From the NCBI GenBank assembly GCA_017506865.1, contig JAFCMP010000235.1:1042896-1106895 (forward strand): a stretch of DNA of 64,000 nucleotides. Direction: 5' to 3'. The notes under the pieces were generated by a model that saw only the letters and a program-made list of their open reading frames with translations, was not told the origin of the DNA and did not search any database. The stretch comes from Tribonema minus. Taxonomy: Eukaryota; Sar; Xanthophyceae; Tribonematales; Tribonemataceae. The position numbers were made by a program, and so were the translations under genes. Positions 1 through 64,000 of this stretch are shown here, piece by piece; within the stretch, counting starts at the first letter, position 1; the number at the start of each line of letters is the position of its first letter.

Positions 1-893
1 CGAGCGCGCCCGGGCGGACGACAATCGGAGCTTCCTCTTTTACTACTGTACAGGGAATGGTTGCGTCATGAGTGACATGTGGCAGGGACACGGGGCAGCG
101 GTGCGCGCGCGACACCCAGCCCCACCTGCTAATGCTAAAACTTGCAAAACATTCTACTTTCGCGCGCCCCTCACCTCCTGCTGGACGCCAACGCCAAAGT
201 TGTTGCCGTCCTCTATGATGGGCACGTGGACCTGGATCCACCGGTCTGCACAAGGAGAGCGCGCGCAGCACCAGGCGCGGGGTCAGCTGACACATCAGGT
301 TTTTCGGTCAAGTGCACACCAATGCGTGTGCTCCTTCCTCGTGACGGGGAAAGTGTCTGGCGAGGCGCCGCCACTTGTTTGCCAGGAAAGGCAGCGGCTG
401 AGAGGTGACTCTCATCCTACAGAACGGTAGACAAGCACGCGCCTCTGTGAAGCAGGCGTCGCTCCGTCCCGACCGTTATGTCAACTCTGACGGCGCGCGG
501 GGTTCCGCACGCGGTGCGGTGGCGAGAAGCACGGAGTGAAGCGTGCTATACAACGGCCGGCGGTATGGCACGTGCCAGCGTATAGTCTGTGCAAAATGCG
601 GATGAGGCACCCCAAACTGCATGCAAAGCATACGTCCCTGCTGCGCGTGTCCCAACCGCGTGCACGCACAACGGCAGGCGCACGCAGCGCGCGAGCAAGG
701 TGTTGTTGTTCTGAAGGCCAGGCCGCTCATTGAAGCAAGAGTTGCACGCGCGCCATGGGAGCTGTACAGTCGCAGGAGCCACCCAGCGTTTCTCAGCCGG
801 CTCAGTTAACTGCACTAGCAATGAGCTTGTACACAGACACCAAACAAGAACTTAGCTCGTCCTACCAGTGCACCGAGCCATGCTGTCACTCAC
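1..893. other. no gene recognised
   Basis: GC-rich sequence with short overlapping open frames on both strands. None has a recognisable domain, a convincing start or consistent splice signals. I see nothing I would call a gene. Confidence 0.4.
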
Positions 894-1004
894 ATAGCGC
901 CAGCAGGATGTTGATGGATGTGGCCAGGTCGCTCTGCACGGCGGGCAGCAGCTTTGCAAGCTTGTCGTTCGTTGCGGGCACGCTGCCGGCTGCGGCGACG
1001 GCGG
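894..1004 (-). CDS. isolated exon-like segment, protein unknown
   Basis: Read on the minus strand, this 111-base segment follows a CAG acceptor and ends at a GTGAGT donor. Its open frame contains VPATNDKLAKLLPAVQSD followed by a hydrophobic stretch. The first part (AAVAAAGS-PATNDKLAK) recurs on the plus strand at about 15,452-15,509, also directly after a CAG. This suggests a duplicated exon of a real gene, or two remnants of one. No domain was recognised and neighbouring exons were not found. Whether it is expressed cannot be seen. Confidence 0.35.
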
Positions 1005-3458
1005 CTGCTCAGCAATGCAGAGGTGCGCGCAGAGGTCGCGGCGGCAAGGGACAGGGTTGGCGCATGTTTATTTCCTCGCCGGCGACAACCAGCAATACAG
1101 AAAACCATTTGCAAGGTGGTACCATTGGGGTATTAGCCGCGACGCGCCAATGGTCGAGTGAGGACAGTCCGGCCCGCACGCTATAGCAAGAAGGGACAAC
1201 CCTGCTTGGAGATTACTGTTAGGTGCTCTACTTGGTGAGAGCGTGGTGCATGAAATTGGTGATGTGGCAGCCTATTGCTGACAAAATTTTCCGGACTTTT
1301 GGCCTTGGCCATACTCTCTGGTGCCTTCGTTTTCAGCTTGCTTCGTTGGCATTTCAGTAGTGATGCGCCGATCAGAGCTCAACCTTCCAATGCACACTGC
1401 ATCTTAGATTGAGAGGAGCTAACTCCAAGAGCTGAGAAGTTCGACTGCATGCACGGCATGCTACAAGCGACTGATGGATTTGACACACCAGCAGGAACGA
1501 CGACTCTGAAAACAGCAATAGGGGGCTGGAAGCAAATTCCTTGCAAGCAGTGGAGCTCTATATGATGGTCATGACGTACAGGCACAAGTCTGGTACTTTC
1601 ACTCTGACATCGAACAACGTTGATGAGGAGATGCATCAGCTAACGGTGTGGACCACATCAAGCCATTCCAAGCAAGCTGCCAAAAAAAGGGGTACATAGA
1701 CGCCTGCGATGCAATCACGCCGGCCTCAGGGCGACAAACAAGCATGGATTCCTGCCATCACAGCTGAAGCATATGGCCAGCAACGGTGCACGCTGGTATG
1801 GCAATGCTCACCTGTGAATGAGCTTTCAATCTGGCTCAAGTCGGTATATGCAAAGTTGCTGGCGAGACTTTCATTTAGGTGCGCCACAAAGGTTGGCACC
1901 ACCTCCCGCGCCGCCTCCCCCTCTGACTTCGACTGCTCCTTAAGTGCCTCCATCGCTTCAGCTCCTGTGTGAGTGTGTGTGTGTGTGCGTGCTGTGCTGT
2001 CTGGTGTGTGAGTGTGTGTCTTCTGCAGGCTTCTTCGATTTGGGGATCTTCAACTCCCTGATCATCTGGCGACTTCTTCAATTTGGATCTTTTCAGATGA
2101 ATGACAAAGGGCTCTGCTGAGCTGTGCTCTACCGAGTCGTGCAGAAGTTACGTGCAGATAACGATACCCGTACTTATATCACAGCTCTTCTTGCTTCCAG
2201 TTGAATCTTCAAGCGCGTCAACGTCAACAGCACCGGTGTGTCCGGCTGCAGCGGCATCGTAGCCCTCGTCACGTGCAGGCGCACACCGTCAAAAGCGTGT
2301 GATCTGGCAGGAGATGTTTGCCGCCGCTCGCTGCTGCTGCAGTGCCGCGCGTGCGGTCGCGGTCGCGGCTGCTGCTGCCGCGCGCGCCGGCTGCGCGCGC
2401 ACGCTTCTGCGCTGCGCTGCCGGCCCTGCCATTGCATCGTCTTGTGAAAGCACTGGAGCTCAGCTATTGCGTGCGCGCGTGGCTCGATGACATGCGTGCG
2501 CACCACGCTCGCCCACCGTGGACGCCGGGCGACGCAGGTGCAGCTGCAGCAGGTGCGCGCAGGTGCTGAGCGCTGCTGCTGTGGTGCATGCTACTGAGCA
2601 TTGTGACGTGAGGGGAGGGGGGCGGCGCTCCGCGACCGAGAGGGCTTGCACATCAGAGATTGTGGCGCGGCGCCTGATGCTGCAGCAGAAGTGTAAGTGG
2701 CGAAGGTCGGATTCATGCGCCTATTGGTGCGAGCGTTGCTGTTGCGCTGTTCATGATTGCACACATCGCATGTTGCTCAGGCTGGCTTTGCATGCCAGTG
2801 ATATCACCCCCTTTGCTATGTCAAAGTGTAGTACTGGATGCGGCTGTTCGTACTTCGAAGTATTGTGCCCTGTGGCTGTATTTGTGGCACATGCCGCTGC
2901 TACTGAGTGAGAGTGTGGCAGTCAATTGGCGGCCTCATTGCTCAGCGCAGGCGCACCACGGCGGTTTAAAGTGTTTTGGCCAACGTGCCTCCAGCCAGCC
3001 GGCGTCCCTACAGTCCGGTACTCGCCACTGCTTGACATCTAACGCCACACCCACACAGCAGCGCAGCTCAGGCGACCCCCGCTTATCCCCCCCCCCCCCC
3101 CCCCGCCCCCCCCCCCCCCCCTGCTGGACTCTTGTTGTGTGCGCAGGCCCTGCCTGCTGATCGGTGGTGGCCAAGTGTATTTCCCCAGGGGAACGCGGCG
3201 CCCCCCCCCTCCCCCCTTGGCCCGCAGAGTTATGGCGTACCATCTGCCAGTGGTTGATGAAATCTGAGAGCAGGTCATGGAGCAACATTTGTGCTGTTTC
3301 ACCGGCCATGTGCGCTGATGGCATTGTGTCCTGGTGTCGTCATCGCCTCTTGCGTCTGGACCATAGAGCGTATGCAAGCACTGCATGCATGTAGGATCTT
3401 TTAAAAGCACCTTATGTTACTAGTTGTCAGTGCTCAGCTGCATGTTGAGCGCTGTGCC
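1005..3458. other. no gene recognised; homopolymer tract
   Basis: No supported gene. A long C tract interrupted by single G bases occupies about 3,089-3,121, with shorter C runs near 3,200. Short Arg/Cys-rich frames at 2.2-2.6 kb are products of GC-rich composition. Confidence 0.4.
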
Positions 3459-3793
3459 GCTGGTCACTGATTGTGCGCGCAGAGGGCATGCGCAGTTGCC
3501 GAAGCTCTTCTCACCAAGCAACAGCAGCGCCCAGTATGCCGCTGGCCAGTTGTCGAGAGCGCATCAGTCACCACATCAGCCAACTATCATGAGTCGCGTT
3601 CCGCAGGGCAGGCACTGTGCTTGCCCAGCAATGGCAGCACACAATGCAGCTAGTCACTGGTTATGTGCGCAGAGTACATGCGCAGTCATGTGCGCAGAGT
3701 ACATGCGCAGTCGGCGAAGCCTCTTCTCGCCAAGCAACAGCACCCAAAGTGCTGCTGGCCGTTGGTCGTGAGCGCATCAGCCAACTACGTTGA
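3459..3793. repeat. two-unit tandem repeat, period about 190 bp
   Basis: The segment from 3,459 (GCTGGTCACTG) is repeated from 3,649 (GCTAGTCACTG). Shared internal landmarks are GTGCGCAGAG, CAAGCAACAGCA, GCGCATCAG and CAGCCAACTA. The second unit has an extra internal duplication of a short ATGTGCGCAGAGTACATGCG-like piece near 3,664-3,703. The units are diverged. Open frames through the repeat are not convincing genes. Confidence 0.7.
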
Positions 3794-4813
3794 AGTATCG
3801 CAACTGGGGTCAAGCCGAGCGTCGCGCATGCTTTCACATACAGATTCACAAAAAATTGCGCGATGCCTCCGCGCTGCAGATACGTGAGACGCTCCTGGAG
3901 GTGTGGCGCTACCAAGAGGGCGTCCGCACGCAAGAGGCAGCCACCATTCAGATCACGGCGCTTAAGGAGGCGCTGCGCGCAATGGGCCCAAGACCACGCG
4001 AATGTGTGTTCGGCCCTCGTGCTGCCTTACATCAAGATATGTGCTCAAAGTACGCAGGTGGTGATGATCTTCATGTGAGATATGACCTACCTATGACCAT
4101 ACAATCATTGTGCTTAGGTGTATGCACCGAGAGCCCGACGCTTTACCCTGTGGATTGCTCAGCAGCGTAGTGTCTTGTCTCAAGCGCACCGCGCGTGAAT
4201 GTTGCAACGCTCATCGCAGGGTACGCTGCACACCTAATTGCTGACCCTGAGCACGCAGCCTGCTGGTGTAGTTGCTGGTGTAGCTGCTCAGGTCCGACTG
4301 TTGCAGCTGATGCCCTGCGCCCGCATTCAGGTGCGTTACGCAAATCAGTTCACGGTCACCGACGCCGCAATGGTGCGTAGGTGCGTATTGCCTCCTGACA
4401 GGCGACGGACCTGAGCGCGCGCGCCGAAGTAACTGACGCCTTCAACAGGGCGGCCGTTCAACAGGGCGGCCGGCCAGCGCAACGACGGCCTGGTGACCAT
4501 GGCGGTGGTGTGCTCGCGTGCTGACGCCGTTTCCAAGGTAAGCGAGCGCATGCGGGAGGTACGCTGTGCGTGGCAAGCCGTGCGGAATGCGGCATACAAT
4601 CCATGCGTCCAGCACTTGTTGACGACCAAACTGTACTCCTACCTAAGTAGTATGAATACATTTGACTAGTAATTTGCCATCGTCATCCCCTGCTGCAGGA
4701 GGTCAGGTGCGCGCAGCCCCTCAACAATAGGAATGTGTGACCATACGTGATGGCGCTGGCTCAACGATGAAACCGCTTGTATTGTTTGTGCCGTACGCAT
4801 AGGCCTGGGTTAG

Positions 4814-5904
4814 ATGGCGGCGTTGAATGAGAAAATGGTGGCGGCGGCATCGGCGGCGGCAGCAGCAGAGGCAGCGGCGGCACAACTATTGTTGAAGCCA
4901 AATGGGGACGTCACAGGATCGCGAAAATGCGACCCTCCCCCTATCTGCGATCCCCTGCAGCACATACAGGACAACTGCGTCCCGCACAAAGCAATGCACG
5001 TTCTGACTATCAAGGGCGACATGCAGCGCGACACCGTCACTTGCAACCAGCGCCCCGCACAGTACCCGCGCAAGCAGCACCTGCACCACCAGGTGATTAC
5101 CGTGACAGCCTTCAGATAGTTTGAAAGTCGCACATACTTCGAAGTGGGTTGCGATTCAGGGGCTCAAGGCCCTGTGAGAATTGTGCATCACCGTGACGCC
5201 GTGTCACTCGGCATCAGGCAAGCTTCCATTGCATTTGCAGCAAAGATACTGAGCCGTGCTGCGGCTTCAAGTTGAAGTGCAGCTCATACGCTGTGCGCTG
5301 TGGTCTATGTGCTGGTGATTGATGTGCTCCCTCCGCTTGAGCCATGATGTTGGAGCTGGTGAAGAGCTGTGGCCTTTCTCCAACACATCATCTGTCTAGC
5401 CGTAAAGAGCGTTCTTGCTCAGCAGTCGCATATCTGTGTTGGAGTTTGCATTGTGACTGCTTTGAGAGTGATTAACTGTAATTGCTGCACGGCGGCGGGT
5501 TGCAGTAGCTGTCAGAACGTCCAGCTGTTCACGCCCTGTGTTAAAGTTGTCGTTAACACCATGTCACAGTGCCATCGTGGCGAAGCGATCGCTGCAAGGC
5601 TCACGAAGACCACTAACACACCCCGCTAACCCTGCATTGCTCTGTCGTGACGCGCGCCACCGCACGTGTGCACGCAACGCCGCAGCACGAAGCGTGCGAG
5701 TGGCGCCTCGTGCACTGCCACCTGTGCGAGGTGCTCATGGCCGCCAACCGCGTGGAGCGTCACGTGGCGCACTTCTGTCGCGCGGAGGCAGCGCTCATCA
5801 GGCGCGCCCAGGTCGCGCGCGGCCGGCAGCGCTGTCCGTACGAGCGACCCTGGGTTCTGAACGATGCGGATGCAGCTCTGAGACTCGCAGCGGCGGCGGT
5901 CTGA
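4814..5904 (+). CDS. two-exon TRAF-type zinc-finger protein (predicted)
   Basis: A start codon at 4,814 opens an Ala-rich frame (MAALNEKMVAAASAAAAAEA) that runs to a GTGATT donor after 5,092 (93 codons, phase 0). A CAG acceptor before 5,686 restores the same phase, and the frame then ends at 5,904, giving about 165 residues. The second exon contains CEWRLVHCHLCEVLMA followed by RVERHVAHFC. This C-x2-C...H-x4-C arrangement is typical of TRAF-type zinc fingers. Exon 1 ends with GDMQRDTVTCNQRP, which resembles the start of a preceding finger. TRAF-type fingers usually mediate protein interaction; no ligase domain is visible. The splice model is by eye. The frame could instead continue into further exons or belong to the CCCH gene downstream. 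Confidence 0.45.
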
Positions 5905-8038
5905 CTCAGAGTCTGAAAGCGCCCGCGTTGCTGTACAGTACATCGCCGCCGCCGTCGCCAGTGCCGATGCCGGTGCCGCTGCCGCTGACACTGCCGCTGC
6001 CGCCGCCACTGGCAGCGTCGGGGGAGGGTGAGCTCAGCATGGCAGACTTCAAGTTGGAGGGTCACCGGTAGTGATGGGAGTAACAGCTGGCATGGCCAGT
6101 GCGGCAGCAGCAGACTGAATGTACGCCATCACCGGGCACTGGTTGTCTCTATCAAGTTGCCGTTGCTTTTTTTCCCTTGATTTTCTCATAGTCAAAGTTC
6201 AAGCTGTTCTCAGTTTCTAAGTTATCGCCATTACAGGCATGCACTGCATGCCCTTAAGTTAATTTATTCAACAAATGCTTTACTGCAACTCACAGTGCTG
6301 ATCTTCATGTTGTTGCTATGATTGCAACAGAAAATTGTGGTAGTGCCCCTCCGTTAACACCTGCAGTGCCCCATGACGTGGACAGTGCTCAGCTGCATCA
6401 GCATTTGCAAGCTCAACTCAGTCTGGATCTTCATGCTGTGATTGGTGCCTCGGCGGGCAGCATGGGCAGCTTTGTAGCCGGTTGAGGACATCAAGTTGTA
6501 ATCATTGCAATGCAATGAGATCATGCTCTCACAGAGTCGGATGGCATGACTGTTGTTTTCATGCCGTATGTGACCGTAGTACATGCTTCAAAAGCATGAA
6601 GCGCTCACAGACTGGGAACGTGCAAGCTTGACTTAGAGAGCCCTAGGGCTAGCTAGCAATATCGCCAAATGCCTGATGGCTGACCGCCGCATACACGTAC
6701 GTGCCTTCAGCAAAAGTTGACGCTTGTCTCAAGGCCCCTGAGCCGCGAGGGCTGTTAATGCTATTTGGTTGTTGTTGGTGAAGACAGTAGCATCAGCAAG
6801 CGAGCTCACTACTTGCATGCCGCCTTCCACAGAACCCTGTGGAAGCAGCACAACGAAGGAATTCTACAAGATCTGTTGACAACTTAGCCCCAGGGCCTGA
6901 GCACTGCCCCTGGCAGGAGGAACCACCAGCCTGACTTTCATTACTGCGACTTTCATTACTGTGAGCGAGCCCTATAGTAACTACGAGTATACCTATCCTC
7001 CGAGAGTCTGATAACTTCAAGTTTCACTAGCGAGACCCTGACAACTTCAAGTTTCACTACATGTAAGTATACCATAGTACTGTGAGCGAGCCCTGCCTTC
7101 ATTAAAGAAAATATGTTCTACAATTGAGATCTGTGGGAGATCTTTAGAGTCCTGCCTGAGAAAACCACCAGAGATCTTTTCTGTGAGCCCCACCCCTTGA
7201 TGATTTGTTCACTCATGATAGAGTTCTTCTATGTGGACCTTCTATAATTATTATTCTTCAATTCAGCTCTTTGTGGACGATTCAGACCTTTGTGGACGAT
7301 CTTAATTCTAGAAAGCTGAGCTGTGTGTCATAGCCATGGCTTGAAGATTGGCAGTTGAAGGCCGAAGAGGCAATAAGATCCATAAATATGGAGATCATTG
7401 ACGAAGGGGCTGATGATGAGGCAGTAGGATATGGTGGTGCACACTGTGCCTGACGCACGCGCTACGCTCCTTCTCCACTCTCTCGTCCACCGGCACGCGC
7501 AGAGACGATCTGCCTGCAGGCGCCTGTGTGTCACCATGAGCTTGAGCGGCACGGTGAGTGATTGATTGACGCACATACTGAACGATAACGATAAAGGTTG
7601 GTTCATCCCACACGCCAGCCTGGATCGTATCGTCAATGTGATGTGGGCTGGTGGACATAGAGGCTGCGCTGTGTGTGAGCGGCGGTCCCCATCTGGCGGG
7701 AGTGTCACGGCTGGCAGGCAGGCATGGGGAACTTCACAGCTGAAACTCAATCAATCTTTGACGTGTAGCAAAGCGCTGCTCAATCCAGTCTGGGCTGCAC
7801 CGTGACAGTATCATGCTGTGACGAACAGCTGGCTGCTGCACCAGCTGGCTGCTGCACCATCCTCCGGTGTAGCTCAGGCCAGTCGTTCCTGCTGTGCACC
7901 ACAACTGCTTCGAGTATCACACCTTGCAGCAGCGGAACGACAGGCCTAGCTGGAGCAGCGTCGCTTCAAGTTGTCACATTAACTTCCAGAGGCAGACGGC
8001 ATGCGGGTGGCATTATCCTCGTTCAAAACCTCCTGCAG
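5905..8038. other. intergenic or intronic; nothing recognised
   Basis: No supported coding segment. AT-richer than its surroundings, with several copies of the AACTTCAAGTT-type motif (for example near 6,050, 7,013 and 7,044) and a short direct repeat of GTGAGCGAGCCCT near 6,961 and 7,081. Confidence 0.4.
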
Positions 8039-11000
8039 GCAGCTGCGCGACGGCATCGCTCCGGCGCCTCGCTTTCGGTGAGGAGGCGATCATCCAACGG
8101 CGCTACACTCGACAAGGGAGGCGCGTCCATGTGCCCTGTCATCGAAGCCAACAGAAAAACGGAGCTGTGCCGAAACTGGCAGAACGGTACCTGCCTGTAT
8201 GGAGGCAAATGCGCCTTTGCGCATGGGCAATCTGAGCTCACGGTGCAGACTCTCACCGAGATGGAGAAAGCTGGCCGGATACCAAATGCAGCCAGATTCC
8301 GGTCCAACCCATGCATGGCGAGTGTGCCACACTGGGATTCTTTGTCTTAAGTTATTTAATTATAACTATCAGCTCGCACAAACTTTAAGGTCGCGCAGCT
8401 TTGCAGAAACTTTAAGGTTGCACAGTTTTGCAGTAATTAATTGAGATTTTTGTGACACTAAGTCTTCCTCTTGCCGTTATGAAAGTTGACCACTTTACAC
8501 TCAGGCGGAGCAGTTTATCGCAGCTGCCAAGCAGCTAGCTGCTTGGCAACGCCCCCCTTGCTCATCCTGAAGGTCAGGCTGGCTCTGTACGTTGACCAGC
8601 AATTCAATTTGTCAACCGGCGGGGTTTGCTTAGACGATTTGAAATTGGAAGAAATTATTCAATTATTCAAATAGGATGAACTTGAGGTCTTGCACTTCTT
8701 GAAGGTTCGATGTAGTTCAAGAACTTTGCAGTTCTGATATTTCAGAGTTCAAGTCGGCACTGGCAGCTTCACAGCTAGCAGTGCGGTCACTTGGCAACAA
8801 GTTGAATGGGCGAATTGTCTCACCTGCTAGTGTCACGCAACAAGTTGAATGGGCGAATTGTCTCACCTGCTAGTGTCATCCTCACTTACACTGCTGGGCG
8901 GCCGGGCGCAACGTGTTGTTATCATATCGGAAAAAAAATTGATCATGTACAAGTGAGTAGTCGGAGCAAATGAATGCGCCGCGTTGCTGACTGTCTCAGT
9001 GTCAACACTGTGACTGGCAGACTTACATGAACTTCAAGTTTACGACAGGCTGCCGCAGGCATCCCGCAGGCGCCAGCGCAGATGCCACGGGCCGACCAAA
9101 ACATTCTCAACTTGACAGTTACTGTAGTATTTACTAGCCTGAGGAGAATCAAGAGACATGTAAGCTAACCCGTAATGCAACGGTCATTCTCATCATGTAG
9201 GTTCACGTCATCACGCATCGTGCAACTGACGAGTGCTGGTGCTGATTTATATAAAAACTAGAATATGAGTGATTTCACTCACTGACAAGTCCAACACGAT
9301 CAAAGTGAGTGGCCAGCCTGACTGAGTCACCGTGATGGTGGCACAGTGCCGGCCGCTATTGAGGTTGAACTCCAGGCGGCCAATGTTTGCTCGGCAACGT
9401 GCCACATCGTTGTCTGCATCATCGTGCCATAGTTCACGTGAATGGTAAGCTGGCATCTACAGATGTTGAAGTCTCAAATCTATTGACAATCTTCAAGTTC
9501 ACGTGGCATGAGCGTGGCCAGGTATTTCATGCTCCGCAGTCAGTGGCAATATCAAAATCTCACAGATACAGTTCTCCCCCTGCCGTCCCTTGTGCTGTCT
9601 GCACAGACATGGGTTGCCACTGGAAGCTGCCCCTATCAGGTATGGAGAGTGGTCGACTGAGTCACCTTTTTCTGCAGGGAGATTTGATGTAGCGCAAAAG
9701 TCCTGCCACAGCTTGTATGGTCAAAGTGTTGGGGGCTTTTTCAGTAGCTGCTTCAAGCTGCACGATGCTCGGCACTGCATGCACAGTAACTGCAGTCACA
9801 CAAATTATGCTGATTTTCAGAGGTACTGTTTTGACTTTGAAGTTGCTGCGGTCGGCATTGGCACTGCATTGGCACTTGTTATGGCGCGTCCGATGTGCCT
9901 TCCCTTCCTGAAAGTGTGCGTCAAATGCTGCAAGCTTCAATCGTCGTTTGCCTGTTACTTCAACTTGGAGTTTTGCTCCAGTTGAGGCATTGAAAACATG
10001 GTGCTGCGTGATGCGGCAGCTGGCTGTGGAGCGCTGAGGAATGCATGCAAAACTTCAAGATGACATCCGCCTCTGCAGCATTGCTTGGCACAGCTCAATG
10101 GACGGCAATTTACCATCATGGTCACCGACAGGATCTGCATGCAGCCGCAAGCGCGCAGAATCTATGTAGCATAGACATTGTTCCCCGCTTGATCCGGGAA
10201 TTTTTTCATTCCGTCCTAATTGCAAAAATTACCGCTCAACAGGAAGCACGCACTTCTGCGCACTGCCCCCTAACCCCCCCCCCCCGCCCTGTTCACACCC
10301 ACAGTCGCGCTGCGTCTTCATCCACGACCCGCGCCTGCGAAGCAAGCCCGCCACCCACGACGTCAGCGGCAGTACCACACCGGAGGCCCTCTCCACGCCC
10401 GGCAGCAGCAGAACTTCAAGTCCGCGCTCCGCACGCACTGAGAGCCTGAGCGCTGCGGAAGTGCGCATGCCGATAGGCACCGGGCCCGGCAGCGGCCTGG
10501 GCCTGTCGCCCACGCCGAGGGCCAGCGACATCTTCTATTGGCCGGTGCGTGCACTTCAAGTTTGCAGCCGCAATTGTGTTGATGCAGCGCACCGACGTGC
10601 TTCAAGTTAACAATTGATGGCACACGCGCGCAACTTTCCTGGAGGATATGTGCCATGATATTGCGTGCGTCCAGCGTGCAGGCCTCATACACCAAGGTAT
10701 AGTACAAGTATATACCGTGCATAAATAGCTCCTGCTCTTGGTCATTTTGCGAATCACCAGTGAGAGAATCGAGAACAGCGCGATCAAGACCGCCCGCACG
10801 GATGTCGGTCAGTCAGTCAGTGCGACGCTGGCCCAGTGGCCCTGCAGTGCTGCATTGCGCACGCGCAGCAAGGCGGCCGTCCCGCATCGGCTGCACGTCG
10901 CACGTAGCTCTCAACAGCCCAAGCACAGTGATGTGGTGCTGCAAGTCATCACTTGCATAGTCACCGACCCTGCGCCACTGCCCCCACCGCTCATGGTCTC

Positions 11001-13886
11001 CAGGACGTTCTCCGAGACACTCCAGCACCAGCAGCGGAGGCACCTGCGGCAACGCCACTGGCTGCCGCACCTGCTACTGGAAGCCACATGCCCGCGTGCG
11101 AGGCAACCTACGAGCTGAACAGTGCCATGGCTGACCCTGACAAGACCGGCGACGTCACCGCCGCCGCTGTCTACCACCTCTGGTGAGAGAATCAATCGAC
11201 GGTGCTGTAAAAGCAAGTGCGTAATGTCCGTGGCATGAGCTCGGGCCAGCAGAGCACTCAGATTTCAATTACCTGGCAACACTACGTAGTGCTTCAACAG
11301 TGCTGCTCGAGGTTGTGTCAGCGCACAAATTTGTAGTGCAGGTCTCATGGCGGTGGGGTTCTGAGTACAGCACGCAAGCAACGCTCACCAACCTCTGTGT
11401 GCCGCCGCCACAGCGAAGGTGCCATCACATGTACAGGTATACTTCTAGGTGTAGGTATGAGGCGTCTGCGGTAGTACCTGCCAGCCTACACTCAAGGTTT
11501 AGGGCTAAGGAGGTCAACTTGAAGGTTGGCTCGGGCGAGGTTTAGGGTTTAGGTTAATAATAGGGTTAGGGTTAGGGTTAGGGTAGGGTTCATGATGGCA
11601 TGCCTCAGAATGCCTGCCCAAGCAGCACTGGCGGCTTGCCGTGCCGGCATGACCTGAAGTCAGCGCCTTTGTTGTGGCAAGGCTTGGGCTAGGGTTAGGG
11701 TTATCACGGCTGGGGTTAGGGTTAGCAAGATTGGCACGTCATCTCTTGCACGTGCGTCTTGAGTTGATGAGCATCGCCACAAGCACGCAAGACATCTCTG
11801 ATCACCCAGACCCCTAATAAGAGTGCACTGACTGTGACCGCTCTGGCACCCTTCTAGCCACCGACATCAGCCATGACTGCATAGCGCTTGCTTTACATGG
11901 CCACATCCTGTCGCCTGGTTTTCACAGCACACTGCTTGATGTACAGCAAGCTTGTGGTGTGTGTCAGCCACTTCGCGCGTGTGCGTAGAAATGTCACACG
12001 GTCGTGCCACATTACCAGGCTCGCACGTTCAAGACAGGCTGAGCGTTGCCGCGCGCCCCACAGGATGCATCAATCGTCAACTGCCGCCATCAGCTTGACC
12101 AACTGCTGATGAGTCCCACATTATCGCGTCCACCAAAAAATTCAAACCAAACTTCTGCCAATTTGAAGCTTCCCCAAGTAGAGCGCGTGCGTCAGTGTGT
12201 GCTTTGCGTACGCTGACTCGTCGCGCGATACTCTCACATGTGCTGCCTCTGGTCAGGTACTCGCTGGTGGAGACTGTTCTTGACGACAAGGGCATCCCCA
12301 CTGAGACTGCCGCCAACGGCAGACCGGCGGTTGCGCCCACACATCTGCCCATCTTCAAGCAGCTGGCCACGGGCAAGGTGAGGGTAGGAGGCGTGCTGGA
12401 CTGTTGCAACAGTTTTGCCGCAATGGCGAGCGACATTCATGATGTACTTGGAAGTTGGCAGTGACCGACAAGCTATTCAGTTCAAGTATTTGCTTTGTAT
12501 TCTGAGCATGTCATCCAATAGCAGCACATCCTGTCACAGCCGAACCTATGCGTATCAGCAGTTGGCGGCATAGGTAGCGTCACAGACATTTCATGTGTTT
12601 GCCATACAAGTGCATTCGGCCGACCGCAATCAACCATTTGCTGATCACTGTTGCCACATGAAGTTTTGTCATCGCACGATGTCCGCGTGGAGTTGGACAA
12701 GTGCGGCGTAGTGCCTGCTTTGATAGCATCCCTCGTTGAGGCGTGTGTGCACTCAGGCGTTGTGAGTACTTCAGAAACATTACCTTGATGCACCATGATG
12801 CTAACATCCATCCCCGAGTACGCAAAGCACGCACTTGACACCATGAAGCTTTACATTTGGCATTGGCTGCGTTGCCTTGCCACCTCTCCGTGCTTGCAGT
12901 ACATGCTGAGCACTGCTAACCGCTGCAACGCTGCACATGAACAGTGAATTGAGTGAATTCGCAATAGATGCAGGCTCACTCTCACAGGCACTTTCGTCCG
13001 TGCGCTGCACGTCACGCGCGTGGTCGGTCACGCTGCACAGTCACATCATCTTTGACCATGAAGACTGAACAGCATCACTGGTCTCCCAATCTGCAGTACG
13101 TAGGTCACCAATCCCCTCAGCTATGCCGTCTACCAGACCCTTGAATCATTTTCTGATAAATACTGGCAACTCACATGCTGCCCCCCTTCCCTCCCCTTAC
13201 CCCAGGACCTCTGCCCCCTGGACATGCCAATGCCGGTGCTCGAGCCCGCCCATACCTTTGCTGCTGCTTTTGCGGACAGCATGACGGCTCAGCATGCCAG
13301 CACACGCGACACGCCGCGTCGCATGATGAGCGTTGCCACCCTGTGCCCATCACCAGTACGCGGCGCTCCCGCCTCGTCCGGGCCGCTGCTCGATGCTGCC
13401 GCGCTGCTGCCGCCGCCGCCGCCGCCGCCGCCGCGTCAGCCAATGCGGTCGGTCACCCCAGCTGTGGGCCTGCCGCTTGAGCATCACCACGGCTTTGGCG
13501 CCTTCACGCAGCCGGTGACGCTGTTCGCGCTGCCGCCGATGCAGCAGCAGCCAGTGCAGCACACGCTCTTCCACTTCCATGACAACGCTCAGCTGCCGAC
13601 CTTCGGCCGCGGGGGCGCGTGCAAGGCCATGGGAAAAGCGTGCCCGCCGGGGCTGATCCGCAACAGCGGCGGCAGCGGCGGCGGCAGCAGCGGCGGCGGT
13701 GGCGCCGTCGTTAGTGACGCCCTCTTTGCCACTGGATCGATCGGTCCGCACGTCAGCAATGATTTCTGCTGCTGCGCGTTAGCCGCATCGCTGCAAGAGC
13801 TGCCATCGAGCTGCGCGCCCGCTGTGTGTGTTCACCAGTGGGCTGCCGCTCGGAGTTACGCATACGGGGACCACCTACTTCTCTAA
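8039..13886 (+). CDS. tandem CCCH zinc-finger RNA-binding protein (tristetraprolin-type), six exons
   Basis: Exons, all phase-consistent: 8,039-8,317, 9,607-9,639, 10,305-10,544, 11,004-11,182, 12,257-12,377 and 13,206-13,886 (stop). From the Met at 8,129 this gives about 480 residues. Finger 1 is KTELCRNWQNGTCLYGGKC then AFAH (C-x7-C-x5-C-x3-H). Finger 2 is assembled across three exons: ...RFRSNPCM, TWVATGSCPYQ, SRCVFIHDPR (C-x8-C-x5-C-x3-H). Tandem fingers with a KTELC lead-in are the signature of the TTP/ZFP36 family, which binds AU-rich elements in mRNA 3' UTRs and promotes decay. The C-terminal exon is rich in Pro, Gln, Ala and Gly. Intron 1 starts with GCGAGT rather than GT, and exon 2 is only 33 bases. 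The upstream start is uncertain: an acceptor at 8,038 implies an earlier exon, and an extra exon between 10,545 and 11,003 is possible. Confidence 0.7.
8794..8878. repeat. 43-bp tandem duplication inside intron 1 of the CCCH gene
   Basis: The unit beginning GCAACAAGTTGAATGGGC at 8,794 is repeated almost exactly from 8,837, head to tail. It lies in the intron between exons 1 and 2 of the CCCH gene. Confidence 0.85.
11541..11590 (+). repeat. interstitial TTAGGG telomere-like array
   Basis: Repeats of (T)TTAGGG read on the plus strand, several units long and slightly degenerate at the left edge (TTTAGGGTTTAGG). They lie in the intron between CCCH exons 4 and 5. The unit matches the vertebrate-type telomere repeat found in some algae. 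Confidence 0.85.
11689..11726 (+). repeat. short interstitial TTAGGG patches
   Basis: Two short GGTTAGGGTTA patches separated by a few bases, in the same orientation as the array at 11.5 kb. Confidence 0.75.
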
Positions 13887-15451
13887 CTGCCGGATTGTCG
13901 GGGCATGCACAGCAGGTGGCCTCGCCTCACGAACCTTTCTTGCTTACGGAATACGACGGCGCTCCAGCAAAGAGTCCTTACGGCGGCATTGTAAATGCTG
14001 CTCGCGGGCCATATGTTGGCTCGGCTTGCGTGCGCACACAACGGGGCGTGTGTGGTGAGCTAGCACGTAGACCACTGGTAGTGCGGCGGCGTGCGAAGCT
14101 GTGCGCGGCTTGAGCGCTTACTAGGGTTAGCACTTGCACGGTACAGTCACTTTTGTGTGAGAAGAGAGGCATGTACATGGGCGTGAACAGGCTCCGCGCT
14201 CTGTAGACACGACTGTATGCAGTCAAGCTGCCTTATGCACGGGGTCTTCAAACCTCAGCTGGCATTACAAAGCCGTGCAGTGCATGCAGAAATATGCTGA
14301 GCACGACCCACACTGCACGGCAGCAGTACATACATGGTTTCAGATGCAGTGACGGCACTAGTGGCAGCGAAGATGCTGCCATTGATGCAACAGTAGTGAA
14401 TGTGGAGCAAGGTGGTGGTACTATTGCGGCACATGCAACGCAACGTGTGTGGGCACAGAAGCAGCGTGGCAGAGGGCTCTTTGCCTTCTCATGTGAATGG
14501 TGTAGGCGCGCGCATCACGCATGCGCGCACATCACAGGTACCTCTATAGTATAGTATATGTGGCTTGAGTTACGCACATGCTCAGCAGACTCCAGGCGCC
14601 CCCCTGTGATGGTAGAATGCGATCCCCACCTGACTTGCAGATGTACCTGCGAATGAGTCAGAAAACCTCTCTGCACAGGCGTCATCGCGAGAAGACCTGT
14701 GTGTTGTTGATTCGGTCAATACATCAAAAAGTGCCGGGTACAAGATGCCTCACAAATCTGGTTCGACCTCTGCTGCAGCTTTTTTTTACGTGCTGTGATG
14801 ACCTGTTGCAATGTTGTACTGGAGTCACTGTTTCGAGTGGGTCTTGGCGAACCAACTGTGCACCAAAGCTTGAATTAGCCACATGTCCTGGCATCATCAA
14901 CATCATCAAAATCATGAGTACAGACATCACTGACATGGACAAATTCGTGAGTACATTAAAAATTCTTATAACCGTAGCCATACATGGCAAGAGCTGTGCT
15001 TTGATTCGCAGATTGGGTTAGGGTTGCAGCTTGTCAGTGATCAGATGCAGCTGGCATGCATTGCCAGTGGTGTAACACACGCCAGTAGCAGCTCACTGCA
15101 CTGACACCGCATCACTTCGTGCAAGAGCTGGTGTCACCTGTTCTCAGGATCCTAGCATGTGAACAGATTCCAAGGAACCACTCGCAGCAGTAGAAGGGCT
15201 AGGGATGGATAGTGCTTTGCGCTCTGCCCCACATGCCATGCCACTGTACCATTTTGCTCCTCTGCCGTTCCTTGCATTGTCATGCATCACGCATATGCTG
15301 CCATGTCCAAGCCCAGCCCCAGACACACCCAGCACTGGCCACTGCTTCACCTCGCTGGTCTATGATGCACCAATGCTGGCTATTGTCCCAATCACGCGCG
15401 CGCCGACGCTTGCCCCGCCGCCGCAACCACTGCTGACTTGTGCGTTTGCAG
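13887..15451. other. no gene recognised
   Basis: Downstream of the CCCH gene. Short open frames without domains, and one isolated GGGTTAGGGTT patch near 15,015. No supported gene. Confidence 0.4.
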
Positions 15452-15509
15452 CCGCCGTCGCCGCAGCGGGTAGCATGCCCGCCACAAATGACAAGCTCGC
15501 AAAGCCGCC
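15452..15509 (+). pseudogene. truncated copy of the exon at 894-1004
   Basis: Directly after a TTTGCAG acceptor, this frame reads AAVAAAGSMPATNDKLAK and then diverges. It matches the start of the minus-strand segment at 894-1004, but on the opposite strand of the window. It loses the second half (LLPAVQSDL...). It is either a partial exon duplication or one exon of a paralogous gene. Confidence 0.35.
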
Positions 15510-15826
15510 ATGTACACGAGCTCACTGCTGCTGACGGCGCAAAGACGCTCCATCACTCCTGTTGCTGTGCTGCAGCTCGCGTAGCTGGCACACAGCTGCT
15601 GCTTCGACGAGCGGCCTGTCTGGTCGACAACCACGCCTCGCTCGTGCGCTGTGCGCGCCTGCCATTGTGCATGCGCGCTGCGGTCATGCAGCTGCTGCAG
15701 CGGCGGGGCCGCCGCTGCTGCCGCCGCGCCGCCGCCGCCGCTCCCCCCCCGTCCCCCCCCCCCTCCCCGCCTTCAGCAGCACACCCCCCCGCTGCCCCCT
15801 CCAGGGGCGCCTCCTCCTCTTCAAAG

Positions 15827-15970
15827 GGGCGTTGAATGCTGCTGCCGCCCGCGCCCTGCGCCAGCTGCGCCTCCAGCGCCGCAATGTAGCCGGGCTGCTG
15901 CTGACTTCGCCTGCGGCGGCGCGGGAGAGGCGGCGCGGCTCCGTCGCCGCGCGTCAACTTCAACCTTACG
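15827..15970 (-). CDS. possible downstream kinesin exon (stalk start)
   Basis: The minus-strand frame contains QQQPGYIAALEAQLAQGAGG followed by an acidic EEEEAP stretch. A short amphipathic helix after the motor fits the stalk of a kinesin, and the strand and position agree with the motor exons at 17-18.4 kb. Splice boundaries are not determined. GC-rich low-complexity sequence around it makes this tentative. Confidence 0.3.
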
Positions 15971-16112
15971 GACCGCGCTCGCATTGAAGTTGAGCGACGG
16001 TGTGGCCTGATGTAACGCAGAACCGCGCACATGCGTCCACGCACGGGCCGCAGCGCTCAACAAGGGGGGGGGGGGACATGGGCGCACGATTGCATCGTGC
16101 CGATTCGTGCGG

Positions 16113-16190
16113 AACCCTAACCCTAACCCCTAACCCTAACCCAAACCTAACCCCCTGACTCTAACCCTAACCTAACCCTAACCCTAACCC
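16113..16190 (-). repeat. interstitial CCCTAA (TTAGGG) array, opposite orientation
   Basis: About ten degenerate CCCTAA units read on the plus strand, with some CCCCTAA and CCTAA variants. The orientation is opposite to the arrays at 11.5-11.7 kb. Confidence 0.85.
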
Positions 16191-16714
16191 GCGCTGACAG
16201 CAGCGCCCTGAGCGCTGCTGCCAAGGCGCGTCTCACTTCGTGGCAGGCGCGCAGCGTCGATGCGCCCATGCTGTGCGAGCACAGCATCGGCGTCCACAGC
16301 GGGCTGATCGTGTTCATCGCGATGGCGCCCCGCCAACGCCCCATACATACGGCAGCAGCAGCACCAACCTGCATTTGGCGCCAAGCTGCAGGTGTCTCGG
16401 CAGCAACGCTCTGGGCTTGCCAGTCCAGCGCGTCGCGCGACCGGCACAGCACAGCGTCAACTCCAACTATGTCAACATCAACTACGGCACCTTCCACGAC
16501 GCCCCGCGGCGCGCCGCCCGCACTCGGCGGCTCGCGCAAAGCACGCCATGCGCGCAGGCGTCAACTGCAACCGTGTTCACTTCAACAACGTCGCGTCCGT
16601 GCACGTCGCGCAGCAGCAGATTTGCACGGGATACCTGCCCACATGCGCACACACCATGCCCACAAACCTTTGCCAGCAGCTTGTACGCACGGGCACGCAC
16701 CCGCGGCCTGCTTT

Positions 16715-17095
16715 GAAGGGCATGCCTTTGCAGCTCGCAGACGGCGCGCGTCTCGTCAGGCCTGCGTCAGACGCATACCTACATGCACACACGCACCATG
16801 CCTACATGCATACCGTTGCCAGGAGTGCGCTCAGCTCGCCGACGGAGCGCATCTCGTTGACGACGGCCGTGTTCTTGAAGATACATAGCCACATGCACAC
16901 GCGATATTGCCTACATACATACCTTTGCCAGGGTGCGCTCAGCTCGCCGACGGAGCCCGTCTCGTCAGACCTGCGTGGGATATTATACATGCCCACATGC
17001 ACACACGCACCATGCCTACATACGTACCGTCGCCAGGAGCGCGCTCAGCTCGCCGGCGGAGCGCGTCTCGTTGACAACGGCCGTGTTGACAGAAT
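16715..17095 (-). repeat. tandemly repeated kinesin neck-linker exon
   Basis: Four related minus-strand units lie at about 17,028-17,095 (VVNETRSAGELSALLAT), 16,921-16,975 (DETGSVGELSAPW), 16,810-16,883 (VVNEMRSVGELSALLAT) and 16,715-16,768 (DETRAVCELQRHAL). They are separated by near-identical intron-like spacers containing GCATGGTGCGTGTGTGCATG. The VNE-RSA-EL-LL pattern is the conserved end of the kinesin motor and neck. The unit at 16.8 kb keeps an AG acceptor (CTTCAAG) and a GT donor (GTATGCA), so it could be an alternative exon. The other two are decayed. Confidence 0.6.
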
Positions 17096-18383
17096 GATTG
17101 ATGCGCTTGGCGCAGCTGCCGAGGCGCAGCATCAAAGTCGTCTTGTCCGCGTTGTACGGCGACAGGCTGCAATTGATTATGAGGCACGTCTTCCGGTTGC
17201 CGCCGAGCGAGTTCTGCAGCGCGCGCGTGAGCTTCGAGTTGCGGTACGGCACGTGCGCGGCCTGCGTATAGGGGGGGGGGGGGGGGGGCGAGCGGGGGAC
17301 ACGCCAGCGTCTCATGCGGTTGCGGTGCCGATGAACGCTACATGGGAGCGATAGCTCTTTTTTTCTTGCGCGCGGGAGGGGTGCTCTGCAAGGCGGGGGA
17401 CTTGAAGTTGGCTGGCGATGTACAAATCGGATGTAGGCAGCAGCGGCATCTTGAAGTTCGCTGGCGTGCGAGCCGGTCCACGACAGGGCAGTGTGTAGGC
17501 CGTCGCAGACGATCAACCAACGAGGGTTAAGGGGAGTCACCATCTGGTCCATGAGCGCATGTGTCGATGACGAAGCCGAGCGCGCTGAGCGACTTGTCGA
17601 ATGTGCGCGTTCTTTGGTCACGGCGCGTCCACCATTCGCATCAGTCCACGTGAGCCGCACCACCGACGCAGGTCGGGGGCTGTGGGCGGTGGCGGCCAGT
17701 CGACAACTAGCCTTACCGACCAGAGCCCTCTACAAAGGGGGGGGGACCGGGGGGGGCTCACGGGGTTCGGCATCGGTCAAGAGCCCTGGCACCCATCACC
17801 AAACTTCAAGTGTAAGTTTTCGCAGACGGCCTCCGCGTCCGAAGCGGAGGCCTCGAGCACCGCGCAACAAGAGGTGCCGCTGCAAACGGTGGCCTGCCGC
17901 ATGACGTACGCCGTCGCCTGGTCCCCTGCGCTGCATCCTAGGGTAGCGATGGTGCCGACGCCGCGCGCGCCCCCCCTCCGCCCCCCCCCCACGATTGGTC
18001 GCCCCTCGTTTCGACCAAAGGTGCCGGGCGAGCCACCGCACGTAGCATCCCCTTTGTCTGCTGCCGCAGACCCCCAATGCCGGCGGCGACAAGCGCGCCG
18101 CAGCATCCCACCCACGCAGGGAGCCGAACACGCGCTACGCGGTGCAACCCCCCTCCTGCCGTCATCTGCTCCTACCCTACCCCTACCCCATACCCTCGCC
18201 CTGACCGCAAGCTCAACCAACCGTGCCCCTGACTGCAAACAAAAACAGCAGGGTCCCTCCGCGTTGCTCTCACCAGGTCGACCAAGTACAGCATGCCCGT
18301 CTTGATGGAGCTCGTCTGCGTATTGCGCTGCTGCATCGTGATGATGAACATGCTGCGGCTGCGGCTCGAGCCGGAGTTCATGC
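17028..18383 (-). CDS. kinesin motor domain, partial (C-terminal half of motor)
   Basis: Three minus-strand exons are recognisable. 18,274-18,383 reads MNSGSSRSRSMFIITMQQ...LYLVDL: switch I (SSRSR, normally SSRSH) and the start of switch II, with a CAG acceptor and GTGAGA donor. About 17,545-17,602 reads FDKSLSALGFVID, corresponding to the conserved NKSLSALG helix. 17,028-17,261 reads HVPYRNSKLTR, ALQNSLGGNRKT, then the NADKTTLMLRLGSCAKRI and VNETRSAGEL neck. Together they resemble kinesin-1 type motors, which are ATP-driven and move cargo on microtubules. The P-loop (GQTGSGKT) exon and the AGSE piece after LVDL were not found upstream, and several positions deviate (SCAKRI for SRAKRI). The gene may be partial or decaying, or exons may be hidden in the GC-rich introns. 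Confidence 0.7.
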
Positions 18384-19190
18384 CTGCAGGGGGCGGCGGG
18401 GGGGGGGGGGGGGGGGGGGGGCGCGTCCTGCGCTGACATGGTAGAGAAGAACGTCAGCAAGATCAAAGCGTCCAAGTGCAACGCTGGCTGTCACGATGCA
18501 CCAGGCTTTTGAGCACTCTGTATGTAGCAGTTACAGCTGTGCAGCCGAAGTTCAAAGTCTCCCCCTATTGTGAAGTGCGTGCACTGCGCGTTTTCTGGTG
18601 GGAAGGTTGTGCAAACAGCTGCTTTCCCCGTGTGTCGCTTGATTCGGCTCATGAGTAAAATTGCACCCCACGCACGCCGTGGCGTGTGTGCACGCGCTTA
18701 TGTGCTGCGTCTAATGTTGAAGTTGACTGCACACACGTGTAACCTCCATGAGCCGCATTTTATTTCAGGCAATGTCACATGTCAGGATGCGTGGGGTTTA
18801 TCGCAGGTGCTTGTCTGCACTGCGCACTGATGTCGTGATGGTCATGGCTACCAGGATTGTGGCAAGTGGCGGTCGTGATGGGGTGCTCGCATACACTTGC
18901 AGCTACAGATCATAACGTTGCATTTTGCCTGTGTGCCTGAATTCATCCGTGCATCATGTGAAGCTGTGCATGTGTCAAAACAAGGCATGACTCATGTTGT
19001 GTCAGATGTCTGTTGTTCTTCAAGGTTGAAGTGCATCTGTGCGCCCAAAGTGAGGATCAAGAGTATTTCAATATTTGACTGGGATGCTTTGTCACCAACA
19101 GTTCGCAAGGTTGAGCAGCAGTCGTAGTTGGAATCGGAAGACAAAGATGAAAATGCGTGGTTTTCATGTGCTGTTGCACACAAGAGGCAT
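18384..19190. other. kinesin upstream region; G tract, no gene recognised
   Basis: A long G tract (about 18,388-18,421) sits immediately upstream of the switch I exon, and a shorter one at 17,271-17,288 lies in a kinesin intron. No further motor exon could be identified here. Confidence 0.4.
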
Positions 19191-19194
19191 GTCT

Positions 19195-19592
19195 TCAAAC
19201 TAAGAGAGGTGTATAGATACACCGGTGGTGGCACGCAAGCCAAAGCAGACAAACATGCCAAAGCAGACAAACATGCGCGCATGAGGTAAGAAAAGGCCAG
19301 ACAACCATGCACACATGAGTTGACAAAGGAGGCATTTCTTGGTAGCAAGGGTGGTGTGTGTGTAGATACACCGGTTTTGGTGCGCAAGCCAAACCAGACA
19401 AACATGCGCGCATGAGTTGACAGAAGAGGCATTTCTCGGAAGCAAGGGTGGTGTATAGATACACCGGTGTTGGTGCGCAAGCCACAGGCAGACAAACATA
19501 CATGCAGGCGCTGAAGGCATGAGGCTTTTCTTGGAATCAAGGGGGTGTGTAGATACACCGGTGCAGGTGCAAAAACACACACCATGAGTTCT
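19195..19592. repeat. minisatellite, about 4 units of roughly 95 bp
   Basis: Each unit starts with a TAGATACACCGGT core at about 19,213, 19,363, 19,457 and 19,550. The core is followed by GTGCGCAAGCCA, CAGACAAACATG, CATGAGTTGAC and a GGCATTTCT-type end. The first unit is longer because the CAAAGCAGACAAACATG piece is itself duplicated. The long minus-strand open frames through it are simply the repeat translated. Confidence 0.8.
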
Positions 19593-22500
19593 TGTCAATT
19601 GGTGTTCATGCCAGTGACAAAGAAGCAAAGATTGGAGAGCGAAGACGCATTGCAACAACAAAAAAGAGAGGATGAGTGACCCTGGTGAGAGTGTATTGGG
19701 CTGTCACATTACTGAAGGACTGCAGGCACACAAGCGCTCGCATGCACATGACATGCATCTGCAAGGTGTCTTGCTGGTTACAAATCGACAAAAGATTGCA
19801 CATGTGTACCGCACGTTGCTGCAAGCTGCTGTGCAGACGATAATGGTCTTGCTTGGTGACACCAATGTGTCATGCCTCTGCACCGCGGCAAGGTGAAGAC
19901 CGTACGCAGAGGGAACTACTCTACACAGCGAGTTCTACTTTGAAAATCTGTGAGCTTGAAGGTACTACTCTGCATCAGTAGTTCTACTTCAGCGTGAGTG
20001 TGTGTGCACAGCACAGCTAACTTGGCTCCCTTCCTACTAATGCTAATTTATATATATGTATGTGAGTGGAAGCGAAGCGATTAGTGAGGCCGCACCGGAC
20101 ACGATGGTGGCTGGCTGGGGGGCAGGGGGGCGTAACCCTCAACCCCGCGCATACATACACTATGTACCTAAACGTTCATTTCAGGCCTCCCTGTGAAGAA
20201 TGGTACGCCAGCCACCGTTAGCGCTGCTGCTACTACTCGAAGCAGCACAGGCCCTGCTGCGATGCAGACACAAGCCTGCAACCGAGAGGCCGGGCCCGAA
20301 GTGCCAAGGGGGACACTGACCTGACAGGACAGGGCCCCTCTCAACACCACTGGCCGATCGTGCCCAAATGCGGTTAATTTAGTTCGCTGTACCCGACTAG
20401 CGCGCAAGCCCAAGGGCAAGTGCACCATACTGTTCAGTCGGAGTACAGCTACGAACGCCAGAGCGCAATGAACCAGGGGGCAGCACGCCAGGCTCGCAAC
20501 TTCCGCACTTGAGACAGGAACGGAAGTTGTGGTGCCATGGCAAAGGGGAGGGGGAGCGAGCGCCTGCCCCCGCAACCGACTACTTCAAGATGAAGTACAT
20601 CGGATGCCGCTGCCACAGTGACCATGCCGCCTGCAGCAAAGGGGCGGCAAGGTTGCAGATCACGGTGCTCGTAGATTCTGCTACAGCACCTTAAGCTGCC
20701 AGGTCCTTGCTAACTCGAGCTCCCGCCGAAGAGATGGTAGAGCATACGCAGTGTCGGTGGATGAAAGCACGACGGCGCACGAAGAGCGGTCTCTCGTAGA
20801 GCACACACATCACATGTGGCACATGTGGCACATCACACGTGGCACATGCTGTGTGTACCCTACCGCAGTCGTAGATACATTCGGACTGCCAGAGCCGTTG
20901 TCAGTGAGTCGGTTTTAACACGCAGTATCTAAATTCACAGCTCACAGGTGCTGCTATCGTGCGAGAGGGGGAGTACGGCGCCTCGCAAGTGACAAGATGT
21001 ATCTTGAGATACGCCCTTCACCAAGTGACAAGATACGCCCTTCACCCCAACTCGCGCACCGGACCAGTCTATGACAGGCTTCTAGAAGCCTCTGGTCTGC
21101 ACTTCGTGTACCGCGCGTCGTGCTTGCCTCCCTTGTCCGAACTGGGCCAAGAGCCCGCCCCTGCAAGCGGACGCCCGGTGACCTCCAGTCAAGACCCTAC
21201 GCTCGAGCTGTCGTGCCAGGATCGCGGCGTGCTGCTTGCGCTTGCACTCAACCATGAGCTGAGCGCAAAAGCCTGCGACGCCGCGCCCACCATGTGATCC
21301 CACACGTACGCGGAAGGACACCGCGACGGGTAAGACACAAGATCCTGCTGTCGAGAGCTACAGCAAGCTCGGTGGTCTCGCCCATCCACCGAAGTGAACG
21401 GCATGACCTGTTGGCACTCCTGCTCGAACACCACTGCATAGCTCTCTCTTCAGCCACGGGTGCTGCACACACCCGCAATAGCACTCACCTTGAGGAGGGC
21501 GCCTTGCTGGAAGTATGCTTGGGGCAGTGCTGTTCTTGTCGACGACGGTAGCGGGGCGCTTGACGAGGGTGACGATAGCCGAAGCAGGCGCCGTCTGACA
21601 CCAGCCGCAATCCTGACCTTGACGAGGCCGCAGCAGCAGCAGGGCTGGTGCTTGTAGAAGAAGAAGTGAAATGTGCCCCCGTCTTGGATGCTGTTCTTCA
21701 CGACGACGGAGTAGCTCCGGGCGGGACGAAGGCGATGATAGCTGAAGAAGGCGTCCTCTGGCGCAGCCGAGGTCCCGAGCAGGCTTCAACGCGCGACTCA
21801 CTCTGGTATGTGTGTGCGTCGCGCGTGTGTAAGTGAGCTCTCGAGCTCAAATGACCCTGGGGATGCGGCACCCATCCCGCGTGAAATCAGTGCTCAGGTG
21901 TTCCGAGTTTTGGCGAGTGACTCTACTACTCGCTTCTTGTGGGGACTTCCTGGCATAATGCACAGCATGTGTGTGGGCGGCAAGATAACTTTGCTGTTCA
22001 TTCATGCCATATGATGAGTATGATGGATTTTCAAATTCATGTTGAACACGCACGCATTGACGCTTTGGAGCAGAGGCAAGCCTCGCATCTGAGCAGCCTT
22101 GAGTGCCAAGGCATGCCATATCACCCTCGTGAAATGCACGTCAGATGCTTGGTGACTAGCAATGTGTGTAAGACGCTGCCGTCTACCAACCCGCACTGCA
22201 ATTCTGATGCACTGTCATGGACGCTCAAATGCTGTCACAACGTTTCTGCAGGCCTTACATCAAAGCACTGGAGAGCATGGGAGCAGGTATACCGTCTTCC
22301 TAACCCACTCTGTGCTTGCACGCCATGATAGCGAATGCGACAAGGAAGGTTCACGCGCACTGGCTGCACCGATGACAAAGCAAGAGCAGAAGCAAAAGCA
22401 GGGACATGAGGGGAGCATGATGACCACCAGAACGAAGTGGACAGAATGATGTCTTTTTGGCGGGACGAAGTGTGCGCAAACGCCCTCCTTTTACTACTGT

Positions 22501-22755
22501 TCTTCGCTGCTGGTACTGCCGCTGGGGTGCTGGTGATAGTGGTGGCAGTTGTTCTGCCTTACCTCCAGCACAGTGCCTACAGGTGCTGCTGTGTGCGCTG
22601 CTGCTGCCTCTGCATGTCAGCTATGAAGGTCATGCACAGCACCAAGGTCCCGGAAAGGTGCTAGCACCACTCAAACTAGCAGGCCTGCCGTTCTCTACTA
22701 CCTCTCTGCCCTTCGCCGCTGCGCTGCTTGCTTTGGCATCGTCGCTGTCGCTCTG

Positions 22756-22787
<32 letters not shown>

Positions 22788-22903
22788 GAGCTTACCTCTG
22801 CGTGAAAAGCCCTCTTCAGTTGTTCGCCCCGCCTACGTCAGGCTCTTCCTTCTTGGCTGCGCGCCTCTCCCTCTCTTTGTCAAGCTCTCTACTTGTTGCC
22901 TGG

Positions 22904-22939
<36 letters not shown>

Positions 22940-23517
22940 AGCTGCTGCTGCTGCTGCTGTTGCGTGAGACGTGACACGTGTGTTTTCACTCAATGTTGAA
23001 GTTCAGCACGACTTGTAACGTGTACCAGAAAGCGGGTTATTGGCATCAACACCAGGGCTGCTCCTCGTGGAGACGAACATGACCGCACCTTCATCATTGC
23101 GCCTGATTTTCAGCCACTTGAAGCGGCAGGTGCACCAGCATGCAGGTGCACACCAGCATGCCCTCCCACAAATCTCGCTCAGATACTTGCAAGCACCGCC
23201 ACCACAGTGCGGCAGCAGCAGTCAGCAGCAGCCCCCTCATGTTACCAGCACTGAGTCCCGAAACGGGTGAGACCCGTCAGTTTAGGAGCGGGCGTCTATC
23301 GGGTCAACCACGGCGGTGCAACGCGAGCAGCACTGCTCAGCAGCAGCAGCAGCACCAATCGCCACCACCAACAGCAGCAACAGGTGTCAGCACCAACAAC
23401 TACCGGAGAGGCAGCCTGTCCTTGCTGGCAGCCAATGATGTCCTTGGAGCGCTTTTGCGGGTGAGCAGATGGTGCGGAAGTCATACTCTGCCACTGAAAT
23501 GACGAGCCTTGATGCTT
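19593..23517. other. repeat-rich stretch without a supported gene
   Basis: This holds short direct repeats (AAGTGACAAGATACGCCCTT near 20,990-21,050), a diverged duplication of about 60 bp (GTTCTTGTCGACGACGG at 21.53 kb versus GTTCTTCACGACGACGG at 21.69 kb), a CAG run at about 22,758-22,785 and a CTG run at about 22,906-22,965. A frame at 22,437-22,664 contains one hydrophobic segment (ALLLLLFFAAGTAAGVLVIV), but nothing else supports a gene. Confidence 0.4.
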
Positions 23518-25392
23518 TCAATCATTTGTGAGCTTTAGGAGCATAACTCCATGTGTGTGTCTCAGCAACCGCTGCATGTGTGTGGCCCGCTGGTTGCAAT
23601 CATGCTTACACTCTACAATGTCATCTGCATGCACGAGCCTTGATACCTGGTTTAATGTACGCCTGTGAACCACTCTGTTTGCGGTGCTGGGCAACCGCCA
23701 CCTGGGCAAGCACAGGCAACAGTGTCTGGAGCAGCTTGGCCTGGTTGACCGCGTGGCTGGAGCAGGGCGACGACCTGTGAAAGATGACGCCACCACCGGT
23801 GCCACCGCTATTGGCAGCTCGCCATCAACGTTAACAGCAGCACTGAGTGGCATGCAGCCATCTTTGGAGGCGTCGTTTACACTCACGGCAGCTAGGTAAC
23901 CGCTGCAGCACTTTGTCAGGAATGCCTTTGAGGACGCCAGTCGTGAGTTTGGCAAACATTGCTTTGCCCAGTCTTTTACCAGGTTCTGTGTTTTCTCTAT
24001 GAAGCCACTTTGGATGCAGGACTGCTGTGGGCAGGCATCAGTGGTGCGACGCTGTGCGCATGTTAGCCCCACGTACAGCGCCCTCAGGTCTGAGAACGTG
24101 CAATGAGGTGACCCCAACACAGCCTTTGCAGCTGCATTGGAGGTCTTGCAGAAACATGAGTTAACGTCCTTGCAAGGAGTCGTGGATGACATTGGTTTCA
24201 GTTGCCGCAGCCTGTGCAACGCCGCCAGGAATAATCTGGGCTCACATAGAAGAGGCAACGGTGCTGCGGTGCCACCGGCAGTGGTAGCTGATGAAAATAC
24301 GTTGAAAACGATGCATGAACATATGCTGGTGCTGTGCGGTGTAGAAGTGAAAGTGCCGGTTGCAAGTAGTTCAGATAAGCTTCTCCCGGACATGAATGCC
24401 AGTGCGCAGGCCAATTCAGATACCTTCGGCCTAGGATATTTCACGATTGCCAACATGTCGCACATAATCTCGTTGACTGCTGGTGGTCCTGGTGCTTTGC
24501 TCAACACTTGCTGCTGCTGCTGCTGCTGTGCTGTGCTTGAATCTATGTGCGCTGCAGCAGGCAGGTGCATAGAGCTGGAGCTGGAGCTGGGGCGGCATGA
24601 AACACTTTGCCGCTGAGCAGCACTGCGCAATGTGTCATCATGTAAGCCAGGTATAGCAACTCTGATATTAGATGACACTGATTGGGCCTGACACTGTGCC
24701 TGCACTTGTGTGCTAGGTAGCTCGTTGCGCCGCACAGCCGTGTGCTGGGCCACTTTGCAGTTCGCTTCACGTGAGGTATGGGCAGCATAAGTTTGCACAG
24801 GCAGGCTATAGCGTGCTGTTTGTGTCACTTCTTGGTTGTGCACTTCAGCGCCCGCCTGCGGCGTAGCACAGCCAGTGAGTACCTTTTCATTTGCTGAAAT
24901 CTGCTGTGGTAGTTGCACCACGTTTGATCCAGCTTGACGCTCGGGCGGCCTGAGCTCTGTAACATAGGCTGGTTGCCGCACGAGGACAGCAAGCACGCCA
25001 TCCACAGACACACTACCAGTGTACGAGTGTGCCGCAGTTTTATGTAAGCTGCCACTGACCTTGAGCTCGTACTGGCTGGAGAAGCTAAGGGAGTCAAATT
25101 CAGCAGTGCGTGCTTTGACGTGTTCCGCCCATACCCTCTCCTCATTGCTCTTGGCTAGACATATCATGCGCTCTGCGTGCTGGACAGCCTGTTCCAGTCC
25201 TGCCTTGTATGCATCACCACGTTTCACAACGCTGTCACCATATTTTCTGCGCCACAGGCTTCTGATATGAGCGAGGTCGTCAGAGAGGGCCTCAGGGTGC
25301 AGCTGCTCTAACCACCTTACTACCGCGTAGGGGCTCCTGCGCTCATGGAGCCATATGGTGAGCTTGTGGATGAGTGTACTTGTGCACGGCAT
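23518..25392 (-). CDS. telomere-resolvase-like protein, copy 1 (3' frameshifted)
   Basis: 624 residues as read. The N-terminal 150 residues are charged and helical, with no motif recognised. The middle (about 150-310) is Ser/Gln-rich with a poly-Gln run. Residues 315-450 carry ELACALAFMSGRSLSELLATG (Arg box around R337), APLPLLCEPRLFLAALHRLR and TFSDLRALYVGL (R437). These follow the order of motifs in telomere resolvases and parallel the neighbouring recombinase. The lysine after the Arg box and a clear LGH...Y tail are missing, so it may be a non-catalytic partner. A one-base deletion near 23,775 relative to copy 2 shifts the last roughly 75 residues into an unrelated frame. It starts at an ATG shared with copy 2 and is divergent from the recombinase. 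Confidence 0.6.
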   Translation of the reverse strand: MPCTSTLIHKLTIWLHERRSPYAVVRWLEQLHPEALSDDLAHIRSLWRRKYGDSVVKRGDAYKAGLEQAVQHAERMICLAKSNEERVWAEHVKARTAEFDSLSFSSQYELKVSGSLHKTAAHSYTGSVSVDGVLAVLVRQPAYVTELRPPERQAGSNVVQLPQQISANEKVLTGCATPQAGAEVHNQEVTQTARYSLPVQTYAAHTSREANCKVAQHTAVRRNELPSTQVQAQCQAQSVSSNIRVAIPGLHDDTLRSAAQRQSVSCRPSSSSSSMHLPAAAHIDSSTAQQQQQQQVLSKAPGPPAVNEIMCDMLAIVKYPRPKVSELACALAFMSGRSLSELLATGTFTSTPHSTSICSCIVFNVFSSATTAGGTAAPLPLLCEPRLFLAALHRLRQLKPMSSTTPCKDVNSCFCKTSNAAAKAVLGSPHCTFSDLRALYVGLTCAQRRTTDACPQQSCIQSGFIEKTQNLVKDWAKQCLPNSRLASSKAFLTKCCSGYLAAVSVNDASKDGCMPLSAAVNVDGELPIAVAPVVASSFTGRRPAPATRSTRPSCSRHCCLCLPRWRLPSTANRVVHRRTLNQVSRLVHADDIVECKHDCNQRATHMQRLLRHTHGVMLLKLTND

Positions 25393-26110
25393 GGTGCCTA
25401 AAGCGTGGTATGTTTAAGGCAGTATATAATATTTGCCTGGCAGTGGTCATTGCACCACCTGTGCACGTTTCGTATTCTTTTATCAGTCAATGCGTGAGTT
25501 GGGTAGTGCAATGTTTTCTTCATATGGCTGAATACGCACAAAATTATCTTTGATTATTAGTACTGCTACAATAAAAAATACTGCTCGTTAGCACCGAGAG
25601 GTGCGGCAGCACTCGCGGTGGCGCTGATGGTGGCGAGGGTGCATCAGGCAGCAAGGGGATGGGAGATGCTGGCTGTGAGCAGGAGCTGCGGAGTCGCGTG
25701 TGGTGAGGATACGGCTTTGGGCAGCAGCAGGGGATATTGGAACATGGGGATACGGATAGCATCAGGGCACACTGTAGATCGTTTGCTTGAACACGCAAGA
25801 AAGAGAACCTCGGCCAGGCACGTCAGCGGCGTGCTTAGGCAAGGAATCGAGGACCGGGCGCCTCTGGCCCAAATGTATACTAGAGGCATAACCGCGGTCC
25901 TCCGGCGTTTTCGCTCAAGAGATGGAGACATCGGCTACGATAGGTGTGGCTCAGACTGGGTGCCGCTGTGTCTGCCCCCCATGAGTCTAGTACAAGCCTG
26001 CAACGCAGGGCTCTAAGGGCCCGTCCGATTTTAGTTTTTTGCATTCTTATCCAACGCATCAAGCCCACCTTGGGGCTGCTATAAATACAAGATCATAAGT
26101 ACTGCTACAG
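25393..26110. promoter_or_regulatory. divergent intergenic region, copy 1, split by a SINE-like insertion
   Basis: This spacer separates the divergent starts of the two recombinase-like genes, and in copy 2 the same spacer is only 176 bp. The sequence near 25,424 (GTATATAATATT) is the only TATA-like motif. The 527-bp insertion at 25,571-26,097 moves the recombinase start away from the shared spacer, so a promoter placed here would be separated from one of the genes. Confidence 0.4.
25571..26097 (+). mobile_element. SINE-like retroposon, copy A
   Basis: The insertion is flanked by a perfect 12-bp target duplication AGTACTGCTACA (25,559-25,570 and 26,098-26,109). The empty site is preserved in copy 2 of the host element near 59,870. 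Apart from the first few bases it is essentially identical to 35,270-35,790. Its 3' end has a small hairpin (AGCCCACCTTGGGGCT) followed by TATAAATACAAGATCATA. Variable 5' ends and variable-length duplications indicate target-primed reverse transcription. It contains an open frame of 132 codons (25,618-26,016) of unknown meaning, with no RT. The partner LINE is not in the window. Confidence 0.8.
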
Positions 26111-27205
26111 ATGCCTTCAACAAAGCTAACGTATGGCGTGGACCACTGGCGAGTGACTCCAGTAGTCGCTTTTGCCATGAAGCGATGTAGGAGGGTGGAT
26201 CTGCACGGCCCATGCGATGCGAGGGGATACTTGCTTGAGGTGATGGCAGCGTGTTGTGATTGGATTGCCAGCGAGGACACATATAGAGAACGGTGTGCTG
26301 CTGCTGTTGGTGCGCATAAGGAGACCCTTCTGGCTGCTCGCAAACCGCTCAGCTCAAATAGCCTGGCCGCTGTTCTCACCAGCGTACGTGTAGCACTGAG
26401 AGGGCTTGCGTGGGGTGACTCGTTTAGGTGCCCTCTACTCGCTCATCGAAACATCACAAGGCAAGATGAGAGCTACAAGGTTAAAGGTGGGCGTGGGTAT
26501 TTCATAATGAACTTTGGGCACGTAATGCAGTGGGCTGCAGCTACCGTAGATTCGCTAATGACAACAGAGAAGGAACGTTTTGTGGCTTTGGGTTTAGTTT
26601 CGGGTATGCGCGGGGCTGAGCTGAGGGACCCTGCATACTCAGTGAGCCATGGAGGCGCCGGCCACTTCATTACCAGCGAGCGCGCCAAGGGTGGGCAGGC
26701 GAACCATCGAGCACCATTGTGGTGTGACTTTGCCAGGTTTGAGAAGGGACTTGCGCTCTTGCGCTGCCGCTCTCCTCACGAGCTGAACAACATGCAGCGC
26801 AAGCTAGACCTGGAGAAAGTACCTGCACTCCAAACCATAGCAAACCTTTATCGCAAGCACTTTGGTGTAGCCATGACTCCGCACAAGATCAGGCAGATCT
26901 ATGCAGCATACTGCTTCCACCACGAGTACGGACACCTGCGCCTGGAGTTTCAAGCACAGTACACCAATGCCATCAAAGCATATCTGGGGCATAGATCTGA
27001 GCGATCGTCATCTAGGTATGAGTTCATGAAGCACAGCCCAACGATGGCTGCTGGAACGTTCAATTGGCTATCAGAAGGTGATAATCACGCACCAGCTGAC
27101 CCTATACATCAGATGAAAGTGATCTCAGATGCGCTGGCACAGCCTGGCAGACATGAAGGTGGACGTCATACTGAAAGCGCTTGCAAACATGAAGGTCATA
27201 GTTGA
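26111..27205 (+). CDS. tyrosine recombinase, telomere-resolvase-like, copy 1
   Basis: 364 residues. Catalytic positions visible: R167 in LVSGMRGAELRDP, K193 in FITSERAKGG, R261 in TPHKIRQIYAAYCF (with H258), H294 in YLGHRSERSSSRY, and Y303. The H-to-Y distance of 9 is common to tyrosine recombinases. The R-to-H distance of 33 is longer than in Cre-type enzymes (about 23) and equals what I recall for the phage telomere resolvase TelK. Such enzymes cut and rejoin DNA through a 3'-phosphotyrosine. Resolvases make hairpin ends, while integrases move DNA. The gene is intact here and in copy 2 (about 95 percent identical by eye, all catalytic residues kept), so it is probably functional. Start: first ATG after the insertion, conserved in copy 2. 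Alternative: an ordinary Crypton-type recombinase. Confidence 0.75.
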   Translation: MPSTKLTYGVDHWRVTPVVAFAMKRCRRVDLHGPCDARGYLLEVMAACCDWIASEDTYRERCAAAVGAHKETLLAARKPLSSNSLAAVLTSVRVALRGLAWGDSFRCPLLAHRNITRQDESYKVKGGRGYFIMNFGHVMQWAAATVDSLMTTEKERFVALGLVSGMRGAELRDPAYSVSHGGAGHFITSERAKGGQANHRAPLWCDFARFEKGLALLRCRSPHELNNMQRKLDLEKVPALQTIANLYRKHFGVAMTPHKIRQIYAAYCFHHEYGHLRLEFQAQYTNAIKAYLGHRSERSSSRYEFMKHSPTMAAGTFNWLSEGDNHAPADPIHQMKVISDALAQPGRHEGGRHTESACKHEGHS

Positions 27206-27352
27206 GCAGCATAGGTCATGATGACCATGAGAAGTGCATGTGCATGTCTATGCTGGCCACACGCTTCCATGTTGAATGACGGTTGGCAGGCGCCTTCAAG
27301 TTGCAAGCACCAGAGGTGTAAGGCGCTGACAAGATTTTGCATTGCACGGTGA

Positions 27353-27782
27353 GGATCCGCTCCGCTCATCCGCGACCCTGAAAGCCAAGAAGCAACCGAG
27401 GCGCTTGTCCAGTAGTAAAGTCTCCAGGACAGAACTGGTATTGAAGTTGGGTTATGGCATGCTGTAGCCCTATGTCAGGGCATCTGCCGACTACTCGCTT
27501 GTTGAAGTTGATATTGATCCTGATGTGGTATTGAACTTCAACGGTGATATTCAAACTTCAACTTCATGCTAACTTCAACTGTCATATCACTGCTCAACGT
27601 GCAATAGCATGGCTCCACCAATCTCAACTTCAACAACCAAGAGCTCTTCTGGTGCGTCTGAGTGAGGCCAACAACCTTCTATTATCTCACTTCAACAGTT
27701 TGAGGGTCTTGACTGACCTCACTATAGCATAAGTGCTCGGTTGCTTTTTGGGTTTCAGGGTCGCGGATGGGCGGAGCGGATC
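27353..27782. mobile_element. 430-bp TIR element (MITE-like), copy 1
   Basis: Ends GGATCCGCTCCGCTCATCC and, inverted, GATCCGCTCCGCCCATCC; similarity between the ends extends for about 47 bp. The interior is densely packed with CAACTTCAAC/GTTGAAGTTG motifs. A near-identical copy lies at 32,901-33,331. Both are absent from the matching positions of element copy 2, giving empty sites. No coding capacity. The target-site duplication is not clear. Confidence 0.8.
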
Positions 27783-28540
27783 ACCGTGCCATTGTCGCTG
27801 CAGATCAAACCACCTACAGCAAGTACTGGAAGTGCTTACGCCCATGTGACGTGTACATGTGATGTGTACTGGCTACCTTGTACATGTGTACACTTGATGC
27901 CTGTGCATGATCTGCTTTTCCTGTGCCTGTGCTGGCTGACTCGGAGTGCCTCGCCCTCATGTTGCTGCCACAGCTGATCGTAGCAGACAACCCTGTGTAT
28001 TGCACTATGACGGTGGTGGCACGAAAGACATTTGTGTGCCGCGTATGCAACGCACTGATGGTGTCTTGCTGTGTTTCTTCCTTCCACTACGTGCAGGGGC
28101 ACAAGCGTCTTATCGTAACGAGCAGGACGTGTGCCCTATCTGAGTCGAGCACGGCACAGCATGTGGCGGCGCTGCAAGATCAGGCTTGTGACAATCGGGC
28201 CGTGCTTGCCATGGATGATCTTTGTACAATGTTTACACCGCAGCTGGCTTGCTGTGTGGCTGGGGCGGCAACTCAAAGGAGCCCATGCAAGTGCTGGAGT
28301 GGGACGACATGATTGAAAGAGCACACTTTGCAGTACCGGATGCGATGAGGGGTCGGCATAGGACCTCATTTACCAGGCCACCCGCAACCAATGAAGGTCA
28401 AAGTTGCTTTATACCGACCTGTGTCACGTCTCGTGCCTCGTTTGAGTGTTTGCTATGACTGGACGTTGCACGACGCAAGGGTGAGGCGGTGCAAGTGTGG
28501 CCTGGGGGCTGCCACATGGCATTGCTCGGGTAGGCGTTCG
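27783..28540. other. conserved spacer between recombinase and primase-helicase, copy 1
   Basis: Clearly homologous to 57,875-58,600 in copy 2. Two overlapping frames stay open in both copies. One, at 28,131-28,316 (61 codons; 62 in copy 2 at 58,099-58,287), ends at the same stop (SAGVGRHD) and tolerates a 3-base indel. I recognise no domain and cannot tell a short gene from a conserved untranslated or regulatory segment. Confidence 0.35.
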
Positions 28541-28862
28541 AGGGGGAAATTTTCCTAGTGGATAGGAAAACTGAGATTGGCTTTTACGTGCTTTTTGCAG
28601 CCACTGACCTCCTTAAGGCCCACACTTACTTGTGCAGAATAGGAAAATAGGAGAAATAGGAGAAAAATGAAATTCTACTATGAAGCCGCACAGATGTGCA
28701 GAGGGCAAGTAGCATCCTGTAGTAGATTTTCTAGTTTTTCCTATTTTGCCTGATTTTCCTATCCTGGGTTTTTGTACCGGTGGCCCTGAGGAGGGTGAGT
28801 GCAGTGCAGGCCACATTTAAGCCCGTTTCGATTTTCCTCTCATGAGGGGATATTTTCCCCTC
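28541..28862. promoter_or_regulatory. quasi-palindromic module A, downstream of primase-helicase, copy 1
   Basis: About 320 bp. The left end is a hairpin (TTTTCCTAGTGGATAGGAAAA stem) and the right end is another (CCTCTCATGAGGGG). The interior has two inverted arms sharing GATAGGAAAATAGGAGAAAT-type sequence facing each other around CTACTA. It is homologous, in the same orientation, to module B on the other side of the gene. The position about 230 bp after the stop and its occurrence in both element copies suggest a functional role (origin, recombination site, promoter or terminator), but a captured foldback element cannot be excluded. Confidence 0.6.
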
Positions 28863-29091
28863 ATCACATTTGACAAGCATGCAGACATTGCATGTTAAAG
28901 GCAGCACAAGCGGGCAAGTATATAGTATTCCATTGTCATACTTTGGAAGGGGGTATTACTAAGCAGGCAAGCACGTTAGCGCCCATTAATTATCAAGCCT
29001 GAAGGCCACTTGAACAAGCAAGTGAGCAGGCAAAAACATGGCAATGAAGGGGATGCAGGTTTGCAAGATCATCATGGCGCACTTGCATTCA

Positions 29092-31962
29092 CTAGAAGCC
29101 GCCCGCAGACTTGAGCCCGGCGTACACGCATTTGAAATTGTACTGACTGTGCGCCTTCCTGTAGTCGTCTATCTTGGCAAACCCCTTGGCCGCCATCTGC
29201 TCGTGCATGTCGCGTTTCTTGATTGGCGGTAGCGCCGGCTCCCGGCGCGCGCGGTAGTTGTTGTAACCGCTGAACGCGCTGCTGCACAAGATGAGCGCCG
29301 GATCGACGCCCTCCCTGGGTCCCAGCTCACACTCGTCGTTGATCCAGCTTTGCAGCGTGTCGTTTTCGGCGGCAAAAGCGTCGCATGCCAGCTTGCAGCA
29401 AGCCGGTTGCTCCCCCAGCCCACCCTCGTACCACCTCTTGGCCGCCTGCACCACCACTGCCAGGAACGCCTCCACGGGCAGGTTTTCGCGCAGTTTGGTG
29501 TTCTTGATGAAGTGTGTCTTATCATTGGCGTCATAGGGGAGCTTGGCATCCCCGGGCATGCGAAACTTGGCATCGCAGGGGATGATCTCAATGCGTTGCA
29601 TTATCGCCGGCTCCGCCTTGATGACTGGCATCTCGTTGGTGTTGGCCCACGGAACTGCCGTTGGGCTAAACGACGTCTGCGTGCCAAACAGCTCTCGCCC
29701 CGAGATGTCGGCACCGCCGCTGATGTACTTGATCATCTGCGCGTCTAACGCAACGCCCGCCGGTAGCTCGTCGAGGTGGACCACGCGCGCACCGCGTAGC
29801 GCCATCATGTGCGAAGACGCGGCACCCGCCGACACCGCCTTGCATGCCGTCAGAAAGCTCTGCGGCGCCTGGTAGAACATGCAGCCGAGAACCTGCTGCA
29901 GCAGGCTCTCGATGATGCCCTTGCCGTTGCGCGCGCTGCGGCCTAGAAGGAATACGATGATCTCCTCGCGCACGTGGCCCGTGATGGAGTAACCCAGTAT
30001 GCGCAGCAGACGCTCCAGCAGCGCTGGGCGGTTGAGGCGATTCGGCGCGGCGAGGGTGATGTCGGTCAGAAGCTGCATAACTTTAGGGATGCGCGGCGAG
30101 TCAGCATTGTAGTCGATGTTAACTGCACGGGTCAGCATGTCCTTCCGCACGCGCGGGCAAAGCGTGGCAGTGGCCAGCTCCACCACGCCGTTTTGGCAGC
30201 TGAAGATGTCCTTGTTGACGTCGAGTAGCTTTTCAAAATCCTCGTCGCGTACGGTGCTGAATACGTCCTTCAGGATGGACTCGCGCTTGCTCGTGCCCTT
30301 GATGCTCTCTTTGATGGCAAAGAGGGAGGCCGCTTTGGCCTCCAAATCTCTTAGCTCCTCGTCCGCCTCCTCGTCCTCTTCCTCTGCCCTACTGCGTGTG
30401 CGAGCAGCGGCACGCGCCGCCTCCAGGTGCGGCTCCAGGTTCTGTAGTCGCGGTTCGACATAGGCGGCCACCAGCTTGGGTATCTCGGTGCAGCGCACGA
30501 AACTGTTGTAGCGCGGCTTCCACAGCGCCGTCTTTTCGCAGTAGATAATGAAACGCGCCTTGTCGCCGTCGCCGCCGATGTTTTTGACGTCGTGGCCGCG
30601 CAGCTTGGCAAACAGCCTGGCGAGCCCGTTGTCACCACCGAAGAGCAGGTCCTCTTCGGTCTCCCAGCGCTCCAGGTACAAGCACTTCCCGGTGGAGCAG
30701 CATTTGTACTTGAGCCCGTGATAGCACTCGATAAGCAATGCGTCGTCGCTGTGGCCACTGCCGGCACATTCGGGCACAAGGCACACCCTAGCATCAGTGC
30801 CGGGGCTCACCTCCCGCCATGAGATGGTGCCGGGCCTGATGCCGGCAATCTGCTGCAGCTGCAGCTCCCCCCCCGCCGCCTCGTAGATGTGCTGCACATC
30901 TGCAGTGGTGAGTTTGTTGGTGTAGTGCTCCGCTGCAGCGGCCAGCGCTACCGCGCCGGCACTGCGGCGCGTGCGCTTGGCACCACGCCGCTGCACAATG
31001 ACCGGCTCCTTGCCCGCGCGCCATTGCAGCTTCGCGGTGCTCTCGTCATGGTGCAGGATGGATTTGGCGCGCAGCAGCTCAGCGAAGGAGAGGTCGTGCA
31101 AGTCGCCTCCGCTGTAGTACTGAAGGCCGTCACCGCCCATCACTGCCACTGTGTTGTAGCCGCCGTGCTGCTGCTGTTTCTCCTTGACCGCGCCGTGCAG
31201 CATAGTGCCGTTGTTCTGGTAGATGCACGGGTCGATGATCTGCATCTCGTGTGCCTCCTTGTCGTCCAGCCACTCCTCGTGCCCCCATGCGCTGTAGCGG
31301 TCGTTCATGAGCTGCCTAACGCCCAGCATGTCCTTGTGTGTGCACTTGATGTCGCTGCACGTTATCTTCAAGCCGTGCTTCCACATGCCTGCAACTGTCG
31401 GCGTGGGCGCGCCCTTGGCGTCTACGAAGAAGCGCGAGGCGCCGCTGATACCGGTGCACTCGTGCACCACGTCCCACAGCGTTTTGCAGAACTTGTGGGC
31501 GATGGCGGGGGTGAGGGCAAGTGGATGGTCTGCATTATAAGGTACTTCCACGTCAATGTCGAAACGCAGGCGCGTCTCTGCATCGTCCGGTAGCCTGCAG
31601 ATGTTCTCCATCAGCACAAAGGGCGAGCCGCAGCGGTGCAGGTCCTCAATGATGTCGGTGAAGAAGGTCTCGCGCACATCGGCATCAGTCTCATAGTTGG
31701 GCACGTCGAACACTCCGCGCATGTCATCCATGCCGTTGTGCGACCCCTTGATGCCCTGGCCGGAAGGCACGCGGTACTGCTGCATCTTCTGCCTCGCGTA
31801 ACTGGTGTTGCGCTTGGGCGAGGGGCGGCCCGGGGGTGCACATGGAGCAGCTGGTGCAGCAGTCGGCGGGGTGGCAAGCGGCATAGGCGGCTCTTCAGGG
31901 GGCTCCTCATCATCAATAAAGCCATTCTCCGCCGCTCGCAGGTCAAGGTCGTCGATGTCCAT
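29092..31962 (-). CDS. primase-SF3 helicase fusion (herpes/pox-type primase, D5-like helicase), copy 1, intact
   Basis: 956 residues. An acidic/Pro-rich N-terminus is followed by an archaeo-eukaryotic primase domain: RFDIDVEV (134-140, metal-binding DxD), HGLKITCSDIKCTH (196-209) and IIDPCIY (242-248). A Cys/His cluster at about 392-432 (CLVPECAGSGH...C-H...KCCSTGKC) looks like the primase zinc element. After a charged linker, the C-terminal helicase has Walker A GRSARNGKG (about 673), Walker B VVHLDE (about 727) and motif C PWANTNEMP (about 770). Such fusions start DNA synthesis and unwind DNA during replication of NCLDVs, virophage-like elements and related plasmids. This implies the element replicates its own DNA. 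Copy 2 is 95 percent or more identical but frameshifted. The ATG lies about 59 bp from module B. Confidence 0.9.
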   Translation of the reverse strand: MDIDDLDLRAAENGFIDDEEPPEEPPMPLATPPTAAPAAPCAPPGRPSPKRNTSYARQKMQQYRVPSGQGIKGSHNGMDDMRGVFDVPNYETDADVRETFFTDIIEDLHRCGSPFVLMENICRLPDDAETRLRFDIDVEVPYNADHPLALTPAIAHKFCKTLWDVVHECTGISGASRFFVDAKGAPTPTVAGMWKHGLKITCSDIKCTHKDMLGVRQLMNDRYSAWGHEEWLDDKEAHEMQIIDPCIYQNNGTMLHGAVKEKQQQHGGYNTVAVMGGDGLQYYSGGDLHDLSFAELLRAKSILHHDESTAKLQWRAGKEPVIVQRRGAKRTRRSAGAVALAAAAEHYTNKLTTADVQHIYEAAGGELQLQQIAGIRPGTISWREVSPGTDARVCLVPECAGSGHSDDALLIECYHGLKYKCCSTGKCLYLERWETEEDLLFGGDNGLARLFAKLRGHDVKNIGGDGDKARFIIYCEKTALWKPRYNSFVRCTEIPKLVAAYVEPRLQNLEPHLEAARAAARTRSRAEEEDEEADEELRDLEAKAASLFAIKESIKGTSKRESILKDVFSTVRDEDFEKLLDVNKDIFSCQNGVVELATATLCPRVRKDMLTRAVNIDYNADSPRIPKVMQLLTDITLAAPNRLNRPALLERLLRILGYSITGHVREEIIVFLLGRSARNGKGIIESLLQQVLGCMFYQAPQSFLTACKAVSAGAASSHMMALRGARVVHLDELPAGVALDAQMIKYISGGADISGRELFGTQTSFSPTAVPWANTNEMPVIKAEPAIMQRIEIIPCDAKFRMPGDAKLPYDANDKTHFIKNTKLRENLPVEAFLAVVVQAAKRWYEGGLGEQPACCKLACDAFAAENDTLQSWINDECELGPREGVDPALILCSSAFSGYNNYRARREPALPPIKKRDMHEQMAAKGFAKIDDYRKAHSQYNFKCVYAGLKSAGGF

Positions 31963-32020
31963 GCCTGCTTTTGAATGAGGGCAACAAAAAAAATGTGTTT
32001 GAGATGACGTGACCAGTTTG

Positions 32021-32432
32021 ATGGGAAAACTTTCCTATCGGATAGGAAAAGTTAAATGGGCTTAAGTGCGTGTCTTGCAATCACTGGCCTCCCGAAGCAC
32101 TATTTCTGGGTATGCATGATAGGAAAATAGGAGAAATAGGAAAAACATGAAATTCTACTATGGGGCCGCACCGACTGCTCAACGGTGCCTGTCGCAGTGC
32201 GCAGACTAGGCTGCTGCGTTGACGCAAGCTTTTCGATTGCATAGGCAACCCGGCCTCCCTTGGACCTTTATAAATACAAGTCCATACGTACCTGTAGGAA
32301 ATTTTCTAATTTTTCCTATTTCTCCTGATTCTCCTATCTTGGGATTTTAACTTGGGGCCGTGAGGAGGGGGAGTGTAATTCAAACCAGGCTCAAGCCCAT
32401 TTTGCTTTTCCCCTTGAGAGGGGATTTTTTCC
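32021..32432. promoter_or_regulatory. quasi-palindromic module B, upstream of primase-helicase, copy 1
   Basis: Homologous to module A and in the same orientation. The outer end carries the near-perfect palindrome TTTCCTATCGGATAGGAAA (about 32,030-32,049), and the other end has CCCCTTGAGAGGGG. The arms mirror each other: GGGCTTAAG and GATAGGAAAATAGGAGAAAT on the left, CTCAAGCCC and ATTTCTCCTGATTCTCCTATC on the right. The centre was disrupted by an 89-bp insertion. Lying about 59 bp from the helicase ATG, it must contain or overlap that promoter. Confidence 0.6.
32199..32287 (+). mobile_element. short stem-loop retroposon in module B
   Basis: About 89 bp present in copy 1 and absent from copy 2, where GTCACAGTACCTGTAGG is continuous. 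Its end (GGCCTCCCTTGGACC then TATAAATACAAG) matches the 3' end of the SINE-like element. It therefore looks like a short relative or a 5'-truncated copy. The target duplication is at most a few bases. Confidence 0.6.
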
Positions 32433-32900
32433 GCTCACCCTATATAATGTCTCACAGACTGACTGCAAGCAGCGGTCCAGCATTCCAGTCGTTCGCATTG
32501 AGGCATACGCGATGGTTTTGCAGCCTGAGGGCTTGCGTCTGTACATGTGTTGCTATCAAAATATGCAGCCCCACTGGTCGCCCCGTGTGCGGCGCGAGGC
32601 TAGTACTTGTGCACATGTGCAGCTGCTGCCAGCCATGCACCTTGCAGTGCACACTGCTTGCCAGCAAACATCTGTTACCCTTGCCAACGACGCAACTACT
32701 GAAGTGGGCACTGAAATCATCAACTACCTGAGTTCGCCGTGTGCACACTAGAAGCACATGGACTCAGTGACACCCTGCGCTGGTGGCTGGTAGTGGCAAG
32801 ACGTGGGTGGCTCAGGCTGTTGTGGTGTGATGTTCCCCACCTTGCTCTCACGTGTACCCACAACAGCGCTTGTAGGTTTGTGACGATGATTATGGTAGAA
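32433..32900. other. conserved tail of the element, no gene recognised
   Basis: Homologous to about 53,560-54,090 in copy 2. Short frames such as CAHVQLLPAMHLAVHTACQ are alignable, but indels break the frame between copies, so I do not call a gene. Confidence 0.4.
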
Positions 32901-33331
32901 GGATCCGCTCCGCTCATCCGCGACCCTGAAAGCCAAGAAGCAACCGAGGCCCTTGTCCAGTAGTAAAGTCTCCAGGGCAGAACTGATATTGAAGTTGGGT
33001 TATGGCTTGCTGTAGCCCTATGTCAGGGGCATCTGCTGACTACTCACTTGTTGAAGTTGATATTGATCCTGATGTGATATTGAACTTCAAGGTGATATTC
33101 AAACTTCAACTTCATGCCAACTTCAACTGTCATGTCACTGCTCAACGTGCAATAGCACGGCTCCACCCATCTCAACTTCAACAACCAAGAGCTCTTCTGG
33201 TGCGTCTGAGTGAGGCCAACAACCTACTATTATCTAACTTCAACAGTTTGAGGGTCTTGACTGACCTCACTATAGCATAAGTGCTCGGTTGCTTTTTGGG
33301 TTTCAGGGTCGCAGATGGGCGGAGCGGATCC
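32901..33331. mobile_element. 430-bp TIR element (MITE-like), copy 2
   Basis: About 97 percent identical by eye to 27,353-27,782, with the same inverted ends (GGATCCGCTCCGC). In element copy 2 the corresponding site near 53,550 is empty (GACTCTGGTAGAGCAAAGTA region). Non-coding. Confidence 0.8.
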
Positions 33332-34138
33332 TTAGAGCAACTGTTTCGATGTGCATACATGACATGATCCATGAGTGCATATATGCCAATGGGTTTCCCG
33401 CGCGCTTCACTGGATGTGAAATGATGCACAAATGCAATGCGCAACCTCGTGAGTGTGTTCTGGAACATTGGACGGCTGTGAGTGTCAGCTGCTCTGCATC
33501 CATAGGGTATACTTCCGCTGCTCCACTTCATTCATGCTGCTGCTGCTATCAGCGCTGGTGCTACTGTTACGTAGCAGCTGCCGCTGCTGCTGCTTCTGCT
33601 GCTTCTGCTGCTGCTGCTTCTGCTGCTGCTTCTGCTTCTGCTTCTGCTTCTGCTGCAGCAACAACTGAGTAAGCAGCTGCTGCTGCTTCTGTTGCCAATG
33701 CTGCGGCTGTTGTCGCTGGTGCTGGTGGTGCGCGGTGTTTCGCAGCAGGTACACCAATGCGCGCTTGCTGTCGTGCTATGTTACATCGCGGCGTATACAA
33801 TTGACGCAATACCATCTGATGTCAGTTGTCGTGATGTCAGTTGCTGCTGGCGGTGCTGCTGCTGCTGCTGCTGCTGCTGCCTCAATTGCCAGCGATACAA
33901 AGCGCGCCATGCCTACGAATGCGCGCCTAGTGGTGCTTCTGTTGCTACTGCTGCTGCTGCTGCTGCCTGCTGCTACAGGCGTTGCTTGGCTGTGCTACGT
34001 GGTAGCACCGCTGCGCCCTGCTGCGGGCATGCATGCCGATGCCCAGGACATACAACAGAGTAGACAACAGCGTGCACTTGCCTGCGTGTTGCTGGCCTGC
34101 TCCGCTTGGTCGCCTGCGTTGCTGCTGCTGCTGCAGCA

Positions 34139-34185
<47 letters not shown>

Positions 34186-34500
34186 GCTGCTGCTCCCTTT
34201 GGCTGCTGCTGCCAGGTCTGTTGCGCCGAGGTAACGGTGGACTTGTTGTGTGGTGCCGTGCCTGCTGCTGCTGCTGCTGCTGTCTGCTGCTGCTGCTGCT
34301 GCTGATGATGTGCTGGCGAAGCTGACTGCAGCGGGCGAGTGGCGGTATGCAGAGTATAGCTGGCGATCCCTTTGTAAGCCTCGTCTCTGGCTCTGGCGGC
34401 TATGCTCGTGAGACTGCTGCTGCGCCTTGGAGGTCTGTGATGCTGTTCTGGGGTGAGACTCTGGCGGCACGGCAAGTGCTCCGGAAATGGCGCCAAATAA
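33332..34500. repeat. CTG-rich tail of element copy 1
   Basis: Several imperfect CTG/TGC runs lie at about 33,535-33,670, 33,842-33,880, 33,945-33,970, 34,120-34,195 and 34,260-34,305, between non-repetitive segments that align to 52,490-53,400. Long poly-Leu, poly-Ala, poly-Cys or poly-Gln frames here are repeat translations. The boundary with unrelated DNA is at CCGGAAATGGCGCCAA. Confidence 0.7.
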
Positions 34501-34868
34501 TTTTTAAACCTCCTGCGTTCAAATGTATTCGATGTCAGTCGCTGCGGCTCGATGTGTTTCTGTAGAGGTCTGTTGCGAAGTGTCACACATTCATGCGTAC
34601 AACGCCGCGGCTGGCCCGTAACCTTTTGAACAATTTCGTGGCCAAACATTAGCACTTGCCCCCTCTGGAAACCAAGTCTGCAGTAGAAGTTGTTGTGAGA
34701 CCCTGGTGTGCGTAAGAAAAACGTCCATAAAAAGTTGTGATGCTAGGTGTATAGGCATATAGGCTGTTATAGTGTATGAGTGTACATAGGGCCTTGCTGT
34801 GTCATTATAGTGTATATGAGTGTATATAGCACTATACTCCTGGGTCACTATAGGGTGAATATCGGGCC
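34501..34868. other. spacer between element copy 1 and the retrotransposon
   Basis: No gene seen. Contains repeated TATAGTGTATGAGTGTA-type pieces near 34,770-34,835 immediately left of the retrotransposon. Confidence 0.4.
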
Positions 34869-34872
34869 TGAG
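34869..34872. repeat. target-site duplication TGAG, left
   Basis: TGAG directly precedes the 5' LTR. The same four bases follow the 3' LTR at 47,038-47,041. Confidence 0.7.
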
Positions 34873-35807
34873 TGTCACGGTTAGATGCGTAGTTTGGGAA
34901 CAGTCCATGGGGAACGTTCTCAGTACTGTTGCACAGTTCTATGTCTCAATATACTTATCGTGTGGAATTGTCCTAATTGTCTGCTATATGATGTAATAAG
35001 GTCTGTAGTTGCTGTAAATCAATAAAGTTGGACCTTGGTTGCTGTCTCACAAGGCCTGGGGTCCCTTGGACATAGGCGCAGTGCTCAACTGTTGAAGTTG
35101 AGTGCTGACCTTTGATCAGGGGATCATAACCCAAATAACCAGGCAGCAGAGACGAACCAAGACCACCAACCAGCAACGCAGGAGCCTTCTACTGAAGCAG
35201 CCCAACAACAACAACCCAAAGTAAGACCATACCTTGCAGACCATTCACAGAATGATACTCTATATAGTATATACTGCTCGTTAGCACCGAGAGGTGCGGC
35301 AGCACTCGCGGTGGCGCTGATGGTGGCGAGGGTGCATCAGGCAGCAAGGGGATGGGAGATGCTGGCTGTGAGCAGGAGCTGCGGAGTCGCGTGTGGTGAG
35401 GATACGGCTTTGGGCAGCAGCAGGGGATATTGGAACATGGGGATACGGATAGCATCAGGGCACACTGTAGATCGTTTGCTTGAACACGCAAGAAAGAGAA
35501 CCTCGGCCAGGCACGTCAGCGGCGTGCTTAGGCAAGGAATCGAGGACCGGGCGCCTCTGGCCCAAATGTATACTAGAGGCATAACCGCGGTCCTCCGGCG
35601 TTTTCGCTCAAGAGATGGAGACATCGGCTACGATAGGTGTGGCTCAGACTGGGTGCCGCTGTGTCTGCCCCCCATGAGTCTAGTACAAGCCTGCAACGCA
35701 GGGCTCTAAGGGCCCGTCCGATTTTAGTTTTTTGCATTCTTATCCAACGCATCAAGCCCACCTTGGGGCTGCTATAAATACAAGATCATAAGTACCAGTC
35801 TGTGTAA
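34873..35807 (+). repeat. 5' LTR, interrupted by a nested SINE-like element
   Basis: Begins TGTCACGGTTAGATGCG and ends CCAGTCTGTGTAA. Without the 525 bp of inserted sequence and duplication it is 410 bp, matching the 3' LTR. The polyadenylation-like AATAAA at about 35,020 is shared. The nested insertion lies about 17 bp from the LTR end. Confidence 0.92.
35270..35790 (+). mobile_element. SINE-like retroposon, copy B, nested in the 5' LTR
   Basis: 521 bp, essentially identical to copy A at 25,571-26,097. It is bounded by AGTA at 35,266-35,269 and 35,791-35,794, and the 3' LTR shows the empty site (TATATAGTACCAG). It ends with the same hairpin and TATAAATACAAGATCATA tail. Since the LTRs are young, this insertion is younger still. 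Confidence 0.88.
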
Positions 35808-36804
35808 ACTGGCTCCAAAATCAGGCGAACCTGCATCTCCTTTCAACGCCTCGCACGCTCACAACACTCGTTCATCCATCCAATACTATCGCTCCCCTCG
35901 TAATATTCCATTCTATCACTCGTCCAAAGCACACTTGCCATCGTGGTAGGGGACGCCCGCGCGATTCATTTTCACTTCAATCTCTACTTCATCTCCGAAT
36001 AAACCGAATAGCAACTTGTAGACCTGACTCGCAACATGGCAGCCTCTGGTCCAAGCTACTCTGAGCGCAGAGTATCTGTCATCCACGCATGCGTATGGTC
36101 GGCTTGTCCATCGCATGCGTCGTTGCAGCAACCGTGCCCTGGTTGCGTGTGGTTAACCCGAACCCGCAGCGTTGCCTCAGTCAACTTAGGAACTCTCGAG
36201 CGTGCAACCTCTTGAGTGTCCTGGATTATTAGGACAAGCATTGCAGCAACGTGGCGAGATTATGGGAGCTTGGTACGAGTGTTACGACACTCTATTCCAC
36301 GGGCTGAGCATGTCTTCGATGACTCCCCTCCTTGTTTCTCAGCGCTAGAGAACTGCCAAGCGTAAGCGCCCTGCTGTACACAGTGCGTCTTGAGAGGTTG
36401 AGTTGGCCTCTCTTGTTTGACTTTGCACCATAGGGTCCTGCATCGTCTTGACCTCGTGAGGTGTGGCATGTAGACTGCCCGCAAAACAAGCTGAAACTCG
36501 CAATGCTACATCCTACGATGCTGCTGTTCCACGTGTGAACTGTGGGCCTCGCCACTATCACACTTCAGAACAGTACTTGCAAGGCTCTACGCAGTGTTCC
36601 GGTGGGACGGTTTCACTGGTATCCTTACTTGAACCCAAATTGACAGCATTTCGTGTGTGCTGCCTCACACGTTTTCAACAGTGCCCCAATTGATATCACC
36701 CGCCATTTGCATGTGGCCTCGTGCTATCAGACGCATACACTCACAGCGTATGTAAGCCCAGCATTTATGGCAACTAGTTAGCGTGCCTTGCCCGACGGGA
36801 ACAG
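35808..36804 (+). other. retrotransposon 5' leader
   Basis: About 1 kb between the 5' LTR and the gag ATG. No long frame on the plus strand. It begins with the primer-binding-site candidate. Confidence 0.6.
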
Positions 36805-37917
36805 ATGGCCCACTCCAAAAGAGGGGGGAAGGGAAGGGGAGCCTCCAAGAGGGCCCCTGTCCCCGAGCCCGGCCAACCCGATTATGAGCCCGAGTCCTCC
36901 GTGGAGGACCCCGAGAACGACGACGGCGACGACGCCGCTGCCCCCGACCCCCTCGCTGAGGCTGTGGACGGGGCAGACGCCGAGGACGCCGGCGACGACG
37001 AGAACAGCAACGATGCCGAAGAGGGCGGCGACGAGGACGCCGAGGCCCCCCTGCCGCCGCCCCCGCTTGATCTCCATGTCGACTCTTTCGCCATGGCGAC
37101 CATCGAAGAGATCCTCACCGGCCTGCACGACTGTGCAACCTCAGGGCTCGAGCGCCTCACCGGTGAGGCAGCTGATTGCACGGAACGCCTGAAAAGCCTC
37201 GAGACGTTGCAGGCTCATGCCAGACGCACGTCGCAGGGCAGCGCGGGCAAGGAGAGAGAAATTGCTAGGTACCAAGTCCGACTGTCTGCCGTGGAAATCG
37301 AACAGTTAACCAATGCCAGGGCTGATTTCGAGCTTCGCGCTGAACAGCCTCGCACGGTTCTGGCCGCGATCACGAGGGCCCGCGCCCGCGCCCAGCTGCT
37401 ACGTGACACAACAGATGCAATTGATGTCGAGCGTCGCCTGCGCGCGTTTGCAAAGGACGAAATGCCTGCCATGCTGGCCTCGCCTGTTGGCCGCGCTCAC
37501 CTTCGCAAGAAGGGGGAGTCGCGCGTCAATGACATTAACGGCGGTGGCAGTGCTGACAGCATTGCTGAGGGCCCTGCTGTGGTTCGTCCCCTAAACCCAC
37601 GTGATTATTCCACTGCTAAAGACCTCGGACTGGTGAACCCTATGTCCAGGGTGGCGGGCGAATGCGGCGGCACCCTGGACGGCCTGCACGCGGCGCTGGT
37701 GGAGTCGGGCATTGACCCACGCGCTTACTCCACGGCCCTGGCTAAGGCGGCGCAAAAGGCGAACAAGGTGACCCCGTCTCTCACGATAGACGTGGGTGGC
37801 CGTGTCATTGGCTGGGTTGCCATGGACTACACGCAGCGCCGTGCAGCTCTAATTGCGCATTTCGATAACCCAACTGCTCAGGCTGATGCCGCGCGCGCAT
37901 TTGCTAAGGCACGATGA
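36805..37917 (+). CDS. gag: gag-like protein, first frame
   Basis: 370 residues from MAHSKRGGKG. It has a basic start and a long acidic stretch (roughly 25-90, Asp/Glu/Ala-rich). A helical region with KSLETLQAHARR and EREIARYQVRLSAVEIEQL, probably coiled coil, follows. It then runs to FDNPTAQADAARAFAKAR and stops at TGA. The capsid-like similarity continues in the +1 frame directly after the stop, so gag appears split. Gag would form the particle that packages the element RNA. No zinc knuckle occurs in this frame. Assignment rests on position and composition more than on motif. Confidence 0.7.
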   Translation: MAHSKRGGKGRGASKRAPVPEPGQPDYEPESSVEDPENDDGDDAAAPDPLAEAVDGADAEDAGDDENSNDAEEGGDEDAEAPLPPPPLDLHVDSFAMATIEEILTGLHDCATSGLERLTGEAADCTERLKSLETLQAHARRTSQGSAGKEREIARYQVRLSAVEIEQLTNARADFELRAEQPRTVLAAITRARARAQLLRDTTDAIDVERRLRAFAKDEMPAMLASPVGRAHLRKKGESRVNDINGGGSADSIAEGPAVVRPLNPRDYSTAKDLGLVNPMSRVAGECGGTLDGLHAALVESGIDPRAYSTALAKAAQKANKVTPSLTIDVGGRVIGWVAMDYTQRRAALIAHFDNPTAQADAARAFAKAR

Positions 37918-40639
37918 GAACCCGCGTGACTTCAACCTGCGACTGACGCGCCTCGGCCGCGCGGCTGGGTACAAGAACAACACGGACTACGTCCGATCTC
38001 GCTTCATCGAGAACTTAACCCCCGCTGAGCGCAAGGGTCTGAGCATCACTGTTGACAACGTGTACGCCGAAGCGCTTTCCGTGCTTGCCAGCAAGGCTCA
38101 CAGCTTATGGAGCAACAGGAACGGCAAGGGCTCAGCAGACGACGCCAACTCGACTGACGCCAGCGTCTCCGACAGCGACTCATCCGGCACGCGCCGCAAC
38201 CAGAGCAAGAAGCGCAAGGCGCGTTCCAGCAAGGGCCGCCGCGCCGTCAAGACAGCTGCTGCAAAGAAGACCGCGGCGACCACCGCCGCAGCGGCGGCTG
38301 CCGCCGCCGCCGCCGCGCCGATCCCCAGGCCGCAGGCGGGGCCGCCCCGCCGCTTTCAGGCCCCAAACGCCCGCGGCTTGCCGATGCGCCCCCGTGACCC
38401 CTCGTGGTACTGCGAGAACGGCGACTGGCGCTGCCACAACTGCGAGTCGTGGGTACCTTCGGGCATCATGCCGGCCTGGCACAAGGCGCAGCCGGAGTGC
38501 TCGGAGGCGGCCATTATATTACACCAGGGCCGCCTGGACGCGCGCAACCGTGGCATGCGGCCTGCGGCGCCCTCCGGTGGCCCGATGCCGCAGCGCCCCC
38601 TCGCGGCGCCGCTGCAGTTCCGCGCCCCGGCGCCCCTTGCGCCCGCACCTCAGGCCCCGGCGCCGCGCGTCAACGCCGCGCGCCCCATCGGCGAGCTGAG
38701 CCGTGACGAGCTGGCGGCGTACATCATGACCCTGCCCCCATGTGAGAACACGCTTGATGCAGGCACTGCAGCACCTGCCCTAGTTGCTGACACGCCAGTA
38801 TGCGTGCCTGACATACGCGTGTTGCTTGCTGCACTGATTGCCCCTGCGGCTACAGCACCTCCGTTGAGCGCTGCTGCACCTGTAGGTGATGAACGCATGC
38901 CTAGGGACGCGCTAGTACATGGTGCACTAGCCTCTCCCCCCAATATTGCCGATGTTGAAATGCTTGACACGTGCGTTGCCCCAGGCGGGGTAGATGCAGT
39001 TGTGCCATCAGCTGTTGATGATGCTTCAGGTATGCCCACTGTAGAGGCTGCCCAAAACGCCACCATGAGCGCCGACAATCTTGCAGTTTCGCTGACTGCA
39101 GCACCTGTTGTCGTGCCTGTTGGTGACCGTGCTCCACAGAGACCCCAGACCGTTGAGACGGCGCTTGGGACTGCGCGGTTAGTCGTCCACGCATCACTCT
39201 GCTGCGGCCTTGGAGGCTGGGACGAAGGACTAGAACAGGTAGGAAGAGCTGGGCTCACGGTTAAAACTGCACTTGCCGTTGACAAGTGTAGCCGCGTTTG
39301 CGCAGCCTACAGCTCTCTTCACCCTGAAGTTGATAGTGTCATGCAGTCATGTCTTAGCGATCCTGCCATTACCAAGGCACTGGTGACATTGGATCCTGAC
39401 CTGACCACTATCTCCCCCCCTTGCACCGACTTTGCAAACGGTTTGCAGATGGAGGGCGAAGCCGCCCAAGTGACATTACTCGCCGCGCAGCTTATTATCA
39501 GGGCCAAGCTGCGCTGCGTGTTGATTGAGAACGTCGTCGCCATGCTCAGCTCCAAGATTTGGAGCCAGGCGCAGGCGCAGCTGCTGACGCACGGTTATTG
39601 CGTGTACGTTTCCAAGCTCAAGGGATCGGACTTCGGTGTGCCTTGCCACCGTCGCCGAGTTTATGTCCTGATTGTGCGCACCGGCCCCTCTGTTGGGGCA
39701 GCGCTCGACCGTTTTGGCGCCCGTTTAAATGCAATTGAACGTGCCAGTCCGCAGACCTCTGTGCGTGCGTTTTTGCGCTGCCCTGAGACAACATTCTTTT
39801 GGAAGCCCCGTGCGAGGGGTTTCAAGGCCGTGTTTGACGCTGATGATTGCATGCCCAGCCCTGTGCGTAGACACCCAGGGAAGCCCCCACGGGACCTGCT
39901 GGCTCATGTGCCCTGCGTACTTGATGCTGGTCCAGTGGATGCCGCGCGCGTGCTGTCGCTGAAGGAGCTTGCTGTATTGCTCACCTTCACAAAGCCATTG
40001 CCAACATGTGCCAGGGTTGAAGATTTGAAGTTGTGGCTTGTCAACATGGTTATGCCTCGCATGGCATTCCACCTTGGCGTAGCGCTGCTGGGATCTGGTG
40101 TATTTGACTTGCCCCCGGTTGCTGAGCATGAGTGCTTGAACCCAAGAGGCCACCGCGTAGACCACGACTGCACTGCACCCCCGCCCGAATGGATGGCAGT
40201 GAGTCAAGGCAAGCACATGCACGTCGCTGAAAACCCCCAGTCAGTTCGCATTTCGCGACTGCAACTTGCGCAGTTTGAGACTGAGCGGTGGGACTACCAG
40301 CCCCCCACGTATGACCCCGAAATGGATGACTTACCAGACCTTGTGGACTTTGATGATGAGTCTGAAGCTGGTGACGTGCCAGAGCTCGTGGAGGACTCAG
40401 ACAATGACTCTGACTCTGACAGGGCTGACTCGCATGACCTAGATACCGACGACCTGACCAGCCCAACCCCACTTGAGCTGGCACGCCAACTAGGGTTAGG
40501 CAGTGCTAGGGTTAGCGCTATGGCCGCCGTACTGAGAGAGCTCGAGTCGGTGCAGCGCGCGCGCAACCAGCACTCTGTGCTGCCCGCTGATGCAACAAAC
40601 ACCGCAGGGGAACTGCCTGCCGCGCGCACCCATGCCTAA
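37853..40639 (+). CDS. gag C-terminus, zinc finger and C5-cytosine DNA methyltransferase
   Basis: Open for 928 codons, in the +1 frame relative to gag; the first about 22 codons overlap gag and are probably not used. FNLRLTRLGRAAGYKNNTDY resembles the end of a capsid. A basic Ala-rich linker and a Cys/His finger (WYCENGDWRCHNCESWV...H...C, about 184-222) follow. The methyltransferase starts near residue 442: motif I HASLCCGLGGWDEG, motif IV SPPCTDFANG with the catalytic Cys (about 520), motif VI LIENVVAM (about 557), motif VIII CHRRRVYVL (about 600), and RVLSLKELAVLLTF (about 700, motif IX-like). It would transfer a methyl group from SAM to C5 of cytosine. All key residues are present. An acidic tail follows. 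Target specificity cannot be read from the sequence. Confidence 0.93.
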   Translation: MRISITQLLRLMPRAHLLRHDENPRDFNLRLTRLGRAAGYKNNTDYVRSRFIENLTPAERKGLSITVDNVYAEALSVLASKAHSLWSNRNGKGSADDANSTDASVSDSDSSGTRRNQSKKRKARSSKGRRAVKTAAAKKTAATTAAAAAAAAAAAPIPRPQAGPPRRFQAPNARGLPMRPRDPSWYCENGDWRCHNCESWVPSGIMPAWHKAQPECSEAAIILHQGRLDARNRGMRPAAPSGGPMPQRPLAAPLQFRAPAPLAPAPQAPAPRVNAARPIGELSRDELAAYIMTLPPCENTLDAGTAAPALVADTPVCVPDIRVLLAALIAPAATAPPLSAAAPVGDERMPRDALVHGALASPPNIADVEMLDTCVAPGGVDAVVPSAVDDASGMPTVEAAQNATMSADNLAVSLTAAPVVVPVGDRAPQRPQTVETALGTARLVVHASLCCGLGGWDEGLEQVGRAGLTVKTALAVDKCSRVCAAYSSLHPEVDSVMQSCLSDPAITKALVTLDPDLTTISPPCTDFANGLQMEGEAAQVTLLAAQLIIRAKLRCVLIENVVAMLSSKIWSQAQAQLLTHGYCVYVSKLKGSDFGVPCHRRRVYVLIVRTGPSVGAALDRFGARLNAIERASPQTSVRAFLRCPETTFFWKPRARGFKAVFDADDCMPSPVRRHPGKPPRDLLAHVPCVLDAGPVDAARVLSLKELAVLLTFTKPLPTCARVEDLKLWLVNMVMPRMAFHLGVALLGSGVFDLPPVAEHECLNPRGHRVDHDCTAPPPEWMAVSQGKHMHVAENPQSVRISRLQLAQFETERWDYQPPTYDPEMDDLPDLVDFDDESEAGDVPELVEDSDNDSDSDRADSHDLDTDDLTSPTPLELARQLGLGSARVSAMAAVLRELESVQRARNQHSVLPADATNTAGELPAARTHA

Positions 40640-43600
40640 TGAGCCACAGCGCTCATCGCATGAAGCGCCCATGCCTAATGAGCCGCAGCGCTCATCGCAT
40701 GAAGGTGCTACACACACTGAATTGCCCGCAGTAAAGGAACTACATGTGGCGTTGCGCGCATTTATGCCCAATGAGCCGCAGCGCTCATCGCAGAAAGGCG
40801 CTACACAGTTTGAATTGCCCGCAATTGCCCGCGTGTCCGCTCCCAATGAGCCTGGACGTGCCTACGAACGTGTGATGCAGCCTACTGGAAAGCCCAGCAA
40901 ACAGCGGTTTGGTACGCTGATTGCACGCACCCAGAAACATGGCCAACGGGCATTGAAGGAAGTTGAGTTTAAAGCCCTGCTGGACAGTGGCTCAGAAACT
41001 TCAATAATGTCAATGACACAAGCGAATGCTATTGCTTCGGGAGCAGTAGGCCCACTTGAAAAGGGGGACCACACGGTCATTGAACTTGCTGACGATTCTA
41101 CGCTAGTCAAGATACAGGGTGTATTCCACTCCACTCTGCGGTTTGGAGACTTCCTCGTACAGCACAAGTTTTATGTTGTGAATCTTGAGATTCCCGCCAT
41201 TGTTGGTGGTGACTTCTTTGGCATGTACCACTCAACATTTAACTACGCCGAGATGACGTATGCCCCGCTAGGCGCCAAAGGCCCTACGCTGCGCATGAGG
41301 GAACGCACCGACGCTGAAGGCCACCAGAAGGTCAGCTCAGTGCAGACCAGGCAGACACTGCTAGTGGGCGAAGCCAGTGGCCCACCACCGGCGCGCCGCG
41401 CAGTGAGTATGACAGAAGACGTGCTACTGCCCCCCAACTCGACTACTGATGTTGAAGTTGCACCCTTCCCCCCCATCATGGGGGTACAGCCTTTTGAAGC
41501 TGTGGTTCGCCCCATTGACACACAGACACTGCTCGCCCTAGGCGACCGCGGTGTTAAAGTGGCTGAGAGTATGGTGATCGCTAGGCCCTGCTGTACTATG
41601 CAAGTACGCCTGGTGAACCACTCGCACCTGCCTGTTGTGGTACCCAGAAGCACCTTGTTAGGGGAGCTGACACCTGCTGATAAGGAAGACATCATAGAAT
41701 TTGATGACGTCACGGAGCCGCTGCTGATGGACAAGCTATTAGAAGCTAGTTCTGAGCTGCACCCTGACCCAGTCTTCAGAATGGCGTCGCTGCGCGCACT
41801 TCATACCTTGCGGACTCAGGCTGTCGCAGCCAACTCCGCTGGAGGTAAAGATGAGAACGCGTGCCCCGTTGCATCGGCCACTGCAAGTGCTCGAGAGTCA
41901 TTCCCAACTACCCGGACCACTCAAGAAGCGTGCACGGAAGAAGAACTCCGAGAAATGCTGCCAAAGACTGGCGAGCTGTACGGTATTGCAAAAGATGGTC
42001 GCACCTACGCCGACCACCTTATGGATGTGATACTGGAGCACTCCACTGTCTTTGCCAAGGACCCCAAGAATCCCACAGTTACAAACCTGGCGGAGTTCGA
42101 AATTGACACTGGTGATGCCATGCCCATTGCTGAAAAGGCAAGAAGGTGGGCACAGAAAGAAGCAGAGTACATCATGGATCATGTGCGCGCCATGGCGGTG
42201 CGCAACCAAGTCGAGCCCTCCTCGGGCCCTTGGGCATGCAATCCTGTCTTAGCCAGGCAAGGTGACAAGATCCGCTTCTGTGTGGACTTTCGAAGGCTGA
42301 ATGCGGTCACCAAGCGCGACTGCCGAGGCATTGGCAACATAGACGATATGATACACAAAATGAAGGGGGCCAAATACATATCCTCCATGGATATGGCTGG
42401 CGCCTATCATCAAGTGCCAATCAGAGGATGTGACAAGGAAAAGACCGCATTCAGAACACCTGATGGAGGTCTGTGGCAGTACACCGTGGCACCATTTGGA
42501 CTGGTGAACTTGCCTGCACAGTTCACCAGACTGATGCATGACGTACTGGGTGAGGAGACATTGAGCAGCTACGCATCGGTCTACATCGACGATGTATTGA
42601 TATATGATCACACAATTGAGGAACACATTGCCCACATTCGTGAAGTGCTGAGGCGCATCAAGAATGGTGGCATGAGTGTGGCCAGGCACAAGTGTCTCCT
42701 CTTCAAGAATGAAATTAAGTTCTTGGGACACATTGTGGGGGCCAATGGCTTACGCCCAGACCCTGAGAAATTGAAAGCGATGATGGACATGAGCAACCCC
42801 ACTAAAAATGGGAAGGCTGACAAGAAACTGGTGCAGACAGTGCTGGGCTGCTTCAACTACTACCGCCGGTATGTGCGCGACTTTGCAGCACTTGCTGCAC
42901 CGCTAGTTGAATGCACCAAGACGAATGCAGATATGATTTGGGATGCGCGCAGACAAAAAGCATATGATGGCTTGAAAGCAGCCATGTGCTCGGCGGAGCT
43001 AATAGCCCACCCAGACTTCAACTTGCCGTTTGTACTGTACACTGATGCGTCACAAACCGCATGCAGCGGCATACTGACACAATTCAAGCCTGTAAAGCAG
43101 TTGGCAGGGAATGAAGCTGCACCGGGTCCCGCACCGGGACGCCGGCGCACTGTTGAAGGGGAGGAGGTAAAGGAGGTGGTTGTGGGTTATTTTTCAAAAA
43201 TTAACTCCGTACAAGATGCAAAGCTGGGGGCCACTGCTCTGGAATGCCTAGCAGTTGTCTTGTCCCTGAACCACTACCGCCCATATGTGTGGGGTATGCC
43301 CATCACAGTGGTCACAGATGCTGCAGCATTACGCTGGCTCTTGACATTGCAAGACAACAGTGGAAAGCTCATGCGCTGGGCAATGCGGCTGCTTGAGTAT
43401 GACATCTCAGTGCAGCACCGCCCGGGCCTCGCAAATTCAAATGCTGATGGCCCATCACGGCTGCCTATGCAATCAGAGCTTGATACGCCACGCCTGTATG
43501 ATCATGCCGACGAGCAATGGTCAGATGCCATACCATGCTACGAGGCGCCACCCTCGGGGGTTACGTTCACGGACGAACTCTCCAAGCAGCCCTCGGTCAA

Positions 43601-46289
43601 GGTTTCGGCCTTCCGAGGACGCATGGTGAGCACTGAGTACGGCGTGCCTTTTGACTTCAACGAGCTAGCTATTGCAAGCGCCAGCGAGCACAACAGCCTT
43701 GCAGCGCGCCTTGCAAAGCTTTCAGTCAAAGAAACAATTGAACTGCTGGACGAAACGTTTGATGATACTTTGCGACAAGATGACGGGGGAACCCCATCTC
43801 TAGCACTACTCACACCTGCTACCATGGGTATGTATGCCAACGCGTGCATGGACGAGGCTAGAAGCACGTCTCATGACGGCAGTGCCGGCCAGCCCAGTGT
43901 AGCCAGACAGAGGGCAGCAAAGAAAGCGCGCACAGCTGCTAGCAGCGCTCAGCCTGAGGCCGCCACCCCTGGCAGCGCTCAGCTTGCTGACGCAATGAGC
44001 GCTGACGCAGAGCCGTCAGACCGCAGCAAGAAGCGCAAGATACCGAGGCCCGCGCCAGCCCTCGTACAAGAGGTGATCGCAGGCCAGACCATGCCTACGC
44101 CAGCTATGCTGAGCAGGGAGGCAGTGATTGAAGTGCAACAGACCGATCCATTCTGCGCTGCCGTGCTGCGCGTGGTCCTAGGAGGTGCACTCCCCCAGGA
44201 TAGCGAGCTGGCATTGCACCTGATGACAAATCAGGAATGGTACAATCAAGAAGATGATGGCCTACTTGTACACTTTGCCACTAGTCACCCAAAGCGTGGC
44301 CAGGTGCTGAAGCAGTGGGTAGTGCCCAACAGCCTGCGCGCCCTAGTCTTGAGGTTGGGCCATGATGATGCCACAGCGAGCCATGCTGGCGTTGGCGCCA
44401 CTCAACTGCGCATATTTGAGCGCTGGTTTTGGCCCAAAATGAACCAGGACATACGCGCATACGTGATTAGCTGCACCGCGTGCTTGGAGCGTAAAAAGGC
44501 TGGGACTGGCAAGGCCAAGCAAATGCTGGTGCCCCCCACGCGCTTACTCCAACGCGCGCACACTGACATCACCATGGCCTCTAACAAGTCCAGCGAGGGA
44601 CATGTAGGCCTCATTACGGTGGTGGATAGCCTCAGCGGCTTTGTGTGGATGTGCCCTATCAAAGACAAAACTTGCAAGACAGTTGCCCGCTTCTTGTTCA
44701 AAGTGTTCTTGGAGATGGGTGCGCTGTTTGAAGAACTGGTCTCAGACCAAGGAAAAGAATTCTTGAATGCGGTTGTGGCCGATTTGGTCACGATCTTCAA
44801 GGTGAAGAAGATTGACACCAGTGCCTACCACCCCCAGTCAAATGGAGTGGCTGAGCGCATGAATGAGAGAATCATGGCAGCTCTGACGGCTTGGGTGAAT
44901 GTCAAGCAAGACAACTGGCACGAGGGTGTTGAAGCCATACAGTACGCATTGCGCAGTACACCACGCGAGGGGACGGGTCTCACACCCTTCTTTTGCATGT
45001 ATGGTCGCGAAGCGTCACTGCCATACGACGCTTTCATGCAAGATGACCGCCCGAGTGAGCTCAACGCGGAGATTGAGCGCAGAATCTCAAATCTGCGCTT
45101 AGCGCACCAGGTTGCCCACGACGCTTTTGAGCGCAAGGCAGAAAGAGTGTCACGCCACAATGAGGCCGTCAAGCGCGCGCTGCGCGTGCAAGTTGGGGAC
45201 CTGGTCATGATACGAAAGGCCAATGAGAAGGGCCGCTCAAAGAAGCTTGACCCCAAGTTTCTGGGCCCCTGGGTGGTGATCACTGACGCCGGTGACCAAG
45301 GCCTGTCGTTCTCCTGTCGCATGATGGGCAGACGCATTCGCCGCACCCGTGCACATGTGATGAATATGAAGCCGTTTCACTTGCGCCCAGAGCACCTGGA
45401 GGCCACTGACCCCCACGCGATGCTCACTGAGGAGCAACTGAAAGATGTCCCGCTCAACGAGTGGTTGTACCGCCTGGCGGACCGCCGCGCGAATGCCAAT
45501 GGCTCGTGGGACTACCGTTGGGTGACCAGAGATGGATCCCTTAGCGGGTGGAAAACTGAAGACGAGGCGCTCGAGTTGATCATGCCCTGGACGCTGGATG
45601 TGTTTCACGCGCTCTATGAGCTGCGCCGGGCTGATGACATGCCAGATTATGCCCAACGTACTCCACGAGAGGACCGACGGGTAATGACCAAGGATGCTGC
45701 GCTGACACTGATTCCAATGGGCACTCAAGTCGTGCGCGAGCACCGTGAGAGCCTGCTGCAACATGTGACATACATATGGGGATCAGTAGCAGGGTACGCC
45801 GCGCCATACTGGCGTGTACGCTATGAAGACAGTGACTGGGAGGACTTCACAAAGAAGCAGCTTTTGGGTGCCATTGCCTTAGCAGGGTCAGTGCGCGCGC
45901 GCGCCACCGCTCTGGGCAGCACAGCCACAAACCCAGTCATTGAGCAGACCCTGTGCCCAGTCATGCCACATGACTTTGGCGCCGCGTATACTGGCCAAAT
46001 TGTACGTGTCAGGATGGGAACGGGCTGGAGCCGCGGAGAGCTGGTTGAATTCATGCCCCGCGCCAGCAAGTTCACGTTTCGAATTCGCTTCAATGGCATG
46101 CCGGCTCAGCAGTTGACTACGGTCAAGCTGAGGCCTGACTACTACGTTGCGGCCAGCTCCGCTGAGGCGGGCAGCTGCCCCATGTCGAGCTGGAATTTAT
46201 TGCTGACCACCGTTGGGAGCACAGGTGCTGCCCAAGAGGTCATTGACATTGAAGTTGAAGATGAGACTGAGACACAGCTCATCACTTGA
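40590..46289 (+). CDS. pol: pol polyprotein: protease, reverse transcriptase, RNase H, integrase
   Basis: 1,899 codons open, +1 relative to the methyltransferase frame, overlapping it by 50 bases. The N-terminus repeats MPNEPQRSSHE three times. Aspartic protease: ALLDSGSETSIM (about 131). RT: FCVDFRRLN (about 560) and YIDD (about 665). RNase H: LYTDAS (about 816) and ALECLAV. Integrase: HHCC finger (about 1,256-1,300), then HTDIT, SDQGKE and AERMNE, with 35 residues between the second D and the E. The order PR-RT-RH-IN marks the Ty3/gypsy group. After the usual integrase C-terminus (GDLVMIRKANEKG...LGPW) come about 350 further residues with two possible Tudor/SH3-like folds (YWRVRYEDSDWEDFTKKQL near 1,740; a second near 1,810-1,860). 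These could read chromatin for target choice. No chromodomain is evident. Confidence 0.97.
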   Translation: MQQTPQGNCLPRAPMPNEPQRSSHEAPMPNEPQRSSHEGATHTELPAVKELHVALRAFMPNEPQRSSQKGATQFELPAIARVSAPNEPGRAYERVMQPTGKPSKQRFGTLIARTQKHGQRALKEVEFKALLDSGSETSIMSMTQANAIASGAVGPLEKGDHTVIELADDSTLVKIQGVFHSTLRFGDFLVQHKFYVVNLEIPAIVGGDFFGMYHSTFNYAEMTYAPLGAKGPTLRMRERTDAEGHQKVSSVQTRQTLLVGEASGPPPARRAVSMTEDVLLPPNSTTDVEVAPFPPIMGVQPFEAVVRPIDTQTLLALGDRGVKVAESMVIARPCCTMQVRLVNHSHLPVVVPRSTLLGELTPADKEDIIEFDDVTEPLLMDKLLEASSELHPDPVFRMASLRALHTLRTQAVAANSAGGKDENACPVASATASARESFPTTRTTQEACTEEELREMLPKTGELYGIAKDGRTYADHLMDVILEHSTVFAKDPKNPTVTNLAEFEIDTGDAMPIAEKARRWAQKEAEYIMDHVRAMAVRNQVEPSSGPWACNPVLARQGDKIRFCVDFRRLNAVTKRDCRGIGNIDDMIHKMKGAKYISSMDMAGAYHQVPIRGCDKEKTAFRTPDGGLWQYTVAPFGLVNLPAQFTRLMHDVLGEETLSSYASVYIDDVLIYDHTIEEHIAHIREVLRRIKNGGMSVARHKCLLFKNEIKFLGHIVGANGLRPDPEKLKAMMDMSNPTKNGKADKKLVQTVLGCFNYYRRYVRDFAALAAPLVECTKTNADMIWDARRQKAYDGLKAAMCSAELIAHPDFNLPFVLYTDASQTACSGILTQFKPVKQLAGNEAAPGPAPGRRRTVEGEEVKEVVVGYFSKINSVQDAKLGATALECLAVVLSLNHYRPYVWGMPITVVTDAAALRWLLTLQDNSGKLMRWAMRLLEYDISVQHRPGLANSNADGPSRLPMQSELDTPRLYDHADEQWSDAIPCYEAPPSGVTFTDELSKQPSVKVSAFRGRMVSTEYGVPFDFNELAIASASEHNSLAARLAKLSVKETIELLDETFDDTLRQDDGGTPSLALLTPATMGMYANACMDEARSTSHDGSAGQPSVARQRAAKKARTAASSAQPEAATPGSAQLADAMSADAEPSDRSKKRKIPRPAPALVQEVIAGQTMPTPAMLSREAVIEVQQTDPFCAAVLRVVLGGALPQDSELALHLMTNQEWYNQEDDGLLVHFATSHPKRGQVLKQWVVPNSLRALVLRLGHDDATASHAGVGATQLRIFERWFWPKMNQDIRAYVISCTACLERKKAGTGKAKQMLVPPTRLLQRAHTDITMASNKSSEGHVGLITVVDSLSGFVWMCPIKDKTCKTVARFLFKVFLEMGALFEELVSDQGKEFLNAVVADLVTIFKVKKIDTSAYHPQSNGVAERMNERIMAALTAWVNVKQDNWHEGVEAIQYALRSTPREGTGLTPFFCMYGREASLPYDAFMQDDRPSELNAEIERRISNLRLAHQVAHDAFERKAERVSRHNEAVKRALRVQVGDLVMIRKANEKGRSKKLDPKFLGPWVVITDAGDQGLSFSCRMMGRRIRRTRAHVMNMKPFHLRPEHLEATDPHAMLTEEQLKDVPLNEWLYRLADRRANANGSWDYRWVTRDGSLSGWKTEDEALELIMPWTLDVFHALYELRRADDMPDYAQRTPREDRRVMTKDAALTLIPMGTQVVREHRESLLQHVTYIWGSVAGYAAPYWRVRYEDSDWEDFTKKQLLGAIALAGSVRARATALGSTATNPVIEQTLCPVMPHDFGAAYTGQIVRVRMGTGWSRGELVEFMPRASKFTFRIRFNGMPAQQLTTVKLRPDYYVAASSAEAGSCPMSSWNLLLTTVGSTGAAQEVIDIEVEDETETQLIT

Positions 46290-46627
46290 AGTGACTGTTG
46301 CAGTAGCATGCTGTTGCATCGCTCCGATGAACACATGTTACAACTTTGAAGATGCGTCGCGTGAGACCAAGACTTGTGCCCGAGAGCAGCAAGTACGGCA
46401 CGCGTACTCATACTGCCAGGCCCCCTTGTGACCCTGCCAAAATGGAGGACCGATCACATTTTGGGTAGCAGCCTGTTCATATGAGTTGAGGGTGACAATT
46501 GGTCAAAGCAGAATTACGTTTACATTTCTAACCGTTGTTTAATCACTGGTCAGCGTTGATCCCTGCCAAGTGTGCTCAGTGCATAGACGCGCTTCGCTCT
46601 AGTGCACAGAGCCTGAAAAGGGGGAGT
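46290..46627 (+). other. retrotransposon 3' untranslated region and polypurine tract
   Basis: Non-coding. It ends with GAAAAGGGGGAG immediately before the 3' LTR, a good polypurine tract for plus-strand priming. Confidence 0.8.
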
Positions 46628-47037
46628 TGTCACGGTTAGATGCGTAGTTTGGGAACAGTCCATGGGGAACGTTCTCAGTACTGCTGCACAGTTCTATGTC
46701 TCAATATACTTATCGTGTGGAATTGTCCTAATTGTCTGCTATATGATGTAATAAGGTCTGTAGTTGCTGTAAATCAATAAAGTTGGACCTTGGTTGCTGT
46801 CTCACAAGGCCTGGGGTCCCTTGGACATAGGCGCAGTGCTCAACTGTTGAAGTTGAGTGCTGACCTTTGATCAGGGGATCATAACCCAAATAACCAGGCA
46901 GCAGAGACGAACCAAGACCACCAACCAGCAACGCAGGAGCCTTCTACTGAAGCAGCCCAACAACAGCAACCCAAAGTAAGACCGTACCTTGCAGACCATT
47001 CACAGAATGATACTCTATATAGTACCAGCTTGTGTAA
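46628..47037 (+). repeat. 3' LTR
   Basis: 410 bp from TGTCACGGTTAGATGCG to CCAGCTTGTGTAA, uninterrupted. It contains AATAAA at about 46,776. It differs from the 5' LTR at only a handful of positions (for example ACTGCTGCAC versus ACTGTTGCAC). Followed by the TGAG duplication. Confidence 0.95.
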
Positions 47038-47041
47038 TGAG
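47038..47041. repeat. target-site duplication TGAG, right
   Basis: Matches 34,869-34,872. Four bases is short but usual for this class. Confidence 0.7.
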
Positions 47042-47129
47042 TAAGTATAGGCCCTTGCTAAATATAGGGCCTATAGGCCCTATATACACTATATACACGA
47101 GGATGGGAAACAAACACAGCGTGTACAAC

Positions 47130-47157
47130 TTATTCTCGTATTGAAAGGGCCCGCGAG
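47130..47157 (-). repeat. stem-loop retroposon 3' end fragment
   Basis: TTATTCTCGTATTGAAAGGGCC is the reverse complement of the GGCC...AATACGAGAATA tail shared by the short elements at 48.36 and 51.77 kb. Only the tail is recognisable. Confidence 0.45.
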
Positions 47158-47166
47158 CAAGGCTGG

Positions 47167-47457
47167 TCATCTTTGTGTGCAAACATCACGCATCTGTGGG
47201 CGGCGCTGTTCAAGCAGAGTGTCCTTGGAGGCAAGGGGCAAGTCTTTCATTCGCGCAAGCTTGTCGACAGCGCTGCAAATGGCGGTCTCCGCTAGGGTGA
47301 GGCAGTATCTGGCAGCGCGAGTGAAGGACGCATCTGCGGCAGCAGCAGGGGAGGCGCAGGGGGTCGTAAGTGGTGCAACAGTCGGAGACCCAGGGGGGTA
47401 GCTTGGCTTATAGAAGTAGTTAGAGTGAAACACGCGCGTGTGTTTGAGCGCCACCAC
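47167..47457 (-). CDS. hypothetical protein, 96 residues
   Basis: A minus-strand frame with an Ala-rich then helical, charged sequence (TLAETAICSAVDKLARMKDL), ending at TGA at 47,167. No domain recognised. The hydrophilic helical composition looks more protein-like than its neighbours, but there is no copy to test it. It may be one exon. Confidence 0.3.
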   Translation of the reverse strand: MVALKHTRVFHSNYFYKPSYPPGSPTVAPLTTPCASPAAAADASFTRAARYCLTLAETAICSAVDKLARMKDLPLASKDTLLEQRRPQMRDVCTQR

Positions 47458-47528
47458 CGGATCGGATCATACACAGCCAACGGCTGCAGTTGGGCACATA
47501 CATGGAGTTGTGCTCCTAAGCACATGAT

Positions 47529-47572
47529 TAATACAAGTAATACAAAGGGCCGCGAGGGAGGCCGGTTGTTTT
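47529..47572 (-). repeat. stem-loop retroposon-like segment
   Basis: Reverse-oriented GGCCTCCCTCGCGGCCC hairpin sequence next to CAACCGG and a T/A-rich end. Member of the short family at 48.36 and 51.77 kb. Ends not defined. Confidence 0.45.
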
Positions 47573-48360
47573 GAGTGGACTCCTGTGCAGAGATGAACCC
47601 GGCGGGGGGAGGCCCTTCAAGACCAAATATCCCCCATAGATCTTCGATCTTTCTAGAAATTTACAAATGTCAAATCTGTCTCTACAACCACACTTGCAAA
47701 GAGGAAGCACCGCACCAGGACACAGGAGAGCAGCAGGGGATGCAACGCGAGGAACGCAGGTACGTTTAACGGTGCTGCAGCCGTAGCCAAATGTACGCCG
47801 AGTTCCGCGCAGTACCGGAAGGGAATGCGCATACAAAAATCTGCTGCTGCTGCTGCTGCTCCCGCGCTGCCGCTGCTGTTGCGATGCCGTTTGTCATCCG
47901 CGATTACCCGAGCCACGCAACGGTGGTAACCGCTGTCGCGGCTCTGGTATTAACGCAAATTAGCCGCCTCACCGCAGGCGCAGCCTGACCACTGCTACTG
48001 CTCACCTGCCACCTTGGAGGTGTGCAGAAAGCATATTGCTTGTGCTCTCTGGAGGGGTAATCACAGATGTTCATGCATACGCCATGCATTCATGCCACGG
48101 TGCATGATGGCGTCCCATGATCTCCGCTTTCTTCACTGGTGGCCCCCCAGACCTCGACTTAATTAAGGCCGCTGGCGCTGCAGGGCAGTGAAGCACTGTT
48201 TGATGCATTACATCAGCTGCTACTGTAACATTGACAGGCTGCTACTGCTGCAACATCTCAGAAGGCCACTGGTGCGTTTGAATCAGCTGCTACAGCAACT
48301 CCCAGTCAAAAGGAACGCATTCAACTGTCAATATGCATATGAAGTAGTGTACGTTTATGG

Positions 48361-48441
48361 CAGAGTCGCCGATAGCTCCTCCACATGGCACACACAAAAC
48401 AACCGGCCTCCCTCGCGGCCTTTTTTAATACGAGAATATGA
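48361..48441 (+). mobile_element. 81-bp stem-loop retroposon with 12-bp target duplication
   Basis: Flanked by GTACGTTTATGG at 48,349-48,360 and 48,442-48,453. The body ends with the hairpin GGCCTCCCTCGCGGCC, a T run and AATACGAGAATATGA. The duplication length equals that of the SINE-like copy A, and the end architecture (hairpin, then AATAC-AG) is the same. This suggests one retrotransposition machinery serves both. Confidence 0.7.
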
Positions 48442-48673
48442 GTACGTTTATGGTCGGATGAGCTCCGACGGGCTATGGAATGAAAGCTAGCATCTATGCA
48501 CACGCTGCCGCATCAGCATGCAATGCTACAGTAATTCATTTGACTTGTCAATGAACATCACACTTTTGAAGACAACCAGTCGCATGACTATGATAGTTTC
48601 TATGGTGGAACCAACAAGTGCCTCACCGTATGCACTGAGTTCGGTCAAACAGAGCGCCTGACGATGTTGCTTC

Positions 48674-49290
48674 TTGCTTGCACCATGTTCCTCATGCTAT
48701 GCCTTTCCACAGCACGACTGGAAACCCTTGAGCGCTACGGTAACCGTGCTGGTGATACCAGCGTGTCTACTTCAAACGACCATGGGCGGCGGGTTATCCG
48801 TTGCATACCCTCAGGATGCGCCAGTATCCCATAATCGTGTTGAAAACCCAGAAGGAGTCCCGCCTACGGAGCTATTTGTGGAGCTAAGCACGTGGGCTCC
48901 GAACCACTGGACCCGCTTGCTGCCGGGGCAGGACCATGCGTTTGGTGTGGCCTTGTATGGCAAACTCTGTCAATTTGTCCTTGGCGAGCGGGTCTTGACC
49001 ACAAAGCATGGCACAGGCGCTGGAAAATATACACGATTCCAGTGACACTTGGCTTTATCGCGCTCAACGGCGTGTTCGACTTTAGCAGTCTTTGGGAACT
49101 GCTTACTGGCAGCAGTGATACACTCTCTGACGCGGCTGCTGAGCAGGCGCTGAGCGCGATATTCGAGATCAATCAAGCGGATGGTGGGCTGCTTGCTCTA
49201 ACGGGAGCAATTGCTGGCATTTTCGGCCAGGGCCTGGCAATCCTAGACGTCGCCACGGGCGAGACTGATGAGGAAAGAGGTAAGTCGTAA
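48674..49290 (+). pseudogene. hypothetical gene or exon, frame interrupted
   Basis: From about 48,782 the frame reads MGGGLSVAYPQDAPVSHNRV and continues to LCQFVLGERVLTTKHG before a stop at 49,045. In the next frame, from about 49,030, it reads IPVTLGFIALNGVFDFSSLW and a Gly/Ala-rich hydrophobic stretch (GAIAGIFGQGLAILDVATG), reaching a strong GTAAGT donor at about 49,280. Either a frameshift or a short intron joins them. No domain recognised. A membrane or secreted product is possible. Not homologous to any other part of the window. Confidence 0.35.
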
Positions 49291-50827
49291 ACAGAGCAAT
49301 CGAAACAACAAGTCGTCAGTCTCATTAAGCATGGCATTGCTCTGCACTTCAAAACTTGTGACACCATGCTGTGTGGCGCTGCGGCGGTTCTGGCCTGATG
49401 CACATTGTTGTCAAACCACTTTCTAATGCGCGGACAGTGTGAATTCTGAGTTTAAATGTGGTACTGGTGCCGTCAGCACAGGCGTTCCATTATTCATCAT
49501 CGCAAGCACGTAACCTCGTAAGAGTGACACACTGAACCAAGATGTCAGCGTACATCATGAGTAGGGCATTGCGGTATGACATTGTTGTACACATAGCATT
49601 GCGGGCCATCTGCGGCTGCAATCTGCTCTCGATCTCGTGCTGCTGCTCTCGATCTCGTGCTGCTGCTCAGAACTCTACTTCCCTCAGTTATGTACCACCT
49701 GGAGGTCATCACGTCTATCTTTGCTGCATTTATTTGGCCGAACAGAATTCTGCTCTCAAACAGACGCATCCACAGTCATGTTGATGCTGGATGCCTCGCG
49801 CTGGACTTGGCGCCAAAGTCGTCGTGTTCAAGTTGCTGGAATAGCGCTGCACATATAAAGTAAGCGATTCCTGGTATCAAGTGCTGCCAGGGTGCACGTG
49901 GAACAGCTTGCCGATACTCACAAAGGTTCAGAAATGGCGCTAAGGTTCGCAGCCAGCCTGAGGGCTTGGAATCTGCCTTGATTCAGCATCTTATTAACAC
50001 TTACTTCCTGAACATAGCATTAACCAGACAGGCTCTCAATGAAGTTACCGGCAACTGAGGTCACTGTTTTTTTTCTGTGTAGACACCTTTAGCAGTTGAC
50101 TGCAGCTGCAGGCAGCAACGCCGCTCTCTGTCCGAAGTCCTCGCCAGCTCCAAAGCAAGCCGAGCTGCTCATCTGGAGCTTTCATGTGCTCACTGGCGTA
50201 AGCCATAGTGGCATCTTTTCCACAACTCTGTAAGGTTGCAAGAACGTCAGTTCAGCCCGACTGCCCTACGCCCTACCACTGTCTGAAGCCAGGTGCATGA
50301 TGCTCGATTGCCATCATCACTGAGAGCCAAGCCTTGCCACCTTTGAGTCAGCTGCAATCTTACTACTCTAGCCATGCTCCCCACTGACGGTAATGCAGCT
50401 ATCGATAGAATGCCCAAACAAAATAGACCAGCAAAACTCCTTCACAATGCTTCATGCGCAATAGCCGCGTTGCCGGCCATCAGTAGCCATGCTATGTTTC
50501 CAGCTGTGGTCAATGTATTGTACTTCAGAAGTACCTACTAGCATGACCTGTTAAGTGATGTGTGCCATTTGATCATCATGATTCACCGTCGCATCTCACG
50601 CTATGCTAATCTGAACATTTTTGGGAGCCACAGGCTGGAAGTACTGCACTACTGTTTCCATTCAAACGCTACAGAAACTGTCATCCAGTTTATTCAAGTG
50701 GTTCATCTTCATGGGGTCGCTTTTATTTTTCAGTTACATAGGCACTGCTGATTATGTGCAGCTCTGTCCGGTGCTGACAAGTAATTTGCGCTGCCATTGT
50801 TGTACCGTGGTTCTGCTGCTTTGCAGA
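49291..50827. other. no gene recognised
   Basis: Mostly AT-balanced non-coding sequence. A tandem TCTCGATCTCGTGCTGCTGC duplication lies at about 49,627-49,668. Nothing else supported. Confidence 0.4.
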
Positions 50828-51089
50828 TGTGTACATCCATGTGGGTCAACGCATCCGCGGCGTCTTCTGCAATGGGCCTTCCTTCAGAGTGGAAGTCCAT
50901 CGTTACCTGTTAAGCTCTGGTGCGGCGCCTCCTCAGGAACGCATCTCCTTAGACAAGTGGAACAACTTTAGGAGCAAGTGTCGCAATACCAGGCGCACAA
51001 CAGTTATAGTTTATACGCTGATCTCTGACAATGCGGATGTGTCGTCTGCTGCTGCAGTCGCTTATGACTTGTCTGCTCCTACATCATGA
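50828..51089 (+). CDS. possible terminal exon, product unknown
   Basis: Follows a good acceptor (CTGCTTTGCAG) and stays open to TGA at 51,089, with protein-like sequence (RISLDKWNNFRSKC, TTVIVYTLISDNADVSSAAA). No partner exon or domain identified. Confidence 0.3.
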
Positions 51090-51766
51090 GGGCAGGGGTT
51101 TTGCAACCGGACTGACAAGTTGCTGCATCAGATCAATGTTTAATGGATTAATTTATTTTATCTGCTTCACTCCGACTTTTAGACTGCATCAGATCGAGAG
51201 TGGTGTTCTTCTCGTTGTGCCGTTTTCTATCGCCGGTTTCGACGTTTTGTAGTGCTCTTTGTTATGATCATCAACTCCCACCTTGCGGTTGATAGTAGTG
51301 ACATGCTTGCTCCCATTGAGCCCAGTGTTTGGTTTGGGAGAGAGAACAATTGAGCAAACCTCTTTGACTCGTGGCACAGCAACTTGGCTGAGTGACGAAC
51401 CCAGCCTGCGATGACATCACAACTCCACCGATGCTGTGTGTATGTGAGCACAAGGGGCGGCTGTCATGGTGCTCCTGAGGCGCATTTGCTTGTACTTCCA
51501 TTCTTTCGCTTACCATGGGGCGCAAAAAGCCCATTCATCGCGCGTTGCGCATCCGCTTCATGAAAGAGACTCAGTCGCAAACAGCCTTCCCTCTCCTCAC
51601 ACTACCACCAACATTCCACACCAAACCCTCTCTAAAGTTATATGCAGCGCCTCTACTTTGTATTCTCGCTGGGGAGGCGAAAGAGCTCAGATGGTTGATG
51701 CCATCGTAACTATCAGAGTCTACAGGTGCCTTGTGACAAAGTGTACCACTTTTCATCTTTGTATGG
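51090..51766. other. no gene recognised
   Basis: Non-coding as far as can be seen. Confidence 0.4.
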
Positions 51767-51813
51767 ACTCATATTCTCGTAGTGAAAAGGGCCGCGAGGG
51801 AGGCCGGTTGTTT
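51767..51813 (-). repeat. stem-loop retroposon, reverse orientation
   Basis: TCATATTCTCG followed by GGGCCGCGAGGGAGGCCGG and TTGTTT is the reverse complement of the end of the 48,361-48,441 element. The 5' boundary is undefined. Confidence 0.55.
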
Positions 51814-52489
51814 GTGCGGGAAGCGTGGAAAATCTGTGTACGGCTCTGTTTATACAGAGCCATGTACGAGTAGCGCCGACGCCGGGCGCGCCGTGCAACC
51901 AAGCATCTGTGCACCGCGCACAGAAGCTACTAGATGATAGTATGACACGCCCTGCGAGCTCCTGCGTCAGTGACCTGCTCAGCGCCGCGACTATTTGTTT
52001 CTTGTTGGCTGTACAGTCACAACTTATTACTCTAAGCTGTTTACTGTACGGGGAGGGATCCAGACTTTGAAACAGGGCACCTGGGCAAAACAGATCCTCC
52101 TGCCACTACCGACCAAGTCTCTCTCATCTCCGACATCACCCTGTTTCCATGCACTGTGGCCCTATCCGCATGCCTATGCAATGCCGCCTCGCTGCTGGGT
52201 CACTTGGCATTCCCCTAGTGCAGGCTTGGGCGACAGCATGAGAGCTTAGGCTCTCAGCGTGTAGTCCTATGTGCATGTATGTGTGTGACACGTAGCATTA
52301 CAACTGGACATGGCAATATTTTTTTCTTCAACACACCCCTGACGCTCCCAAGAAGCACTACTGAGGCAGGTTCTAGAGGGGGGAAGTGCAAAGTTTGAGC
52401 CGTGAAATTGTTTAAAAGGATAGGCCAGCCGTTGCAGCAGCAGCAGCGAGGTACGTACATACGTGTGACGTCTGCGATTCGAATATATC
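51814..52489. other. no gene recognised
   Basis: Spacer between the short retroposon and the edge of element copy 2. Nothing supported. Confidence 0.4.
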
Positions 52490-52639
52490 AAGGATTATTG
52501 GCGCCATTTCCGGAGCAACTGCTGTGCCCTAAAGCCAGAGCAGCAGCATCACATCCACTCAACAGCATAGCCGCCAGAGCCAGGGACTAGGTTTACACAG
52601 GGATCGCCAGCTATTCTCTGCATACTGCCACTCGCCCCC

Positions 52640-53300
52640 CGCAATCGTCATCGCTAGCACAACCACCAGCAGCAGTAGCGCAGCAGCAGCAGCAGCGCAG
52701 CAAAGACAGTAGCAGCAGCAGGCACGGCACCAGCACACCACAAGTCAACCGTTACCTCGGCGCAACAGACCACCACCACCAGCAGCAGCAGCAGCAGCCA
52801 GGGAGCAGCAGCAACAGTAGCAACTCAGGCGATCTAGCGGAATAGGCGAGCAACACGCAGGCAAGTGCGCACTGTTGCAAACTCTGTAGTATGTCCTGGG
52901 TAATCGGTACTGGTACAGCATAGCCGAGCAACGCCTGTAGCAGCAGCAGCAGGAGCAACCCAAACAACACACCAGGCGTGCAGTCGTAAGCACGGTGTGC
53001 TTTGTATCGTTGGCAATCGAGGCAGTAGCAGCAGCACCGCCAGCAGCAACTGACATTAACGACAACTGACATCAGACGGTATTGCGCCAATGGTATACCG
53101 CACGCAATGTAAAATATCACGCGACCAAGCGCAGTGGTACATCTGATACGAAACACCGCACACCACCAGCACCAGCAATAACAGCAGCAGCCTGAGCACC
53201 AGAAGGAGCAGCAGCAGCTGCTACTTACAGCAGCTGCTGCAGAAGCGGCCGCCGCAACAGCAGCAGCTGCTGCAAACGGTAGCAGTAGCACCAGCACTGA
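52640..53300. repeat. CAG-rich tail of element copy 2
   Basis: Short CAG/AGC runs lie at about 52,660-52,720, 52,770-52,815, 52,936-52,955, 53,025-53,045 and 53,175-53,290, corresponding to the CTG tracts of copy 1 but shorter. No gene. Confidence 0.7.
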
Positions 53301-54090
53301 TAGCAGCAGCATGAATGAAGTGCAGCAGCGGAGATATGCCCTATGGATGCAGAGCAGCTGACACTCACAGCGGTCCAATGTTTAGAACACAGTTCAGCGG
53401 TTGCATTTGCCATAGCCATATGTGCATTATTTCACATCCAGTGGTTTAGAAGCACGCTGCAAACTCATTGGCAAGCATGCACTCATGAATCATGCATGTC
53501 GTGTATGCACTTCAGAAACAGTACTTTGCTCTACCAGAGTCATCGTCTACCAGAGTCATTGTCACAAACTAAAAACGCTCTGTGGGTACGCTTACGAGCA
53601 TGGTGGGGAATGTCACAACGACCACCTGCGTTTGCCACCACCAGCCAACGGTGCAGGGTGTCACTGAGTCTATGTGGTGCTGCTGCAACTAAGTGTGCGC
53701 ACGGTAAACTCAAGGAGTTGACGGTTCCAATGCCCACTTCCACTGTTGCGTCATTGCCACTGTTGTATTCTGGGAGAATCCTGCACCTCGGCAGCTAGGC
53801 TTGCAGAGTCTGTGGTGGTGATTGGTGTGTGTGACAAAGCCGGCGTGAATAAGGGTGTAACGCCCCTGAACTCCTGGCAAGCAGTGTGCACTGCAAGGTG
53901 CATGGCCGGCAGCAGCTGTGCACAAGTACCTAGCCTCGCGCCGCACACAGGACGCCAGTGGGCTGCATATTTTGATAGCAAGACATGTACAGACGTAAGC
54001 CCTCAGGCTGCAAAACCATCGCGTATGCCTCTATGCGAACGACTGGAGTGCTGGACCGCTGCTGGCAGTCTGTGAGACATTATATAGGGC
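53301..54090. other. conserved tail of the element, copy 2
   Basis: Aligns with 32,433-33,500 of copy 1 minus the MITE. No frame is conserved throughout. Confidence 0.4.
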
Positions 54091-54416
54091 GAGGGGGGAA
54101 AATCCCCTCGCAAGGGGAAAAGAAAAAATGGGCTTGAGCCTGGTTTGCATTACACTCACCCTCCTCACGGCCCCAAGTTAAAATCCCAAGATAGGAGAAT
54201 CAGGAGAAATGGGAAAAATTAGAAAATCTCCTACAGGTACTGTGACAGGCGCCGTTAAGCAGTCGGTGCGGCCCCATAGTAGAATTTCATTTTTTTCCTA
54301 TTTCTCCTATTTTCCTATCATGCATACCCAGAATTAGTGCTTCAGGAGGCCAGTGATTGCAAGACACGCACTTAAGCCCATTTTACTTTTCCTATCCGAT
54401 AGGAAAGTTTTCCCAT
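54091..54416. promoter_or_regulatory. quasi-palindromic module B, copy 2
   Basis: Uninterrupted version of the module at 32,021-32,432. It has CCCCTCGCAAGGGG at the outer end, facing arms with ATAGGAGAATCAGGAGAAAT and ATTTCTCCTATTTTCCTATC, and the palindrome CTTTTCCTATCCGATAGGAAAG at the gene-proximal end, about 58 bp from the helicase ATG. Confidence 0.6.
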
Positions 54417-54474
54417 CAAACTGATCACGTCATCTCAACCACATTTTTTTTGTTGCCCTCATTCAAAAGCAGGC

Positions 54475-57344
54475 ATGGACATCGACGACTTTGACCTGCG
54501 AGCAGCGGAGAATGGCTTTATTGATGATGAGGAGCCCCCTGAAGAGCCGCCTATGCCGCTTGCCACCCCGCCGGCTGCTGCACCAGCTGCTCCATGTGCA
54601 CCCCCGGGCCGCCCCTCGCCCAAGCGCAACACCAGCTACGCGAGGCAGAAGATGCAGCAGTACCGCGTGCCTTCCGGCCAGGGCATCAAGGGGTCGCACA
54701 ACGGCATGGATGACATGCGCGGAGTGTTCGACGTGCCCAACTATGAGACTGATGCCGATGTGCGCGAGACCTTCTTCACCGACATCATTGAGGACCTGCA
54801 CCGCTGCGGCTCGCCCTTTGTGCTGATGGAGAACATCTGCAGGCTACCGGAAGATGCAGAGACGCGCCTGCGTTTCGACATTGACGTGGAAGTACCTTAT
54901 AACGCCGACCATCCACTTGCCCTCACCGCCGCCGTCGCCCACAAGTTCTGCAAGACGCTGTGGGACGTGTTGCACGAGTGCACCGGCATCAGCGGCGCCT
55001 CGCGCTTCTTCGTAGACGCCAAGGGCGCGCCCACGCCGACAGTTGCAGGCATGTGGAAGCACGGCTTGAAGATTACGTGCAGCGACATCAAGTGCACACA
55101 CAAGGACATGCTGGGCGTTAGGCAGCTCATGAACGACCGCTACAGCGCGTGGGGGCACGAGGAGTGGCTGGACGGCAAGGAGGCGCACGAGATGCAGATC
55201 ATCGACCCGTGCATCTACGAGAACAACGGCACTATGCTGCACGGCGCGGTCAAGGAGAAACAGCAGCAGCACGGCGGCTACAGCACGGTGGCAGTGATGG
55301 GCGGTGACGACCTTCAGTACTACAGCGGGGGCGACTTGCACGACCTCTCCTTCGCTGAGCTGCTGCGCGCCAAATCCATCCTGCACCATGACGAGAGCAC
55401 CGCGAAACTGCAATGGCGCGCGGGCAAGGAGCCGGTCATTGTGCAGCGGCGTGGTGCCAAGCGCACGCGCCGCAGTGCCGGCGCGGTAGCGCTGGCCGCT
55501 GCAGCGGAGCACTACACCAACAAACTCACCACTGCAGATGTGCAGCACATCTACGAGGCGGCAGGGGGGGAGCTGCAGCTGCAGCAGATTGCCGGCATCA
55601 GGGCCGGCACCATCTCATGGCGGGAGGTGAGCCCCGGCACTGATGCTAGGGTGTGCCTTGTGCCCAAATGTGCCGGCAGTGGCCACAGCGACAACGCATT
55701 GCTTATCGAGTGCTATCACGGGCTCAAGTACAAGTGCTGCTCCACCGGGAAGTGCTTGTACCTGGAGCGCTGGGAGACCGAAGAGGACCTGCTCTTCGGT
55801 GGTGACAACGGGCTCGCCAGGCTGTTTGCCAAGCTGCGCAGCCACGACGTCAAGAACATTGGCGGCGACGGCGACAAGGCGCGATTCATCATCTACTGCG
55901 AAAAGACGGCGCTGTGGAAGCCGCGCTACAACAGTTTCGTGCGCTGCACCGAGATACCCAAGCTGGTGGCCGCCTACGTCGATCCGCAACTACAGGATCT
56001 GGAGCCGCACCTGGAGGCGGCGCGTGCCGCTGCTCGCACACGCAGTAGGGCAGAGGAAGAGGATGAGGAGGCGGACGAGGACCTAACAGTTTTGGAGGCC
56101 AAAGCGGCCTCCCTCTTTGCCATCAAAGAGAGCATCAAGGGCACGAGCAAGCGCGAGGCCATCTTGAAGGACGTATTCAGCACCGTACGCGACGAGGATT
56201 TCGAAAAGCTACTCGACGTCAACAAGGACATCTTCAGCTGCGAAAACGGCGTGGTGGAGCTGGCCACTGCCACGCTTCGCCCACGCGTGCGGAAGGACAT
56301 GCTGACCCGTGCCGTCAACATTGACTACAATGCTGACTCGCCGCGCATCCCCGAAGTTATGCAGCTTCTGACCGACATCACCCTCGCCGCGCCGAATCGC
56401 CTCAACCGCCCAGCGCTGCTGGAGCGCCTGCTGCGCATACTGGGCTACTCCATCACGGGCCACGTGCGCGAGGAGATCATTGTATTCCTTCTCGGCCGCA
56501 GCGCGCGCAATGGCAAGGGCATCATCGAGAGCCTGCTGCAGCAGGTTCTCGGCTGCATGTTCTACCAGGCGCCGCAAAGCTTTCTGACGGCATGCAAGGC
56601 GGTGTCGGCGGGTGCCGCGTCATCGCACATGATGGCGCTACGTGGTGCACGCGTGGTCCACCTCGACGAGCTGCCGGCGGGTGTTGCGTTGGACGCGCAG
56701 ATGATTAAGTACATCAGCGGCGGTGCCGACATCTCGGGGCGAGAGCTGTTTGGCACGCAGACGTCGTTTAGCCCAACCGCAGTTCCGTGGGCCAACACCA
56801 ACGAGATGCCAATCATCAAGGCGGAGCCGGCGATATTGCAACGCATTGAAATCATCCCCTGCGATGCAAAGTTTCGCACGCCCGGGGATGCCAAGTTCCC
56901 CTACGATGCCAATGATAAGACACACTTCATCAAGAACACCAAACTGCGCGAACACCTGCCCGTAGAGGCGTTCCTGGCGGTGGTGTGCAGGCGGCCAAGA
57001 GGTGGTACGAGGGTGGGCTGGGGGAGAAACCGGCTTGCTGCAAGCTGGCATGCGACGCTTTCGCCGCTGACAACGACACGCTACAAAGCTGGATTAACGA
57101 CGAGTGCGAGCTCGGATCCAGGGAGGGCGCCGATCCGGCACTCATCTTGTGTAGCAGCGCGTTCAGCGGTTACAACAATTACCGTGCGCGCCAGGAGCCA
57201 GCGCTACCGCCAATCAAGAAACGTGACATGCACGAGCAGATGGCGGCCAAGGGTTTTGCCAAGATAGATGACTACAGGAAGGCGCACAGCCAGTACAATC
57301 TCAAATGCGTGTACGCCGGGCTCAAGTCTGCGGGCGGATACTAG
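54475..57344 (+). pseudogene. primase-SF3 helicase, copy 2, frameshifted near the 3' end
   Basis: Reads as the copy 1 protein for about 837 codons, with all primase and helicase motifs (FDIDVEV, GRSARNGKG, VVHLDE, PWANTNEMP). At about 56,983 one G is missing from a GTGGTGGTG run, and the frame runs into unrelated sequence to 57,267. The true C-terminus continues in the next frame (AAKRWYEGGLGEKPACCKLA) to a stop at 57,344. The catalytic core would still be made. The lost part is the C-terminal domain of about 115 residues, so function is doubtful. Confidence 0.88.
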
Positions 57345-57564
57345 TGAATGCACGCGCGCCATGATGATCTTACATACAAATCTGCGTCTCCTTTGCCATG
57401 TTTTCGCCTGCTAGCCTGCTTGGGCAAGTGGCCCTCAGGCATGGTAATGGACTGCTTGCGTGCTTGCCTGCTTATCCCTTAAACGATGACAATGGATACT
57501 ATATAATACCGCGCGCTTGTGCTGCCTCTGAACATGCAATGTCTGCATGCTAGTCATGTGTGCC

Positions 57565-57872
57565 GAGGGGAAAGTTTCCCCTCATGAGGGGGAAATCGAA
57601 ATGAGCTTAAACGTGGCCTGCACTCCACTCACCCTCCTCAGGGGTACTGGTACAAAGCCCAGGATAGGAAAAACAGGCAAAATAGGAAAAATTAGAAAAT
57701 CTACTGCAGCATGCTACTTGCCCTCTGCACATAGTAGAATTTCTTTTTTTTTCCTATTTCTCCTATTTTCCTATTCTGCACATGTAAGTGTGGGCCTTCA
57801 GGAGGTCAGTGGCTGCAAAGAGCATGTATAAGAGAATCTAACTTTTCCTATCCAGTAGGACAATTTCCTCTC
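57565..57872. promoter_or_regulatory. quasi-palindromic module A, copy 2
   Basis: Begins with the near-perfect palindrome TTTCCCCTCATGAGGGGGAAA (one base extra) and ends with TTTTCCTATCCAGTAGGACAA. The interior arms share TAGGAAAAACAGGCAAAATA and TTTCTCCTATTTTCCTAT. About 220 bp downstream of the helicase stop, as in copy 1. Confidence 0.6.
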
Positions 57873-58766
57873 GAATGCCCACCCGCGTGGTGCCATGTGG
57901 CAGCCCCCGGGCCGCACTTGCACCGCCTCACCCATGCGCCGTGTAACAGCCAGTCATAGCAAACACTCAAACGAGGCAAGAGGCGTGACACAGGTATCGG
58001 CATAAAGCAACTTCGAACTTCATTTGGTTGCGGGTGGGCTGGTAAATGAGGTCCCATGCCGACCCCTCATCGCATCCGGTATTCCAAGCGTGCTCTTTTC
58101 AATCATGCCGTCCCACTCCAGCACTTGCATTAGCTCCTTCGAGTCGCCGCCCCAGCCACACAGCAAGCCAGCTGCGGTGTAAACATCGCGCAAAGATTGC
58201 CCATGGCAAGCACTGCCCGATTGTCATTAGCCTGATGTTGCAGCGCCGCCACATGATGCTGTGCCGTGCTCGATTCAGGTGGGGCACACAGCCCGCTCGT
58301 CAAGATAAGACCCTTGTGCGCCTGCGCGTAGTGGAAGGAAGAAGCACAGCAAGACACCATCAGTGCGTCGCATAATCGGCACACAATGTATTATGTGCCA
58401 CCACCATCATAGTGCAATACACAGGGTTGTCTGCTACAATCAGCTGCAGCATGAGGGCGAGGCACTCCGAGTCAGCCAGCACAGGCACAGGAAAGGCAGA
58501 ACATGCACAGGCATCAGGTGTACACATGTACAATGTAGCCAGTACACATCACGTGTACACAGCACATGGGCGTAAGCACCTCCAGTACTTGCTGTAGGTG
58601 ATTCGATCTGCAGCCACATGGCACCATGCAAATCTTGTCAGCGCCTTACACCTCTGGTGCTTGTAAGGCACCTGCCAACTGTCATCTAATAAGAAATTGG
58701 AGCACCATACTGTGCGATGGCCTGCGCGTGGCCATCATAGACATGCACATGCACTTCTCATAGTCA
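57873..58766. other. conserved spacer, copy 2
   Basis: Aligns with the copy 1 spacer at 27,206-28,540 without the MITE. Carries the 62-codon frame 58,099-58,287 (minus), which ends GVGRHD as in copy 1. No domain recognised. Confidence 0.35.
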
Positions 58767-59867
58767 TCATGACCTATGCTGCTCAACTATGACCTTCATC
58801 TTTGCAAGCACTTTCAATATGACGTCCACCTTCATGTCCGCCAGCGCGTCTGAGATCACTTGCATCTGATGTATAAGGTCAGCTGGTGCGCGGTTATCAC
58901 CTGCTGATAACCAGTTGAATGTTCCAGCAGCCATCGTTGGGCTGTGCTTCATGAACTCATACCTAGACGACGATCGCTCAGATCTATGCCCCAAATATGC
59001 TTTAATGGCATTGGTGTACTGTGCTTGAAACTCCAGGCGCAGGTGTCCGTACTCGTGTTGGAAGCAGTATGCTGCATAGATCTGCCTGATCTTGTGCGGA
59101 GTCATGGCTACACCAAAGTGCTTGCGATACAGGTTTGCTATGGTTTGAAGCGCAGGTACTTTCTCCAGGTCTAGCTTGCGCTGCATGTTGTTCAGCTCGT
59201 GAGGAGAGCGGCGGTGCAAGAGCGCAAGTCCCTTCTGAAACCTGGCAAAGTCACACCACAACGGTGCGCAATGGTTCGCCTGCCCACCCTTGGCGCGCTC
59301 GCTGGTAATGAAGTGGCCGGCCCCTCCATGGGTGACTGTGTATGCAGGGTCCCTCAGCTCAGCCCCGCGCATACCCGAAACTAAACCCAAAGCCACAACA
59401 CATTCCTTCTCTGTTGTCACTAGCGAATCTACGGTAGCTGCAGCCCACTGCATTACGTGCTCAAAATTCATTATGAAATACCCACGCTTTCCTCTATTCT
59501 TGTAGCTCTCATCTTGCCTTGTGATGTTTCGATTAGCAAGTAGAGGGCATCTAAACGAGTCACCCCACGCATGCCCTCTCAGTGCTACACGGACGCTGGT
59601 GAGAACAGCGGCCAGGCTATTCGAGCTGAGCGGTCTGCGAGCAGCGAGGAGGGTCTCCTTATACGCACCAACAGCAGCGGCACAACGTTCTCTATATGTG
59701 TCCTCGCTGGCAATCCAATCACAACACGCTGCCATCACCTCAAGCAAGTATCCCCTTGCATCGCATGGGCCGTGCAGATCCACCCTCCTACATCGCTTCA
59801 TGGCAAAAGCGACTACTGGAGTCACTCGCCAATGGTCCACGCCATACGTTAGCTTTGTCGCAGGCAT
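58767..59867 (-). CDS. tyrosine recombinase, telomere-resolvase-like, copy 2, intact
   Basis: 366 residues, nearly identical to the protein at 26,111-27,205 but with a different last 20 residues or so. All five catalytic residues are kept (SGMRGAELRDP, SERAKGG, TPHKIRQIYA, YLGHRSERSSSRY). Substitutions elsewhere are mostly conservative, which suggests purifying selection while other genes of the element decayed. Its start lies 176 bp from the divergent resolvase-like gene. Confidence 0.75.
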   Translation of the reverse strand: MPATKLTYGVDHWRVTPVVAFAMKRCRRVDLHGPCDARGYLLEVMAACCDWIASEDTYRERCAAAVGAYKETLLAARRPLSSNSLAAVLTSVRVALRGHAWGDSFRCPLLANRNITRQDESYKNRGKRGYFIMNFEHVMQWAAATVDSLVTTEKECVVALGLVSGMRGAELRDPAYTVTHGGAGHFITSERAKGGQANHCAPLWCDFARFQKGLALLHRRSPHELNNMQRKLDLEKVPALQTIANLYRKHFGVAMTPHKIRQIYAAYCFQHEYGHLRLEFQAQYTNAIKAYLGHRSERSSSRYEFMKHSPTMAAGTFNWLSAGDNRAPADLIHQMQVISDALADMKVDVILKVLAKMKVIVEQHRS

Positions 59868-60043
59868 CTGTAGCAGTACTAGTGATCAAAGATAATTTTG
59901 TGCGTATCCAGCCATACGAAGAAAGCGTGGCACCGCTCAACTCATGTGCTGGCTGATCAAAGAACACGGAAGCACAGGTGGTGCAATGACCACTGCCAGG
60001 CAAATATTATATACTGCCTTAAACATACCACGCTCTAGGCACC
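59868..60043. promoter_or_regulatory. divergent intergenic region, copy 2 (uninterrupted)
   Basis: 176 bp between divergent ATGs. This is the ancestral state before the SINE-like insertion of copy 1. It contains ATATTATATACTGCC about 35 bp from the plus-strand ATG, the best TATA-like site. Confidence 0.45.
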
Positions 60044-61792
60044 ATGCCGTGCACAAGTACACTCATCCACAAGCTCACCACATGGCTCCATGAGCGAAGG
60101 AGCCCCTACGCGGTAGTAAGGTGGTTGGAGCAGGTGCACCCTGAGGCCCTCTCTGACGACCTCGCTCACATCAGAAGCCTGTGGCGCAGAACATACGGTA
60201 ACAGCGTTGTGAAGCGCGGTGATGAATACAAGGTAGGAATGGAACAGGCTGTCCGGCGCGCAGAGCGAATGATATGCCATGCCAAGAGCGATGAGGAGAG
60301 GGTATGGGCGGAACACGTAAAAGCACGCACTGGTGAATTTGACTCCCTAAGCTTCTCCAGCCAGTACGAGCTCAAGGTCAATGGCAGCTTACAGAAAAGC
60401 GCGGCACACTCGTACACTGGTAGTGTGTCTGTGGATGGATTGCTTGCTGTCCTCGTGCGGCAACCAGCCTTTGTTACAGAGCTCAGGCCGCCCATGCGTC
60501 AAGCTGGATCGAACGTGGCACAAATACCACAGCAGATTTCCGCAGATGAAAAGGTACTCACTGGCTGTGATACGCTCCAGGCGGGCGCTGAAGTGCACGA
60601 CCACGAAGTGACACAAACAGCACGCTGTAGCCTGCCTGTGCAAACTTGTGCTGCCCACACCTCACGTGAAGCGAACTGCAAAGTGGGCCCGCACATGGCT
60701 GTGCAGCGCAACGAGCCACCTAGCACACAAGTGCAGGCACAGTGTCAGGCGCAATCAGTATCATCTAATCACAGAGGTGCTATACCTGGCTTACATGATG
60801 ACACATTGTGCAGTGCTGCCCAGCGGCAAAGTGTTTCATGCCGCCTCAGCTCCAGCTCCAGCTCTATGCACCTGCCTGCTGCAGCGCACATAGATTCAAG
60901 CACAGCGCAGCAGCAGGTGTGGAGCACAGCACCAGGACTACCACCAGCTAACGAGCTGATGTGCGACATGTTGTCAATTGTAGAATATCCTAGGCCAAAG
61001 GTGTTTGAATTGGCATGCGCACTGGCATTCATGTCTGGGAGGAGCTTAGCTGAACTACTTGCAACTGGCACTTTCATTTCTACACCACACAGCACCCTTG
61101 AATGCCCATGCATCGTTTTCAAAGCATTGTCATCAGCTACTACTGCCAGTGGCACCGCAGCACCGTTGCCGCTTCTATGTGAGCCCAGCTTATTCCTGGC
61201 GACATTGCACAGGCTGCGGCAACTGAAACCAATATCATCCACGACTCCTTGCAAGGACATTAACTCATGTTTCTGCAAGACCTCTAATGCAGCCGCGAAG
61301 GCTGTATTGGGGTCACCACGTTGCGCATTCTCAGACCTGAGGGCGCTGTACGTGGGGCTAACGTGCGCCCAGCATTGCACCGCTGACGCCTGCCCACAGC
61401 AGTCCTGCACACAAACTGGCAGCATAGCGAAAACACATGACCTGGTAAAAGACTGGGCAAAGCAGTGCTTGCCAACCTCACGGCTGGCATACTCGAAGGC
61501 ATTCCTGACAAAGTGCTGCAGCGCTTACCTGGCTGCCATGAAGGTGAACAACAGCTCGAAGGATGGCTGCATGCCACTGAATGCTGCTGTTGACGTCGAT
61601 GGCGAGCTGCCAACAGTGGTGGCGGCGGTGGCGGCGCCGGCATTCACAGGTACGTCGCCTTGCTCCAGCCAAGAGGTGAATCAGGCCAAGCTCCTTCAGA
61701 CACTGTCGCCTGTGCTTGCCCAGCTGGCTGTGGCAAGGCATCACAAACAGAGTGCTGCAAAGGCATACATCAAACCAGTTGTGAAAAGATAA
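60044..61792 (+). CDS. telomere-resolvase-like protein, copy 2
   Basis: 582 residues, probably the native frame: it keeps the C-terminus (QAKLLQTLSPVLAQLAVARH) that copy 1 loses by a one-base deletion. Same layout: helical N-terminus, Ser/Gln-rich middle with a shorter Gln run, then ELACALAFMSGRSLAELLATG, APLPLLCEPSLFLATLHRLR and AFSDLRALYVGL. Cys/His residues after this (CAQHCTADACPQQSC) might bind zinc. No LGH...Y nucleophile motif is evident, so activity is uncertain. It may recognise element ends as a partner of the recombinase. Confidence 0.6.
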   Translation: MPCTSTLIHKLTTWLHERRSPYAVVRWLEQVHPEALSDDLAHIRSLWRRTYGNSVVKRGDEYKVGMEQAVRRAERMICHAKSDEERVWAEHVKARTGEFDSLSFSSQYELKVNGSLQKSAAHSYTGSVSVDGLLAVLVRQPAFVTELRPPMRQAGSNVAQIPQQISADEKVLTGCDTLQAGAEVHDHEVTQTARCSLPVQTCAAHTSREANCKVGPHMAVQRNEPPSTQVQAQCQAQSVSSNHRGAIPGLHDDTLCSAAQRQSVSCRLSSSSSSMHLPAAAHIDSSTAQQQVWSTAPGLPPANELMCDMLSIVEYPRPKVFELACALAFMSGRSLAELLATGTFISTPHSTLECPCIVFKALSSATTASGTAAPLPLLCEPSLFLATLHRLRQLKPISSTTPCKDINSCFCKTSNAAAKAVLGSPRCAFSDLRALYVGLTCAQHCTADACPQQSCTQTGSIAKTHDLVKDWAKQCLPTSRLAYSKAFLTKCCSAYLAAMKVNNSSKDGCMPLNAAVDVDGELPTVVAAVAAPAFTGTSPCSSQEVNQAKLLQTLSPVLAQLAVARHHKQSAAKAYIKPVVKR

Positions 61793-63486
61793 GCCATCCT
61801 CCAAGGCCGACAACGGGGGAGCGACTTGCAGACATTGATTCGATTGCTGACTTTGTAGCAGGCAGGGCAGCTTCTTGTCTTGGATCAAGCACACACACTA
61901 ATGTTTGAAGCGCCTACTACTGAATGGTGATGTTCGGAGTTACACAAAGTAGCCAATGCACTGCTTCCAGTTGAACCCAGTCCAAGGCGAGCGAGTGCCC
62001 TGTGCACACTGCGGTGCCAACATGGGCCATAGGATGCTGCTCTGTGTCGTTCACTATTGGTGGCCCACTGCGTTTGCCAGTCCTTACCGTACACGTGTTC
62101 AAGCTCTTGCATCACATTACCTGGACTCAAGTTCGTTTCTTAAGAGACGGTCCACTGTGGTCTCCAATCTGGGTCCACACAATGCCATGATTGTGCTATG
62201 CATCGACATTAATTGCAGTCAACCACCACGCACAGCAGATTCTGGTCATACTGCAGTAGTATGAAAGCAGCCAATCCTTCATCAATAGCCAGTCATACAA
62301 AATTCAGAGTAATTTGAACTTGTTGAGGTATCTGCACAGCACAAGGCACTTCAGGGCTGTTACATTTGAATGCTTTCATCGACAGCAGACGGAGTGCCAG
62401 CTGCACTCATTGAAGCACCATGTACGTCCTTCGGTCACTACCTGGGCGCAAGCACGTTGATGAGAGTCAACGGATGTTGGTTTCTTGGATCACAGAGTAG
62501 CCATGCATCCAATACTATTGGAAATAATCCACGAGTACGTTATCACTACTTTCAGAGGCACGCTGGCGAAACAGCGAAGCACAACAGCGGCGCCGCATCT
62601 TTATCATGCGGCACTGCGTCTCTTGATAGCAAAGATTTCATCACTGAATACCTATCGGCTGCAAGATGACCGCATCGCTGCGAACACAATAGTATGAATA
62701 CCTTCAGATTGTGACAGCTCTCGTGGTTTGTTTGCTGCTTGACCCATGTGTAGATTGCCGTGCTTGCGATGCATGTTGTGGTCAAGTGCCCCACCTACAT
62801 GAGGACTGGGAGGTGCCTGCAAAGCGCAGCAAAGAATGACCTATCGGCTTGAATGTTATTTTGTACCACACCTCACGCGTGCACAAAAGACTAACCTGCC
62901 AGCACTGCATCTGCACAGTAGTTCCATACACTTGCTTTCACATCGAAAAATAACATTACAGCCGCTGTGCACATTGATGTTCAGTGAACGCTTAAGGTGT
63001 GTGCTTGTGATATCAGTCAGTGCTTGGTCCTCGTTGTGTCTTGCTGTATGCAAATAGGTGATGTCTGATATCCTGAACTGCGCAGCTGCTGCTGCAGTTG
63101 CAAGGAGTGAAGACTTGTTCGTATAAAGTCTACATATGCTTTGAGGCTTGACAGTTCTTGAAGATGGCTGGAATAGCGACACTAAGATCCTGGCCACCAA
63201 CTCATGGTGCAAGGCTTGCTGAGAGGCTCTGCTGCCATCAACGAACGGCCATGATATCTAAGCAGCAGCCCACAACCGCATCAACACACCCAAAAGTGGG
63301 ATGTGCGCGAGAGAAACTGGCCCACTTAGAGCTGCAGTGAGTATGTGTACATGTGGCAAAGGTCTTGGCGTTGAGCCCATGAGGGCCATCACAACATTTC
63401 AACGTCGCTCTTTATTTGATCGTGCTAACGCAAGGTGTAAACGCCACCGTGCTGGGATGGCAAATGTAAACTAAATCTCGATAGAT
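61793..63486. other. no supported gene
   Basis: Beyond the element boundary. A frame at 62,485-62,697 (MHPILLEIIHEYVITTFRGT...) is protein-like but lacks a recognisable domain or partner exons. The rest appears non-coding. Confidence 0.35.
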
Positions 63487-63688
63487 AATTGCTAAAGCTG
63501 TAGTTGATTGTTGCTTCTCGCAAATGTGTTTCCCGTAGGAATTGACCTTCTCTCCAAGGCATTATCAGCCCATAAGTGAGCAGCTTAAACCAATACGCTA
63601 TCAGACTTACCTACACTATGATTAGGTAATTGCTGAAGCTGTAGTTGATTTTGCATCTCACCAAAAGTGTTTCCCGCAGGAATTGAAC
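63487..63688. repeat. duplicated intron end, about 60 bp, period about 142
   Basis: AAGCTGTAGTTGATTGTTGC...GTGTTTCCCGTAGGAATTGA (63,487-63,545) recurs as AAGCTGTAGTTGATTTTGC...GTGTTTCCCGCAGGAATTGA (63,629-63,688). Both copies end in an AG acceptor followed by GAATTGA, so the 3' splice site itself is duplicated. Confidence 0.65.
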
Positions 63689-63769
63689 GACCGATGGAAC
63701 TTGCACCTGATGGATGGCGCTGCGGCGCTATGCCTGCTCTGCGCTGTTGGTGGTGTGCTGCCCTCTGCC
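63680..63769 (+). CDS. candidate 90-bp exon, product unknown
   Basis: Between TTTCCCGCAG and GTAAGC, 30 codons in phase 0: ELNDRWNLHLMDGAAALCLL and a further hydrophobic stretch. It could be part of a membrane protein gene running off the right edge. Confidence 0.4.
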
Positions 63770-64000
63770 GTAAGCTCCTGCTGCTGCTGCTGGTTTGGGC
63801 TGCTGTTGCTACCTACTGCTGTTCATGGCTGCTGACGGTTGCGGCTGCTGCTGCTGGGATGCGAGTCCACAAGGACGTAGGATTGCACCACCGCTACAGG
63901 CATCATCCACTGCTGCCGCCATCACCGCCGCCTGCCGCCACTGCTGCTTGCTGCTGCTGCTTGCTTGCTGCTGCTGCTGCTGCTGCTGCTTGCTGCTGCT
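63770..64000. repeat. CTG/TGC-rich tract at the right edge
   Basis: Imperfect CTG runs, most regular from about 63,935 to the end of the window. Confidence 0.75.

Follow-up and report, generated by a model that had tools for sequence, protein, structure and literature searches.

The window, the whole 64,000-nucleotide stretch analysed here, contains two copies from a family of DNA elements, roughly 17 kb in length, that resides in the Tribonema minus nuclear genome; both copies encode a protelomerase-like protein (Rec2), a tyrosine recombinase (TR), and a primase-helicase in the same order (Table 1). The preliminary description had proposed two inverted copies with a common gene order, and this is borne out by the arms at ~23,640–34,501 and 52,494–61,785, which are 71–97% identical by segment, with the highest identity in the primase (97%) and the lowest on the CAG-rich side (71%). 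The best reading, which we judge to have an even chance of being correct, is that the element is a Crypton-like transposon or plasmid, mobilised through site-specific recombination and relying on its own primase-helicase to be copied.

The search of the host assembly that the preliminary description had asked for recovered 11 primase copies on seven contigs, which makes this a multi-copy family. Two copies are full with both ends, one of ~16.9 kb (C379) and one of ~19.1 kb with its insertions included (C179). The boundaries first given for the window copies, 23.64–34.50 and 52.49–61.78 kb, are ruled out as element ends, as independent copies have wider limits. Homology of copy 1 with C150 and C379 reaches 22,345 on the left side and then stops; on the right side it resumes beyond a Ty3/gypsy insertion and runs to a terminus at ~47,089. 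Copy 2 extends beyond the contig end at 64,000, with its continuation in contig C226 at 99.5%. The left arm carries a fourth gene, a P-loop NTPase, detected in other copies and lying outside the interval first described. Copies 1 and 2 are not sisters of each other; inverted sister copies are found at C226 (99.7% in the primase) and C334 (98.9%), while C235b is a partial direct duplication with no inverted pair. The preliminary description had missed the NTPase gene, the protelomerase-like nature of Rec2, the CTATA/palindromic ends, and 38 other Rec2-like loci.

Table 1. Features of the two element copies and of the sequences inserted in copy 1 (positions counted from the first letter of the window).
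Feature	Position	Strand	Evidence
Copy 1, left end truncated, left to right	22345..34872	+	matches C150, C379 (left), C235a, C179 up to gypsy insertion
Copy 1 right terminus past gypsy insertion	47038..47089	+	collinear with C235a and C179, where no gypsy element intervenes
Perfect 24-nt palindrome ATATAGGGCCTATAGGCCCTATAT, copy 1 right end	47062..47085	.	
Rec2 copy 1, protelomerase-like, 624 aa, C-terminus unlike other copies	23518..25392	-	phrog_5272 9e-10; PF16684 8e-4, below cut-off
525-bp repeat insertion separating Rec2 from TR	25578..26102	.	100% identical to 35,271-35,795
TR copy 1, with catalytic residues and a divergent C-terminal tail	26111..27205	+	
~430-bp MITE-like insertion, inverted ends	27352..27782	.	
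AEP-D5 primase-helicase copy 1, 956 aa	29092..31962	-	D5_N 2e-9, AEP_C962R 7e-5; ASFV C962R structures 1e-10
430-bp MITE-like insertion, second copy	32900..33330	.	
Ty3/gypsy-like LTR element interrupting copy 1, foreign to element	34873..47037	+	LTR pair 99%; insertion lacking in C235a, C179
Copy 2, inverted, left arm runs off contig	52494..64000	-	
Primase-helicase copy 2, 930 aa, frame divergent close to C-terminus	54475..57267	+	
TR copy 2, 366 aa	58767..59867	-	
Rec2 copy 2, 582 aa	60044..61792	+	phrog_5272 4e-10

TR contains the R-K-HxxR-H-Y set of a Crypton recombinase with all six residues present (R167, K193, H258, R261, H294, and Y303), to which we assign catalytic roles by motif. 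These residues are invariant across three divergent proteins, namely TR, a metagenome relative on a short contig (46% identity), and a frame on C92 (24%), the nearest other recombinase in the T. minus genome. In copy 1, TR differs from the other copies after residue ~344, beyond the active site. Nine of ten pairwise comparisons give dN/dS values of 0.14–0.26, the tenth (copy 1 versus C179) having eight non-synonymous and no synonymous changes. TR found no family above its cut-off in the profile libraries, a PF00589 scan of the genome gave one sub-threshold match, and profile alignment of TR with protelomerases yielded no alignment. TR and Rec2 retrieved weak, unrelated matches only from the PDB and no match from phage sequences (tblastn); the AlphaFold models of TR (pLDDT 42) and of the Rec2 domain (34) were both unusable.

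The replication protein is of the C962R/D5 type and resembles ASFV C962R (Table 1). The viral-type primase-SF3 helicase and the tyrosine recombinase of the preliminary description are both borne out, the recombinase being complete in appearance. In copy 2, the last ~90 residues of the primase frame depart from copy 1. The primase has a dN/dS of 0.17 (one pair), and the evidence for the Crypton-like reading includes the low values in TR, the primase, and both domains of Rec2. Metagenome relatives of the primase, at 72% and 60% identity on short contigs, together with that of TR, rule out an absence of relatives. PADLOC returned a single weak match, to the primase (0.004), and we attributed a sub-threshold HEV_ORF1 match (4e-4), from a 114-aa frame within the CAG-rich region, to compositional bias.

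The second recombinase-like protein noted at first sight is indeed present in both copies, but it matches a protelomerase family and its active site is incomplete. The second domain of Rec2 matches phrog_5272, the phage N15 protelomerase family, which includes TelN (3e-293), and hhalign agrees with this homology (82%, 1e-5). Rec2 is therefore homologous to the TelN/ResT catalytic domain of telomere resolvases, but several catalytic residues are absent. With residue roles taken from TelN, we find Ser at the position of K380 in all aligned Rec2 copies; the Tyr position, placed by eye, holds Tyr in one of five Rec2 types (copy 2) and Ser in the others, and the His position, also judged by eye, has no match. 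Since most active-site residues are missing, Rec2 is probably non-cutting, and this motif loss disfavours Rec2 as a second active integrase. Its dN/dS is 0.24–0.40 in both domains and 0.83–1.17 in the linker. The 38 other Rec2-like loci in the genome comprise 36 plus two strong resolvases, and Rec2 aligns at 33% with the strong resolvases on C181 and C223; the strong telomere resolvases of this genome, which also has giant-virus capsid genes, are a plausible source of Rec2.

The element junctions have a CTATA core in common, which C379 and C179 carry at both ends. Under patterns chosen after looking, the right (R) junctions read CTATATTTA in all six copies compared and the left (L) junctions TATAG-NNN-CTATA in three of three. 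The motif ATATAGGSCCTATA occurs at 11 genomic places against one control match; eight are at inspected element ends, one is beside such an end (C334), and the remaining two (C141 and C150) have element genes ≤2 kb away. Because all 11 places sit on contigs with element parts nearby, a host target preference behind the motif is ruled out. The window contig terminates inside the element repeat, and the 99.5% likeness among C226, C353, and the window end may reflect haplotypes of a single locus, as might be expected if segmental duplication or an assembly artefact, instead of a mobile element, had produced the copies. However, copies in unlike flanks on several contigs end at the same motif, and the C226 arms are set apart by a 525-bp insertion and have unlike flanks; as the ends are common to independent flanks, we consider such an origin highly improbable.

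Palindromic TATAGG-S-CCTATA motifs lie at several element ends, and several copies combine palindromes with short inverted GAGTAAATATAGG-type ends, whereas Cryptons are described in PMC3212892 as having no terminal inverted repeats. Within 334 kb, six of the 12 palindromes with arms of at least 10 are at element ends. Window copy 1, C235a, and C150 have exact palindromes (arm of at least 8) at their R ends, C179 has one at its L end, and another lies at the C226 joint; such palindromes were not found at the R ends of C179, C379, C334L, and C334R or the L ends of C379 and C50. The exact 19-nt palindrome pattern GTATATAGGGCCTATATAC is confined to C226.

According to the Crypton-like reading, TR would excise the element as a circle, the joined ends forming a near-palindromic att site with an L-R joint of the GAGTAAATATAGG-S-CCTATATTTACTC type, and, recombining at the CTATA core, would bring the element back into a chromosome in the manner of Cryptons and temperate-virus integrases. 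The extrachromosomal form would be copied by the primase-helicase together with a host polymerase, invoked because no polymerase was found in the element. Rec2 may bind the palindromic ends, probably leaving them uncut, and the near-symmetric att site could let recombination join ends in both directions, which would account for the head-to-head sister copies. In its favour are the recurrent junction sequences, the invariant TR residues, the low dN/dS values, the clustering of the end motif and of palindromes at element ends, and the inverted sister copies. Weighing against it are the ends that have no exact palindrome, the lack of a library family scoring TR above its cut-off, the unusable models, the failure of TR and protelomerase profiles to align, the direct duplication at C235b, and the finding that copies 1 and 2 are not sisters; in addition, neither a circle nor an empty allele nor expression was observed.

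Alternatively, the element could be a hairpin-ended linear replicon like phage N15 and other protelomerase plasmid-prophages, with head-to-head dimers being split at the palindromes by a telomere resolvase, be it Rec2 itself or an enzyme from a resident giant virus, and with TR serving only to insert the element into chromosomes. The TelN-family domain beside palindromic sites, the inverted sister copies at two loci, and an L-L joint at one of these that is a perfect 45-nt palindrome, longer than the short common end sequence, are consistent with this, and PMC13236599 proposes a resolvase acting at a telRL-like palindrome for phaeoviruses. Nevertheless, palindromes would also arise at circle junctions, and the Ser at the Lys position of TelN, the unmatched His position, and the Ser at the Tyr position in four of five Rec2 types weigh against Rec2 in this role. 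Unlike N15, the element has a degenerate Rec2 active site, chromosomal integration, a separate recombinase, and a eukaryotic host. We regard an N15-like replicon as unlikely, while a hairpin-ended linear phase of the element is possible.

Capsid genes are usual in eukaryotic elements with viral replicases. In line with the preliminary description, which saw no such frames, Pfam scans of the frames matched none of the capsid, packaging ATPase, protease, and polymerase B families, although spliced genes could escape these scans; the major capsid protein and packaging ATPase of a Polinton or Polinton-like virus (PLV) were likewise not detected by these profiles, none of which is PLV-specific. That capsid genes might lie elsewhere in a larger virus was examined in part: the genome has 10 NCLDV capsid matches on nine contigs, and only C179 holds both element and capsid, ~584 kb apart, so that no NCLDV capsid within a large virus genome surrounds the element genes. 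Strong telomere resolvases (E ≤1.3e-17) number 12 in the genome, and on C179, C90, and C21 they lie 43–57 kb from a capsid match. These loci, the likeness of the primase-helicase to ASFV C962R, the 33% alignment of Rec2, and the Tribonema xanthovirus recombinases reported in PMC13236599 would fit descent from a virus, either a PLV or a fragment of an integrated xanthovirus (a giant virus), that decayed or became a satellite, lost its capsid, and now moves only within the genome. We give such a derivation little credence, as several copies agree in their ends and gene content yet have no capsid (by profiles that are not PLV-specific), TR has no relative among the giant-virus loci of the genome at E 1e-3, and scans of IMG/VR viral contigs with TR, Rec2, and primase returned nothing. 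A GTDB scan with these three proteins was also negative.

Eukaryotic tyrosine-recombinase DNA transposons are not known to carry a replication enzyme. Like Cryptons, and CryptonS in particular, the element is a tyrosine recombinase DNA transposon of a stramenopile host, with a short direct-repeat recombination core (5–6 bp in CryptonS according to PMC3212892, CTATA here); it differs in its primase-helicase, protelomerase-like protein, NTPase, ~17-kb length, and palindromic inverted ends. The text of PMC3212892 mentions neither "helicase" nor "primase". With the integrated phaeovirus and xanthovirus genomes described in PMC13236599, the element shares a tyrosine recombinase and telomere resolvase pairing, a palindromic site, and related algal hosts, but those genomes are giant, carry structural genes, and insert at CC, whereas the element is ~17 kb with no capsid found and with Rec2 catalytic residues missing. 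PLVs with a tyrosine recombinase are also eukaryotic and have a primase/SF3-helicase type replicase, but what defines them is their capsid and packaging genes, and no such gene was found here (PMC4642659 and PMC12220804). Among the matches listed from titles and abstract starts of the open-access literature, there is no element with this gene set.

An element that unites a recombinase, a primase-helicase of giant-virus type, and a protein derived from a protelomerase, yet has no capsid, would bridge Cryptons, plasmids, and integrating giant viruses. More tentatively, and with greater doubt than confidence, these elements may represent a new class of capsid-less, self-replicating nuclear plasmid-transposons that alternate between integrated and extrachromosomal states, bear palindromic telomere/att ends bound by a protelomerase-derived protein, replicate through head-to-head dimers, and belong to a wider protelomerase-like group that would include the 36 further Rec2-like loci beside the two strong resolvases. 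Because the ends are defined, candidate att sites and open genes are available, and transformation of T. minus is reported (PMC7139823), direct tests can show whether circles form, whether the ends are hairpins, and whether dimers integrate.

Five further D5_N loci were found in the genome, on C2, C171, C212, C532, and C534; on C171, a Rec2-like gene lies ~11 kb from the D5 gene.

Comparison of the fetched copies with the window defined the ends of the element, a multi-copy mobile DNA of ~17 kb that encodes an NTPase, a protelomerase-like protein (Rec2), a tyrosine recombinase (TR), and a C962R/D5-type primase-helicase. The right end is common to window copy 1, a further copy on the same contig (C235a), and the copies on contigs C179, C379, C150, and C334 (two copies), while the left end is common to C379 (67,936), C179 (1,073,140), C50 (270,984), and both arms of C226. 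One of the insertions in the C179 copy carries a hAT-like transposase. Copy 1 in the window is truncated on the left at 22,345, and window copy 2 runs off the contig; the match of the copy 2 type (C226, C353) to other copies stops near its own right side.

Coordinates of the element copies and of other features in the window and on other contigs
Feature	Position	Remark
Right end of window copy 1	Window, about 47,089	Past gypsy insertion, 34,873 to about 47,037
C379 copy, both ends present	C379, about 50,998–67,936	
C179 copy, both ends present	C179, about 1,054,061–1,073,140	Enlarged by insertions
Ladder of left-end copies	C226:18,560–18,864	Where two elements join
Segment of 2.6 kb	C334:531,390–534,010	Inverted ends
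Recombinase-like frame	4551–5912 of fetched C92 segment	
Ty3/gypsy-like element	Window, 34,873–47,037	
ORF in gypsy-like element	Window, 37,853–40,639 (+)	C-5 cytosine DNA methyltransferase domain
525-bp repeat	Window, 25,578–26,102 and 35,271–35,795; C226:19,681–20,205	100% identical
430-bp MITE-like repeat	Window, 27,352–27,782 and 32,900–33,330	Inverted ends about 30 nt, GGATCCGCTCCGCTCATCCGCGACCCTGAAA
Telomere-like repeats	Window, 11,540–11,600 and 16,113–16,190	TTAGGG/AACCCT type, interstitial

Tribonema minus is a xanthophyte alga whose assembly comprises 158 Mb in 554 contigs; the window forms the terminal part of contig C235. A 2,747-bp primase segment matched 11 copies on seven contigs at 94–100% identity, and the TR protein matched 12 copies at 86% or more, with one copy in two pieces in each search. 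Given their similarity of ~99.5%, C226, C353, and the window end may be haplotypes of one locus, in which case there would be fewer independent loci than these counts.

The motif CTATATTTA is found at the right junctions of all six copies listed, a count that leaves out C150 because its right end lies, behind a 29-nt perfect palindrome, next to a piece of the TR gene from another copy. Left junctions consist of TATAG, three bases, and CTATA in 3 of 3 cases (C379, C179, and C50), the two C226 left ends, which face each other, being outside this count. The chance of CTATA occurring that near a random point is 0.0017, for a pattern picked after looking. ATATAGGSCCTATA occurs at 11 places (18 strand matches) in the assembly versus one for the reversed control; eight lie at inspected element ends, one lies beyond a 2.6-kb insertion adjoining the C334 right end, and two are at unfetched sites with element genes nearby (C150:29,510 and C141:16,287). 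That 2.6-kb segment is flanked on either side by the same AGTAAATATAGGCCCTATAGCTAGCTAC, which exceeds the usual target duplication in length.

Twelve perfect palindromes with arms of at least 10 are present in the 334 kb of fetched DNA, half of them at element ends; the others lie in the 2.6-kb C334 insertion (four), in DNA inserted in C179, and at window position 8,525. Six inspected ends (right ends of C179, C379, C334L, and C334R; left ends of C379 and C50) do not carry their own perfect palindrome with an arm of 8.

Several copies occur as inverted pairs. In the palindromic contig C226 (arms 99.1%), the two left ends are joined through a ladder of end motifs that contains a perfect 45-nt palindrome twice; the left-end copies in the ladder become ever shorter, each terminating in TATAGGSCC. 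The primase tree pairs the two inverted C334 copies as sisters (98.9%, support 0.93), and both are without left arms at the joint. The window copies are inverted but not sisters: copy 1 falls together with C235a and C179, and copy 2 with C226 and C353. C150 contains a further inverted pair, one copy of which is partial, and C235b contains a partial duplication in direct orientation.

The primase-helicase matches D5_N (2e-9), AEP_C962R (7e-5), ASFV C962R structures (1e-10), and the P4-family primase C-terminus (7e-31, slightly below that family's cut-off). No family in the libraries searched matched TR above its own cut-off; its six catalytic residues are kept in a 46% metagenome relative and in the recombinase-like T. 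minus frame on C92, which is 24% identical.

The second domain of Rec2 matches phrog_5272 (4e-10 and 9e-10), a family for which the scores are 3e-293 with TelN (the phage N15 protelomerase) and 7e-241 with PY54 protelomerase, and hhalign aligned it with three protelomerases (probability 82, E 1e-5, 125 columns). Both Arg are present, the position of TelN K380 is Ser, and Tyr occupies the Tyr position in the copy 2 type only, among five types read. Rec2 dN/dS is 0.24–0.40 in the N- and C-terminal domains, 0.83–1.17 in the linker between them, and 0.36–0.55 for the whole protein. One NTPase exon contains a Walker-A-like GPRGAGKTS (AAA_16 4e-5, under cut-off), and the second has no Pfam match and a dN/dS of 0.39–0.53. 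NTPase is found at 13 loci (at least 64%), eight in known element copies and five uninspected (C544 twice, C141, C512, and C87); the assembly also contains more distant NTPase genes.

No capsid gene was found with Pfam profiles in the element frames scanned. Apart from the four genes and frames antisense to these, the largest frame in C379 is 143 aa; frames outside the main genes of C379 and C226 had no Pfam match at 0.1 except one weak low-complexity match, and the larger frames of C226, the C179 inserts, and C150 yielded only a hAT dimerisation domain above the Pfam cut-off. Capsid matches of giant viruses (NCLDV) occur on C40, C112, C179, C90, C21, C223, C144, C485, and C541, of which only C179 also has the element, about 584 kb from the capsid match.

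Besides the element copies, we counted 38 loci matching the second domain of Rec2 at 33–51% identity (75 of 99 candidates scored); among these, C181 and C223 have strong telomere-resolvase scores as well. PF16684 has 52 matches in the genome, 12 at E 1.3e-17 or better. Strong resolvases on C179, C90, and C21 lie 43–57 kb from a capsid match, a spacing as expected of integrated giant viruses; the NCLDV capsid genes and strong resolvases on C179, C90, C21, C112, C223, and other contigs are consistent with integrated xanthoviruses. Only one of five D5_N loci outside element copies, that on C171, has a Rec2-like locus near, about 11 kb off; thus Rec2-like genes are common beyond the element, and most of them have no recognised D5 partner.

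Integration of a circle in the manner of Cryptons would be consistent with TR and the CTATA core. The presence of a primase-helicase points to copying of the excised form, and the protelomerase-like protein, together with the palindromes, to a role in end binding or to a hairpin phase; circles, replication, and hairpins are what we infer for this element. In PMC13236599, which places Tribonema under Xanthophyceae, phaeoviruses are proposed to use a recombinase together with a telomere resolvase and its telRL-like site, and phaeovirus-like recombinases are reported in Tribonema. The element resembles phaeoviruses in its recombinase and resolvase-type modules but differs in that no capsid was found, and it looks like a capsid-less combination of phaeovirus-type modules.

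Other repeats occur in the window. The Ty3/gypsy-like element contains a methyltransferase domain (PF00145, 1.4e-14); PMC5890265 describes methyltransferase capture by such elements in dinoflagellates and charophytes, and the host here is a xanthophyte. The 525-bp repeat was probably recently active, judging from sequence, because its three places are 100% identical. The 430-bp MITE-like repeat is present in C379 and C334 too, and telomere-like repeats occur at two interstitial positions in the window.
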